Of a stretch of 64,000 nt of DNA, positions 1 to 64,000 are shown in pieces. A program made the position numbers and the translations under genes. The stretch comes from Phlegmacium glaucopus (Eukaryota > Basidiomycota > Agaricomycetes > Agaricales > Cortinariaceae): contig MU130549.1 in assembly GCA_015039465.1 (NCBI GenBank), positions 288,590-352,589 of the forward strand. Reading direction: 5' to 3'. Within the stretch, counting starts at the first letter, position 1, and each line of letters starts with the position of its first letter. The notes beneath the pieces are model-generated. The model was not told the DNA's origin and ran no database searches. It was given only the letters and a program-made list of their open reading frames with translations.

Positions 1-1216
1 CCAACTCTTCTCAGGGTCAGTAATCACAAACTGTTCCACCTTCTCAAATTGATGAACTCGGAAGATTCCCCACATATCCCGCCCTGCCGATCCCGCTTCT
101 TTACGGAAGCACGTCGAGTATCCCGCATATCTGATCGGTAGCTGGGTATTGGGCGTTTCAAACCACTCGTCCGAATGGAAAGCCGAAATCGGTTGCTCCG
201 AGGTGGCGATGAGGTATTTCTCGTCGTCCGAGCCTATCACCTTTTGGTATTACGTGCCGATCAGATCATTTATGAATGATGTGCATGAAAAGGAACGAAT
301 AGGTACTTTATAAAGTTCTTCATCGAACTGATCGAGCTGTGCCGTCTTCGCCATTTGGTCCTTGTTCATGAAGAAAGGTGGTTGTATTTTCTTGTATTGC
401 TTCGATCGGAGATAGTCCAGGCCATAGGAGATGAGAGCTTGATTGAGATCAACGCCATCGTTTGTGAGGTAGTAACCTCGATGACCAGCAATTTTGGCTC
501 CTATACGACGAAATGGAAGAATAAGGCAATGCGTCGAGCTATCGAGAACCTGCGACTAACCTCTGTCCAAATCCATAGCGTCTAGACGCAGCAAAACTTC
601 ATGATGAGGTAGGATACCTGGTCTCTCAGCTGGATCGGCCAGTTCTCCTGTTGGATCCCATGTCCGTATAACTGCGTTATCGTCCTTGAATCACGAATGA
701 GCAACATTCTTATTCAACAGAATGAAGTATTACCTCTGTCAAACTAACTGGTACGTTCTTTCCAACGATATTACCCACAGTACTGGCCTTTTGTCGCATC
801 TTGATTTCGAACTCGCGAGCCTCTTTCTTCTTTTCCTCTACTTGAGCATCTATCTCCTTCTTTGTTGCAACGAGTTCATCTGCAGGTTCTTTTGCCTATT
901 CAACTCCCATCATCAGGCACCGGAGTCAACGGAAGGACATTGGCTACCTTTTTCTTCGCCGATATTTCCTTTTGCACTTCATTTACTTTTTTCCTCAATG
1001 TATTTGTGTCGAAATCCACTATCAAAAGAAAACAAATAAACATTTCAGAATGGGAGGAAAGGCACATGGACAAGACTTACTTTTCACCCAGTCGGCATAC
1101 ATCTGGATGATCTCATCTACCAGTTCGACCGAAAGGCCCCTCTTCTTTTGGGACTCTTTGATCTCTGCCGAGTTCCCTCCTTTGCTGTCGATAAAGCTGA
1201 GTACGTCTAGAGTCAT
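1..1216 (-). CDS. SES1: Seryl-tRNA synthetase, cytosolic (5' part; 3' end lies beyond the window)
   Basis: Charges tRNA-Ser with serine in the cytosol. I read six exons on the minus strand: 1216-1081, 1018-948, 895-734, 684-561, 500-307 and 240 to the window edge, all with GT-AG borders and in frame (309 codons). The start fits the eukaryotic SerRS N-terminus ([15 protein letters not shown], then KESQKKRG). An N-terminal coiled-coil arm rich in Lys and Glu follows, then the class II catalytic core: [10 protein letters not shown] and the motif 2 region CFRKEAGS...[15 protein letters not shown]. Motif 3 and the C-terminus lie to the left of base 1. The gene is divergent from the next one. No defect is seen. 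The product name is secure; the symbol follows the yeast orthologue. Confidence 0.93.
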
Positions 1217-1420
1217 GATAAAATGTGTTCAAAGTAAGAGTAAGTGACTCGATCGATCTTATCTTTTTTTTGAGTGACTCGCGCGTGAGCATTGCCATAG
1301 GTCACGTGGACTGAAGATAAACAGATAAACAACAACAAATTCAAACGGGTCGGATCACGGTCGCGTCTGCATTTCTGATTCTCTTCCCCACACAGTCTCC
1401 ATAAAACTGTAAAAAAAATT
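1217..1420. promoter_or_regulatory. Divergent promoter between SerRS and the 1421 gene
   Basis: These 204 bp separate the two start codons, so both promoters must sit here or overlap the coding regions. A palindromic CACGTG box (E-box type, bound by bHLH factors in fungi) lies at 1303-1308. A pyrimidine/purine tract and an A-rich stretch precede the 1421 start. No clear TATA box is seen on either side. The regulatory role is inference. Confidence 0.5.
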
Positions 1421-2164
1421 ATGTTCAGCCTCATTAGACGTATCTCCTACGGTGTAATTCCTCGTCCAGATAGGCCTTGGGAGGAGGATCGTAAGTTCTT
1501 TTTTTTACCCCATTCCCTCAAACGCGTGTGTTGCTTGCCTTACACACTTTATCTTATATCCGCTCTACCCTTATCTCACCTGCGCCTTCTCATCTTATCT
1601 ATTACAGCAACCTCAAACGCACCGCGCACGAGGAGAAAACGCCGTTATAGCTCAACAGAGAGGGAAGCTGATGATGACCAGGCCAACAAGAAAGCACGTG
1701 GGGACAGTGCGACGCCTTCATTGGCAGACGCCGAAGGCCTTTCCATGGGCCCGCCATCTGTGCCACAGAGGGATGCCTCAGAGGTGAAAGAGGTCACTGA
1801 AGGAGTCAAGGAAGTTGACTTAGATGGTAAGGATCCAGAGGATCCTGTAGATCGCGAAGCAGCAGAATCAACTGCCTTCCCCGAAAGCATCCCCCTCCCA
1901 GAAGAGAGGGCTGGCGAACTTGATCAGCCGGGTTCCGACGACGTCTCTCGAACTCCTTTGTCATCCGTAAGCGGTGTATCAGAGGAAGTAGATGCAGGAG
2001 AAGCAGATGCAGAGGATTCTGACGATGTTGCATCTTCATCAGATGAGAATACTGTCGTATCAGAAGAGGACAAGTTGCAGAAGAAGAAGACAGTTTTGAA
2101 AGTTTTGGATCCCGCCGAATCAACGATAGAGCAGATCTTCCACATAGACACGACCAAGGTCTAA
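1421..2164 (+). CDS. Small acidic protein with a basic nuclear-type signal, function unknown
   Basis: Two exons, 1421-1490 and 1608-2164, around a 117-nt GT-AG intron. The intron is a multiple of three and has no stop, so unspliced translation also stays open; splicing gives 208 aa. The conserved-looking N-terminus (MFSLIRRISYGVIPRPDRPW) is followed by a basic cluster, RTRRKRR, that could be a nuclear localisation signal. A long Asp/Glu/Ser-rich disordered stretch follows, then a C-terminal LQKKKTVLKVLDPAES segment. I do not recognise a domain. A chromatin or nuclear accessory role would fit the composition but is a guess. Confidence 0.72.
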   Translation: MFSLIRRISYGVIPRPDRPWEEDRKFFFLPHSLKRVCCLPYTLYLISALPLSHLRLLILSITATSNAPRTRRKRRYSSTEREADDDQANKKARGDSATPSLADAEGLSMGPPSVPQRDASEVKEVTEGVKEVDLDGKDPEDPVDREAAESTAFPESIPLPEERAGELDQPGSDDVSRTPLSSVSGVSEEVDAGEADAEDSDDVASSSDENTVVSEEDKLQKKKTVLKVLDPAESTIEQIFHIDTTKV

Positions 2165-4705
2165 GGCCTAAAGGCTAAAGTCCCCCCTTCACGACCTCTT
2201 CCGACCATGACCTTTTCTAAATATCTTCCCCTCATATTTTGTAATCTGTTATTCCCTCGTTCGTCCCGTCCCGCCCTCTTGCTAGTACGTTTCATCTATG
2301 TTTTATATACATGCGTGCGAATACCCTCTCCTCTCTCGTCCCTCTTGTCTATCTCTTCTTTTTCTTGCTCACTGGAATTCTTATCTATTGACTTCTCGTG
2401 TTACCCTGTTGTTTATTGAATGTATAACCCCAATCCAATTTTCTTTTGGTTTTTTTTTTCTCCCCTCTGTCACTTTGTGCTTTGTTCTTTGCTTTACGCT
2501 TTAACACACATCCTCCTTCCTCTCTTCTTGATCATCCTAATCCTCATATTTTCTTCGCTTTCAATCCTGCTGTTTGTCCACGATCAACGTATGTTCAAAT
2601 TCCTTTGCTGTTCAGGCTTCAAGGTTAATTAACTCGTGTGCTCAATACCACAGGTAGTTCTAGATTATATCCCAAAGCGTTACAGCACACCGTAGAGCCT
2701 CTCTACTACCTCGTTTCAGATAATAGATAGGCACGTATCACCTTCTCTTCGTCACAATCCTTCACTGAGCTTAAAAACACAGGTGTGTACGGTGTCAACA
2801 CCACGCAGCCGTTATAGCGAGCATGATATCCAACTCTCAACTAGTACCCCAAACCCCACTCTTGTATTCTTTTTTTTGTTTGCCAGTTACAAGACAGTTC
2901 CAAAATACCGGTTAATTGCCTTCGACATTCAAATTTCACGTCTTTATATGGAAATACAAGTCGAGCTTCCTTCCTTAATACCTAAAGGAAGCACCCACTA
3001 GCTTATAATGGCGATTCCCTTGAGGCAGCAATGTCACCGTATGGCAAATCGCAATTGATCGACGAAAGACTGCGTATAATCTTCGAAGTCGTGGATTTGC
3101 TACACGCTCAAGTTTCTTAACTCTATAAAATCCAGGTGGCCACAGGCGTTCTCTCATGGGCCTAGCCCTTGGCCTTGTAGTTAATCGACTTCAACTTTCA
3201 AGCGAACTACTCACCTTCTTTCAGAGCTCAAGTCGAGGAAAACGGCGAGGTTGTCCGAATCCTTCTGAAAGGGTTTCCAAAAGGTATGTTTTTGATCGGT
3301 CTCAATCTCATTGGTTTCTGTCACTTGCATTTCCCTTATCTTCAGGGTATTATGTGCTGCAGGTTTTCCAGCGGGTTTCATATGAAACGCGGAAAATAAA
3401 TTACACACCGTCTCCCTAGTGGCATCCTTCTAAGCAAGCCTCAATCCTATTCTTTTTTCTTTTCTTGTCAACAGCCGGGATATTATCGGAAGGCCACCGT
3501 ATCACAGTACATATCCCGATGAAGAAGCATGTCTACATGCATAACCTAAATATATACGAGGTTATTTTTACCCCCTTGAAGCGAAGCTAATTTATAAAGG
3601 CAATCAGAAGCTGAATCTCGAATTTTCTCTATAGATGCAAGTCTTTCATTTCCTTGTCTATCTGTGTGTATACGTTCATTCTAAAACAACCGAGGTTCAG
3701 TTGCACGCCAGTTATCGGTTCTTCTGTCATCCCCTGACGTATAAGGAGGTGTGGTGAGGACTGACATCCGCAGGTGTAGGGACATAGATTGGATAGTCAA
3801 CCTCGAAGCTTCTCCGGAGCAAACTTCTTTGACCCCATGATTTACTTGTCTTGGTTCTGGGATGACGGCATGGCCTCCTGCCTTTAGCTCGGAATTAAAA
3901 AAAGATGGTGCGTGCTATACGACATGATCAAATGGTTCGGACCTCAGGAACCACGAGCTTGGCAGGTCAAAGATCTTCATCATCCGCTTGCCCTCCCACA
4001 AGACCTGGCTTGCCCACTTGTACTCGCTGCTTACGCTGTACGAAAACAGGATCAAAACTCTCTGATAGCGATTCACTGCTATGCGATGTAATTGCAACGA
4101 CTGCACCATCAACCTTGAGCCAAGCAAACGTATTATGGGCTGGATCACCTTAAATCCTTCTTTGACAAGTGACATATACAATACCAAATATGGATCCTAT
4201 AACCAGCTGGTGCCATGGGCATAGCCTTGAGGCTTCTGTGACTGCTGCCCTCCCCTGTTTACATGAATGTTCTTTTACTTGGATTGCATCGTGCTACAAG
4301 CAGCAGTCCGGAATGAATGAAACTGGAGGAGACGCACGAATGAACCAATGAACGAACGATGAGCACGCGTAATTTATAAAACTGACTCCTGCACACTTGA
4401 GGTTCTACCTTTCTTTTTCGCCGTTCTCCCCCCTCTCGTCCTTCATCCCCTTGCCTTTCTCTTGCCGGCAGCTTGGTCGCTTTCTCACTTGGTCTCCCCC
4501 ACTTCCTGGTTTACGGTTCTAACGCCCTGAGCGTTCAGTAGGCCTCTCTCTCTCCTCTCTTTCCGCAGGCCGGAGATCGAAAATCATTATTTCAACACCC
4601 TACTCCATATCACCTTTGAGCCGCCCACTTCGTCCCTGCCGTTATCACGCCAAGGAAACTAGGACCAACAAACCAACTTTGAACCGATCATAGACGAACC
4701 AATCG
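2165..4705. other. 2.5-kb gap with no supported gene
   Basis: 2165-2640 is pyrimidine-rich and looks like 3' UTR and terminator sequence of the 1421 gene. Around 3000-3420 there are short open stretches on the plus strand joined by a plausible 68-nt intron (3285-3344 region). They could be remnants of a gene, but I could not build a full model. 3905-4187 is open on both strands without recognisable content. 4370-4700 is pyrimidine-rich and probably the promoter and 5' UTR of the 4706 gene. No tRNA or repeat array is seen. Confidence 0.4.
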
Positions 4706-7700
4706 ATGTTTTCCTTCCTCTCCAACTGGCGTCAAGCATTTTCCTCCTCAGATGGCGAAAGCGATGATGTATCTTCGTTAAATAGAAGTTTGAGCTTACC
4801 ATGGCCCGTCACACAAAGTTCTCCTCGGACGAACAAGAACGAAGGGACTTCGAAACAGCAGCAGCAGCCAGTGAACGGTATGAACATGAGGGATATAAGC
4901 TATCCCATGCCCAAAATGGCTTTGAAAGCCTTGACTAGACCCGATGATCATCCTACTGCTGGTCTTCCCGGTCCTTCCGTACCTCCTGCTACTAGTGGTA
5001 CCATCGGTACTCCCTCTCTTCATCCGTTCATTGCGGCTCCGACTCCGACTTCGGGATCCGTTCCGTGGTCCCAAGAATCAGCGGCGAAAAGGAGGGATAA
5101 TAATTATAACCTACGCACGGCGTTACTCCAAGCAAATGCTTATGCATATACTACGAATGCGCCGCCTCTTCCAGAGGTCGTTCGTCTGGATAATAACTCC
5201 GAAATGGATCCTAGATCTCAACCGTCTTCAATGGAAGCTTCAACAAATCATCATGCCTATGCCTATGCGAACGGGATTTCGAATCAATATGCGGACCAGA
5301 CGCCTCATGACGAAGATGATGGTGAACATGAGATCTACACGTCTCCTTTTGAACGCTCAGATGAGGACGATGAGGATGATTTCTTCTATGGACCTCCTCC
5401 GAAACAATCAACAACTATATCATCTACTTCGCGTTGGGGTGGTTTGAAACTACACACAGCATCTCCATTCTCACAAAGCACATTACGAGTCGACGGGCTC
5501 ATCTTTCCTCCTCCTCCAGATACATCGCCTCATCGTACCTTACCTCTGTCTACCACTGCTGCTGGCGTTTTTCCTCCATCTCTACAACCTGGAACACCAC
5601 CCCTTCCGACGGTGAACACAGACGTCTATAACCATGCCTACAACTACCCACTTGCTAAACAGCTTTCTCCTATTGCGGAACAAGATTATTTTTCTCCCGT
5701 TTCGGTGAGAGGTTTACCAGCGAGTGCTGCGAGTGCTAGTCCAGGAGCCGATAGTGTACTCCATTTCGGGTTTGTGAATGGGAATGGGAGTGGCAGGACG
5801 ATAACAGAAGGTGATAAGAGTATGGAAAGAGAAAGAGATTTGGACAGAGGCTCTATCAGGACACGCTCCCTCAGAGCGGGGTCGGTGGAGTCAACGAAAG
5901 GACCTGCCATGACGAGTGTGAGTAGGTCTGGGTCGTTATCAATGTCGATGAGGGATCCAAACCCGAGTCCTAGTGGATCGACGATTGGTTCTGAGATTAT
6001 TCGTAAGTTTTTTTCACCTGCCTCTAATTGTCTGTCGTTTGGTCCTCTTGCAAACGATAAATTTACTAACAACGACACGCACACTCTGTCTCATAGGTCC
6101 ATCACCGATATATGCTTCACCATTTATAACACGTCATCTGAATCGGACGATATCACAGACATCTTCTAATAAATCGGAGTCGCCTTTGCAGGCTCAATTT
6201 CAACCTCCCCCACCTCCTCCACCGCCACCTTCACCTCTTTCTCCAGCACCTGTGCCTGCACCACCTGTAACCCAATCGCAATCACAGCCGCAACCGCAGG
6301 GAGAGACACAATCCAACAGCTCATCAACACCAACTCTGTCGCGCATGACGAGCTGGCTCTCAATAGGCTCTAAAAATTTGACACCTAGATTGTCGACAGT
6401 TACCATTACACCTGCAAACGCCTACTTGAAACTAAGCGGGCCCGATACAAATATCACCACAGTCCAAACACCTACATCTGCCGTCACAACGACAACAGGA
6501 ACGATGTATACCCCCAACTCTGCCTTCCCAGCACCCACACCCACCACACCCACGTTAGCAACGATGGGGATAACGGGAATTCAAATTCCAGCACCAGCCA
6601 TTACGATCCTTCCGTGTATTCCTCCCTTGGATTTCCGACCTTGCTTTCCTGGACCCCATCCAAGTCCTAATTTATCAACTGACTCGGGAGTGCCTCGATT
6701 AAGACCGCCGAAAATGGGGAAGAAGAAAGGGGATGCGGGACATAGGCTGTCGGTTATTCGTGGAAGTGGGATTGAGAGTGGTGGAGGGGATACGTTTACT
6801 CGGTATGAAGAGGAAATCTTGGATGATGAGGAGGAGGGAGGAGGATATGATGTTGAATCATTGCATGCTGACAGTTTTGTCACCGCAACTACGAATAGTA
6901 GCGGAGATGAAGATGAAGACGAAGATAAACCAATGGGAAGAGGTGTAGAATTGACGAATCTAGCAAAAGGCAAGAGCGCATCTGTGCATTCCACTCGAGC
7001 CCCAACTCCTCAACTCCCATCAGCAGCGCTATCGCACTCTGGTTCAGGAAACTCCACAACAGGAGACTCCTTCATAACTCGTCGATGGGACCGAGACGCC
7101 GCTCTCGGATTATCTCTTTCTCTCTCCCCAACCACATTCCGAGAACGGAAACATCAATTCTTCAGCTCCAAATCATCCTTCATCGCTAATTTGACACCTG
7201 CATTTTGGGCGTTCTGGTTAGGATTCATTTTTCCTGTGTTATGGCTTGTAGGTGGGTGGCATTTCACGAGTTTAGGAGAACAGCCACCGAAATCGACTGT
7301 TTGGGAGTGGTATTTCTGGAGGATGAGGGATGGGTGGGGAGTATTTTGGAAGAGAGTTTTTGTGGGATGGTGCTGTGGGATGAGGAAGGGTGTTGAGAAC
7401 CATAACCGGGGTAGTAGGCAGCAACAGCAAACGATGCAAATGCAACAAGGACCACAAAGGAGGATTCCACCCAGGACTCAGCATAGGACGAGAAGTGTTT
7501 CCTACTCTCATTCCAAACTTCGTTCTGGAAAAGTGTTTCCAGCGCTCCCACGTTGGGTAGCTGAGAAACAAAGTACGGACGATGGTAGGATGAGGTTGAA
7601 TGATCCTAAGAGATCTATGAAAGGGATATCATTTGGATATCCATTCATCCCTCGTCCACCTTATTCTCAAGAGTCCACACTATCATCCTCAACGACGTCG

Positions 7701-7934
7701 TTGTCAGTTGCGAAGAAGGTGTTGGTTTGGATAGAGAAACCAAATAGGATGTTGGACCAATTATATGGGATCAAATTACGTGAAGTGCGAGGACGACCTG
7801 AGAGTGGACGAAGAATGTTTGATCCTTGGATTCAGAGATGTAGATATGCGTTTTGTTGGATGATGTTAGTCGTGGCGATTGGGTTGTGCACGGCGTCTAT
7901 CTATTTGATCGTAGTCAATACTAGAAGACTGTAG
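4706..7934 (+). CDS. Large Ser/Pro-rich protein with two C-terminal membrane segments, function unknown
   Basis: Two exons, 4706-6002 and 6097-7934, joined by a 94-nt GT-AG intron, give 1044 aa. Most of the protein is low-complexity and probably disordered: Ser/Thr/Pro-rich, acidic patches (DEDDEDDFF, DEDEDED), and a poly-Pro run near residue 467. Two hydrophobic segments lie near the C-terminus, about residues 799-820 (FWLGFIFPVLWLVGGW) and 1015-1037 (MMLVVAIGLCTASIYLIVV). This suggests a long cytosolic or nuclear-facing region anchored by a hairpin at the end, an arrangement found in uncharacterised fungal Ser-rich proteins. Its stop codon is only 41 bp from the IRE1 start, so the two genes may share a transcript or overlap in regulation. 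Confidence 0.82.
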
Positions 7935-7975
7935 ATTACACAGCCACACTACCTCCCTTCTTGAAGAACACGGTC

Positions 7976-10900
7976 ATGATTGTACTGCTAGTGACCGTTC
8001 TCTTCTGTTTCTCTCTAGCTCTAGCTCAACAACAACTAGCTCTTGTACACACTGCCTCGTCAACACCTGATATCTCCACAATAAATGACTATAACCTCCT
8101 CGACATCATCCTCGTAGCTTCAGTAGACGGTAAATTCCATGCCCTCAACAGGACGTCTGGTGCTACTCTCTGGTCAATGGCCTCTTTCGCCACTACTACA
8201 AGTGTTTCCGCCCCTTCCTCACTCGCACCGCTCGTCCGCACCCAACATGTAGACTATAACCCAGAGTCGGACTACGAAGATGATACACCACAAGAAACCT
8301 ACATCATTGAACCTCAATCAGGGGATATATATGTCATGACAACTCCTTCAAGTCCTTTACAACGATTCCCATTCTCCATGGCAGAATTAGTCGACATATC
8401 CCCCTTGACAAATGAACATGAACATCAGACGAGGTACTTTGTGGGAAGGAAAGAAACCTCTCTGATATTAATGGAATTGGAGACTGGGAAAATAAAAGCT
8501 ACACTCAATTCGGAATGTCCTTTTATCCCAGACGACACCGAGGAGTCCCAGGATGTGGACCTTGACGAACTGGAGGGAAGTAAACCACCTATATCAGCTC
8601 CTACAGAAATCTATATAGGACGTACAGGTATTTCCATCTCTCTTTCCTCACACCTTACTCTTTTTTATCTTAGTATTATTCCCAAGACTACCATATATCA
8701 ATACGCAAGAAACCTACCCCGAGTGTACCGAATCCTCCCATACACAATCTCACCTTCTCAACATATGGCCCTAACAACAGGGACAATCACCTACAAACAC
8801 TTTATCGCAAGACTAACGACAATTCCTATGTACAGAGTCTACCCAACGGAGAACTCATCGCATTTCGGGGTAGGACCCCAGCTGCGGACCAAGGAAAAAT
8901 CAAAGAAAAAGACGGGCCAGACTCTCTCCTCTGGGGACAGCACTTCAACGCACCAATGTAAAATATTACACTTTTTTTCTCCTCTTCTCTCCAACTTTTA
9001 ACGTTCTGTTATTTTCAGTGTAGCCATCTTTGACATCCTCCAAGCCCCACCTACAATCAACACTCCAAACCCACACCCTTTCATCCTCCTCCAACCCCGT
9101 CCCCGCCTCCCCGACCTCTTCCCTTCCCGATCTCTCTCCCGCCACCACCTACCCAATCTAGAAGCTGCCTATGTAGGAGTCGTAGAAGAAACAGGGAGTT
9201 TATTCGCTATGAGTCCTGAAAGCTTTCCATTGGTTGTGTTTGGTGGGAATGAATATAAAGACAAAACGACAAAGACAAGGGATAAGAAGTCCTTACCGGC
9301 TGGTGAAGGCAAGGAGGACGAATCTCCCGAAGATGTCATTAATCCCCATGAATCGACATGCATGCTAAACCCCTACGATATTCGTTGTATCGTAGGAGTT
9401 AGGCGAGTTGAAAATGGGGGTGGGCCAGAAGAGAGGTTGAAGAGTTTGTTAGATGGACCACCTCTTCCACGAGGACCTCTGAATGGTTCCGCAGCACCGA
9501 TCTCCGCTGTACCTGTCGGTCGTACACCAGGAGACGATAATGACGATAAGCGGTGGCACAACGAGAACACCAGCAACAGAGTACAAGATATCATAGCCAT
9601 CTCTGACGGCCGTGCAAATATCCTACCTCAACTAAACAAATTGGAAACTCTTCTCTCAACTATCCTGTTTGCTGTTTTCTCGGCGTGGTTTTTATGGAAA
9701 CGGGTTGGGATGAAAGTGAATTTGGCTGGAGAGAAAGAAAGGAAAAGAACAACTGTAGAGGAGGAAGAGGAGCAAGATCGTCATCCCATTGGACATATGG
9801 AACGTGATCAGGAGAACACGTCGATAAATGGCACGGCATCATCACCATCATCACCTTTTGAGAACACCTTGTTGGACAATGAAACCGGAGTGCATCCAGC
9901 GATGTCAACTCCACCACCCGTACTTATGAATGGACATGCTGACCCCATAAATGATCTTACGAATACCCCAACAACAATACCACCAACGCCGAGTCCTAAT
10001 CTCAAACGTGAATTCTCCATCTCTCTCCCGTCCAACCTAGATCCTCTACCAATCTCACAAACACCCATACCTCTTCTTCCTCAAACACCTCTACCTTCCA
10101 CGCCCACCACCGCTACTCCAGGGGTAATAGATGACAACGAAGACAGTGAGGCAGAAGTTGAACCTGAAAACGGGGCAGGTGCAATTACTACGCCTGGTAA
10201 ACGGAAAGCAAGGAGGGGGAAGAGGGGGAAGAAGAAGAGGCCTGGCGTTCTAGGTGGGGAAGAGGTTGGTAGTGGCGGGAGTGGTGGCGATAAAGCAGAG
10301 AAAGATAGAGATGCAGATGGAGGAGAGAAGGCTTCGTCGTTGATATTGACAACTTCGTCGCCGAAACCTCTTGCAACGCCTATACCTTCACTGACAGTAT
10401 CAGATACGATTCTAGGTACGTTTACCTCTTCCTTTCCTCAACTTTTTCAAACAAAAAAAAACTCATTAAATTTGCAGGCTACGGTTCACACGGCACAGTC
10501 GTGTACCAAGGTTCATTCCAAGGCCGAGCCGTAGCCGTCAAACGTCTCCTCCAAGATTTCGTAACCCTAGCCACTCGCGAAGTATCCATCCTTCAACAAT
10601 CTGATGATCATCCTAATGTGATCAGGTATTACTATCAAGAATCGCATCTCAACTTTTTTTATATCGCACTTGAATTGTGTCCTGCTTCGTTGGCTGATAT
10701 TGTCGAGAACCCGTACGGTCATGGCAATGGGATTGGAAGTTTGGGTGGGAATAGGAGAGAAGAGGAGTGGAGAGAGATTGTAAAGGGGTTTGATGCGAAG
10801 AGGGCGATGAGGCAGGTAGCGAGTGGGTTGAGGCATTTACATGGCCTTGGGTTGATTCATCGAGATATCAAACCCCAAAATATTCTGATTTCTTCTGCTT

Positions 10901-11919
10901 CCTCTTTAACCGGGGGACGAGATGGATCAGGGTACAGGATGCTCATATCCGATTTTGGTCTATGTAAGAAACTAGACGTGGACCAAACTAGTTTCTTACC
11001 TACCGCGAATGGTGCAATGGCAGCTGGGACAGTAGGTTGGCGAGCTCCCGAGATTTTACGTGGGGAAGTCAAGCTTGATGAACTTTCGAATGGTGACGAT
11101 TCCATATCTTCTCGAGGGAGTGTAGCTACCGTCAACGGCACTTCCTCCACACCCACTGGCACAACAACCACAAAAACTCGGCTAACAAAAAGTGTCGACA
11201 TCTTCGCCTTAGGTTGCCTCTTCTACTACACCCTCACAAATGGTGGACACCCATACGGCGACCGTTTCGAACGCGAAGGCAACATCTTCAAAGACAACAA
11301 ACAACTCTCTCTCCTCCCCCACTTTTGTTCAACAGAAGAATCAACAGAAGCCCAACATCTCATAACCCAAATGCTCGATCCCCAACCATCGCAACGACCC
11401 GATACCAAAACATGTCTTCTTCATCCATTTTTCTGGGATCCAGCTAAACGGTTAGGGTTTTTACAAGATGCTTCGGATAGGTTCGAAGTTATGTGTAGAG
11501 ATCCGAAGGATGGAGCTTTGATTAAGTTGGAGAAGGATGCTGGGAATGTTGTTGGGAATGATTGGCATCAGAGGTTGGATAAGATTTTTATTGAGAATTT
11601 GGGAAAGTATAGGAAGTATGATGGGAGATCTGTACAAGATTTGATGAGGGCTTTGAGAAATAAAGTACGTCTTTTTTTTCTTCGTTTGTCCCTGGATGTT
11701 CTTATTGATCCTTTTTTTTCCGCCTCTATCTAGAAACATCATTATCAAGATCTTCCGGAAAATGTTAAACGACATCTAGGTCCAATGCCAGAAGGTTTCC
11801 TTGGGTATTTCACACGTCGATATCCGAAATTGTTCATGCATGTGCATGGAGTGGTTAAGGATACTGGGTTGCATGGCGAGTCGATGTTTAGGACGTATTT
11901 TGAACTGCCGGAATCATAA
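7976..11919 (+). CDS. IRE1: IRE1, unfolded-protein-response sensor kinase and endoribonuclease (array copy A, the parent)
   Basis: ER transmembrane sensor that detects unfolded proteins, trans-autophosphorylates and cleaves HAC1/XBP1-type mRNA. Five exons (7976-8627, 8687-8957, 9019-10415, 10478-11664, 11734-11919) encode 1230 aa. I chose the ATG at 7976 because it begins a signal peptide (MIVLLVTVLFCFSLALA). The luminal beta-propeller-type domain covers about residues 20-515 (ASVDGKFHALNRTSG, EIYIGRTDYH, FNAPIVAIFDIL, AYVGVVEETGSLFAM). The membrane span is at about 520-538. A 235-residue linker follows. Kinase from residue 774: GYGSHGTV loop, VAVK lysine, HRDIKPQN near 900, DFG near 931, RAPEIL. 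KEN RNase at the end with RNK...KHHYQDLP, carrying the Arg, Asn and His expected for catalysis. All key residues are present. It is the only copy here with a luminal sensor. Confidence 0.95.
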
Positions 11920-12560
11920 ACCGCCTCTTCTCTCTCAAGCTCCTCTCCCTCCTCCCTGCTCCTTGTTATTACCTTCCCCTTGCGCTTTACTGTTCTTGGC
12001 TCATGCTTTCGATGCAATCCCGTCCCCCCTGCTCTCCACCACCCCCATCTATCTAAAAGAAACCATTCCCTGGTTCCCTCCTTGTACTTTTTTCTTTCTG
12101 GGATTTTTACATGGTTTACCTAGACTCTACCCATTAATCTCACCTCAAACCCCTCACCAATATCATCATCACCACCACCAACATCACCACCACCAACGCC
12201 AACATCACCAACACCTGCATATCACACACTCGCACTCGCAATCAAAACCAACAAACTATCCATTCATCACATATCCTTATTTTCAAACAACCCAACGAAC
12301 TTGTATTTTGTACTTACCTCATATACTTCTTTTTTTTGCTTGTTATTTAGGTTCTGAGACCCTACCTACCGTGCTGTTTCCATTTCTCAGTTACCCCATT
12401 TTGGTTTGACCCTACTTTTTTTGTTATATATCCCCCCACGGGCCCTTGCATTGTTTTTTCATCATTAGATGGAGGGATGCTTGCTGTGGGTTTTTAACGG
12501 TTTTTCTTGTGTTTTTTATATTTATTGCGAAAGTTGTGTCTGATGTACTATTGCTAAGAT
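11920..12560. repeat. IRE1 3' flank, the template for flanks copied behind every derived kinase
   Basis: The sequence after the IRE1 stop (CCGCCTCTTCTCTC, then TTGTTATTACCTTCCC, then the CAN-rich tract, then GTTCTGAGACCCTACC) recurs in the same order after copies B (19261-19870), C (26122-26545) and D (32605-33230), and more weakly after E and F. It probably contains the 3' UTR and terminator. This shows that the duplications were genomic segments, not retrocopies; the retained introns agree. Confidence 0.75.
12158..12217. repeat. CAN trinucleotide tract (CAC/CAT/CAA)
   Basis: A run of CAT, CAC and CAA triplets in the IRE1 3' flank. Shorter, different-length versions occur at the matching place behind copies B (about 19497-19530), C (about 26345-26395) and D (about 32845-32885), as expected of an unstable microsatellite carried by each duplicate. 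Confidence 0.7.
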
Positions 12561-13228
12561 GCCGTAGAGCTTAATCTGAATCGTTACTTTGCAAAGCTAG
12601 ATGCTGCTGGACGACTGGGCCATGTGAGCTGTCCTTAATCTGGCAGTGCGCCTTGACGCAAACCATGCCAGGTTTAATCTCCGATCCTTTATCATCTTAT
12701 CGATATTTCTCGCCAAAACACCCGTTTACCAAAGTCACTGGTGTTACGCTTTCGTCGTGAGTAAATGATTAACATTCCTTTGTCTATCAAATATGCGGTC
12801 ACCAAGCTTTGAAGGTTATAGCGCCGTGAAGGCTGTTCTTTGATCTAACGGAATTCTTTAGGCATTGACCACCCAAGATAAAAAAACATGTTCAAAACAC
12901 GATTAAAGCCAGACTAAAGCTGAACCTTTTGGCCGATACCCTCAACCAACACTAGTTTCGGGTGCATACCCACTAGGTGCGCGTCATTGTGACGCGAGTC
13001 CCCCAGGAACACCACTCTCTGTTGTCTTGCCCTCAAGGTAAGGATCTGAATCTGCAAGATTGACTCGCAGGTTCCGATCCTTACTGAGGTTTCGAACGGC
13101 TGAGGCTGCTGCCTCATCGTCTAGACAGGGTGAAAAGATGGCTACAGATAATACTAAGAATGACATATTTTTTGGTCATGATAACAAGGAGATCATGAGT
13201 TTGAGTTGATGGCATATTGCGATGGCAG

Positions 13229-13858
13229 TAGGGCTGCCAACCGTCCCGTCCACGGGGACGGCCGTCTAAAATCAACCCAGTGACGGGTGACGGTCCGTGT
13301 ACAGACGGCCGTCTTTTTTGAAATCCAAAGGTCGGTCGGGTCGGGTACGGTATAAAGACGGCCGTGACGGCCGTACACGGTAAAACAAGGAGAAAATTCA
13401 TTTTACTTGAAATATTCGCACAGTTAAAAATGTCTACAAAGCTACAGAATATGTAATCTGGAATAAAAATTCTATGAAACCCACAATTAAGCTGGTTGAT
13501 GACCAAATTGTTGGGACTGAAGCCAAATATTTAATTTAATTTATATTTAATTTGTTTTTTAGCACTAATAATTGGTGTAAATAGGTCGGAGAATAGCTCC
13601 CCTGACTTCCCAGATTTATTTGAGAGGGAAATATTAACACGATTTTTGAATAAATTGACTTTTTTTGCATTTCTCGTTCAGTATACACCTGCTACCCGTG
13701 TACGGCCGTCCACGGCCGTCTTGAGACGGGTAAAGACGGTTCACGGACCGTTGAAACACGGCCGTGAATATTCAAGTTTTGAATCTCGTCGGGTCGGCAT
13801 CCGTCACCGTGAGACGGTACCCGTGAACCGTCCAGGACGGGGCCGGTTGGCAGCCCTA
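13229..13858. mobile_element. hAT-like non-autonomous TIR element, 630 bp
   Basis: Termini are perfect 15-bp inverted repeats, TAGGGCTGCCAACCG at the left and its complement at the right. They are flanked by the 8-bp direct repeat GATGGCAG (13221-13228 and 13859-13866), the usual hAT target duplication size. The paralogous block at about 27030 lacks the insert. Both subterminal regions are crowded with ACGGCCGT/GACGG motifs, as expected for transposase binding sites. No transposase frame is present, so it would depend on an autonomous relative elsewhere. Confidence 0.88.
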
Positions 13859-13978
13859 GATGGCAGGGTTCATGCAAGAAAGGATTTTCAGGATATGATT
13901 TGGTTTGTGTTGTGGTTTTCGTTTTCATGATTTGAGCGCGTGCGAGGGAATTGAACGGATTATTCAATTGATGTTATT

Positions 13979-15987
13979 TATGGCAACAGAACCTGGACTG
14001 CCCTGTTTTTGATCAGCGAACACCGTTAGCCGACCGAACTTAGTCACCGGTGTGCCGGATTACTAATTTGGTAATATATATCTGTGACATTGAAATTTCG
14101 GGAATGGATTTCTAATAACTTTCCTGCTCCTCGACGTTGCCTCAAGTGATTTTGGAGATATTTAGAAGCAATATGTGTTAATAAAAAGTTAAAATGAGTT
14201 CCCAATATGGACAATGCTGTTTTTAATTTGTTTTTAATGAAGTTGTGGCAGGTCACATCATGTCACATGTGGCAAAATTCTAATGTCAATCAAGTATCTC
14301 GGGATCCGCTAAGCCTACGATGACGATTTTTGGTGCGTTAGAATTGCATTGAGGAGTAGATGTGTTCCCCACCTTAAAATATATGGTTTGGTCAAGTTTT
14401 GGTAGAAATTGAAAATGAGGATCTTGAGAATGCTAAGCATGAACTCCTGAGACAATGACATGGTAAAAAAAATCATTCTCTTGGAAAGCAGTTCTAATGT
14501 ATACAAATGAGTGAACCCCATCAGAAAATTGGTAAAATTTGGTGTTGTGCAAGTAAAATTTGAAGATGCTGGCCCATGACTCAAGTTAATGATAATCCAC
14601 CCACTGGCAGGTTCACCCAGTTGTAGCTTGCTGTAATTCTAAGTGTTTAGGCATAAAATAAGTTTATATTAATATCTGTACCTAGGCACAAAAATTCCTA
14701 GATGGCATACAAGTAAACTTCAATGTTTGTAAGTAGTAAGTACTAAGAAATAAGCAATAGTACTTTACCTCATTTTGGTAGGCAAATGACTGAGGTCTAC
14801 AGTGAACAAGTGTACCTTTGTATTCTGAACTCCATAGACCACTTACATCTGAATTGGATATCACAAGCTGATCACAAGTGACAAGACTCATGCACCCATC
14901 ATTTTAAACCATTTCTCCTGCTGCCTCACCATAATAATTTATCATGGTGATTTTATTACTCTAATACTATGTCATATCTTACTCATTCCTCTATGCCCTA
15001 GCTGAGAGCTGTCATTTTGTTCTACTAGTACTTGTCAAGTTGTACCACTGTTGTAATTTAGTTCATTTCTTACTTTTGCATATATAGTATTTCACTGTGA
15101 CATTTCTCTTCAGTTGTTTGCTTTTATCACTTGCAAACATTGAGTGAGCTTAAATCCTTACATATTTCATTTGCTTACCATGTATTTGAAGCTTTGTTAT
15201 CATGATATCTCTTTCAGGTAAATTTGAATAAATTCATTTGCTTTATCACTCACAGACACTGAGTTTTATTATATTTCCCAAGATATTTCAAGCTAAACTA
15301 AAAGTAAGGCAATAAGAATACTGAAGGTGCAAAGCTTGGCACATTATGCATGTTTGGAAGTTGGTGTAGCTACAGTACAGCAGGTAAATAGTAACAGCAC
15401 CTTCAAATTTTGCTTGCACAACACCAAATTTTACCAATTTTCTGATGGGGTTCACTCATTTGTATACATTAGAACTGCTTTCCAAGAGAATGATTTTTTT
15501 TACCATGTCATTGTCTCAGGAGTTCATGCTTAGCATTCTCAAGATCCTCATTTTCAATTTCTACCAAAACTTGACCAAACCATATATTTTAAGGTGGGGA
15601 ACACATCTACTCCTCAATGCGATTCTAACGCACCAAAAATCGTCATCGTAGGCTTAGCGGATCCCGAGATACTTGATTGACATTAGAATTTTGCCACATG
15701 TGACATGATGTGACCTGCCACAACTTCATTAAAAACAAATTAAAAACAGCATTGTCCATATTGGGAACTCATTTTAACTTTTTATTAACACATATTGCTT
15801 CTAAATATCTCCAAAATCACTTGAGGCAACGTCGAGGAGCAGGAAAGTTATTAGAAATCCATTCCCGAAATTTCAATGTCACAGATATATATTACCAAAT
15901 TAGTAATCCGGCACACCGGTGACTAAGTTCGGTCGGCTAACGGTGTTCGCTGATCAAAAACAGGGCAGTCCAGGTTCTGTTGCCATA
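13979..15987. mobile_element. Foldback-type TIR element with arms of about 590 bp
   Basis: The left arm (13979 to about 14570) and right arm (about 15395 to 15987) are nearly identical inverted copies with only occasional mismatches. They enclose about 820 bp of unrelated AT-rich centre. Ends read TATGGCAACAG. The flanking direct repeat is GTTATT(T), 13973-13979 and 15988-15994; because the base T is shared, the target duplication is 6 or 7 bp. The homologous block at 27144-27160 has the uninterrupted target (TTGATGTTATTTGGAG). Open frames inside mirror each other between arms and are not credible genes. Confidence 0.88.
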
Positions 15988-16330
15988 GTTATTTGGAGTT
16001 CACGAAGGAGATTGCAAATTTGGGGAAAAGAAGTAGACTTTGGGTCAGATGGAGTCTGCGTTCAGGTACACAAAGAATTAATAAACTGATGTACCCGCAA
16101 AATCACAAAAACCATAACCTTTGGATTTACCTGTGTCCCTGTCAAATACTAGCCTGAAGGTTGAGTGGCATCAGGAATTTAACCAAGGTATAGTAGTCAG
16201 GATGAATCTAAGAGTATACATAAATCCTATGACTTGTCCAACTGACTTGGACTTGAAGAACAACATCAATGAGCTGGTCCTTCGCAGGGCACATTACCGA
16301 CTGGCGCACTGTATAAAACCCAATTCTGCT

Positions 16331-16963
16331 GACATTGAAAGACCTTGCGCACCAAATAGTACTTTTGACATGTCTTCTGAGGTATTATAGACGCTATACT
16401 TATCAAATTCCTAAGTTCCAAGTCGCCACACTGGGCAGTGACGGTACAGATTCATTATCATCGCATGGTTTCAGCGTCGACGCCGTCTCTGGTGGTTACT
16501 TGAGTAACTTTAAGCAATCCAAATACGACAAGCCCGAATCGATCGCTAGTGACTTGACCCAAGGAATATTCAAATCATTTACTTGGTTATTGCAACACAT
16601 TTTTCATCAAATTTCCACGTGTTTGACAAAAAGGGGATATAGTCGGCATGCGGCTACATTGTGGCTGGGGCTGGCGTCGAATTTGCACCTTGACTCCTTG
16701 AGGCATGGTTTCTCTGACACACCATCAACATCTTTTATACATGAATCGAAGTCAAATATGCGGTCAAAAGTGATTGGGCTATCGCCAGTGACTGTTCTTA
16801 TATCTCGCGGAATTCTTCAACAACAAACACGCAAGGAAAAAAAAATGGTGTTCAAACACGACAGAACCACGAGGCCACGAGGCTAACGGGAGCCATCGCC
16901 TCATCAAGTTTATCATTACCACCTCTTGTCTCTTCATCCTTTGTGCGTCGGCAGCTAAGGGCA
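16331..16963 (+). other. Open stretch ahead of copy B, not supported as a gene
   Basis: A frame of about 180 codons is open from 16335 to 16886 but lacks an early ATG, has no recognisable domain and is out of phase with the zinc-finger exon that follows. It may be leader or promoter sequence of copy B, or a decayed exon. No clear TATA box is seen. Confidence 0.3.
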
Positions 16964-19260
16964 ATGCCAGTTTCCTCCCAATGTGATTGCAGACAGTTTG
17001 CAAACAAGGAAGCTCTTCTCCAGCACATGAAGAGCTCAAGTGCATGGTACCCCTTCTGTTCAATAGGTGATCGAAGGTTTGTTAGCGAGACCGCCTTTGA
17101 CGACGTGAGTGCCTTCTTTTTCTTAATGTTCTCTCAGCTCTAACTTCAGTGTTTTTTTCTTTGTAGGATATGGCGGCTAAGCATCCGCCTGCCTATGATT
17201 GCACGCTGTGCAATCAAAGTTACCATGCACTTTTCACATTGGAAGACCATTATCGTGGATCCCCAGCTCACCCAAACTGTGGACGATGTGGCAAGGGGTT
17301 CATAGATGCTCCTGCTTGTGAAGAGGTATTATTTACTGACTCTTGCTTCTGTTTCCAATCTAAACTCTTCTGATTATCAGCACTATCGGACGGCGCATCT
17401 CTCCCCTCATACTGACTTCCACTCCTGTTTGTATCCTGGAAGTGTAGGTCACACTGCACAAACAACGGCTGTGAACAGACCTAGCTATCCACTGGGACCT
17501 CTTACTGTATTCGAGTCAGCTAAAAGGCGGAAACTTATGGAAGCCAAAGGTGAGAGGGATTCGAGAACGCTTAAAGAGGACTACTGTCAGCAACAGAAAT
17601 TAATATCAACTCTGGTGGTGGGGATGCCGGTTGAAAGTGCATATTTGCATTCTCAATTCCAGACGCACAGCTCCACAGCCTTTCCATCCTTAGCGACCGC
17701 CTCGCCTCCCGCCTTCAGTGTATTTACTCATCCCCTGGCATCCGGCTTATCGATACCTCTGGCTACGCCTACACCTTTATTAATAACATTAGATTCAATT
17801 CTAGGTACGTTCCCGCTTCCATTCCCTTTTTTCAAAAACCCCCAAGTTCATATAACCTCCAGGGTATGGTTCCCAGGGTACAGTTGTTTTCCGAGGTTCC
17901 TTCCAAGGCCAACCCGTAGCCGTCAAACGTCTCCTCCGAGATTTCGTCACATTAGCTACTCGCGAAATATCCATCCTCCAACAATCCGATGATCATCCTA
18001 ATGTGATCAGGTATTACTACCAAGAATCACAACCGAATTTTCATTATATTGTGCTTCAGCTTTGTCCTGCTTCGTTGGCAGATATTATCGAAGTTCGGCA
18101 TGGTAGTGGAGGCTTAACTTGGAGTGATAGTAGGAGAGAGGAGTGGAGAGATATAGTGCGGGAGTTTGATCCGAAGAAGGCGATGAGGCAGGTAGCGAGT
18201 GGGTTGAGGCATTTACATTGCCTTGGATTGGTTCATCGGGATATCAAACCTCAGAATATATTGATCTCTTCTTCTGGGGGACAAGGTGGAACGGGATACA
18301 GGATGCTCATATCCGACTTTGGCCTATGCAAGAGATTAGACGTGGATCAAACCAGTTTCCTGCCCACTACAAACGGCGCGATGGCAGCTGGTACCGTCGG
18401 TTGGCGAGCTCCAGAAATATTATGTGGGGAAACTAAGTTTGATGAACTCTTCACTGGTGAATATAACGGTACCCCCTCTCCGTCCCTTGGCACAACAACA
18501 ACTCCAAGAACCCGTCTAACAAAAAGCGTCGACATATTTGCCTTAGGCTGCGTATTTTACTACATCCTAACAAACGGCAGACATCCTTACGGCGACCGTT
18601 TCGAACGCGAAGTCAACATCATCAAAGATAACAAACATTTATCCCTTCTTTTTTCTACTAAAGAAGCGACAGAAGCACACAACCTCATAACCTCCATGTT
18701 ACATCCACAACCTTCTCAACGTCCAGATATCAAAACATGTCTTCTTCATCCATTTTTCTGGGATCCCGCGAAGCGGTTAGGTTTCTTACAAGATGCTTCG
18801 GATAGGTTTGAGATTATGTGTAGAAATCCGAGGGATGCGGCCTTGATTAGCTTGGAGAAGGATGCTGGGAACATTGTTGGTCACGATTGGCATCAAAGAT
18901 TGGATAAGATTGTTATTAAGAATTTGGGAAAGTATAGGAAGTATGATGGTAAATCTGTACAAGATTTGATGAGGGCTTTGAGGAATAAAGTACGTGATTT
19001 TTTTTAGTTGTCCTCACTTCTTTTTTATTCCATCTCATAATTGACCTTGTTTTTTTGTTTTGTTTCATTTTAAGAAAAATCATTACCAAGACCTCCCAGA
19101 CAATATTAAGGTGAATCTAGGTCCAATGCCGGAAGGTTTCCTTGGGTATTTCACATATCGATATCCGAAATTGTTCATGCATGTGCATGGAGTGGTTAGG
19201 GATACTGGGTTGCATGGCGAGTCGATGTTTCGGACGTATTTTGAACTGCCGGAATCATAA
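16964..19260 (+). CDS. IRE1-derived copy B: C2H2 zinc-finger protein fused to IRE1 kinase and RNase
   Basis: Five exons (16964-17104, 17167-17325, 17381-17804, 17863-18989, 19075-19260) give 678 aa in one frame. Residues 1-115 are Cys/His-rich. One finger is CTLC-x12-H-x6-H, and the next is canonical, CGRC-x12-H-x4-H (CGRCGKGF...HYRTAH), split by an intron as in many basidiomycete finger genes. A Ser/Pro linker leads to the kinase at residue 242: GYGSQGTV, VAVK, HRDIKPQN, DFGLCKRL, RAPEIL, all intact. The KEN RNase is complete (RNK...KNHYQDLP; the first His of the parental pair is Asn, the second is kept). There is no signal peptide or membrane span, so it is probably soluble. It is closest to copy E in the kinase (HYIVLQLCPAS, SDSRREEW). 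The start is the first in-frame ATG; an extra upstream exon is possible. Confidence 0.82.
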
Positions 19261-19946
19261 ACCGCCTCTTCTCTCCCCAAGTTTCTCCCTCCTTGCTACT
19301 TGCTGCTCCTTGTTATTGCCCCCCCCCCCTTGCGCTTACTGTTCTTGCTCACGCTTTTGATGCAATCCCGTCCCCCTGCTCTCCACCACCTCATCTATCT
19401 AAAAGAAATCGTTTTCCTGATTCTATCGTTGTACTTTTTTTTCTGGGGGTTTACCTACACTCTACCCATTAATCTCACCTCAAACCCCCTCACCAATATC
19501 ACCACCACCACTGCCGCCACCGTCACCGGCATATCACACACCCGCACTCACAATCAAACCAACAAACTATCCGTTCATCACATATCCTTATTTTAAACAA
19601 CTAACAAACCTTGTATCTTGTACTCACCTTGTATCCTTTTTCTTCTTTCGTTCTTTCTTTCTTTGCTTGTTATTTAGGTTCCCTACTTGTACTGTTTCCA
19701 TTTCTCAGTCACCTCGTTTTTCATCATCTTTTTTTTTTGTTATATGCTACCCCCTCTTTGTATTGCTTTGTATCATTAAATGGATGGATGCTTGCCGTGG
19801 GTTTTAATGGTTTTTCTTGTGTTTTTTTTTTACTGCGAAAGTTATTTTGATGTACTATTACTAGGGATACCGTTTTTTTAATGTGAATTGCTACATTAAA
19901 AGTGTATATGCCGCCGGATGACTGGGCTATGTGAGCTGGATCAAGC
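19261..19946. repeat. Copied IRE1 3' flank behind copy B
   Basis: Matches 11920-12600 including the CAN tract, the TTCTTTCGTTCTTTC stretch and the TGGATGGATGCTTGC segment. It holds no gene. Homology ends near 19945, where a TIR element is inserted. Confidence 0.7.
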
Positions 19947-19948
19947 TA

Positions 19949-20739
19949 TCCAGAAACCCCCGTTTCTAAGAGAAACCCGGGGTTTCAAAGATGTTGGGAA
20001 GAAACCCCCCCTCCATGAGCTGAGCAAGGTTGTTTGTATATGTTATCAGAAACCCCCAGGTCGGGGTTCAATAATAGTGCCGAACTTGTGCCAGCTTGAT
20101 GTAGCATATCGTTCAATTGGTGTGAGGGTTGAACGTTGAGCGCTGAGCCCATTCAAATTATTTATTTTGATCTCTACATGCCCAAAATTCAACCCTGCTT
20201 ACCTTTCTCATGATTGAACTTCGTCTATCTGCTGTCCCTGGAGCATCTTGTCTCGTGCAACCTTGTGTGGACTGAAGTTTTCACCCTGCTCATCATCATC
20301 TGGATAGTATACATGCATGCATAATAGGCTCATATTAACATGGAAAACAAAAAATCTATACATTCAAACATTATATGTAGTAGTCCTGTGATATAAATTA
20401 TAATATATTTTGTACATTTTTACACCTTGAATTGTCCCTTGATCCTCTGGGGTCAATATTGAATAGTAATCCACAGATTATGAATTTTTGTATGGAGAGT
20501 ATCTAGTTATACTAGAGCCGAAATATGTAGATTCAAATACAAGATAGTCCCCTGGAGGTGCACTACTATGTCACGAATTTAGTTTGCAGCCAACCGATCG
20601 TTGGTCGGACTTTCAATGTCGGAAGGGAAAATATAGACTGCCGATTTAGTGCCGATAAGCGACTTTGGGGAGGAACCCGGGTTTCTGGATAACTTATTTA
20701 GAAACCCCGGGTTTCTTCTTAGAAACGGGGGTTTCTGGA
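19949..20739. mobile_element. TA-flanked TIR element (Tc1/mariner-like MITE), 791 bp
   Basis: Inverted ends of about 40 bp with one gap (TCCAGAAACCCCCGTTTC, then TAAGA, then GAAACCCGGGGTTTC) lie between TA dinucleotides at 19947-19948 and 20740-20741. GAAACCC/GGGTTTC blocks recur internally. No transposase is encoded. Assignment to Tc1/mariner rests only on the TA flanks. Confidence 0.72.
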
Positions 20740-20772
20740 TAGTTTAATCCCACGCTGCGGGTCCACCATGTA

Positions 20773-20833
20773 CAGTCGACTCCCTCATAACCCATAGGCG
20801 GAATTACCGTAATTTCCCCTAGGGTTATGACTG
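20773..20833. mobile_element. Possible 61-bp TA-flanked mini-element
   Basis: CAGTCGACTCCCTCATAACCC at the left pairs imperfectly with GGGTTATGACTG at the right, between TA dinucleotides. It is too short to be certain. Confidence 0.35.
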
Positions 20834-20960
20834 TATTATACATTCTATATGCGGCTCTCACTGAAAAGTTTCAACATCACAGCCTCAACTTTAATCTCGG
20901 CTCTGGCTGTTACGCCCGCCTGATGAGTAAGCAATGATTAATGATTAACATCTTGATTAG

Positions 20961-21377
20961 GTGCACGGCGCCACAAATTGTACAGCGGCGGAATCGGCAA
21001 TCAAAAATAAAAAAATAAAAAAATTAACTACAATTAAAATTGTTAATATAATTAAAAACTACAATTATGTCATCAGGAAAACTTGCGGCGCAGAAGCAGC
21101 TGCACGAGCCCGAGCAGGTAGGAAAAAAAAGAAGAATCTAAGCCAACTGGCGAAAACCTTGAAAGAAAATATGCTGAAGACTTTGGCCTCAGTCCCACTT
21201 ACAACCTTCCGAAAATGGGAGCATAGGATGGGGCATTGGATGAATGCTTACAGAGACTTAGCGCTCGCAGGAATATACTATTGGGGCAGGCCAGCGGAAT
21301 TCAAGTTGAATATTTTAATTACTCCGTCAATTTTGAAGCTACAGACAAATGCTCTGGCCAATTTGTATAGATTATAA
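20961..21377 (+). pseudogene. Fragment resembling basidiomycete transposon-derived proteins
   Basis: A 138-codon frame without an ATG start. The first half is Lys-rich and of biased composition. The middle (LASVPLTTFRKWEHRMGHWM, then NAYRD) resembles a helix-rich segment found in transposon-derived proteins of mushroom-forming fungi. No catalytic DDE residues are present. It is probably a relic; the family resemblance is from memory and weak. Confidence 0.35.
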
Positions 21378-21954
21378 AAAGAATCATTTGGGCAACAGGA
21401 GTAAGAAATCGGGTTAATTTTGAGTGCTAACTTTCGTTGTACAAAAGTAACGGCCCTCTAGACACTGTACACCATAGTGGATTTCTTTGGCAATTAATAC
21501 CCAAGGATAAAAACATTGCCGTTCAAAACACAATTAACGTCATGACTAAACTGAGATTGGAAACTCAATAAATCACCCTTCGTGTATCGCCGCTGTAATG
21601 GCGGATTTAATAATAATAATGCATATACCAAAGTGAATCTCAATCTCTCATCTCAAGGTAGAGAATTTCATATTATCACCCGTTTCATCCGAGTCCAAGA
21701 TGCAATCAAAATCTAATGAACATGGTCTAGAATTTATGCTCGAGATGCAATAGTATGTGCACATGTTCTGCCATATTCTATCTAACTCAATCTAACATTT
21801 ATAAAAAGCACCAAGGAACTCAAAGCATCTCACTTGATTCTCATTGAGACTTCTGTTATTTTCTGCATCTGTTTGGTGTCTAAGATATTCAGGCTACTGA
21901 AAAACCTAAGTTACGCTTTACTAGTAACTTGCATGAACACATAATAAAAGTTAC

Positions 21955-22935
21955 TGACGTAGCAGATTCATAACATTGCTCAAACATTTCTCTCTTGCAT
22001 ACTTCGCTCCTTTTCCAAGCGATCAACCTCGGACAAAATATTGATTGTCACACTCTCGTTCCAGCCGCGCGAAGCAAGTATGCGACATGCAACGTCACGT
22101 GTTTGTGACTATCTCAAACAAAAACGGAATTTTCGTTTGATAACATTCGTCTGGAAGAACGGGCTCATTTGTGGCAAATAGAAAACTAAAATTTTAGTTC
22201 TTCTTGTATTTAGTAATCATTGATGAAAAAATTAGGCAAGTAGCTACAAAAACGAGCGAGTTATTAACAAAAAGGTATCCGAATCGTGATCCATATTGGG
22301 ATCATTTGATCACTGGTAATACATTTAGGTGCCTCTAAGTGCCTCACCACCGACGACGAATTAGACAATGTTAGCCTTCTCTAACCCTTTCATGATGTGG
22401 TAAGGCCCGGGTAAGACTCAGGACCGCGGTAATCTGACAAGCTGTTGGAGGCTGATTCTCTGGTACGTCGATCTTCGTCTCCTTCGGAAAAATTAGAGGC
22501 CCTATTAATGCCGAACAGTTTCCTTCGACCCATATTGTGTCTGGCGTGTTCTGTGAGGACACGAAGCTTGGTAAGTCGCGTCTTTCAGTCCCAATGTAGT
22601 CCGGCCAGCAAATCCTTAATAACTCTTTGAATTTTGCAATTTTTGACGACATTATTGTTCAGCTACGTGTAATTATACTATTTGAACAAAAATTTGGAGC
22701 CCGATTTTGCATAAATTGCATCAATGTGGTGATTTTTCTGAAATTAATGCGAAGTTTCCGTTTTTAGACGGTGTCACACTCATCACATGACGTTGGTATC
22801 CGTAGAATCTAAAGCTGGATTTGGTATACACAAAGCTCAGAGGAATTTTCCAGAAGATGCGCACGAATGACATCACTTACGTGAATTCCGTTGTTGTGAT
22901 AAACATCCGATATTGGTTGCGAATGTGATGTGCCA
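21955..22935 (+). pseudogene. Degenerate copy of the 3' end of the 27.5-29.2 kb gene
   Basis: 21955-22078 matches about 28955-29050 (CATAACATTGCTCAAAC, TTGCATACTTCGCTCC, GGACAAAATATTG). 22803-22935 matches about 29083-29250 (GAATCTAAAGCTGGATTTGG, AAACATCCGATATT). The two parts are separated by a TIR element. Frames are not conserved. Confidence 0.65.
22090..22795. mobile_element. TIR element of about 706 bp inserted in the degenerate copy
   Basis: Imperfect inverted ends of about 45 bp: CAACGTCACGTGTTTGTGAC, then AAAAACGGAATTTTCG, against the complement of the right end CCAACGTCATGTGATGAGTG, then AAAAACGGAAACTTCG. It sits exactly where the duplicated segment is interrupted. I could not define a target duplication. 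No transposase is present. Confidence 0.55.
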
Positions 22936-23801
22936 TCTAAATTTAGCAGTAATTGTGTAATATTTAAATAATTATTTACTCAGTAAACATCATGTCACAA
23001 CGCCGCTTCTTCTGAGTCCTCGACTCGTTCGCTCTCATTATCTGGCTTAGTCCTTTACTCTCGCTTGTTTTCGCTCGCTCCCGCCACTCCCTATATGCAA
23101 TGCAAACTTACTCCTCACGTCAGTTCGGATTGCTACTCGGGTCGGGAAGCGCTTCGCGCTTTCAGTGTAATACTAATAATAAATTCTTTGTAGCCCTTAG
23201 TTAGTTAGTCCAGCCCTTAACAAAACCCCAGGTGTTTTTTTCTGATCCCTTGATCCTGTGTATCGATCCATGGCCAAGGAGCTGATGGAACTGTATGGAG
23301 GTGAGGTGCAATTCGATTAGAGATTTCTTCAAAATTTTGTATACTGTGGGACATGTTGTTGGCTATACATGGTCTCCCGTAGTAGTCAGACAATGATATT
23401 TCGTGTCCTTTTTTATAGTCATGTGGACGAACTCATAATATATATTCGCTACTAGCACATGTAATAGTCCTGCCAGTGGCGTCTCATGCACCTGGGTAGG
23501 ATCCAGGTCGCTGTGACAACTGGAGAGTGTACTAGGTTCGGTTCAAGCTGGCTTCGATATTCTTCGATATATGTGAGTTATGTATGGATCATAATGGATC
23601 ATAGTTCAAGCCGCCTTCTCTGGACCGGTTGTTTGGCTGTGCAGTGCAGTATCTTCTTTTGGCATTTAGAAGCTGAAAGCTTTGCAAAGTTTAAGGATGA
23701 CCGCAGATGACCGGGACCGCGCATTCCCATGAACCTCTGAGGCTGAAAATTTCTGAAAGATCTACTATGTTATTATATACGGCTATGCAAACCTGAAAAC
23801 A
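22936..23801. other. Gap upstream of copy C; part shared with 29.78-30.56 kb
   Basis: From about 23238 the sequence parallels 29775 onward (GATCCTGTGTATCGATCCAT against CATCCTGTGTGTCAATCCAT, then GGTGCAATTCGATT) and runs into the promoter of copy C. The first 300 bp (AT-rich, then Ser/Arg-like pyrimidine tracts) hold nothing I recognise. Confidence 0.4.
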
Positions 23802-23809
23802 TATAAAAA
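23802..23809 (+). promoter_or_regulatory. TATA box of copy C
   Basis: TATAAAAA lies 55-62 bp before the copy C start codon. The same ACATATAAAAAC element stands at about 30520-30531, at the same distance before the copy D start, so the promoter was duplicated with the gene. Confidence 0.6.
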
Positions 23810-23863
23810 CCCGTAGATGATAATTGACACAGTAATCAATCCGTCTCCACTCGACTCGTTCCG

Positions 23864-26121
23864 ATGTCTGAAATCAATGGCTTATCCATCGTCACTTTCG
23901 TGTTCTTCTTTCTCTCAACTTTTTTTGTCATACGACCACTCTCCTTCCATGTTCAACCACCTATCATCCGACGGACAAAAATCACCGTGGGCTTGATGAC
24001 GGTTCTCATACTTGCAATTATTATTTCGTGGGCCTCTCAATGCATTGGCGCCACTCAAATTTGCAATGGCATAGTCGGAACAGGTCCATTTCCCCAAGTT
24101 CTGTGTCTCTTTTGGCTACTGAACAATTTTCGAACATCCAGACGGCATCAAGTCTTACAACATCCTCTTCATTTCTCTGGCATATAGGTCGATCGCTCTA
24201 GATGCCACTTGGATTCTTCAAGCTGCCGCATTCTGGGTCAGGAATCAAGGAGGGAATGATACTCGAAAGCTATCTTTCTATTTTTACACTGTCCCTACTG
24301 GCATGAGTGTGGTTGTGGGAAACAACATCCTCTTTGGGACTGTCTTCCTCGTCTGCTATACCGCTGCTATTGGTCTCGAACCTACAGCATGGTTAATATC
24401 AGAGTTTGTGGCCGCAACAGCATACACAATCCTGCCATTCATTGCATGCAATCTCGCTTGTCATGCAGCTGGCAGGAGTGGAGGTGATAAAGCGGAGAAA
24501 GATAGAGATGCAGATGGAGGAGAGAAGACTCCGTCGTTGATATTGACAACTTCCTCACCGAAACCTCCTGCAATGCATATATCTCCGCTGATAGTATCAG
24601 ATACAATTCTAGGTACGTTTACCTCTTCCTTTCCTCAATTTTTTGAAAAAAGCAAACTTATCGAATCCCCAGGCTACGGTTCACATGGCACAACGGTCTA
24701 CCAAGGCTCATTCCAAGGCCGACCCGTAGCTGTCAAACGTCTCGTTCAAGGTTTCGTAACCCTAGCCACTCACGAAGCATCCATCCTTCAACAATCTGAT
24801 AATCATCCTAATGTGATTAGGTATTATTATCAAGAATCGCATCGCAACTTTTTTTATATTGCACTTGAGTTGTGTCCTGCTTCGTTGGCTGATATTATCG
24901 AGAGTCCACATGGTCATGGCAGTGGAAGTGGAAGTTTGGGTGGGAATAGGAATAGGAGAGAAGAAGAGTGGAGAGAGATCATGAGGGGGTTTGATGCGAA
25001 GAGGGCGATGAGGCAGGTAGCGAGTGGGTTGAGGCATTTACATGGCCTTGGGTTGATTCATCGGGATATCAAACCTCAAAATATTTTGATCTCTCCTGCT
25101 TCTTCATTAACGGAGGGACGAGATGGAACAGGATACAGGATGCTCATATCTGATTTTGGTCTATGCAAGAAACTGGACGTGGACCAAACTAGTTTCTTAC
25201 CTACTGCGAATGGTGCAGTGGCAGCTGGGACAGTAGGTTGGCGAGCTCCCGAGATTTTACGTGGGGAAGTCAAGCTTGATGAACTTTCGACTGGTGATGA
25301 CTCCACGTCTTCTCGAGGGAGTGTAGCTACCGTCAAAGGCACCCCCTCCACCCCTGGCACAACAACAACCACAAAAACTCACCTAACAAAAAGCGTCGAC
25401 ATCTTCGCCTTAGGTTGCCTCTTCTACTACACCCTCACAAATGGTGGACACCCATACGGTGACCGCTTCGAACGAGAAGGCAACATCCTTAAAGATAACA
25501 AACAACTCTCTCTCCTCCCCCACTTTTGTTCAAAAGAAGAATCGGAAGCCCAAGATCTCATAACCCAGATGCTCGATCCCCAACCATCGCGACGACCCGA
25601 TACCAAAATATGTCTTCTTCATCCATTTTTCTGGGATCCCACGAAACGATTAAGTTTCTTACAAGAAACTTCGGATAGGTTTGAGGTTATGTGTAAAGAT
25701 TCGGGGGATGCAGCCTTGATTATATTGGAGAAGGATGCTGCGAGTGTTGTTGGCGACGATTGGCATGGGAGATTGGATAAGATGCTTATTGAGAATTTGG
25801 GAAAGTATAGGAAGTATGATGGTAAATCTGTACAAGCTTTGATGAGGGCGTTGAGGAATAAAGTACGTCATTTTTTTTTAGTTTGTTCTCACTTATGTTT
25901 TTCATCTTGTAATTGACCTTTTTGTTTCGTTTTAGAAAAATCATTACCAAGACCTCCCAGACAATGTTAAGGTCCATCTAGGTTCAATGCCGGAAGGTTT
26001 CCTTGGGTACTTCACATGTCGATATCCGAAACTGTTCATGCACGTGCATGGAGTGGTTAAAGACACTGGGCTGCATGACGAGTCGATGTTTAGGACATAT
26101 TTTGAACTGTCGGAATCATAA
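23864..26121 (+). CDS. IRE1-derived copy C: multi-span permease-like N-terminus fused to IRE1 kinase and RNase
   Basis: Four exons (23864-24083, 24142-24612, 24673-25862, 25936-26121) give 688 aa with no stop. Residues 1-185 are membrane-embedded, with five or six hydrophobic segments (LSIVTFVFFFLSTFFVI, VGLMTVLILAIIISWA, AYRSIALDATWILQAAAFWV, ILFGTVFLVCYTAAIGLE, TAYTILPFIACNLA). The order and wording resemble part of fungal ArsB/NhaD-type anion permeases (GTDGIK-YNILF-SLAY, then GN..ILFGT.FLVYYT). The pore motif is changed (GNNILFGT), and the stretch between SEFVAA and TAYTILPF looks deleted, so transport is unlikely. From GRSGGDKAEKDRDADGGEK the IRE1 linker begins. Kinase at 231: GYGSHGTT, VAVK, HRDIKPQN, DFG, APE all present. 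KEN RNase complete (KNHYQDLP). Role unknown; perhaps a membrane sensor with IRE1-type output. Confidence 0.83.
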
Positions 26122-26545
26122 ACTCCCTCTTCTATCCCCAAGTTCCTCCCTTCTCACTACTCGCTGCTCCTCGTTATTACCTTCCCTTGCGCTTACTGTT
26201 CTTCGTCACGCTTTCGATGCAATCCCGTCTCCCTGCTCTCCATCACCAGCTATCTAAAAGATTCGCTTCCTGGTTCTTTCCTTGTACTTTTTCTCTGGGA
26301 TTTTTTCCGTGGTTTACTCTACCCATTAATCTCACCTCAACCCTTCACCAATATCATCACCACCACCACCACACCACCATTACCTGCACACTCGTACTCA
26401 CAATCAAACGAACAAACCATCCATTCATCATATATCCTTATTTCAAACAACCAACAAACTTGTATCTTGTACTCACCTCATATCCTTTTCTTCTTTCGTT
26501 CTTTCTTTCTTTGCTTGTTATTTAGGTTCTGAGACCCTACCTGCT
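26122..26545. repeat. Copied IRE1 3' flank behind copy C
   Basis: Same order of motifs as 11920-12365, ending near GTTCTGAGACCCTACCTGC. No gene. Confidence 0.7.
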
Positions 26546-26574
26546 TGCTGTTTATCCATTAAGTATGTGGTCAC

Positions 26575-27440
26575 AAGTAGCGTCGTGAAGGCTGTTCTTT
26601 GATCTAGCGGAATTCTTTGGCAATGAACACCCAAGATAAAAGCATTCAAGTTGGCGTTCCGAGTCGAAACACAATTAAAGCCATGACTAAAATGAGCCTT
26701 TGTACGATACCCTCAACCAACACTAGTTTCGGCTAGTACATGCCCGCCAGGTGCGCGCCATTGTGACCGAGGTTCTGAGGACCGGGAAACCCATCATCTA
26801 CTAGATGGTGGTTTTCCCGGTCCTTCTCCCCTTACTGTTGTCTTGCCCTCAAGGAATCTGCGAGATCGTAGATTCTGATCCTTATTGAGGTTTCAAACAG
26901 CTGAGGCTGCTGTCTCATGGTCTAGACAGGGTGAAAAAAGATGGACACAGACGATAATCCGTTGAAAACATATCTTCGGTCATGATACAAGGAGTACTGT
27001 CAGGGTGAGTCTGAGTTAATGGCATATTGCGGAGGGTTTCATGCAAGAAAGGATTTCAGATTGTTGATATGACATGATTCGGTTTGTGTTGTTTCCTGAT
27101 TTGAGCGTGTGTGAGCGATTTGAACGGATTATTCGGTTGATGTTATTTGGAGTTCACGAAGGGATTGCAAATCTGAGGAAAAGAAGTAGATCTCAGGTCA
27201 GAGCGTCCACGTTCAAACATACAAAGTATTAATAAACTGATGTACCCGCAAACCATGATCTTTGGGTTTGCCTGTGTGTCAAATACCAGTCTCAGGAAGG
27301 TTGAGTGGCATCACGAATTTAGCCAAGGCATACTAGTAGTAGTCAGGATGAGTCTAAGAGTATACCAAGTAGTGACAGTACCTAAATCCTATGACTGGTC
27401 CTCGTCCACGTTATTTGCCATATTACCGACCGACGCGCTG
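26575..27440. repeat. Duplicated block (copy 2), the uninterrupted version
   Basis: Matches 12780-16330 without the hAT-like and foldback elements and so preserves both empty sites (about 27030 and 27144-27160). No confident gene. A local palindrome, GGACCGGGAAACC...GGTTTTCCCGGTCC, lies at 26779-26822. Confidence 0.75.
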
Positions 27441-27528
27441 TATTAATGAAAGAGACCCAGCCAAAATTTGAGCATGGCCGGCAACTCCCGTGGTTAGACG
27501 CCTTCTTTTTCCGTCTTCGCCTTGTTTT

Positions 27529-29158
27529 ATGGTTGTATTATATATTGTTTGTCTACTATTATTTCTCTTTCTACTTTCTGCTAATGCACAAGTCCAAGTC
27601 CATGCCTGCGAAAATAACGGGTCTTATATTTGGAGGCATTGTGCATTATCTGTGGCAGTCATTACTGCCAGTGACGAAACACCCATAAGAGCCCGGCCAA
27701 CGCCCGTCAAGGTACATATCGCGATATTCTGGTCTCATTGGACAGATATGAGCCACAATGCCAAGGATGACTCCGTTGATCTTTGCGATCACGGAAAATC
27801 TATCAACACCTACTAACTTCCAGGCACAAGGAGACGGGACATACTCCTTTGCCTTTCCATTTGGGACCACTCTTGATTTCACGTCTTTGGATGCGATCTT
27901 CAGGACTGGCGCTGACGTAGATCAAAATACGGTGGCGTGGATAGGTTTTTGTTTCATTCTTTTCAAAAACTATTCTCAAACTATTCTGTTCAACGATGTA
28001 TTCCAGATCTATTTGGTGTCGACTCATCTGGAAATCTCTGGCATACGAGAAAAGCTGTTTATAATACCGGTCGCTCCACTGCAGTCAAACGTCTTTCCAA
28101 CGGAGACATATGCGTTCCCGAATGGGAAGCCCCTTCGATCATCACCTCAGCAGCACTCAAAAGCTTTCGCTTGGCAACAGAACTGACGGGCGCTGGACAC
28201 GCGTACGTAGTGACAGAAGTGGCTTCTACATCAAGTTCGATCTTGGAAGTTTATGTTCAAGACATGGAATCTACGGGCTGGACTAAAACTACTGTAGCCT
28301 CCATTGATGACGCTGCTCCTAATAGTATTCTCAAGAGAAATGTCTATTATATCGAGTTGATGGTGCGTAATGGTTATCGCTCCAGGTAAGATGATCGATT
28401 TATTTGTCCGACGTCAACTCTATGACTAACTGCAGATATATACAGGCCTGACGGCGCAAATTACTTCTTCTGAGTTTTGCCAGATTGATGCCAATGGGTT
28501 AGTTTTAAGCGACAATTCTCTATAGGCTTTTTACTTATGCATTAAAAGGGTCTCGACGAGCGTAACATCTGGCCAGTCTGTGTCATTCAGACCAACATGC
28601 GAGGACTTATATGTCTTACCATTCCAGTTAACGAATCGTTAGCCTGCCCCGGACTTTCAGTTTGGGTTCAGGGGATGGATGCAAACCAAACAATCGATAT
28701 TCAGCCAACTGGTGATATTCAGACGTTCTTTGCCTCCATTACTGTCGATGATTTGAAAAACGCGACCGATGAGAAGATCAGACCCTAATCTTTTGGATTC
28801 CAAATTGCAGGAGTTGGCGGCTGGGGAGCGGCCTTTGGGCGTTCTTCACAGACCTCTGAAGGCTCGACAACAACCTCGGATACTGCCTCCCAAGCCTATC
28901 TTCATCTCGCAGCCTCTAAAGAGGTCGCATTCGTCGCATCTCAGACGTACCAGATTCATAACATTGCTCAAACGTCTCTCTTGCATACTTCGCTCCCAGG
29001 CCTTTCCCAAGTGGTCAACCTGGGACAAAATATTGTCACATTCCAGCCGCACAGTGTAGGCCCGAGTTCTTCAGGAGTAAGAGAATCTAAAGCTGGATTT
29101 GGGGTAGCTTGCACAAAGTTTACAGCCTTGAGCAAGTCTTCGAGCAAGCAGGAATAGT
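27529..29158 (+). pseudogene. Secreted protein gene, apparently frameshifted, function unknown
   Basis: Exons 27529-27711, 27824-27944 and 28007-28385 splice cleanly. They give a signal peptide (MVVLYIVCLLLFLFLLSANA), then AQGDGTYSFAFPFGTTLDF and a segment with LFGVDSSGNLWHTRKAVYN. The GNLWH wording recalls blades of fungal lectin-like propellers, but the match is weak. After 28385 the phase no longer fits the next open segment (GLTAQITSSEFCQ). A further frame change is needed near 28637 to connect the segment containing NESLACPGLSVWV with the last exon (VGGWGAAFGRSSQTSEGS...). I read this as a decayed gene, though a missed intron could rescue part of it. Its 3' end is copied at 21.96-22.93 kb. 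Confidence 0.5.
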
Positions 29159-29364
29159 GCGGAAGATGCATCCGTGAAGTTCCTGGGGTCAGGGTAACTT
29201 TACCTTCCTAGACGCCAGTATGAGTGCCGTAGGTAAACATCCGATATTCATTAGAATAACTTATAATTATACACATGTGATTGTATAAAGCTTCGAGCGC
29301 CTCATCCCATGCGTGGACACTCTGGCGGCTGGCCTAGCAAAGAGAAACATTTTTTTGAGTAATG

Positions 29365-29868
29365 TCAGAAATAATAGGAGCTAGGGAGATGCTTGCCTGC
29401 AGAGCGAATACGCTGGTGTAAATATTGGGCCGTAGTTATCGGAATATCCTTCGTAGGGTGGTACGATATTATAAGACCAAAATATTTATCGGCATCTCTA
29501 AAATATCCATTGTCGTCCACATCAACATGGTGAATAATGCATGGGTCGTCGCGTCGGTAATGCTTGATGGCTATGCTGATCTTGCTTTTCTTGACTTGAG
29601 CAGGGGTCCAGTTGGGAAATAGTGATTGTGGGTAACCTTTCCAACAGTCATTACAGGCTTGATGGTCACATAGAGAAGGGACAGGCAGTTCCGAGGACTC
29701 GAGTTGCACACGGTTAACTTCTTCAACGCAAATTTAGGATAAGGAAAGAATTAAACAGGTAAAATTTTGGACACTTACCATCCTGTGTGTCAATCCATGG
29801 CCAACTTGGAGCTGACGGAGCTACATGTCGGTGCGAAGGAGGTGCGATCTGGTGCGATTCGATTACAA
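29365..29868 (-). pseudogene. Minus-strand remnant of an unrecognised gene, also seen in pieces at 23.25 and 36.8-37.65 kb
   Basis: On the minus strand an exon ending near 29782 (APSWPWIDTQD) can splice over a GTAAGT...GAAG intron to 29365-29723, giving EVNRVQLESSELPVPSLCDH, then CNDCWKGYPQSLFPNW and a C-terminus ending SAGKHLPSSYYF. No start ATG is found upstream in frame. Matching pieces occur near 23250-23290 (PWIDTQD preserved) and 36800-37650, without an open frame. The Cys/His cluster (CDHQACNDCW) is suggestive but does not identify a family. Confidence 0.42.
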
Positions 29869-29965
29869 ATTTTCATATGCTGTTGGGTGAGTGGCTATAC
29901 AGGGCCCGATACTACGAATGAAAAGGTCTTCCTCCATAAGAAGCTAGTGAGTGGCTATACAGGCC

Positions 29966-30300
29966 AGGACCCCCCGAAAGCCCACTGGGAGGCAGTCCCA
30001 AGTCCGCATACATAAGGTCACTTTTTGGGCCAGATGCAGGTTCAAAAGTCCACATATAGACCCACCCATCACCAAAGGTAGGGTTGATAGTCCGCATACA
30101 GGATAGGTCCTGGAAGGTCGCCGACTAATGTCATTTTTAAGGCTACTTATGTAGGCACAGAAGTCCACATACAAATATGGCACCTGACGGAGGCCTACGA
30201 ACCGGCCTTGCAGAGCCGAAAAAACGTAGAAAATCGTCCGCATACCGACTTTTAGCGACTTTTTGGCGAAAACCTACCTCACAGGGTGCTTTCGGGGGTC
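29966..30300. mobile_element. Relic of the AGGACCCCCGAAAGCCC TIR element
   Basis: Left end AGGACCCCCCGAAAGCCC and right end GGTGCTTTCGGGGGTC match the intact element at 38680-39087 in sequence and order (CAAGTCCGCATAC, TTTTTGGGCCAGATG, CCCACCCATCACC). It is shortened, has mutated ends, and lacks a clear target duplication. A partial tandem repeat of GTGAGTGGCTATACAGG precedes it (29888 and 29948). Confidence 0.7.
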
Positions 30301-30580
30301 ACAGGGTCATAAGAAGCTGGCACAGGGTATTATAGGGTATTATTAGAAGAGAAGAATAGCTACTACTTAGCACATGTATTGGTTAGTCTCCTAAAACAGA
30401 CCTAATGATAATGTGATGACAAATGTATGGTCCTGGCGCGCCTAGCGTCTATCATACGGTCTAACTGGCGTCTAATGCCCCTTCTACTATGTTATTGGAT
30501 ACGGCTACTACACCCGAAACATATAAAAACCTTGTAGTATAATTGATACAGTAGTTCCCCGCTCGAGGTGTTCTCCGTTC

Positions 30581-32604
30581 ATGTCTGAAATCAATGACTT
30601 ATCCATCGTTACTTTGGCATTCTTCTTTCTCTCAACAATTTTTGTATAACTGTCGAATGATAGGTAGTCGAACATGGCATGTTCGACTACTCATCATTCG
30701 ATAGACAAAAATCACAGTGGGCTTGATGACAGTTCCCATACTTGCAACTATTATTTTATGGGCCTCTCAATGCATTGGCGCCACTAAAATTTGCAATGAT
30801 ATAGTCGGAACAGGTCCGTTTCCCCAAGTTCTATGTCTCTTTTGGATAAAGGCTAAACAATTTTCGAACATCCAGATGGTGTCGCGCCTTACAACATCCT
30901 CATCCTCTTTATTCCTCTGGTGTATATGTCGGTCACTCTAGATGTCATTGGGATTCTTCAAGCTGCCGCATTCTGGGTCAGGAATCAAGGAGGGAATAAT
31001 ACCTGGAAGCTATTTTTTTATTTTTACGCTCTTACTGGCACCAATATGGTCGGAAAAGACCCCGATATCCTCTTTAGGACCGCCTTCCTTGTCTACTATA
31101 CCGCTGCTGCCGGTCTCGAACTGGTTAATATCAGAGTTTGCGGCCGCAACAGCGTACACAATCCTGCCATTCATTGCATGCAATCTCCCTGGTTATGCAG
31201 CTGGCAGGAGTAGGAGTGATAAAGCAGAGAAAGATAGAGATGCAGATGGAGGAGAGAAAACTCCGTCGTTGATATTGACAACTTCCTCACCAAAACCTCC
31301 TGCAATGCCTATACCTCCGCTGATAGTATCAGATATGGTTCTAGGTACGTTTACTTCTTCCTTTCCTCAAATTTTTTCAAAAAAAATCTCATCACATTTC
31401 CAGGCTACGGTTCACGCAGCACAGTCGTCTACCAAGGTTCATTCCAAGGCCGAGCCGTAGCCGTCAAACGTCTCCTCCAAGATTTCGTATCCCTAGCCAC
31501 TAACGAAGTATCCATCCTTCAACAATCCGATGATCATCCTAAAGCGATTAGGTATCATTATCAAGAATCACATCCCAACTTTTTTTACATTGCACTTGAA
31601 TTGTGTCCGGATTCGTTGGCCGATATTGTCGAAAATCCACATGGGGGTGGAATTTTAGGTGGGAATAGGAGAAAAGAAGGATGGAGAGAGATCGTGAGGG
31701 GGTTTGATGGGAAGAGGGCAATGAGGCAGTTCGCGAATGAGTTGAGGCATCTACATGGCCTTGGGTTGATTCATCGGGATATCAAACCTCAGATCTTTCG
31801 ACCGGTGATGACTTATCTTCTCGAGGGAGTGTTGCTACCGTCAACGGCACCCCTCCTGGCACAACAACAACTACAAAAACTCGGCTAACAAAAAGCGTCG
31901 ACATATTTGCCTTAGGTTGCCTCTTCTATTACGCCCTCACAAATGGTGGACACCCATACGGCGACCGTTTCGAACGTGAAGGCAACATCTTCAAAGACAA
32001 CAAACAACAACTCTCTCTCCTCCCCAACTTTTGTTCAACAGAAGAATCGGAAGCCCAAGATCTCATAACCCAGATGTTCCATCCCCAACCATCGCGACGA
32101 CCCGATACCAAGACATGTCTTCTTCATCCATTTTTCTGGGATCCCACGAAACGGTTAGGTTTCTTACAAGAAACTTCGGATAGGTCTGAGGTTATAAATT
32201 TGGGGGATGCAGCTCTCGATTATATTGGAGAAGGACGCTGAGAGTGTTGTTGGCCACGATTGGCATTAGAGATTGGATAAGATTGTTATCGAGAATTTGG
32301 GAAAGTAGGAAGTATGATGGTAAATCTGTACAAGCCTTGATGAGGAATAAAGTACGTGATTTTTTTAGTCTGTCCTCACTTTTGTTTCCATCTTGTACTT
32401 GACCTTTTTGCTTCATTTTAGAAACGTCATTACCAAGTCCTCCTGGACAATGTTCAGGTGAATCTAGGTCCAATGCCGGAAGGTTTCCTTGGGTATTTCA
32501 CATGTCGATATCCGAAACTGTTCATGCATGTGCATGGAGTGGTTAAAGATACCGGGCCGCATGGCGAGTCGATGTTTAGAACGTATTTTGAACTGTCGGA
32601 ATGA
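30581..32604 (+). pseudogene. IRE1-derived copy D: decayed permease-like/kinase-RNase fusion
   Basis: Sister of copy C: same start (MSEINDLSIVT), same permease-like segment (ILQAAAFWVRNQGGN), same junction (DKAEKDRDADGGEK). Several lesions make it non-functional. A TAA at 30647-30649 is created by a local palindrome. The frame shifts near 31125. About 200 bp are missing at about 31791, removing everything from just after HRDIKPQ to beyond the APE motif, including the DFG loop. A TAG at 32267-32269 interrupts the RNase domain. The KEN end and 3' flank remain recognisable. It may still be transcribed from a TATA box at about 30522. Confidence 0.85.
30651..30706. repeat. 56-bp quasi-palindrome inside copy D
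   Basis: GAATGATAGGTAGTCGAACA on the left is mirrored by TGTTCGACTACTCATCATTC on the right, around the centre ATGGCAT. In copy C the matching place has only the right-hand half. The left half therefore looks like an inverted local copy that replaced the original bases. Confidence 0.75.
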
Positions 32605-34070
32605 TAAACTCCCTCTCCTATCCCCAAGTTCCTCCCTCCTCCCTACTCGCTGCTCCTTGTTATTACTTTCCCTTGGGCTTACTTTTCTTGCTCACGCTTT
32701 CGATTCAATCTCGTCCCCCCGCTCTCCACCACCATCTATCTAAAAGAAATCGCTTCCTGGTCCTTTCCTTGTACTTTTTTTCCCTGGGATTTTTATGTCG
32801 TTTACCTACGCTCTACCCATTAATCTTGCCTCAAACCCCACCAATATCGTCATCACCACCACATACCACCACCTTCATATCACACACTCGTACTCACGAT
32901 CAAACCAATAAACTATCCATTCATCACATATCCTTATTTCAAACAACCAACAAACTTGTATCTTGTACTCACCTCATATCCTTTTCTTCTTTCGTTCTTT
33001 CTTTCTTTGCTTGTTATCTAAGCTCTGAGACCCTACCTACTTGCTGCTTCGGTTTCTCAGTCACTCCGTTTTGATTTAACCTTTTTTTTGGTTATATTCC
33101 CCCTGCCTGTTTTTTATCATTAGATGGAGGGATGCTTGTCGTGGGTTTCCACGGTTTTTCTTGTGTTTTTTTATTATTGCAAACGTTATGTTTGATTTAC
33201 TATTACTAGAGACGCCGTAGAGCAATTTGTTTTATCCGAATCGTTACCTTAAGAATACATGATTTAATGTCGATCGTCACATGGTCGCTTCATCTTATAC
33301 TGTTATGCTTTTGGCAATGATTAACGTATAATGGGCGTCAGAAATATACACCGTTTTTGGAATCATTACTCCTGCTTACTCTGTGGTTATTTTTATTTTT
33401 CTGGAGGCTATTGACTACATCATGAGGCGCAGCGCCGCTACAACTTGCGTTTGTCGAAACCGTAATCTAGATATTCCCGACCATTTTCTCATCTGCGAAA
33501 TAGTACGAACTTGAACTTGAATAACTCGGTTCAAAAGAACAGAAAGGCTTATCAGAACTCCAGGAAGAGACTTTCTGCACCGGCGGCATCTGGGTAAATG
33601 TTTGTCCAGTACTAGATGTCATGACAAATGACAAACTCAGAAACAATACCTGCAAGACCGATGGACGGGTCCTACGAATGAAGTTCCGACCCGCGGATAT
33701 GAACTTTGCTATCCACATAATATATCATCGTTCATTTAATCTCATCATACGGAGACATACGGTCTAATCAAATTTCAACTCCGCTCCCTTGACATTTAGG
33801 AGGTGGCAAATACCGAAAAGGAGAGTGATAGCAAAAGAGTTAATCTAAGTTCTTGATCTCTTTCAACACGGCCTCATCACGAAACTTTCCAGCTATGGAA
33901 CCTCATAACAGACTGTCGATTCTGCTCTTTGTCAGAGTATCACTCAGGCGGCACTATATCTGACCACGGCTTCTCCATCGCTGGTACTCCTTTTATTTTT
34001 CGTTATATAACGATTCTCCTTCGATATTCGAATACCTATCATTGGATGGACAAGAATCGTATTTGACTCA
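32605..34070. other. Gap between copies D and E
   Basis: 32605-33230 is the copied IRE1 3' flank. 33400-33570 matches 36630-36800 (GGCTATTGACTA, then TCTGCGAAATAG, then AACTCCAGGAAGAGACTT). A short minus-strand frame at 33467-33718 begins with a hydrophobic stretch (VLQVLFLSLSFVM) but is not preserved in the second copy. 33930-34070 is a frame-shifted remnant of the first permease exon of copy E. Confidence 0.5.
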
Positions 34071-36051
34071 ATGACGGCTTCTATACTTACTGTTATCTTT
34101 CAAATTCTATGGGCGGCTCAATGCATTGGTGGCAACCAAATTCGCAATGGAATAGTTCAAACAGGTCCGTTTCCTCAAGTTATGTCTCTTTTAAACTGAC
34201 CAACTTCCAGATGATGTCAAGCCCTACAACGTCCTCATTCTTTGCATCTTTATGGCGTTCATGGCCATCAGCCTACATGTCATGGGAACTCTCGGAGCCG
34301 TTGCGTTCAGTATCAACAATCAAGAAAGGACTACCACAGCTGCAGCCACCTCAGGACTAATAGATGACAGTGACGTAGAAACAGAAACTGAGAATAGAGC
34401 AGGTGCCGCCATCACGCCTAGTAAAGGGAAAGAGACGAGAGGGAACATAGAGATAACAAAGGCGCGGGTCCTAGCTGGGGAGCAGGCTATCGGGAGTAGT
34501 GCCGAGACAGATAAAATAAAGGATCCGGAAGGAGAGAAAACCGTGTCAATATCAACGACTTCCCCATCGATACCTCTGGCTACGCCTGCACCTTCATTAA
34601 TAAACTTGGTTTCTATTCTAGGTATGTTTTCCCTTACATTCTCTCTTCTAAAAAGTCTCATTTTCATACAATTTCCAGGATATGGGTCCCAGGGTACAGT
34701 CGTTTTCCAAGGTTCATTCCAAGGCCGACCCGTAGCCGTCAAACGTCTCCTCCGAGATTTCGTCACTCTAGCTACTCGCGAAGTATCCATCCTTCAACAG
34801 TCCGATGATCATCCTAACGTGATCAGGTATTACTATCAAGAATCACAACTAGATTTTCATTATATTGTGCTTCAGCTGTGTCCGGCTTCGTTGGTTGATA
34901 TCATCGAAATTCGGCGTGGCAGTGAAGGCTTGACTGAGAGTGATAGTAGGAGAGAGGAGTGGAAAGATATAGCGCGGGAGTTTGATCCAAAGAGAGCGAT
35001 GAGGCAGATGACAAGTGGAGTGAGGCATTTACATGGCCTTGGATTAGTTCATCGGGATATCAAACCTCAGAATGTATTGGTCTCTTCTTCTGGGGGACGA
35101 GGTGGAACGGGATACAGGATGCTCATATCCGACTTTGGCCTATGCAAGAAACTAGACATGGATCAAACCAGTTTCCTGCCTACTACGAACGGCGCGATGG
35201 CAGCTGGTACTGTCGGTTGGCGAGCTCCAGAAATATTACTTGGAGAGGCTAAGTTAGATGAACTTTCAACTGGTGAACATAACAGCACCTCCTCCCCCTC
35301 CCCCGGCACAACAGCAACAACTCCAACAACCCGTCTCACCAAAAGCGTTGACATCTTTGCCTTAGGCTGCGTCTTCTACTACATCCTAACAAATGGCGGA
35401 CATCCTTACGGCGACCGTTTTGAACGCGAAGTCAACATTATCAACGACAACAAAGATCTATCCCTTCTTCCTATCAAAGAAGCAACAGAAGCATACGACC
35501 TCATAACCTCCATGTTACATCCACAACCTCCCCAACGTCCAGATATCAAAATATGTCTTCTCCACCCATTTTTCTGGGATCCCGCGAAACGGTTAGGTTT
35601 CTTACAAGATGCTTCGGATAGGTTTGAGGTTATGTGTAGAGATCCGAAGGATGCGGCTTTGATTAGATTAGAAAGGGACGCCGGGAATGTTGTTGGCGAC
35701 GATTGGCATCAGAGGTTGGATACCGTTCTCGTTGAGAATTTAGGAAAATATAGGAAGTATGATGGTAAATCTGTACACGATTTATTGAGGGCTTTGAGAA
35801 ACAAAGTACGTTTTTTTGTCTTCGGGTCTTTTTTTCTATATCATAGTAATTGCTTTCATTTTTAGAAAAATCATTACCAAGACCTCCCAGACAATGTTAA
35901 GGTGAATCTAGGTCCAATGCCGGAAGGTTTCCTTGGGTACTTCACATGTCGATATCCGAAACTGTTCATGCATGTGCATGGAGTTGTGAAAGATACTGGG
36001 TTGCATTGCGAGTCGATGTTCAGGACGTATTTTGAACTGCCAAAACCATAA
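34071..36051 (+). CDS. IRE1-derived copy E: short membrane N-terminus fused to IRE1 kinase and RNase
   Basis: Four exons (34071-34164, 34211-34621, 34679-35805, 35866-36051) give 605 aa in one frame. The first exon of the C/F type is present upstream but frame-shifted, so I use the first in-frame ATG. The protein would then start with two hydrophobic segments (ILTVIFQILWAAQCIG and LILCIFMAFMAISLHVMGTL). The permease-like part ends at AVAFSINNQE and passes directly into the IRE1 linker (LIDDSDVETETENRAG, matching VIDDNEDSEAEVEPENGAG in the parent), a longer linker than in copy C. Kinase motifs are intact: GYGSQGTV, VAVK, HRDIKPQN, DFG, APE. The KEN RNase is complete (KNHYQDLP). Whether the shortened N-terminus is made as drawn is uncertain. 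Confidence 0.75.
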
Positions 36052-38640
36052 ACTGCATCTTCACTCCTTTTTCCTTTTCTTCCTCGCTACTTGCTTTTAA
36101 TGCTTTCCTCCTGCTCTCGATGAAACCCTTGCTTCCCTCCTCATACCACCATTGTCTCTCCAAAAGAAATTGTTTCCTGCTCCAGTTCTTCCTCTGTGCT
36201 CTGTCTGAACCGTACAACTTGTATCGTGTACTCACCTCCATACTAAACCTTTTTTTTTGCTTTCCGTTCGGTCCAAAGACCCTACTATTTTTTTGGTTGT
36301 TTCGGTCTCTTTCTTAGTCCCTCGTTCTGATTTACTGTGCTTTCTTTCGTTGTGTATACCTGTGTACTGGTATTGCTCTCTTATCATTGAATGATGCGTC
36401 TTTTTTCAGTAAAGTAGTGAGTATTACTATTAGTAAGATGAGGATGTGCAGCACGTGATGAACTGCACGAGACGTGCACCCCATCAAAAAACCCAGACGA
36501 GATTCACCCTGAATGAGTGGGGACGAGACTACCATTCCGATCTGAACTATTACCTTTGCTCATCGCGGTCAATCCTGTGATTATTTATATTTTTTTCGAT
36601 GCATGGTTGCTACCCGATTGAGTCCAAAGAGTCTGAAGGCTATTGACTATGGGAGTTTATCATATATGGGGGAGCGGCGCTACCAGATTTGTTGAAAACA
36701 TGATCTAAAAATTTCCGATCCATGATTCTTAGCTGCGAAATAGAAAGTATTCCAAACTTCAATAATTTAGTTACTTACCAAAACTCCGGGAGGGACTTCA
36801 GTTATTAAGTAGCGGATACGCTCGTGTAAATATCGAGCCGTAGTTATCGGAATATTCTTCCTACTTAGGGGTGCACAATAATTATTACACTGCCATTTCT
36901 TTTGCGCATCATATGGACAGATAAAAAGTATAAAAAAAGCTATTGTTCACTTGTATAACATGGGATCCAATCAATTTACCATCGTGTCATAAGTCATGAT
37001 GTACTGAATCCATTTACTCGACGCCAACTTGAACCAAAGGGGTTTGCGCCGCCGTATCAATCATTTTCTGGACTTGTATTATTATGTCACAGAAGGACAA
37101 AGGCTTAGCCCAGACAGATGACTTGTTATGGTTAAGTGATCTAAGCGTGGGAGACGACGAGGGAATTACAGTGTTCACCGCGAACGAACACTTTTACTCC
37201 GCCCCTGAATCGACCATGGTCAGCGAGACCGTGGCTGGTCTAGTTTTCTCTTGGAATAGGGATGGTATCCAGATAATCCGATTTATCGGGAATGAAAATA
37301 TGAACAGGAAATTGGAACATCATGATGCCAGTGTGGGATTACATATACAGGTGGCCGTTATTTTGGAAATGGAAGAACCCTAAGTAGGTCTACAGAATCT
37401 CAACGAAGAGCGCTCGCACTCAAATATTGTAGCAAAGCGTGAAGCTTTGAAGCGCAATTACGGCATTCACTTGAGCCCTCGACTTAGTAAATAATTCCAT
37501 GGGATATCCAAGGGACATCGTGAATCGGGATTTGCTTGGGAAATACTAATGGTTTTGTGTAGTCTTCCAGCAGCTATTATAGGGATCGATGTTCACATGG
37601 GGAAGGGCTGTGTGGTTCTGACGACTCGAGCCGACTTATTCATAAAAATAATGAGCAACCATTTTTGGCAGCTCACCACGGTGACCTCCTGAATGTCAAT
37701 CATCGCCAATTTCAGGGTATAACGGACCAAGGCTGCATGACGGTGTGGAAGTGCATTTCAATTAGAAACTTCCTGCAGTTTTCGAAGGCTGTGGTTGAAC
37801 ATGATGCTGACAAAGTTCAAGTTCTAGCACAGTGCCATGGCTATACTGATGAACACCACCAGAAATATCTTCTTCAGGGTGTTGAAATCACCATGGAAAA
37901 CACAGCCGCGAGGTCGCTAAGCTACTCATTAGGCAAACTCTCTTATCATCTATAGTTATTTGCATATATGTATCTCCAATCTGTTCTACGCGGTACTCTG
38001 CATGCCATGAGCCGTCAATACAAGCACGGCAATCCTAATTACCGGTGAGTTACATACATTTCTCTTACATAACTAGTAAATATGTGCTCATTCGTGCCTA
38101 CTTACCCGTTTCACGTCCAGAATTTCTACACAGGATCGTATGGATAAGAGAAAATAGAGTATTATAAAGAGCAGGATTTAAAGAGCCTGAGGAGGATGGT
38201 CGAATGAAGGGAATGAGTAGATGTAATTGATAATGGCCTTGCGCTTCTGTTTGTTTTCAGTACTTTACACCGATGGACCTTTCAAAAGACAAACTGAATG
38301 ACATATTGTATTCCTCAATCAAAAAAGCCTAAGGGTTAGCAAGTGATGGCATGTCGATTCACATCTACTGCACCAAACCGTAACCGTTTCTAAAAAACGA
38401 ATGTTCATGATACTACGGTCTACAGTAGCCGATTACGGGTACAGTACAGTTATAGGAGATGAGCGCGCCACACTCCGCGCGCATGGGCGCTTGGGCCCCT
38501 GAAGACGATGGAAACGGTAATAAGGAATTTCAAAGACTGTTGATGCGGATGTTCGTTTAAGCCATTAAGGTTCAAATTTCAAATTTCAAATTCCAACTCA
38601 GCGGCCCGATCGGCTTTTTTGAACAGCCTTCACGATAGTA
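36052..38640. other. Gap after copy E, with shared fragments and short frames
   Basis: The first 350 bp resemble IRE1 3' flank. 36630-36800 repeats 33400-33570; 36800-37650 contains pieces of the minus-strand remnant at 29.4 kb. A 99-codon ATG frame at 37084-37383 (MSQKDKGLAQTDDLLWLSDL) and a frame without an ATG start at 37665-37955 are unrecognised; I do not call them as genes. Nothing else is evident to 38640. Confidence 0.4.
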
Positions 38641-38679
38641 CGGGTTCAGTTACAAGATTTATAGTTGGTGGGACCAAAC

Positions 38680-39087
38680 AGGACCCCCGAAAGCCCTCTA
38701 GGAGGTAGTCTCAAGTCCGCATACAAATGGCCCGCCGCAGGCGGAGCTAGGTACCAGGACCGCATACAAACGGTCACTTTTTGGGCCAGATGTAGGTTCA
38801 AAAGTCCACATACAGACCCACCCATCACCGAAGGTAGGTTTGATAGTCCGCATACGGCATAAGTCCCGGAAGGTCGCCGACTGGGGTGGTTAAAAAAAAA
38901 ATTGGGTATTTTTGCGGATTTTGGAACATTTTTAGGGCTATGTAGGTACAGAAGTCCACATACAAATGGCACCTGACGGAGGTCGGAACAAAAGTCCGCC
39001 TACGAACCGGCCTCGCAGAGCCGAAAAACCGTCCGCATACCGACTTTTTGGCGAAAACCTACCTCACAGGGGGCTTTCGGGGGTCCT
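38680..39087. mobile_element. Intact 408-bp TIR element with 8-bp target duplication
   Basis: Ends are inverted repeats AGGACCCCCGAAAGCCC / GGGGGCTTTCGGGGGTCCT. They are flanked by GACCAAAC on both sides (38672-38679 and 39088-39095). GTCCGCATAC and AAGTCCACATAC motifs repeat inside on both strands. An older, shorter copy is at 29966-30300. No coding capacity. The 8-bp duplication fits hAT-type transposition, but the terminal sequence is not the one at 13229. Confidence 0.85.
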
Positions 39088-40073
39088 GACCAAACAAACG
39101 AGGCTCCACGCAATCCGAGCGGAATGTGTGGGGTAAAAGTACTGACCATTGTTCGCATCTGATTTTTCCTCTTACTTCGGTATTTTACTTAATCCTTCTG
39201 AACCATCTGATAGGTTTTCTCATCGTAGTTGGTGAATGAATTACAAGACGCTGGAACCATGGTTATTAATCGCAATGGCAGTGCATAATTGTGCCGGGAA
39301 TTGACTAAGTAATGACTTTCAGGTGGTCGGTGAGCGGGACCTTTAAAGCTCTTGGGCATAACATATTCCTACTGATATCCTGTGCTTACCGATTTCACGT
39401 AGCCTCATTGTCATCACCCGTCAGACCGGCATGACCTCAACCTTGGAATGGCTTATAGGGCCCTGAAAGCAGTATCACTTGCGGTGGAGGGTTTATCAGT
39501 TATCGTTGGGGTCATGACTATGACGGTATATTAGCATAACCGATCATCCAGAACTCGTTGGTCAGCACTGCACAACTGTGCACACACTGCGCATCATTCG
39601 CATCATTCGCATCACTTTAGAGTGGCCACCAATCTCCACCAATACTATTACAATGGCACGGATACGGTGTTCTCAATACTTTAGATCAGTTGTTCGATTT
39701 AGAAACACATAATGGAACGAGCCGCAGGGTGTACATGCCTCGCTATTCTCAAGAAGATTGTTTAGTGTTTACACAAAAGCATGTATTTTATGCACCGTTA
39801 CAGGCAGACAGGGAATAGCCGTGGTGAATTAAAAAGAGATCGGGGATGGCGGGGATACATCTGCGAAACGGATTCACAACTTGAAATATGGGACCGTACC
39901 TATCGGATCCAGAGTATCCTTTGTAAGTTCAAGTTCACGTTCGCGTATCAATCACTTCTGAGTCATATTATATCGGAACATATGTCATAGAAAACAGGGG
40001 TTTGGTTGAAGTTTAGCTTACCTAAGTGTGGGAGGTAGCAAGTAAATAATAACGTTTTTGCTTGGTTTTTGTA
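39088..40073. other. Gap with no recognised feature
   Basis: Short unrelated frames only. A small CATCATTCG tandem (three units, about 39592-39616) is present. I see nothing else. Confidence 0.35.
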
Positions 40074-40895
40074 CAGTAGAAGTTTTCATAATGCATAACG
40101 TCATGATGCATAAATCTATTAATGCATAGGTCTGGGGTCGGAACCACCACGGGACGCAGGGAAATGGGGTGCATAATGCATAGGCCCGGAGACCCCAATA
40201 TGCATTATCAGAGTAGGTGGGAATTTTATTTGTACTGATAAATGGCGACAACATAGGGTCGGGAACACCACCAACTGCTTGCAATTTATTAAAATAATGC
40301 CTAACTTAACAGGGTATAGTACTAAGGGTGGAATGACAGAATTTTCCTCATAAAAAGTCGAGCGAACATCATTGATACGAAGTCGAAAATGCGTGCTGGT
40401 CCTGAATCCACCCGTAAACCTCATGCAAAACCAAAACCTTACATACGAAAGCCTAAGGCCCCTGTTACAAAGAATGCTATCATGCATAGTTGCCTGTGGT
40501 GAAGTCATTGAAATTGATAATTCGGACTCGGAGGATGATGATGTTGATGATTTGCCCTCGTGACGTTGAAGCCTCTCTGTGCAAAGCAAGTGAAAAGCTC
40601 GAAAATGTTTGTGCCAGGTATGGAGATGAGAGCTCCTCCATAAAGTTCCCTTGTCAATTGCACAAGTGCATAGCCCATTTGTTGCATGAAGATCTTATTA
40701 GTTCCATCGTTGACCCAGTATTTTACGAAAACATGTTCCTAGCTAGATAGAGACAAGGTTAAGAGTAACGCTGTCGCCCAATTTGTCAATGTGTCACGTA
40801 TGTCACGGTATGTGACACTTTTCGTCCTGCATAAATGTATTAATGCATAACCCAATGGCCGGTCCCGAGGCTATGCAGTATGAGAACTTCTACTG
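40074..40895 (+). mobile_element. TA-flanked pogo-like element, 822 bp, with the tail of a transposase frame
   Basis: Ends CAGTAGAAGTTTTCATA / TATGAGAACTTCTACTG lie between TA dinucleotides (40072-40073, 40896-40897), with ATGCATAA repeats just inside. The plus strand carries GEVIEIDNSDSEDDDVDDL and then, after a one-base frame change near 40560, an alpha-helical tail (SEKLENVCARYGDE, FPCQLHKCIAHLLHEDL). An acidic spacer followed by such a helix is what the C-terminus of many fungal pogo/Fot1-type transposases looks like. The catalytic part is missing, so this is a deletion derivative. Confidence 0.6.
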
Positions 40896-41906
40896 TATTT
40901 AGTTCGTTGATGCGGTAAACTGGTCCTACTTATCCCATATTATGTCTGGCAGGTTGGAAATACACTATCGTTTCTATTTCAAATGTCGGGTTCAAGTTGA
41001 CCAATAAGCCAATCTCAGAAATTCCTTGTGGGGAATTCAGGTGTCATTATCGAGGCAGGTGCTGGTGGCAAGGCATACACAGATTACTATAAACCGTGAC
41101 GCACAGCCATTCGCCTCCATTTACAATTACAGACTATGCCCTGTCTGCGCAGTAACGGATGCTCATAACCGGGCCGAACTGGGATAGTAAATAAAATCCA
41201 TAGATTGGTGGTCACTGAGATCAGTTTTATGTGTCTAAGTAACCTGTTAAATTATAAGCCTTATGAGTGATACGAAATTTTGCGTGGCAAGCGGCCGACG
41301 CTCGGAGATCTTGCGGAGATCTTGGAATCAAGTAGACAATGAAATTGTGTTGAAAGTGGCAAGCAGATATTGTTCTGTTTCCGAGTCCGGACTGGTGGGT
41401 CGAGAATGCCTGCAGCCTAAACTGAGTCCGGCCTTCTCGAATTATTCGTTTAAGCCCATAATAACAGCTCCTGAAAGAGAAAGGAGGACGGGTTCAAACA
41501 TCAAACGAGGGACCCAACACTTCCAAAACCGAAGAGTCAGTCGACGTCATGTATAGCTCTAGTAGGGATTCAAGAGAAAAGAAAGAAAAAATAATTTAGA
41601 GGCAACCAAACCAGCAAGTTATCGAATATTTCAGCCGTACGCTTGATAGACTACGCTCCAGATACGCAACTTGAACTAACCTATTCCAATTTCCCCAAAA
41701 AATCTCAAATCCTGTCCAGATTCTGCCGTCTCTCCAGGATCTATCGTGACAACCGGCCCGGGACAAAGTTCATGGTACGCACACCGCCCTTTATCTTATT
41801 ATATTTGCTATGCATGCCATTTGGGATATAAAGCCTACCACATGATTGCCAATCTGTCCCCCCCCCCCACCCCAAGTCGTTCCGTGAGTGCACAGTTCCC
41901 GTGTTC
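40896..41906. other. Gap upstream of copy F
   Basis: No recognised gene. A C-rich run is at 41860-41869 (CCCCCCCCCC), and about 41770-41906 should hold the promoter of copy F; no clean TATA box like that of copies C and D is seen. Confidence 0.35.
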
Positions 41907-43972
41907 ATGTCTGAAATCAACAACTTATCCATCGCTTTGGTACTCCTCGCCGTCTCAACAATTTTCGTCATACACCCGCTCTCCTTCTATATTCGACTAC
42001 CTATTATCGGACGGACAAGAATGACAATTGGCTCGACGACGGCTTTCACACTTGCTGTTATCCTTCTCTGGCTGTGGGCGCAGGAGGTTCAATGCAATGA
42101 CGCCAGTCAAGATCACGACTCGGATGGAATAGCTGGAACACTGGGAACAGGTCTGTTTCCTGAAGTCTGTGTCTGACTAATTATAACTTTCGATTGCCCA
42201 GATGACATCGAGTCTTACAACATCCTCATCCTCTGTCTCGCTCTGGCGTTCATAGCCATCATTCTCCATGTCACTGGAATTATTGAAACCGCCGCATTCT
42301 GGGTCAACGACCAAGGAGATCAAATATTGTATTGCTACTTTTACGAAGTTCTTCTCGCCACCATCACCACACCTCTTCTTCCTGAAACTCCTCCGCCCTC
42401 CACGCCTGCCACAACCACATTCACCCCAGGAGTAACAAACGACGACGACGTGGAAAATGAGTCCAAATACGGCGTAGACGCAGGATGGGATGAAACCGCG
42501 TTGATGCCGTCAACATCCTCGCCTTCGTCTTCATTGACTCTATCAGATACGGTTCTAGGTATCTTGTCCCTCCTCATTCTCAAAACAAAGAAGTTCTCAT
42601 CGTTTCTCCAGGCTTCGGTTCATACGGCACAGTTCTCTACGAAGGTTCATTCCAAGGCCGACCCGTAGCTATCAAACGTCTCCTCCGAGATTTCGTCACC
42701 ATAGCCACTCGCGAGGTATCCATTCTCCAACAATCCGATGATCATCCTAATGTGATCAGGTATTATTATCACGAATCGCGAGACAATTTTATATATATTG
42801 CGCTTGAGTTGTGTCCTGCTTCGTTGGCCGATATTATCGAGAATCCGAGTGCAGGTTTGTGTGGTAGGAGAGAGGAGATTGTGCGGGGGTTTGATCCGAA
42901 GAGGGCGATGAAGCAGATAGCAAGTGGGTTGATGCATTTACATGGACTTGGGTTGATTCATTGAGATATCAAACCCCAGAATATTTTGATCTCTTCTTCT
43001 GGATACAAGATGCTCATATCCGACTTTGGCCTATGCAAGAAACTAAACGCGGGCCAGACGAGTTTCGTACCTACCGCCAATGGTGGCAAGGCACCTGGGA
43101 CCGTAGGCTGGCGAGCTCCGGAAATTCTACGCGGGGATGTTAAATTGGATGAGCTTCCGACTGGTAATGATTCCACGTCCTCTCGGGGCAGCGTAGCTAC
43201 CGTCAACGGCGGCGCCTACTCTTCTGGCACAATATCCCCAAAAACCCGTCTAACAAAAAGCATTGACATCTTTGCTTTAGGCTGCCTCTTCTACTACATC
43301 CTCACGAAAGGTGGTCACCCATACGGGTATCATTTCGAACGTGAGGTCAATATCGTAAGAGACGACAAACGTCTCTTCCTCTATCGTTCTGCCGAAGATT
43401 CAACAGAAGCCATCGACCTCATAACTGCCATGCTCCATCCACAACCTTCGCAACGTCCAAATACCAGAAAATGTCTCCTTCATCCATTTTTCTGGGATCC
43501 ATTGAAACGCTTGGGGTTCCTGCAAGATGTGTCGGATCGCTTTGGCTCTTTGTGTAGAGATCCGATTCATCCGACTTTGACTAGATTGGAGAGAGGTGCG
43601 CGGAGTATTGTTGGAATGGATTGGCATCAGAGATTGGATAAGACATTCGTTGAGACTTTGAGAGAGCATAGGAAGTATGATGGAACATCTGTGCGGGATT
43701 TGTTGAGGGCTTTGAGAAATAAGGTATTCAAATCATTCTTGTTCCCACCACATTTTGTTGATTCTATTTTATTTTTGCATCATTAGAAACACCACTATCA
43801 AGACCTCCCAGCCGACGTCCAACGGAACCTAGGTTCAATACCCGACGGTTTTCTTAGATATTTCACACGTCGATTTCCGACATTGTTCATGCATGTATAT
43901 GGGGTGGTTAACGACACTAGGTTGGATCGCGAATCGATGTTCAAGACGTACTTTGAACTGCCAGAATCATAA
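41907..43972 (+). pseudogene. IRE1-derived copy F: permease-like/kinase-RNase fusion with a stop in the HRD motif
   Basis: Exons 41907-42150, 42202-42558, 42612-43723 and 43787-43972 total 633 codons in one frame. The only interruption is TGA at 42962-42964. The stop replaces the Arg of HRD (HLHGLGLIH, stop, DIKPQNIL); the parent reads CGA there, so a single C-to-T change explains it. The permease-like segment (MSEINNLSIALVLLAVSTIF, then PIIGRTRMTIG, then GIIETAAFWVNDQG) passes into an IRE1 linker that starts earlier than in copy C (LLPETPPPSTPATTT). Kinase loop GFGSYGTV, AIK, DFG and APE are intact. The RNase keeps the parental KHHYQDLP. The truncated product would end before the catalytic loop. 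It looks a recently disabled gene unless the stop is a sequencing error or is read through. Confidence 0.85.
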
Positions 43973-44793
43973 ACTGGATCTCCACTTTATTCTACGCGCC
44001 TTGCGCCTTGCTCCCCTTGCTCCCCTTGCTTTCCTCGCTATTCTTTGTTTTTTTGTTATTCCTTCTGTTCTCGCTGCAATTCCGGCCCTCCTCCTTGCGT
44101 CCCTCATCTTGCTCCCAGGTTCTCTTCTCTCCCCTTTTCTGCGATTTTACGCCCTTTGCCTCAAATCTACCCAAATCCTCGCTGAACTCACAACCACCAT
44201 TCCGATCACCACCCACCCTTTGCATGTTATTTATATCACGCACTCGCCAACGAACTTGAACAAACCTATCTATCCATCCCCATTTATCTGTATCATTAAT
44301 CCAATAACCAAAAGGTGTATCTTGTACTAACCACATATCTACTTTTTGTCCTTCCTTCTTCTTTAGACCAAGACCAAAGACTTAAACGTTGCTTTGGTTA
44401 CTTGGTTTCTTATCCACCTCTTTGAGATAGATATTACCTATTTATCACGTGTTTACTAGCTAGTGGTAACGTTTCTGTACTTCAATCCATAATACGTTCT
44501 TTCATGATAGATCAAGTGTTATAAATGATAAGATAAAAGATAAGACTTACATATCACAAACCCTCCATGACCGTACGGTTATGAGCATGAGAAGCAAGAT
44601 CCAACAACCTTGCGGCGCGTTGTCCTCAGGTCCGGCGACGTACTCATTTAGGTGAAAGTAATGGTAATGGTAATAATATATGGTTACATACATAATAACT
44701 CAGTCCGTAGGTGCTGGCGTAGTGAATTTGACCCCATCACTGTTCAAGATTCTCTGGTGAAGGCTCTTGATAGATCACTAAGGCGGCGTTGAA
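43973..44793. other. Gap between the IRE1-derived array and the P450 array
   Basis: The first 400 bp are weakly similar to the IRE1 3' flank (pyrimidine-rich, CTTGTACTAACCACATATC). After that I see no feature up to the first P450-associated unit. Confidence 0.4.
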
Positions 44794-46102
44794 GATGGTC
44801 CAGGTTCCGCGGACTCTCCACTTTCTAAACACCAAACTACCGGAGACACCTCTCGAAACAACCTCAATCCAGATTTTTTACCTATTGGAACCAGGATTTA
44901 TCGAACGTAGCAATTTCTCGCGCCAACAGACGCCTCAAGATTTCGAACCCACGATGCATCCGGCATATATCGGGCGGGGGCCCAGGAACGCAATAAACAG
45001 ACGAACTCGAAGGCGTGGACGCGGATGAGGACGAGGGCGAGGACGAAGACGATGAGGGTGGGGGGACCAGCTGGGTGTCAACGTCGAGTTGAACCATGGT
45101 TGACACAAATGCTGCGTTGGTTCTCGACGAGCAGCAGCACCAGGAAGAAGAGTACATCGTATCCGACGAGGCTAAGATACCAAGATCTTCCGCCTCCTCG
45201 AGTGTAGAGACCGACACCCAGACTGGTATCCACATGCAGGCAGATTACCTAGAAGGCCTCGGTTTCTCCATGTCTTTTCGAAGCCACTTTTTTCAATGTT
45301 GATTCTCGGTCGATATGCTCGCTTCATTCACTGGGACAGACGGGGTCATTTGCCGATTCGAATACACCAAGTACCCAATGCTCATCTTCCATTTCTATCT
45401 GCGCTATGGTTAACTCACACTGGTTCCGAGAGGGTTCGACTCCAGGTTGAGTTATACAAGAAATGTCTTCCATAGTCCGTGTTATCACCAACTCACTTGG
45501 TATGGTGGTGCAAAGTTTAAGCGTGGTGACATTCCCTCTCTTTTGGGGGGTTCTTTCCGATGGAGAAGTGCTCATATGCCTCAGCCTACACAATGGCAAT
45601 GCGCGGCCAGACAACATGTTTCCTCAAGCGACGGTTCAGCCGCAGGAGCACTTCCAACACCTCCAGCTACACAGCAACCACCCAACGATACAGGTATATT
45701 CAAGCCACTTTAATTATTTACTTCTTAAGGTCTGACAATTAATTAACAGGATTTGACAGATAACACGGCAATGCAGAGCAGACCCAACAGCAGCAAGATG
45801 GCGTTGAACAAAACAGGAATGGCCCTTTGATGCGGGGTAAGGATCTCAAATGCTCACCTTTTATGTTGGTTCTCATACTGTTTACATTTAGGTCCAACAC
45901 AAGGACGGAAATGGAGAAGCAGAGCATCACATGAACGACCCCCATTGTGATGGTATGTTTGTGTTGTGTTTATTGTAAAGCAACCTGTTACCGATAATGG
46001 GCTTTCAGGATCTCAGCCTCGAAGGGTGCAACTGCAGCAGCACCCACAACGCCGTCAGCCTTATGTTGGACCTCCCCAATTCCATGATCTATGTTAGCCA
46101 AA
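44794..46102 (+). pseudogene. P450-associated unit, copy 1: decayed gene with a Gln-rich C-terminus
   Basis: Recurs upstream of all three P450 genes. Readable pieces in order: VQVPRTLHFLNTKLPE; an acidic Asp/Glu-rich part; VDTNAALVLDEQQHQEEEY; EVLICLSLHNGNARPDNMF; then, across two introns, NAEQTQQQQDGVEQNRNGPL, GPTQDGNGEAEHHMND and QPRRVQLQQHPQRRQPYVG, ending at a stop near 46096. The pieces lie in different frames and no single spliced model stays open, so I call it broken. No family is recognised. The C-terminal part is the best preserved between copies 1 and 2. Confidence 0.5.
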
Positions 46103-46260
46103 CGACTTGCAGGGCAACTCGTGAGTATTGATAATATATATTTACCCAGTCTCACATCTCGCATGCTAACTTCAAAGAATTGTTGAAGAATTGGGGAAAT
46201 GTGCGACTTTCCGCATCTGCGGCCATGGCCGGCTGTCGTCTGCCGTCGTGCGACTCCAGC

Positions 46261-46288
46261 TCATCATGTGACCTGACAATAATCATAC
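46261..46288 (+). promoter_or_regulatory. Shared upstream block of P450-1
   Basis: TCATCATGTGACCTGACAAT plus AATCATAC, about 60-85 bp before the start codon. It is conserved at 51684-51708 and 56103-56127 upstream of the other two P450 genes although nearby sequence differs. It includes ATGTGAC, a possible bZIP- or bHLH-type half-site. A role is inferred. Confidence 0.5.
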
Positions 46289-46345
46289 CCTGCGCAGTAC
46301 GATTAAAGTAAACGCAGCAATACAGCCTTTCTCCCAACGACCACG

Positions 46346-48755
46346 ATGTTGTCTAATCTTGCCGGCTCTTACGTCACCACAGCTCAACTTGTAGTATCTC
46401 TGGGTGTTATCCTGTTGGTTTATGCAATCTACAAGATATCTACTTTCATACACGAGGAAATGACCTCTCCGTTACGCGATATTCCTGGACCCCTGAGCTC
46501 TAATTTTTTATATGGAAACTTCAAAGAACTCTCAGCGTCAGTGAGTCCAAAAGCTCACCGTCTCGTAGTGATTATTGCTTGAACGGTGAAAAATATCTTC
46601 TGGGTAGAATAATTCCGTGTTGCAAGAAGATTGGGTTAACCAATACGGAACAACTATCCAATTCAAAGGACTGCTCGGAGTGAGTTGATCGTTATCAACC
46701 AGTGCCAAGTTGACCCCGATGACTGACAACTCATTTCGTTTCCAAAGAGATCTCGTATCATGACTACCGATCTCAAGGCAATTAACCACATACTTTTCAA
46801 TAGTTATGACTATCAGAAACCCGACACCATCAGCTACAGCTTTCGTCAACTCTTTGGAAATGGTGCGTTTACCTGTGTGAATGATGTCATATTTTCATTG
46901 ACAGCCATATCGCATAAAGGAGTTCTATCTGTCGAAGGAGATGTCCATAAACATCAGGTATGTATCCTATTTAAATGTGTTCTTGAATTGTTTTCTAATA
47001 CCGCAGTAGCGGAAGATTTTGGTCAGTTCGGTGTGTTATTTTTGTATTATATGACTCATGATTAGATAGAATCCAGCATTCGGACCACAACAAATACGGG
47101 AACTAACCGAAGTCTTCGTAGAAAAGGCACTCGAGGTCAATATTTCACTTAATCGAACGTATATAATTCACGATTTTGAAACTTTTATAGCTACGTGACA
47201 TCTGGAGCACAGAAATCGCCAAGCATGATGGTGTAGGTCCCATCGAGTGCCTTTCATGGATGAGTCGAACAACTCTTGACATCATCGGGCTTGCAGGTAA
47301 ACCATTTTCCATCCTGTGTGATCACATTGCTTTTATTAAGGCTAAAATCCCCAGGATTCAATTATAATTTCAATGCACTAACCAGCGACCCCGAGAAAAA
47401 TGCCCTTATGAAATCATTTTCAACGATATTCAAGGCGGGGGCGAAACCAAGTATTATCCCAATACTCAAAGCAAAGTATCCTCATCTGCGTTTCTTGGTT
47501 CGTACCAGTATTCCTCTCTAACTTTTTACCTTCTAATCTGCGTCGGATTACAGCCGGCACCAAATGACGCTGAGAGAAAGAAGGCTTCTTCTGTAATGGG
47601 TCGTATCGGATCTGACCTTCTGAAGCAAAGTAAAGCTTCCCATGAAGACGATAAACGTAATAAATCGTCAGGCCGTAAAGACATTCTTTCGCTATTGGTT
47701 CAAGCCAATGCCATGCAAGACCTACCAGAAGCGCAACGGATGAGCGATGAAGATGTGTTGGCTCGTGTGTATAAACTCATTCTAGAACTGATGTATTTAC
47801 TCAATATACTTGCAGAGATCCCCACTTTCCTCATCGCTGGCCACGAAACAACAAGGTACACACGTCCGTTCCTCAAATATTCTCCAATCCGAAATTGACA
47901 TGTTCTAAATGTTGACATAGCATCGCGATGGCATGGGCATTATATGATCTAACTCAAAATAAGCAGGCACAAACCAAACTTCGTCAAGAAGTATCCGATG
48001 TATCTACCGATAATCCAACAACAGATGATTTGAATGGATTGCCTTATCTAGACGCCGTCGTACGCGAAACTTTGCGTCTTCATCCACCGGTTGGCAGCGC
48101 TATTCGAGCTGCTCAGAAGGATGATTGCATCCCTCTTAGCAAGCCGTTCACGGACAGGAAAGGGATTGTCCGTAATGAAATTTGGTTGGGCCTTGGCTCA
48201 ATTTTGATGCCATTATATTCTAAATTTATCTTTCTTTGTGGGATAGGGTCAGAAAGGGTCAAACGATAGTGGCACCTATTGTCCTCGTCAACCGAGATAA
48301 ATCAATATGGGGGGAAGATTCTGCAGAGTTCAAGTTAGTTTCATCCTCAAATTTCGTTCTCAATTGTTATACAAATGGTTTTCTTTTCAGACCTGAGCGT
48401 TGGGCGAATATTCCGGATGTTGCCACATCTGTTCCTGGAGTCTGGTCAAACATATTGACATTTATTGGGGGTCCCCGAGCTTGCATCGGTTATCGATTTT
48501 CACTTTTGGAGTGAGTCCTATGTTTTTCTCTGGTCATATTTCATCGCTCTTGGGTCCTAAATTTTTGTTTCCTTGCTTGTGAATAGAATCAAAACCCTGC
48601 TGTTCACGCTTGTACGGGCTTTTGAATTTGACCTTGCGGTTTCCGCGAAGGATATAGGAACGAGACCGATTGGCATCCAGCGTCCTATCCTGCTCACGGA
48701 TCCAAATAATTCGAATCAGATGCCACTTCTTGTGCGCCCCATCTCCAACTTGTAA
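46346..48755 (+). CDS. Cytochrome P450 monooxygenase 1
   Basis: Microsomal haem monooxygenase. Fourteen exons: 46346-46540, 46608-46679, 46748-46862, 46920-46957, 47010-47021, 47070-47135, 47191-47296, 47355-47497, 47554-47764, 47816-47855, 47921-48184, 48247-48333, 48391-48510, 48587-48755. They total 545 aa in frame. An N-terminal anchor ([17 protein letters not shown]) is followed by a Pro hinge (RDIPGP). The I-helix has AGHETTS, split by an intron; ExxR is ETLR near residue 381; PERW follows; the haem loop is [10 protein letters not shown] with Cys near 480. Exon 5 is a 12-nt microexon (CGG AAG ATT TTG) needed to read KHQRKILNPAFG. Two sister genes follow. The family cannot be fixed by eye; substrate unknown. 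Confidence 0.88.
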
Positions 48756-49500
48756 ACGCAACTCTGGATCTGTAACATCTGTTGACTGTCCCCGATATCC
48801 GTACCATGGGGATAATGATATATATTTATTGCAAGGTTCACAAATATGCACGATACTTGATTCAACCCCAAGATTTAGAAAACTGTCCTCAAAATCTGTT
48901 TGTGATTAAACATACAGGGCTGGTATGAAGGCAGTGCGACGATGTAAGTAGAAATATAGACTGCTGTAAGCTAGAGTGAGATCACAACAGATGGCAGATC
49001 TTCCTTTCCGTAGTTCGAAGAGAGGATCCAGGGATCCAGAATATTCCCAGGCGCCTCCCCATCCAGCGTTGCAGGATTTTCATCATAGAGATTTGACTTC
49101 GTAGAATTTGACAGTTTATGGTGACACAAATGATCATTTGATCCTCAATTACCTTTTTAATTTTTGAACCAGGTGGCGTGTTTGCCTTTTATGCCATGTT
49201 TCACCGTTTCACTGGAATATAGCGGGAAATTAGAGTGTACAGTTTATCAAACCACCACCATGCAACCAGAGACTCCCATGAAGATTGCACTCTTAGGAAA
49301 ATTGAAATACATCATTCAATTTATTGTTTATCAACTTTGACGCGCTCGAAATTAGCTCACGTGCTTAGCACATGTGATCCGAAGGTGCATTAAACAAGAC
49401 TATATGCGGCAATGCCAGGCTACAACAAACATCTACATGTTCTCCCACAATAACGCAAAGTGAACCTCACCTGTTAAAACCTTTACTGAACTACCTAAGA
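48756..49500. other. Gap after P450-1
   Basis: 48756-49130 resembles 54189-54490 after P450-2 (GCGACGATGT, TTTTCATCATAGAGATTTGAC, TTCGTAGAATTTGAC). 49130-49500 is AT-rich with no gene seen. Confidence 0.4.
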
Positions 49501-50024
49501 TGCCTATGTTTGTCGCCGGCTATTTCTTGACCTTCGCCACCATTCGTGCAATGATGCCCAGACTCAAAATTGACGACCACGGAGTCGAAATTGAGCGCAT
49601 CGAGTACCCAATCAACAACTGGCTCGCGAGCGGGGTAAATGCAATATACTCGCAGGTGCTATCGCCCACCCCATGAGTGATGACCCGAACCGCGAGGACG
49701 GCATCCTCCTCATGACGCAGTTCATTTTGACTCGTGAGTTGAACCCTGCTACACAGGAAAGTGATTGGGACCTATGGGTGAAAAAGTGGCTGCTTGAAGA
49801 TGGTGGTGTGAATTGGAGTGGATGGCTCTGTGGGATGACTTTGATCTAACGCGCAACGGTGTCTATCCCCGACGCAATGAGGTCCGCGGACATCGAGCTG
49901 TTCCGTTTGTTCATCCCAGTTCCAAGACTGTATCACCTGAACAACTAAGGAGGTGGATGGATTCCGGTCTAGGCATGAAAGAGTTTTTGATTGAGGAGGC
50001 GAACCATGGAAGGTGGACCCTATA
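49501..50024 (+). pseudogene. Small conserved-looking gene, frame-broken, function unknown
   Basis: Begins MPMFVAGYFLTFATIRAMMP, continues IDDHGVEIERIEYPINNWLA. It is then interrupted by GTAAATGCAATATACTCGCAG, which is intron-like but only 21 nt long. After it come AIAHPMSDDPNREDG, LLMTQFILTRELNP and EDGGVNWSGW. A one-base frame change near 49820 is needed to join WMALWDDFDLTRNGVYPRRN and the C-terminal VSPEQLRRWMDSGLGMKEFL, ending TAG at 50022-50024. I do not recognise the family. It occurs only once in the P450 array, between copies 1 and 2. Confidence 0.5.
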
Positions 50025-50282
50025 GTTGATGTGACAAATTTTCTGTCTGTTTTATTGCATGCTTAAGTATATCATTATGAGCTCTCTAGAATGCAGTATT
50101 TCCAAGGGGCTATACGACCGATAATATTGGATGAGGCGTCATGAACAACGAATTCGCCAGTTGTCGAGCGCTCCTGCACCAGCGAGTCGAGGACGAAGAG
50201 AGAAAGAGAATATGCACGTGATGCACTTCTCGTCTTCTCAGAGTGTATTCTATCTCTACACTTGTACCGCGCTTCGCTATAG

Positions 50283-51507
50283 AAACGGAACTTTCTAAAC
50301 ACCAAGCTACCGGACACTTCTTGAAACAACTCAATCCAAAATTTTTACCTACTGAAACAAGGATTTTACCCAACGTGCCAAAAGGAACGGAAGAAAAAGA
50401 AAAAGTCAGCGGACAACAAGACAAACTCGAAGGTGGACGCGGATGAGGACGAGGGCGAGGACTAAGAAGACGGGGATGGGGACCAGATGGGTGCAAATGT
50501 TAAGCTGAACCATGGTTGGCACAAATGCTGCGTTGGTTCTCGACGAGCGGCAGCCCAAAGAAGAAGAATACATCGTATCCGACGAGCCCTGAGATACCAG
50601 ATCCTCCGCCTCCGCGAGTGTCGAGACCGACACCGAGTCTGCCTCGATTTGTCCATGTCTTTTCGAAAACACCTTTTTTTTAATGTCGATTCTCGGTCGA
50701 TATGCTCGCTTCATTCACCGGGACGGTCGCGGGATCATTTGCCGATTCGATTACAAAGTATCCAATGCTCATCTTCCACTTCTATCTGCGCTATGGCCAA
50801 CTCACACTTCTTTGGAGAGAGTTCAACTATACAAGAAATGTCTCCCATAGTCTGTGCGTGAAGAGTTTGGCGATCCACTTGATATTTTCGTGCAAGGTTT
50901 AAGCATGGTGACACTGCCCTCTCTTTTGAAGGATTCTTTCCGGTGGAGGTCAGAGAAGTGCTCATATGCCTCAGCCTACACAATGGCAATGTGCGGCCAG
51001 ATAACATGTTTCCTCAAGCGAAGATTCAGCTGCAGGAGCACTTCCAACACCTCCGGCTACCCAGCAATCACCTGACGGTATAGGTATTTTCAAGCTACTT
51101 TATTTACTTCTTAAGGTCTGACAATTAATTAACAAGATTTGACAGACAACACGGCAATTCAGAGCAGACCCAACAGCAACAAGAAGCCGTTGAACAGAAC
51201 AGGAATGGCCCTTTGATGCGGGGTAAGGATTTCAAATGTTTACCTTTTATGTTGGTTCTCATACTGTTTACATTTAGGTCCAACACAAGATGGAAATGGA
51301 GAAGCAGAGCATCACATGAATGGCCAGAGGCCCCCCATCGTGATGGGATGTTGTGTTTATTGCGTGTATAGCAACTGTTACCGATAATGGGCTTTCAGGA
51401 TCTCAGCCTCGAAGAGTGCAACTGCAGCAGCGCCGACGACAATTCCGTCAGCCTTATGTTGGACTTCCCCAATCCCATGATCTATGTTAGCCAAATGACT
51501 TGTAGGG
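50283..51507 (+). pseudogene. P450-associated unit, copy 2
   Basis: Second copy of the unit at 44794-46102, with its own frame changes. It keeps EVLICLSLHNGNVRPDNMF and the Gln-rich end (NSEQTQQQQEAVEQNRNGPL, GPTQDGNGEAEHHMNG, VQLQQRRRQFRQPYVG). Intron positions match copy 1. It is not open as a whole. Confidence 0.5.
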
Positions 51508-51683
51508 CAATTGTGAGTGTTGGTAATATATATTTACCCAATCTCACATCCATCACATGCTAACTTTAAAGTTACTTCGGAATCGGGGAAATGAGGATCG
51601 ACCACGAAGAGACTGCGGCTTGCCACATCCGCAGCTATGACATGGCCTCGGCTGTCCTCGTCTGCCATCGTGCGTCATCCAGC

Positions 51684-51708
51684 TCATCATGTGACCTGAC
51701 AATAATCA
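51684..51708 (+). promoter_or_regulatory. Shared upstream block of P450-2
   Basis: Same TCATCATGTGACCTGACAAT block as at 46261, here about 45-65 bp before the start codon. Confidence 0.45.
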
Positions 51709-51750
51709 ATACCTTTGTACACGGAGAACAGTATTAAAGTAAACGCAACG

Positions 51751-54188
51751 ATGGAGCCTTTTCTCCCAATGACCACGATGTTGTCTAATCTTGCTGCCTC
51801 TTATGTCACCACAGCTCAGCTGGTAGTATCTCTGAGTGTTATCCTTTTGGTTTATGCAATCTTCAAGATATCTACTTTCATACACAGCGAAATGACCTCG
51901 CCGTCACGCGATATTCCTGGACCTATGAATCCTAGTTTTCTATATGGAAACTTCAAGGAACTCTCAGAATCAGTGAGTCCAAAAGCTCACCGTCTCGTAG
52001 TGATTATTGCTTGAACGGTGAAAAATACCTTTCGAGTAGAATAATTCCGTGTTGCAAGAAGATTGGGTTAACCAATACGGAACAACAATCCAATTCAAAG
52101 GACAGCTCGGAGTGAGTTAGTCGTTATTGACCAGTGCCAAGTTGACACAAATGACTAACAACTCATTTCGTTTCCAAAGAGATCTCGTATTATGACTACC
52201 GATCTCAAGGCAATCAACCACATACTTTTCAATAATTATGACTATCAGAAACCCAACATCATCAGTTACAGCGTTCGTCAACTCCTTGGAAATGGTGCGT
52301 TTGCCTGTGTGAATCATGACATATTTTCATTGACGGCCATATCGTATAAAGGAATTCTAGCTGTTGAAGGAGATGTCCACAAACATCAGGTATGTATCTT
52401 TTTTAAATATTTGTTCTCGAATTGTTTTCTAATACCACAGTAGCGGAAGATTTTGGTCAGTTCTGGTGTGTTATTTTGGTATTACATAACTTATGATTAG
52501 ATAGAATCCAGCATTCGGACCACAACAAATACGGGAATTATCCGGAGTTTTCGTAGAAAAGGCACTCGAGGTCAATATTTCACTTAATCAAACGTATATA
52601 AGTCATGGTTTTGAAAGATTTATAGTTACGTGACATCTGGAGCACAGAAATCGCCAAGCATGATGGTGTAGGTCCCATCGAGTGCCTTTCATGGATGAGT
52701 CGAACGACTCTTGACATCATCGGGCTTGCAGGTAAAATATTTTTTCACCTGTGTGCGATCACATTGCTCTTATTAAGACTAAAATCCCTAGGATTCAATT
52801 ATAATTTCAATGCACTAACCAGCGACCCTGAGAAAAATGCCCTTATGAAATCGTTTTCAACGATATTCAAGGCAGGAGCGAAACCAAGTATCATCCCAAT
52901 GCTGCAAGCGAAGTATTCTCCTCTGCGTTTCTTGGTTCGTACCAGTATTCCTCTCTAACCTATTTTTACCCTCTAATTTGCGTCGGATTACAGCCGGCAC
53001 CAAATGACGCTGAGACAAGGAAGGCTTCTGCTGTAATGGGTCGTATCGGATCTGATCTTCTGAAGCAAAGTAAAGCTTCCCATGGCGATAAACGTAATAA
53101 ATCGTCAGGCCGTAAAGATATTCTTTCGCTATTGGTCCAAGCCAATACCATGCAAGACCTACCGGAAGTGCAACGGTTGACCGATGAAGATGTTCTGGCT
53201 CGTGGGTATAAACTCATTCTAGATTGATGTATTTACTCAATATACCTGCAGAGATCCCTACTTTCCTCATCGCTGGCCACGAAACAACAAGGTACACACC
53301 TCCGTTCCTCAAAAAACTCTGCATTCCGAAATTGACATGTTCTAAATGTTGACATAGCGTCGCGATGGCATGGGCATTATATTCTCTAACTCAAAATAAG
53401 CAAGCCCAAACCACACTTCGTCAAGAAGTCTCTGATGTATCTACCGATAATCCAACAACAGATGATTTGAATGGATTGCCTTATCTAGATGCCGTCGTAC
53501 GCGAAACTTTGCGTCTTCATCCTCCGGTTCCTAGCATTACACGAGCTGCTCAGAAGGATGATTGCATCCCTCTTAGCAAGCCGTTCACGGATACGAAAGG
53601 GATTGTCCGTAATGAAATTCGGTTGGGCATTGATTCAATTTTGATGCCATTATGAAACTTATCTTCCTTTGTGGGATAGGGTCAGAAAAGGTCAACTGAT
53701 AATGGCACCTATTGTCCTCGTCAACCGAGATAAATCAATATGGGGGGAAGATTCTGCAGAGTTCAAGTTGGTTTCGCCCTCAAATTTCGTTCTCAATCGT
53801 TATACAACTGGCTTTCTTTTCAGACCTGAGCGTTGGGCGAATATTCCGGATGTTGCGGCATCTGTTCCTGGAGTTTGGTCAAACATATTGACATTTATTG
53901 GGGGTCCCCGAGCTTGCATCGGTTATCGATTTTCACTTTTGGAGTGAGTCCTATGTTTTTCTCTGGTCATATTTCGTTGATCTCGGGTCCTAAATTTTTG
54001 TTTCTTTGCGTGTGAATAGAATCAAAACCCTGCTGTTCACGCTCGTTCGGGCTTTTGAATTTGACCTTGCGGTTTCCGCGAAGGATATAGGAACGAAACC
54101 GATTGGTTTCCAGCGTCCTATCCTGCTCACAGATCCACATAATTCGAATCAGATGCCACTTCTTGTGCGCCCCATCTCCAACTTGTAA
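51751..54188 (+). CDS. Cytochrome P450 monooxygenase 2
   Basis: Tandem paralogue of P450-1 with the same exon plan and the microexon at 52444-52455. I use the ATG at 51751 ([14 protein letters not shown]); P450-1 lacks this upstream start and begins at the later Met. The spliced frame stays open to 54188, about 553 aa. Motifs: AGHETT then S after the intron, [26 protein letters not shown]. Small in-frame changes from P450-1 include loss of one codon at KASHGDK and LSGVF for LTEVF. The intron after GGA AAT G ends at AAAG, because the nearer AG of P450-1 (CATTGACAG) is ACGG here. It probably hydroxylates a lipophilic substrate similar to that of P450-1; the substrate is unknown. Confidence 0.86.
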
Positions 54189-54699
54189 ACGCAATTCTGG
54201 ATCTGTAACATCTGTTGACTGTCCCCGATAATCCGTACCATGGAGGTAATGATATATGAAGGTTCACAAATATGCATAATACATTTTACCAAGTTGATTC
54301 GACCCCAAGATTTTAGAAAAATGTCCATCAAAATCCGTTTGTGATTCAACATACAGCACAACTGGTATAGATACAAACATAAAGGCAGTGCGACGATGTT
54401 AGTAGAAATCTAGACTGCTGGTGTAAGCCTATCCGGCGTTGCAGGGTTTTCATCATCATAGAGATTTGACTTCGTAGAATTTGACGGACCAGACTAAGAC
54501 TAAGGAGATCAGGGGAATTGAGAAGGCCATGAACATACTCAGTCATTACCTTGCTATAAAGCAAGGTTACTTCTGAGTCTAAACTCAACATCTGTTTAAC
54601 AACCATTGTCCCAAGAAAACACCTGTTCTAAGTATTTATTATATTTATTATAGATAAAATAAAATAAGATAAAAGAAAACAGACCCGTATGCGAAGCTT

Positions 54700-55890
54700 A
54701 AGAAACTCCTCGAGTGTCGAGACCTCGAGTCTGGTATCCACATGCCCTAGAAGGTTTCGGTTCAATTTGGCCATGTCTTTTCGAAAACAATTCGAAAACG
54801 CTTTTCAACGTTGATTCTCGGTCAATATGCTCGCTTCATTCAGCCGCGGGGTCATTTGCCGATTCGATTCACCAAGTACCCAATGCTTATCTTCCACTGC
54901 TATCTGCACTATGGCCAAATCACACTTAGCTTTGGAGGGAGTTCGACTCCACGATTGGGCTATACAACAAGAAATGTCTTCCATAGGCTGTACGTAAAGA
55001 GTCTGGCGTTATCACCAATCCACTTGGTATGGTGCAAAGTTCAAGCGTGGTGGCACTCCCCCTCTCTTTTGAAGGATTCTTTCGGATGGAGGTCAGGGAA
55101 GTGCTCAAATGCTCAGCCTACACAATGGCAATGCTCGGCCTGACAACATGTTTCTGTTGAATTATACGAGTTTCAGTCGTTGATTATTTGTTTAGGTATC
55201 TTTTATCTTATCATCTCTTTTATTCTTTATTCGCGTTATCTTTTTGCATTACATAATCACGGTCATTTTGTCACGGATTTTACTTATTACAAGTCTCAAC
55301 TTTATCCTAAAGTTGAGACGTGAGCACAATCATTTTAATTCTACATTACAATAGCTGATCAATACCTAGAACTATTCATTTGTTCTAGGTAACATACATT
55401 CCATATTAATATAAAACTTTATCCTAAAGTTGAGACAACTATTCATTTGTTCTAGCTGCGAAATTATCCCAACAGTTTCCTCAAGTGAAAGTTCGGCTAC
55501 AGGAGCACTTCCAACATCTTCAGCTACACAGCAACCACCCAATGATATAGGTATATTCAAGCTACTTTATTTATTTACTACTTGAGGTATAACAATTGAT
55601 TAACAAGATTTGACAAATAATACAGAGCAGATCTAACAGCAAATGGCCCTTTGATGCGGGGTAAGAATTCAAATGCTCACCTTTTATGTTGGCTCTCATA
55701 CTATTTACATTTAGGTCAAACACAAGATGGGCCCCGGTGATCGTATGTTGTACTTATTGTATAGCAACTGCCGTCAATGGGCTTTCAAGACCTCAGTCTC
55801 GAAGAGTGCAACGGCAGCAGGGTCGATGACGATGCCGTCAACCTTACGTTGCCCCCAATATCATGATCTTGGAATTTATGTTAGCCAAAC
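54700..55890 (+). pseudogene. P450-associated unit, copy 3 (most decayed)
   Basis: Recognisable from CGAGTGTCGAGACC to the Gln-rich end. It is interrupted at about 55150-55450 by AT-rich sequence containing CTTTATCCTAAAGTTGAGAC twice (about 55300 and 55416) and CTATTCATTTGTTCTAG twice, and it has lost most of the NAEQTQQQQ exon. No open frame of note. Confidence 0.55.
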
Positions 55891-56102
55891 GACTTGTAGG
55901 ACAACTTCAAATTTAAGTTGCCAACTTGTGAGTATTGATAATATGTATCTACCCAGTCCCACATTCATCGCATGCTAACTTCAAAGTTACTTCGGATTCG
56001 AAAAATGAGAATCGACCATGAAAAGACTGCGGCTTGCGCATCCGCAGCTATGACATGGCGCCGGCTGTCGTCGTCTGCCGTCGTGCGTCGTGGCCCTCCA
56101 GC

Positions 56103-56127
56103 TCATCATGTGACCTGACAATAATCA
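56103..56127 (+). promoter_or_regulatory. Shared upstream block of P450-3
   Basis: Same TCATCATGTGACCTGACAAT block, about 55-80 bp before the predicted start. Confidence 0.45.
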
Positions 56128-56181
56128 TACCCTTGGTTGCACAGTATTAAAGCAAACGCAACAATAGAGCCTTTTCTCCCA

Positions 56182-58616
56182 ATGACCACGATGTTGTCTA
56201 ATCTTGCTGCCTCTTATGTCACCACAGCTCAACCTGTAGCATCTCTGGGTGTTATCCTTTTGGTTTATGCAATCTACAAGATATCTACTTTCATATACGA
56301 CGAAATGACCTCTCCGTCACGCGATATTCCTGGACCCCTGAGCCCTAGTTTTCTATATGGAAACTTCAAAGAACTCTCAGAATCAGTGAGTCCAAAAGCT
56401 CACCGTCTCGTAGTGATTATTGCTTGAACGGTGAATGATACCTTCCGAGTAGAGTAATAACGCGTTGGAAGAAGATTGGGTTAACCAATACGGAACAACA
56501 ATCCAATACAAAGAAATGCTCGGAGTGAGTTGATCATTATCGACCAGTGCCAAGTTGATCCAAATGACTGACAACTCATTTCGTTTCCAAAGAGATCTCG
56601 TATTCTGACTACCGATCTCAAGGCAATCAACCACATACTTTTCAATAGTTATGATTATCCGAAACCCGACACCGTCAGTTACACCTTTCGTCAAATATTC
56701 GGAAATGGTGCGTTTTCATGTAGGAATCATGACATATTTTCATTGACGGCCATATCGCGTAAAGGGGTTCTCTCTGTCGAAGGAGATGTCCATAAGCATC
56801 AGGTATGTATCTTATTTAAATATTTGTTCTCGAATTGTTTTCTAATACTGCAGTAGCGGAAGATTTTGGTCAGTTCTGCCGCGTTATTTTTGTATTATAT
56901 GACTTATGATTAGATAGAACCCAGCATTCGGACCACAACAAATGCGGGAACTAACCGAAGTCTTCGTAGAAAAGGCACTCGAGGTCAATATTTCACTTGA
57001 TCGAACGTATATGATTCACGATTTTGAAACCTTTACAGCTACGTGACATCTGGAGCGCAGAAATCGCCAAGCATGATGGTGCAGGTCCCATCGAGTGTCT
57101 TTCATGGATGAGTCGAACAACTCTTGACATCATCGGACTTGCAGGTGAAATAATTCTTTATCCTGTGTGCGATCACATTGCTCTTATTAAGACTAAAATC
57201 CTCAGGATTCAATTATAATTTCAATGCACTGACCAGTGACCCCGAGAAAAATGCCCTTATGAAATCCTTTTCAACGATATTCAAGGTGGGAGCAAAACTT
57301 GAGCGAAACCAAGTGTTATTCCAATACTCAAAGCGATGTATCCTCCTCTGCGTTTCTTAGTTCGTACCAGTATTCCTTTCTAGCCTATTTTTACCCTCTA
57401 ATTTGCGTCGGATTACAGCCGGCACCAAATGACGCTGCGACGAAAAAGGCTTCTGCTGTAATGCGTCATATAGGATCTGATCTTCTGAAGCAAAGTAGAG
57501 CTTCCCATGAGGACGATAAAGGCATTAAATCGTCAGGCCGTAAAGATATTCTTTCGCTATTAGTTCAAGCCAATGCCATGCAAGACCTACCAGATGCGCA
57601 ACGGATGAGTGATGAAGATGTTCTAGCTCGTGTGTATAAACTCATTCTAGACTGATGTATTTACTCAATATACTCGCAGAGATCCCTACTTTCCTTATCG
57701 CTGGCCACGAAACAACAAGGTACGCACCTCCATTTCTCAAATATTCTGCGTTCCGAAATTGACACGTTGTAAAATTTGACACAGTGTCGCGATGGCATGG
57801 GCATTATATTCTCTAACCCAAAATAAGCAGGCCCAAACCAAACTTCGTCAAGAAGTATCCGATGTATCTACCGATAATCCAACAACAGATGATTTGAATG
57901 GATTGCCTTATCTAGACGCTGTCGTACGCGAAACTTTGCGTCTTCATCCACCAGTTCCTAGCATTCTACGTGCTTCTCAGAAGGATGATTGCATCCCTCT
58001 TAGCAAGCCGTTCACGGACAGGAAAGGGATTGTCCGTAGTGAAATTCGGTTGGTCCTTGACTCAATTTTGATGCCATTATATTCTAAATTTACCTTACTT
58101 TGTGGGATAGGGTTAGAAAGGGTCAAACGATAGTGGCACCTATTGACCTCGTCAACCGAGATAAATCAATATGGGGGGAAGATTCTACAGAGTTCAAGTT
58201 AGTTTCGTCCCCAAACTTCGTTCTCAATTGTATACGACTGGTTTTCTTTTCAGACCTGAGCGTTGGGCGAATATTCCGGACGTTGCTACATCTGTTCCTG
58301 GAGTCTGGTCAAACATATTGACATTTATTGGGGGTCCCCGAGCCTGCATCGGTTATCGATTTTCACTTTTGGAGTGAGTGCTATGTTTTTCTCTGGTCAT
58401 ATTTCGTCGACCTCGGGTCCTAAATTTGTTTCTTTGTGTGTGAATAGAATCAAAAGCCTTCTGTTCACGCTCGTTCGGGCTTTTGAATTTGACCTTGCGG
58501 TTTCCGCGAAGGATATAGGAACGAAATCAATTGGTATCCAACGTCCTGTCCTGCTCACGGATCCAAATAATTCGAATCAGATGCCACTTCTTGTACGCCC
58601 CATCTCCAACTTGTAA
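56182..58616 (+). pseudogene. Cytochrome P450 3, disrupted by an 11-bp insertion
   Basis: Same exon plan as its two neighbours, microexon at 56857-56868. The upstream ATG of P450-2 is ATA here, so the start would be at 56182 (MTTMLSNL). An extra AAAACTTGAGC at 57294-57304, absent from both sisters, shifts the frame in exon 8 and leads to a TAG at 57358-57360. Downstream exons still encode [22 protein letters not shown] and [10 protein letters not shown], with few other changes, so the damage is recent. A truncated product would lack the haem-binding half. Confidence 0.8.
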
Positions 58617-59275
58617 ACGCAATTCCGGATCTGTACCGTGGGAATAATGATATATCATATATATTTATTGCAACTTTGGTATCAAGTTAATTCGAGCCCG
58701 AGATTTAGAAAAACCGTCGATCAAAATCTGTTTGTGATTAAACATACAGGGCAACTGGTAATACTAGAAATATAGACCGTTGCAGTGTCGTCATTCCCCG
58801 ACCCTCGCAAGAGAGAGAGTTGTTGCGGGGTTCAAACGGGACTCCACCCGCCAAATGATTTGTTGAGTGAGAAAAACCAGAAAATGGCGCCGTACCCGAA
58901 TGTTTCCTGGATCAAATCACTTAAATTTGGATATTAATGTATGAAATATTTCTGCCGATTTTTGGAGATAAATTTCTCTCTTCCTTGTCCTGGTTTTTTC
59001 TCTGAGCCCGTTTCTAAAAGCTTGAACAATGTGCATAAATTGCCGTACATGTTGTATTCACGTAATGCTGTACAGTTGCTAGACAGTTGTAGGTTGTTGA
59101 ACTACACAGGTGTTACGAGTCTTACGTAAGTAAGTCTCGTTCTTATAGGGGACCTATCTTTTGACGGTTTCAAGGGTGTTTTTATGGTAATTTTCACGGG
59201 GTGGGAATGTTGTCATCGCAACGGCTGCCATTCTTAGTTAGTTTCCATAGATAATGCTAACCATTTTAATGCATT
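58617..59275. other. Gap after P450-3
   Basis: The first 130 bp continue P450 3' flank similarity. The rest has no supported gene. Confidence 0.35.
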
Positions 59276-61330
59276 TTAATGCATGGGAAAATTTCTGATT
59301 TCAAACCACCACCTTCTTTCGAAGGCCGGATCTTACTCCATCAGGAAAACTCCATTGGTCTGGCAGCATCTGGTACATCTGGCATGTCTGATGTGTCTGG
59401 CTCCAGAAATGCATTTCTGTCAGAAACCATCAGAAGGATATTTGCTCCAGAAATCTCCCAGGAATTTATTTCCCTACAGCATTTGTTCCAATTGCCAGAC
59501 TTGTCAGAATACTGACCATTCTCTCCTTTCAATTTTTTTTTTTTAAATCCATTTTTATTTACTGCATTTCCGCTAGCCCCATGCAAGTGTCAAGCTGCAT
59601 GGTTGGATGGTGCCTGGAGTCTGAGTTGGAAGTTTTACTACTCATATACTACTAGTAGGTTGAATGACAATGGGCAGGTCAAAAAGAAGCAAGATTATGG
59701 ATGCTATATCAAGAAAGCTAAGAGATGAGCAAAAAGCTCAGAAGCTGGGGGGTACTACGATTCAACAAGGGTGACGCGCTTGTGAATTAATTAGAATTTT
59801 TTAGTTCGTTCAAACTCCGAATCATGTGACCTTGTTGATTTGGTTGAATCAAGTTGAATTCAAACATGTTCGTCTCCTCCCACCTCCTTCACCGCGCAAT
59901 TATGCTTGCATGCATGCAGAGCGACTTCTACACTACACAGGCTCCAGTGTATGAGGCCTAGGCGAGGAAATGTATGTTACAACCCACCTTCTGCTGCTGC
60001 TAACTGCCCTTTCATATGGTTCAGCAGGCAGCATTACAAAGGAAGACCACCTCAGCAAGAAGTTGTCGAGAATGCTGTCCTGGGATCGTTGTTCATGTGT
60101 TAGTCAACTCCATCCACCCCTCCTTTCCACAGTCTGTACTGATGGATTCTGTGGAGGACGCCTCTATGCAAATTAGTCAGGACCGTTGTCTTGACACATT
60201 GTCGACAATGCATAATGCATAACCCCACATCAACGCAGCTCCCACGTCGCTCGACATGCCACAGCCCACGTCAACAACGGCTGCATCAACAACAGACAGC
60301 CCATGTCCCACATCAACGATGGCTTCGTCGATAAAGCCCACATTGATAATGGCCACGTCGATGGCAAGGAGAGGACAGGGGGCACGTTGACAACAACCAC
60401 AACGAGGGGGGATGACAGCGTGGAGCACACGGAGGCAGCATATACCCCAGATGCTGCCTCTGTCATCACCTTCCCCCCTCGAACAACCAGCAGATGAGGT
60501 GGTGGAAGCCCCACCCCCATCTCGCTCTGTCCACGTCCCCCCCTCTTGTATTGAATATGTCCCGACGAGGCGGTGGGGCTTCCACCGCCTCTCTTGCATT
60601 GACTACGCCCCAGACAAGGGCCACAAGGTGTTGGAAGCCCCATCTGCCGTCTAGCTCTCTCCACACCCCCCTCTTGCAGCCACACCATCCCATCACCAAC
60701 CTTTAGGAATGGGTATGGGGTGAGATCGACGAGGCCTCGTCATCAACGATTGGGTCAGTTGATATTGATATGACGTCTGATGATCATGAAATAGAGGATC
60801 CAAAAGACCTCTTGCAGCTATGGTCTGATACCAAGGGTGAAGCTGCGTAAATGCTCAGCGGTAGGAGGAGGCTGTTTAACAGGTATATTTTTCTCATTGA
60901 CGCCAACGGGGGGAGGGTCATCTATACCTACCATGATATCTATGTATTCTATCTCTCCTGTGGCCCCTAGCCTAATGAATTTGTTTACCTGCCCAAAAAA
61001 TGTCCCGAGACCGGATTTCTGATGATAAACTGACAGACTGATGAACCAAGAAACTTATGATAAATATGAGTCAGAAACTAACTCTACTGCCAGAAAATTT
61101 TCTGGTGTCAGAATCGACTTCTGGGGTGTGAAATTCTTATGGTGTTGCGACCGTCATTATGTCGCCACACCAAATATGGAAGTCTGGCAGCGTCTGGCAT
61201 GTCTGGCTCCAGACGCTCCAGATGAGTGGAGTTTTCCTGATGTCCTAAATTTGCTGGCAAGCAACTCCTGCTCATGCGAGGCAGGTGTTGTGCCCAGCCC
61301 TCTTGCAGGTGGCTTGGGTACATAGTACTA
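59276..61330. repeat. Repeat-rich stretch with CTGGCAGCRTCTGGCATGTC motifs and low-complexity CCCAC/GTCGA tracts
   Basis: GTCTGGCAGCATCTGGTACA with CTGGCATGTCTGATGTGTCT and TGGCTCCAGAAATGC at 59356-59412 recur in altered form at 61180-61225 (CTGGCAGCGTCTGGCATGTC, TGGCTCCAGACGCTCCAGA). Between them, 60215-60720 is built from degenerate CCCACATCAACG, GCCCACGTCAAC and GAGGCGGTGG(GGC/AAG)CCCCACC units on both strands. Open frames here follow the repeats and are not credible genes. Confidence 0.55.
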
Positions 61331-61929
61331 TACTATAACAACAATAATAATTTACTATACTTCTTATAATACACACTATGTTGTCGTTACTCTATAATAA
61401 TTTATTTATAAGTCCCCTTCCAACCACGGGATCGTTGTCACCTTCGTCTTATTGGTTCTATCACCTTGGTACACTAACACACCCTTAGTACTACTAATTC
61501 CTATCCCCCTCACGACTTGTTAGTATTTCTAACAAAGGTCCGTGTTATCCGTGTCAATGGTGGTTCTCCCCACCTTTGATGGATTTTAATCCTTGTACCC
61601 CGATTTTTATCTTGTTGGGGATACAAAGGTCCTTGTTACTCACGTGTACCACGGTCTTGGTTTCATTCCCATGGTCCTTGGTCATATAGATAAAAACCTG
61701 TAATAGATAAAAATTCATAGAGTTTACATATTTTATGGAGGGTCCCAAACATTTATCAGTCTTTTAACCTAAGAAAGAAAGGGGGGGAGTTAACGTTGGA
61801 TCATGTCGAGTGACAGAATCTGTAACTCGTTCTTGTGAACAGAAACTCATCACCTGAACTTTTATTTAGTCAAAGAGTCTCAACAAACTGAACAACGTTA
61901 TTAACAACTTAACAACATTTTCAACAACA

Positions 61930-62068
61930 ACACAATTTCAGTATCGTCTTCGTTCTCCCGAAGAACACATACGTTAACACAATTTCAGTATCGTCTTCAA
62001 ACTCAGAAGAACACATACGTTAACACAACTTCAACATTGTTTCAGAACCTGAAAACACATGTGTTTAA
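61930..62068. repeat. 46-47-bp tandem repeat, three units
   Basis: Unit begins ACACAATTTCAGTATCGTCT and ends GAAGAACACATACGTTA. Unit 2 starts at 61977, and unit 3 (from about 62023) is diverged. Confidence 0.75.
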
Positions 62069-63267
62069 CATTTAGTTAGTCATTTCAGAATCCTTAAGAA
62101 ACTGACTAACAACCACGTTCGGTATTTAACGTTTTGGTGAATTTTCAAACTAGTAGGAAGTTAACTAGGTTTAATAACAACAACAACACACATAATCAAC
62201 TTCACTTAAAGTTTCAGAACCTTTCCAATATGAAAGATCTTTTGGGTTGAACGTAATAATTCTAACATATTTCATAACTAACTCAATAACAAAACTCATC
62301 TCTAAAAATATTAGAACTTTTATGTGGAAAAGAGTTGTTGGAGACACGTCAATGTAGTGGCCGTAGTCCCGTGATGGAGTAACTGCTTAATGTGGATCGT
62401 TAGTTGCGACAAACGTTTACAGTGTCTCCGTAAGTCGAATGCAAGTCTACCTACGGTCCGGTACACCCATATCTTCCTTTACTTTCCCACCTACTCCTTC
62501 GTTTCTCGCGTTAATGCCTGCAACGGTTGGATGGTCTGTTAGATGGGTTCGACAATGTTTTCTTTGAGGGTATGTCATTTCGGCGGGACTCTGTTTTGAA
62601 AGTGCGTTTTGAGTTCAGTGCCCGCGTCCTTCATACCTGTCGTAGTGGCTCTATGTTGGCGAGGTTTGAGTGAGATGGGTGTCGTGGACGTGGACGTAAG
62701 GACAGCGAATGAACATGAGAGAGGCGCGTTTGTGTCCAGGTAGGAGTGTGTTGAATCTTGTTGAGTACGTGGCGAGCACTTCGTGGATGTAGCATAACCC
62801 TTCGAGTTGAGGGGAGATACGGGGTGTACAGAAGTCATACTGCTCTGTCAGGACGTAATGGATGAAGTTACGGGGCGTATACGAGTTGGTGCAAGTGATG
62901 ACGTTCGGTTTAACCCTGGATATCGTGTGCTGCAGTGGTTCGACGAGTTATGGGGTTGTCATGTAGTCTCGTTGAGTCTCTAAGTATATTAGAGCGGTCG
63001 TGGAGGGATCAGTCGGTGGATGGTGGTGCGGAGTTGTGAGGTGCAGTGAACCGGATAGTTAATAAAATAAAATAAATGAGATTGCTCCAGTATTGTCGAA
63101 ATATACATGAGTGAAAAATCATGGTAAATGCGTGGCCTTGGGTAGTAACCCTGAAAGTGTGTCAACCGCGTCGAGATATATGTCCAAGGAATTATAAATG
63201 GTCATCAGATAGTAGCACATTAATGAGAGATCGTATACCAAGCGGTGTTTCCTCTTATTTGAGCCTA

Positions 63268-63301
63268 ATTTTTATTTATTTTATTTTATTTTATTTTATT
63301 T
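63268..63301. repeat. ATTTT microsatellite
   Basis: Seven or so ATTTT/TTTTA units in a row. Confidence 0.8.
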
Positions 63302-64000
63302 TTATATATATTTCGTACGATAATGAGGGACGTGTAACTAATAACTAGATGGTACCACCCGGGTATCTAATGAGTAAGGAAGTGGTAAAACCTGTTTATA
63401 TTAACATTTTACATCTCTTACAAATCTATATACAAAGGTACCCGATAAAATAAGTGTTGTCTACCCTAAATCCTAATATAAAAGTTTCTATTTTAGATGA
63501 ACATATACCGAAGGTAAGATGTTCAAGTTTTAAAATTAATGGACCGGAGATTGGTACAATTTCACGTGTAAAACTCCCAGATAGAACTGTATCCTCCGTG
63601 ATTAGTTTTAAAACCTGAACACCTAGTTAACCTTAAATTTACAATTCTTTTTACGAGGACGTTTAGTACGAGTATCCACAACACCAACTTCCCTATTACA
63701 GGTTAGAGAAACCTCGGGGTATAAATCGTCCGTTAATTCTAAGTAAAACGTAAAAACCCAATTTATATTACAAAAGGACGTTCCTTATAGAATCCGTACA
63801 TATTAATGAAGACAAATAACAATTTATGTTGTATTAAAAAGAACATAGAGTCTCCACACCTCTGGTGTTTACGCTACAGAGTTCTTTAACCGGCACAGTG
63901 CGGCACTGTGGCGTACACTGACTTACAGTGTGTAAACCTCAAGAGTCATAAATCTTGAGTATGACTCCTAACACGTTGGGGTATAATAGTAACAGAAACA

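Follow-up and report, generated by a model that had tools for sequence, protein, structure and literature searches.

The IRE1 locus of Phlegmacium glaucopus

IRE1 is a textbook conserved stress sensor. In the window, the whole 64-kb stretch of DNA analysed here from Phlegmacium (Cortinarius) glaucopus, a complete IRE1 gene (A) is followed by five copies (B to F) of its kinase-RNase (KR) half. The six KR units are arranged head to tail on the plus strand with a pairwise DNA identity of 75-90.5% over the whole unit, introns counted. This composition had already been proposed in a sequence-only reading and is confirmed by the arrangement of the units and by PF06479, whose exon-level matches across the 60.5 Mb assembly (best candidates scored), 11 in number, are all located inside A to F.

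7976..11919, plus strand: A, complete IRE1, 1230 amino acids; five exons (7976-8627, 8687-8957, 9019-10415, 10478-11664, 11734-11919) with GT-AG introns
16964..19260, plus strand: B, zinc-finger-type front end, kinase and KEN, 678 amino acids, open; exons 16964-17104, 17167-17325, 17381-17804, 17863-18989, 19075-19260
23864..26121, plus strand: C, 5' part of a CitMHS-type permease, short A-type linker, kinase and KEN, 688 amino acids, open; exons 23864-24083, 24142-24612, 24673-25862, 25936-26121
30581..32604, plus strand: D, layout as in C, broken by a 202-base deletion over the DFG region and several frame shifts
34071..36051, plus strand: E, shortened permease part, longer linker, kinase and KEN, 605 amino acids, open; exons 34071-34164, 34211-34621, 34679-35805, 35866-36051
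41907..43972, plus strand: F, permease part, linker without basic box, kinase and KEN; exons 41907-42150, 42202-42558, 42612-43723, 43787-43972

A is the ordinary IRE1 of P. glaucopus, with an N-terminal hydrophobic, signal-peptide-like stretch, luminal domain, linker, kinase and KEN RNase in this order and one further hydrophobic peak, the transmembrane segment (TM), at residues 516-534. A, B, C, E and F share the introns that precede the kinase and the last KEN exon. The ATP Lys, HRD and DFG are all present in A, B, C and E, and the equivalents of the RNase residues Y1043, R1056, N1057 and H1061 (taken from PMC3149027 and mapped on yeast Ire1 chains) in all five copies examined (A, B, C, E and F). 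B retains every catalytic residue, and PF06479 matches B with an E-value of 3e-43 and C with 2e-41. The spliced models thus agree with the earlier view of three open copies with catalytic residues, B, C and E, next to two broken ones. D and F are dead copies, D with its deletion, frame shifts and a disrupted permease exon 1, F, otherwise open, with one in-frame TGA at 42962-42964 in the Arg position of HRD, a stretch that the deposited model P0131 omits.

A whole-genome search with residues 1-384 of A as query matched A only, in three exon pieces, and tblastn over the 64-kb window found no luminal remnant outside A, so that the absence of a luminal domain beyond A, as first suggested, holds. 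B, C, E and F are without the ER luminal stress-sensing domain and, with their position in the tree described below, the array copies are sensor-less, IRE1-derived KR units. Collapse of repeats during assembly is an unlikely origin of the array because the copies diverge this much and possess different front ends. A neighbouring region with P450 exons is likewise triplicated. A lectin identity guessed by eye for the open reading frames upstream of D and F was dropped, as four of them gave no Pfam match.

Front ends and donor-type genes

That the copies carry different front ends was correct, while the detail required revision: the membrane segment in C, D, E and F corresponds to the 5' portion of a CitMHS-family permease, a complete-looking relative of which is found on contig C128, and B begins with a copy of a zinc-finger gene, of the kind present on contig C171, that has lost an internal part. 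The donor-type genes sit on contigs other than that of the array, and the homologous stretches extend beyond the coding parts:

16606..17749, plus strand: B, stretch homologous to the zinc-finger donor locus (L028 2111-2994 and 4270-4608, 76-78% DNA identity)
23763..24469, plus strand: C, stretch homologous to the C128 permease donor locus (L027 3759-4427 and 4511-4563, 87% DNA identity)
28948..31201, plus strand: D, upstream flank and permease part in the order of the C128 donor locus (L027 1428-4563, with gaps)

The donor-like stretch takes in about 360 bases of upstream DNA in B, where 1.3 kb of the donor is missing inside, and about 100 bases before the ATG in C. After the permease part, C and D continue into a short stretch of A-type linker; E and F contain less of the permease and more of the linker. 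Judged by hydropathy only, four peaks precede the kinase in C, two in E, three in F and none in B. The initial description of these segments as exchanged sensors is not supported, as the permease parts are truncated and, with dN/dS values of 0.36-0.82, weakly constrained and drifting; they may for this reason be just captured promoters, starts or anchors.

The fusions might have been drawn wrongly, the permease and zinc-finger remnants being separate dead genes and the KR parts beginning at internal ATGs or going untranslated. The deposited model of C (P0001) does start inside exon 2 and lacks exon 1, the donor of C exon 1 is GTCCAT, and E has lost the permease start region. However, the frames continue across an intron that is also present in the C128 permease, at the same place and with the donor GTCCGT, the deposited models of E (P0003, letter-for-letter identical with ours) and F include the fusion via the same fusion intron, and the models of B and C are stop-free over 678 and 688 codons. 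We consider this explanation unlikely.

The basic linker box

In yeast Ire1, the fungal [+]-box of the linker docks the HAC1 mRNA (PMC4279078).

10199..10249, plus strand: basic linker box of A, KRKARRGKRGKKKRPGV, matching the fungal [+]-box; 11 of 17 residues K/R

All 16 other ordinary IRE1 rows tested, 11 from Agaricales with a species name and five further rows, resemble A in having 11-12 K/R out of 17 in the box. The corresponding counts are 7 in B (in non-homologous sequence), 4 in C, 5 in E and 1 in F; A thus has the box, E a decayed version of it, and B, C and F have none.

Relatives in other records

B, E and F group with at least 49 protein clusters from ENA/JGI records in a sister clade to the Cortinarius-type IRE1 clade, the latter consisting of 13 rows with A and C, the paralog clade of 49 rows with B, E and F. 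Both sets were chosen by eye among the matches listed (best 120 of 2498, 725 and 858 at E 0.001), mostly ordinary IRE1 of fungi or less close rows being left aside, so that 49 is no census; the taxon of the relatives is deduced from tree position rather than from the record label. Support on the IRE1 side amounts to 97/91 in a 40-row and 94/81 in a 38-row tree. Origin of the array in one local burst is rejected: a single clade of A, B, C, E and F has an AU p of 0.01, and B, E and F fall with the 49 outside clusters, while B and E in one clade with A and C is not rejected (AU p 0.128). C and D are, by sequence, younger, A-like copies.

The relatives are protein calls that mostly begin inside the kinase. 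A front end is visible only in P0270, whose KEN part is unseen; this front end has relatives in the P. glaucopus genome on contig C195, and its identity as TPR-like repeats was a judgement by eye to which no such Pfam match corresponds.

Within the paralog clade of 49 rows, 46 of 47 retain the Y1043 equivalent and 46 of 48 each those of R1056 and N1057, a level of about 96-98%, with ORF calling favouring intact frames; most of the few misses occur because P0264 and P0275 fall short of the KEN core. H1061 is retained in 8 of the 9 rows that cover it, the ninth being intron read-through, as are the letters of P0252 at H1060/H1061; in the 13 IRE1 rows, most of which end before the last exon, this residue was uncounted, its columns being misaligned or filled by intron read-through in 3 rows and gapped in 10. 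The median retention in the paralogs across the 146 columns that are invariant in IRE1 is 0.94, so that the RNase residues (0.96-0.98) stand barely above the middle, and KEN columns overall are kept less than kinase columns (0.75 versus 0.83). The Asp of HRD is present in 41 of 41 rows, the Lys of HRDxK in 28 of 41 and the Asp of DFG in 39 of 46, some paralogs having lost the HRD Lys or the DFG Asp.

Such losses would suit copies that are modulators of A rather than enzymes, forming hetero-oligomers through the KR interface that tune or block the unfolded protein response. The copies are sequence relatives of solved Ire1 KR structures and, with the basic box missing, would leave HAC1 undocked. 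The RNase residues, though, need not persist in a modulator, yet they are kept in nearly every paralog row, and we consider this role improbable, slightly more so than wrongly drawn fusions.

Selection on the copies

The branch omega is 0.26 for B (p 0.0004 against 1) and 0.35 for E (p 0.004 against 1), while C is inseparable from 1 (p 0.10). In the kinase exon, the array copies are relaxed compared with A and the inner branches (omega 0.40 versus 0.19, p 0.0015), and open and broken copies do not differ significantly (p 0.28). Since D, a clear pseudogene, still shows an omega of 0.43 that is separable from 1 (p 0.011), values below 1 prove little, and dN/dS is insufficient as proof of present function. 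The selection on the P. glaucopus copies contemplated at the outset is therefore unproven for the present day, as open and broken copies cannot be told apart by this measure.

These data bear on the strongest competing explanation, namely that the array is a by-product of unstable tandem duplication, functionless recombination debris kept A-like by gene conversion, with D and F as the usual end. The similar omega of open and broken copies and the value for D speak for it, as do the drifting permease parts, the triplicated P450-exon region nearby and the mosaic structure of the copies, B resembling E throughout the kinase but A and C in its 3' flank and in two of the three windows that cover the unit's end. 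On the other hand, B and E, taken together, depart widely from an omega of 1 (2 delta lnL 28.75), and 49 diverged relatives have open frames with about 96-98% of the RNase residues kept. Debris is a possibility to be taken seriously, if the less probable one. In fact, it is the wider family and not the P. glaucopus copies that, on sequence grounds, argues for function.

Comparison with known systems

The copies share with IRE1 (yeast Ire1p and its fungal orthologs) the kinase and KEN RNase in one unit with identical RNase residues, whereas B to F are without the luminal domain and the TM of IRE1 itself, and the [+]-box is missing in B, C and F and decayed in E. RNase L equally combines a related kinase-KEN unit with a non-IRE1 front end. 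RNase L is a pseudokinase with its RNase residues kept, which some of the paralogs, by their residues, appear to resemble, whereas B, C and E retain the kinase residues and hence do not look like pseudokinases. The P. glaucopus copies, unlike RNase L, are clearly derived from fungal IRE1, and no ankyrin family, a feature of RNase L, was detected in B or C at E 0.01. The Ire1 of S. pombe is a full-length IRE1 with its sensor, which is absent in B to F. Its basic linker motif is divergent, HAC1 is missing from this fungus, and the enzyme is RIDD-specialised, as portrayed in PMC4279078 and PMC8104961, a precedent for loss of the box along with the HAC1 work. KEN fusions are listed in PMC3710099.

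The sequence-only reading named no described fungal family that reuses the IRE1 output module in this way; outside fungi, a precedent for sensor-less IRE1 paralogs exists in plants. Arabidopsis IRE1C, a Brassicaceae paralog without the sensor, is attributed to gene duplication and has diverged further than IRE1A/B, and an IRE1B lacking the luminal domain is reported to be activatable and capable of complementation (PMC6788458). The relevant sections of that paper concern one or two genes and mention no foreign front end; here, by contrast, the copies form an array and belong to a family of many members whose 5' ends are captured. The Ire1-like kinases of Dictyostelium were dropped as a parallel, since a single IRE1 ortholog, IreA, is named in the pertinent part of PMC6025073; that of PMC4891664 contains no information on copy number.

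Proposed origin and role

We favour, with a probability of about 0.5, a lineage-specific family of sensor-less IRE1 output modules that has arisen and acts as follows. Early in the Cortinarius-type lineage, the KR half of IRE1 would have been duplicated without the luminal sensor, and such duplicates would have founded the paralog family to which B, E, F and relatives from other species belong. IRE1 output halves would then repeatedly have been joined, by local tandem duplication and recombination, to promoters and 5' ends of other genes, probably at least twice with a CitMHS-type permease as partner and once with a zinc-finger gene, with C and D, whose KR half is A-like, representing a later round. 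The output module, nucleotide pocket and KEN RNase, is retained, and the luminal sensor and the HAC1-docking basic box are lost. The products, where expressed, would most likely be kinase-RNases, membrane-anchored (C, E) or soluble (B), for which their own dimerisation, level or anchor, and not unfolded protein, would be the most likely switch, and which would most likely cut RNA in a RIDD-like or RNase L-like manner without HAC1 splicing; judged from its sequences, the family probably consists of RNases uncoupled from HAC1.

More tentatively, IRE1 might have given rise in Cortinarius-type fungi to kinase-RNases that work independently of HAC1 and form a large and old family. This family would be the fungal equivalent of RNase L: its RNA-cutting output would stay constant while new front ends (a permease stub, a zinc finger, the repeat-like domain of P0270) are attached again and again, and part of its members would have turned into pseudokinase-RNases. 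We regard this broader picture as less probable than the favoured reading.

The mosaic array illustrates how gene fusions arise through local recombination, and a known stress enzyme seems to be reused outside its usual role. If true, the KR unit of fungi can live outside the unfolded protein response too, its output half multiplied, sensor and mRNA-docking box dropped and the RNase residues kept. Furthermore, the family would be a source of natural variants in which the nucleotide pocket, the kinase activity and the RNase specificity (HAC1 splicing versus RIDD) are separated from one another.

A single IRE1 and five sensor-less copies

In the assembly of Phlegmacium glaucopus, an ectomycorrhizal mushroom of the Cortinarius type (60.5 Mb, 259 contigs), six kinase-RNase units, all in the same orientation, were found within contig C193:288590-352589. 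A Pfam profile search of the whole genome located 11 exon matches of the RNase domain KEN (PF06479), 11/11 inside these six units, while the luminal domain of unit A occurs once in a whole-genome search and no luminal remnant was found before B to F within the window. The sequence-only reading of one complete IRE1 with five copies of its kinase-RNase half only is confirmed. The units are:

A: normal IRE1, 1230 amino acids, five exons
B: 678 amino acids; the front end is a C2H2-like stretch, matching zf-C2H2_4 only below the Pfam cut-off
C: 688 amino acids; the front end is the 5' part of a permease
D: 202 bases missing at and around DFG; frame shifts
E: 605 amino acids; a shorter permease part in front; identical to deposited protein P0003
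F: a permease part in front; one TGA in HRD

The lesions in D and F bear out the earlier view that two copies are dead. Of the deposited models, that of F (P0131) evades the in-frame TGA by leaving out the HRD stretch, and that of C (P0001) starts within exon 2 and leaves out a low-complexity stretch. Among the 120 matches listed for the E query, near the top of which a B protein would be expected at 86% identity, none corresponds to B; the length window of the protein searches excluded A itself.

Two further features were observed in the window:

13979-15987: inverted repeat between A and B, arms of 593 bases, 99% complementary, 823 bases apart; in appearance a foldback or TIR transposon of recent origin
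46296-58635: region with cytochrome P450 exons in three tandem copies adjoining the array, >90% alike in parts and 63-73% in others, PF00067 being found in the first copy

Given the triplicated P450 region, the array locus seems prone to tandem duplication.

Origin of the front ends

The front end of C matches in two pieces a permease gene on contig C128 (67 and 71% protein identity; CitMHS, PF03600, E 2.6e-18 in Pfam) and another on C105 (41 and 60%). Equally, a zinc-finger gene on C171 is 60-89% identical to the front end of B over three pieces, with B lacking about 1.3 kb from the inside of this donor. As the donor homology begins before the ATG, by about 360 bases in B and about 100 in C and D, donor promoters were probably captured along with the front ends. 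At the DNA level, the permease parts of C and D (87 and 84%) are closer to the C128 gene than those of E and F (69 and 74%), which points to separate captures or to conversion by the donor; C/D look like a younger and E/F like an older, separate permease capture, with conversion of the C/D pair by the permease donor as the alternative that the same identities allow. Upstream of C, D and F, window positions 21839-22065, 28948-29947 and 36811-37075 match the upstream flank of the C128 permease (donor-type locus L027, 1317-3482), so that array units carry intergenic DNA of the donor locus; four open reading frames in the D and F flanks had no Pfam match.

Two probable generations of copies

C and D are A-like along the unit (0.81-0.96 in 150-column windows; 0.67-0.70 in the last-intron window), and B resembles E across the kinase (0.82-0.95), as far as about A 11435. 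The end of the B unit is mixed, nearer A at 11534 and from 11816 (0.90) and nearer E at 11717 (0.93), and its 3' flank is A/C-like (0.84-0.91), not E-like (0.42-0.62). In trees, 13 proteins group with A and C and, by this placement, represent the ordinary IRE1 of the Cortinarius-type lineage, whereas 49 paralogs, chosen by eye and not a census, group with B, E and F. In the 40-row tree the IRE1 side of this split received support of 97/91 and the paralog side 91/75; SH-aLRT was 91 and 84 in the 72-row tree, and the 38-row tree gave 94/81. Topology testing on the 38-row tree rejected A, B, C, E and F as a single clade (p 0.01); a clade of B, E and F of their own was borderline (p 0.047) and placement of B and E with A and C was not rejected (p 0.128).

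F groups with P0156 and P0270 (SH-aLRT 95, 72-row tree; F with P0156 81/55, 40-row tree). P0270, from another species, carries a third kind of front end fused to the kinase, with three neighbouring relatives of this front end at C195:541089-555026 (46-49% identity); no KEN part of P0270 is seen and its end looks broken. P0165 and P0228 both list a contig of 59,469 bases, which makes tandem copies probable in a further species.

Constraint on the copies

Pairwise dN/dS of the kinase-RNase unit was 0.16-0.38 by three methods in 10/10 pairs of A, B, C, E and F. Over 339 kinase-exon codons, branch values were 0.15 for A, 0.26 for B, 0.35 for E, 0.43 for D, 0.48 for F and 0.51 for C, those of A, B, E, F and D differing from 1 (p 8e-6 to 0.011). 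In this exon the copies are relaxed versus the rest (0.40 vs 0.19, p 0.0015), with no significant difference between B+E and C+D+F (p 0.12). The earlier suggestion was of either selection or recent birth, and these values do not establish present selection on the copies: all ten pairs are below 1, but open and broken copies do not differ significantly in the kinase exon (p 0.28) and the C branch is not separable from 1 (p 0.10).

The permease fronts gave 0.51-0.80 (donor-C), 0.62-0.82 (donor-F), 0.38-0.69 (pairs among C, E and F) and 0.36 (donor-E; 67 codons, one method), so that constraint on them is mostly weaker than on the kinase-RNase unit; the zinc-finger part of B against its donor gave 0.31-0.55.

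Catalytic residues and the basic linker box

RNase residues, as defined for yeast Ire1 in PMC3149027, were positioned via yeast chains; one of these, 3sdj, departs from 3fbv at the position of H1061, and we infer from that source that it is the H1061N protein. The RNase residues are kept in 5/5 copies looked at (A, B, C, E, F). Models B, C and E are open with all catalytic residues kept, as the sequence-only reading claimed. In the paralogs, the RNase Tyr is kept in 46/47, Arg and Asn each in 46/48 and His in 8/9 of the rows covering it. Among kinase residues, HRD Asp is kept in 41/41, HRD Arg in 34/41, DFG Asp in 39/46 and the HRDxK Lys in 28/41 (9 Arg, 4 Asn instead), so some paralogs resemble pseudokinases whose RNase signature is intact. 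One subclade (P0252, P0256, P0257, P0262, P0267) has HQD for HRD and Asn or Tyr for the DFG Asp and keeps the RNase Tyr, Arg and Asn; its members are candidate pseudokinase-RNases. Across 146 IRE1-invariant columns, median retention in the paralogs is 0.94, RNase Arg and Asn ranking above 87/146 and Tyr above 111/146. Mean retention is 0.83 in kinase and 0.75 in KEN columns, KEN overall thus being no better conserved.

HAC1 mRNA docks on a basic box in the yeast Ire1 linker, the [+]-box, conserved in the fungi compared except Schizosaccharomyces pombe, which has no HAC1 (PMC4279078). Unit A and 16/16 other ordinary IRE1 rows (11 named Agaricales, P0002, P0005-P0007, P0020) have 11-12 K/R per 17 residues. 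At the homologous place C has 4, F 1 and E 5; the best basic stretch of B has 7, but is zinc-finger-gene sequence. P0270 has 4, the Ganoderma protein P0103 11 and the unusual or truncated models P0106, P0152, P0190 and P0216 2-5.

Among kinase-RNase proteins of other Agaricomycetes, P0152 (Sistotremastrum niveocremeum; precomputed PF28371/PF28353), P0190 (Dendrothele bispora) and P0216 (Ganoderma adspersum) have N-termini that by eye are unlike the IRE1 luminal domain and miss the basic box, model errors being possible. Mycena albidolilacea has two IRE1-like proteins (P0148, P0193), both listing a contig of 996,917 bases and seemingly with luminal remnants; in this mushroom, too, IRE1 seems to have been duplicated recently.

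Precedents and proposed function

Full-text searches, with most subscription papers outside their scope, found no paper on Cortinarius and IRE1, none on fungal IRE1 gene duplication that names the Pfam family, and none on fungal KEN-domain gene fusion. Judged by titles and abstract beginnings, the matches listed included no fungal IRE1 paralog without a luminal domain and no fungal case of lineage-specific IRE1 expansion. PMC3710099 describes fusions of KEN with other domains and its expansion in Oikopleura and in monocots. Arabidopsis IRE1C is sensor-less, as are B to F, and Arabidopsis IRE1B without its luminal domain is activatable and able to complement (PMC6788458). In S. pombe, divergence of the box accompanies the absence of HAC1 (PMC4279078).

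What the array shows is a kinase-RNase unit whose residues are intact and which, lacking sensor and docking box, follows captured 5' ends. With 4 and 2 hydrophobic peaks, C and E would be seated in a membrane, and B would be soluble. From their sequences, B, C and E may be RNases with targets other than HAC1, and such RNase action apart from HAC1 would have precedents in Arabidopsis and S. pombe.
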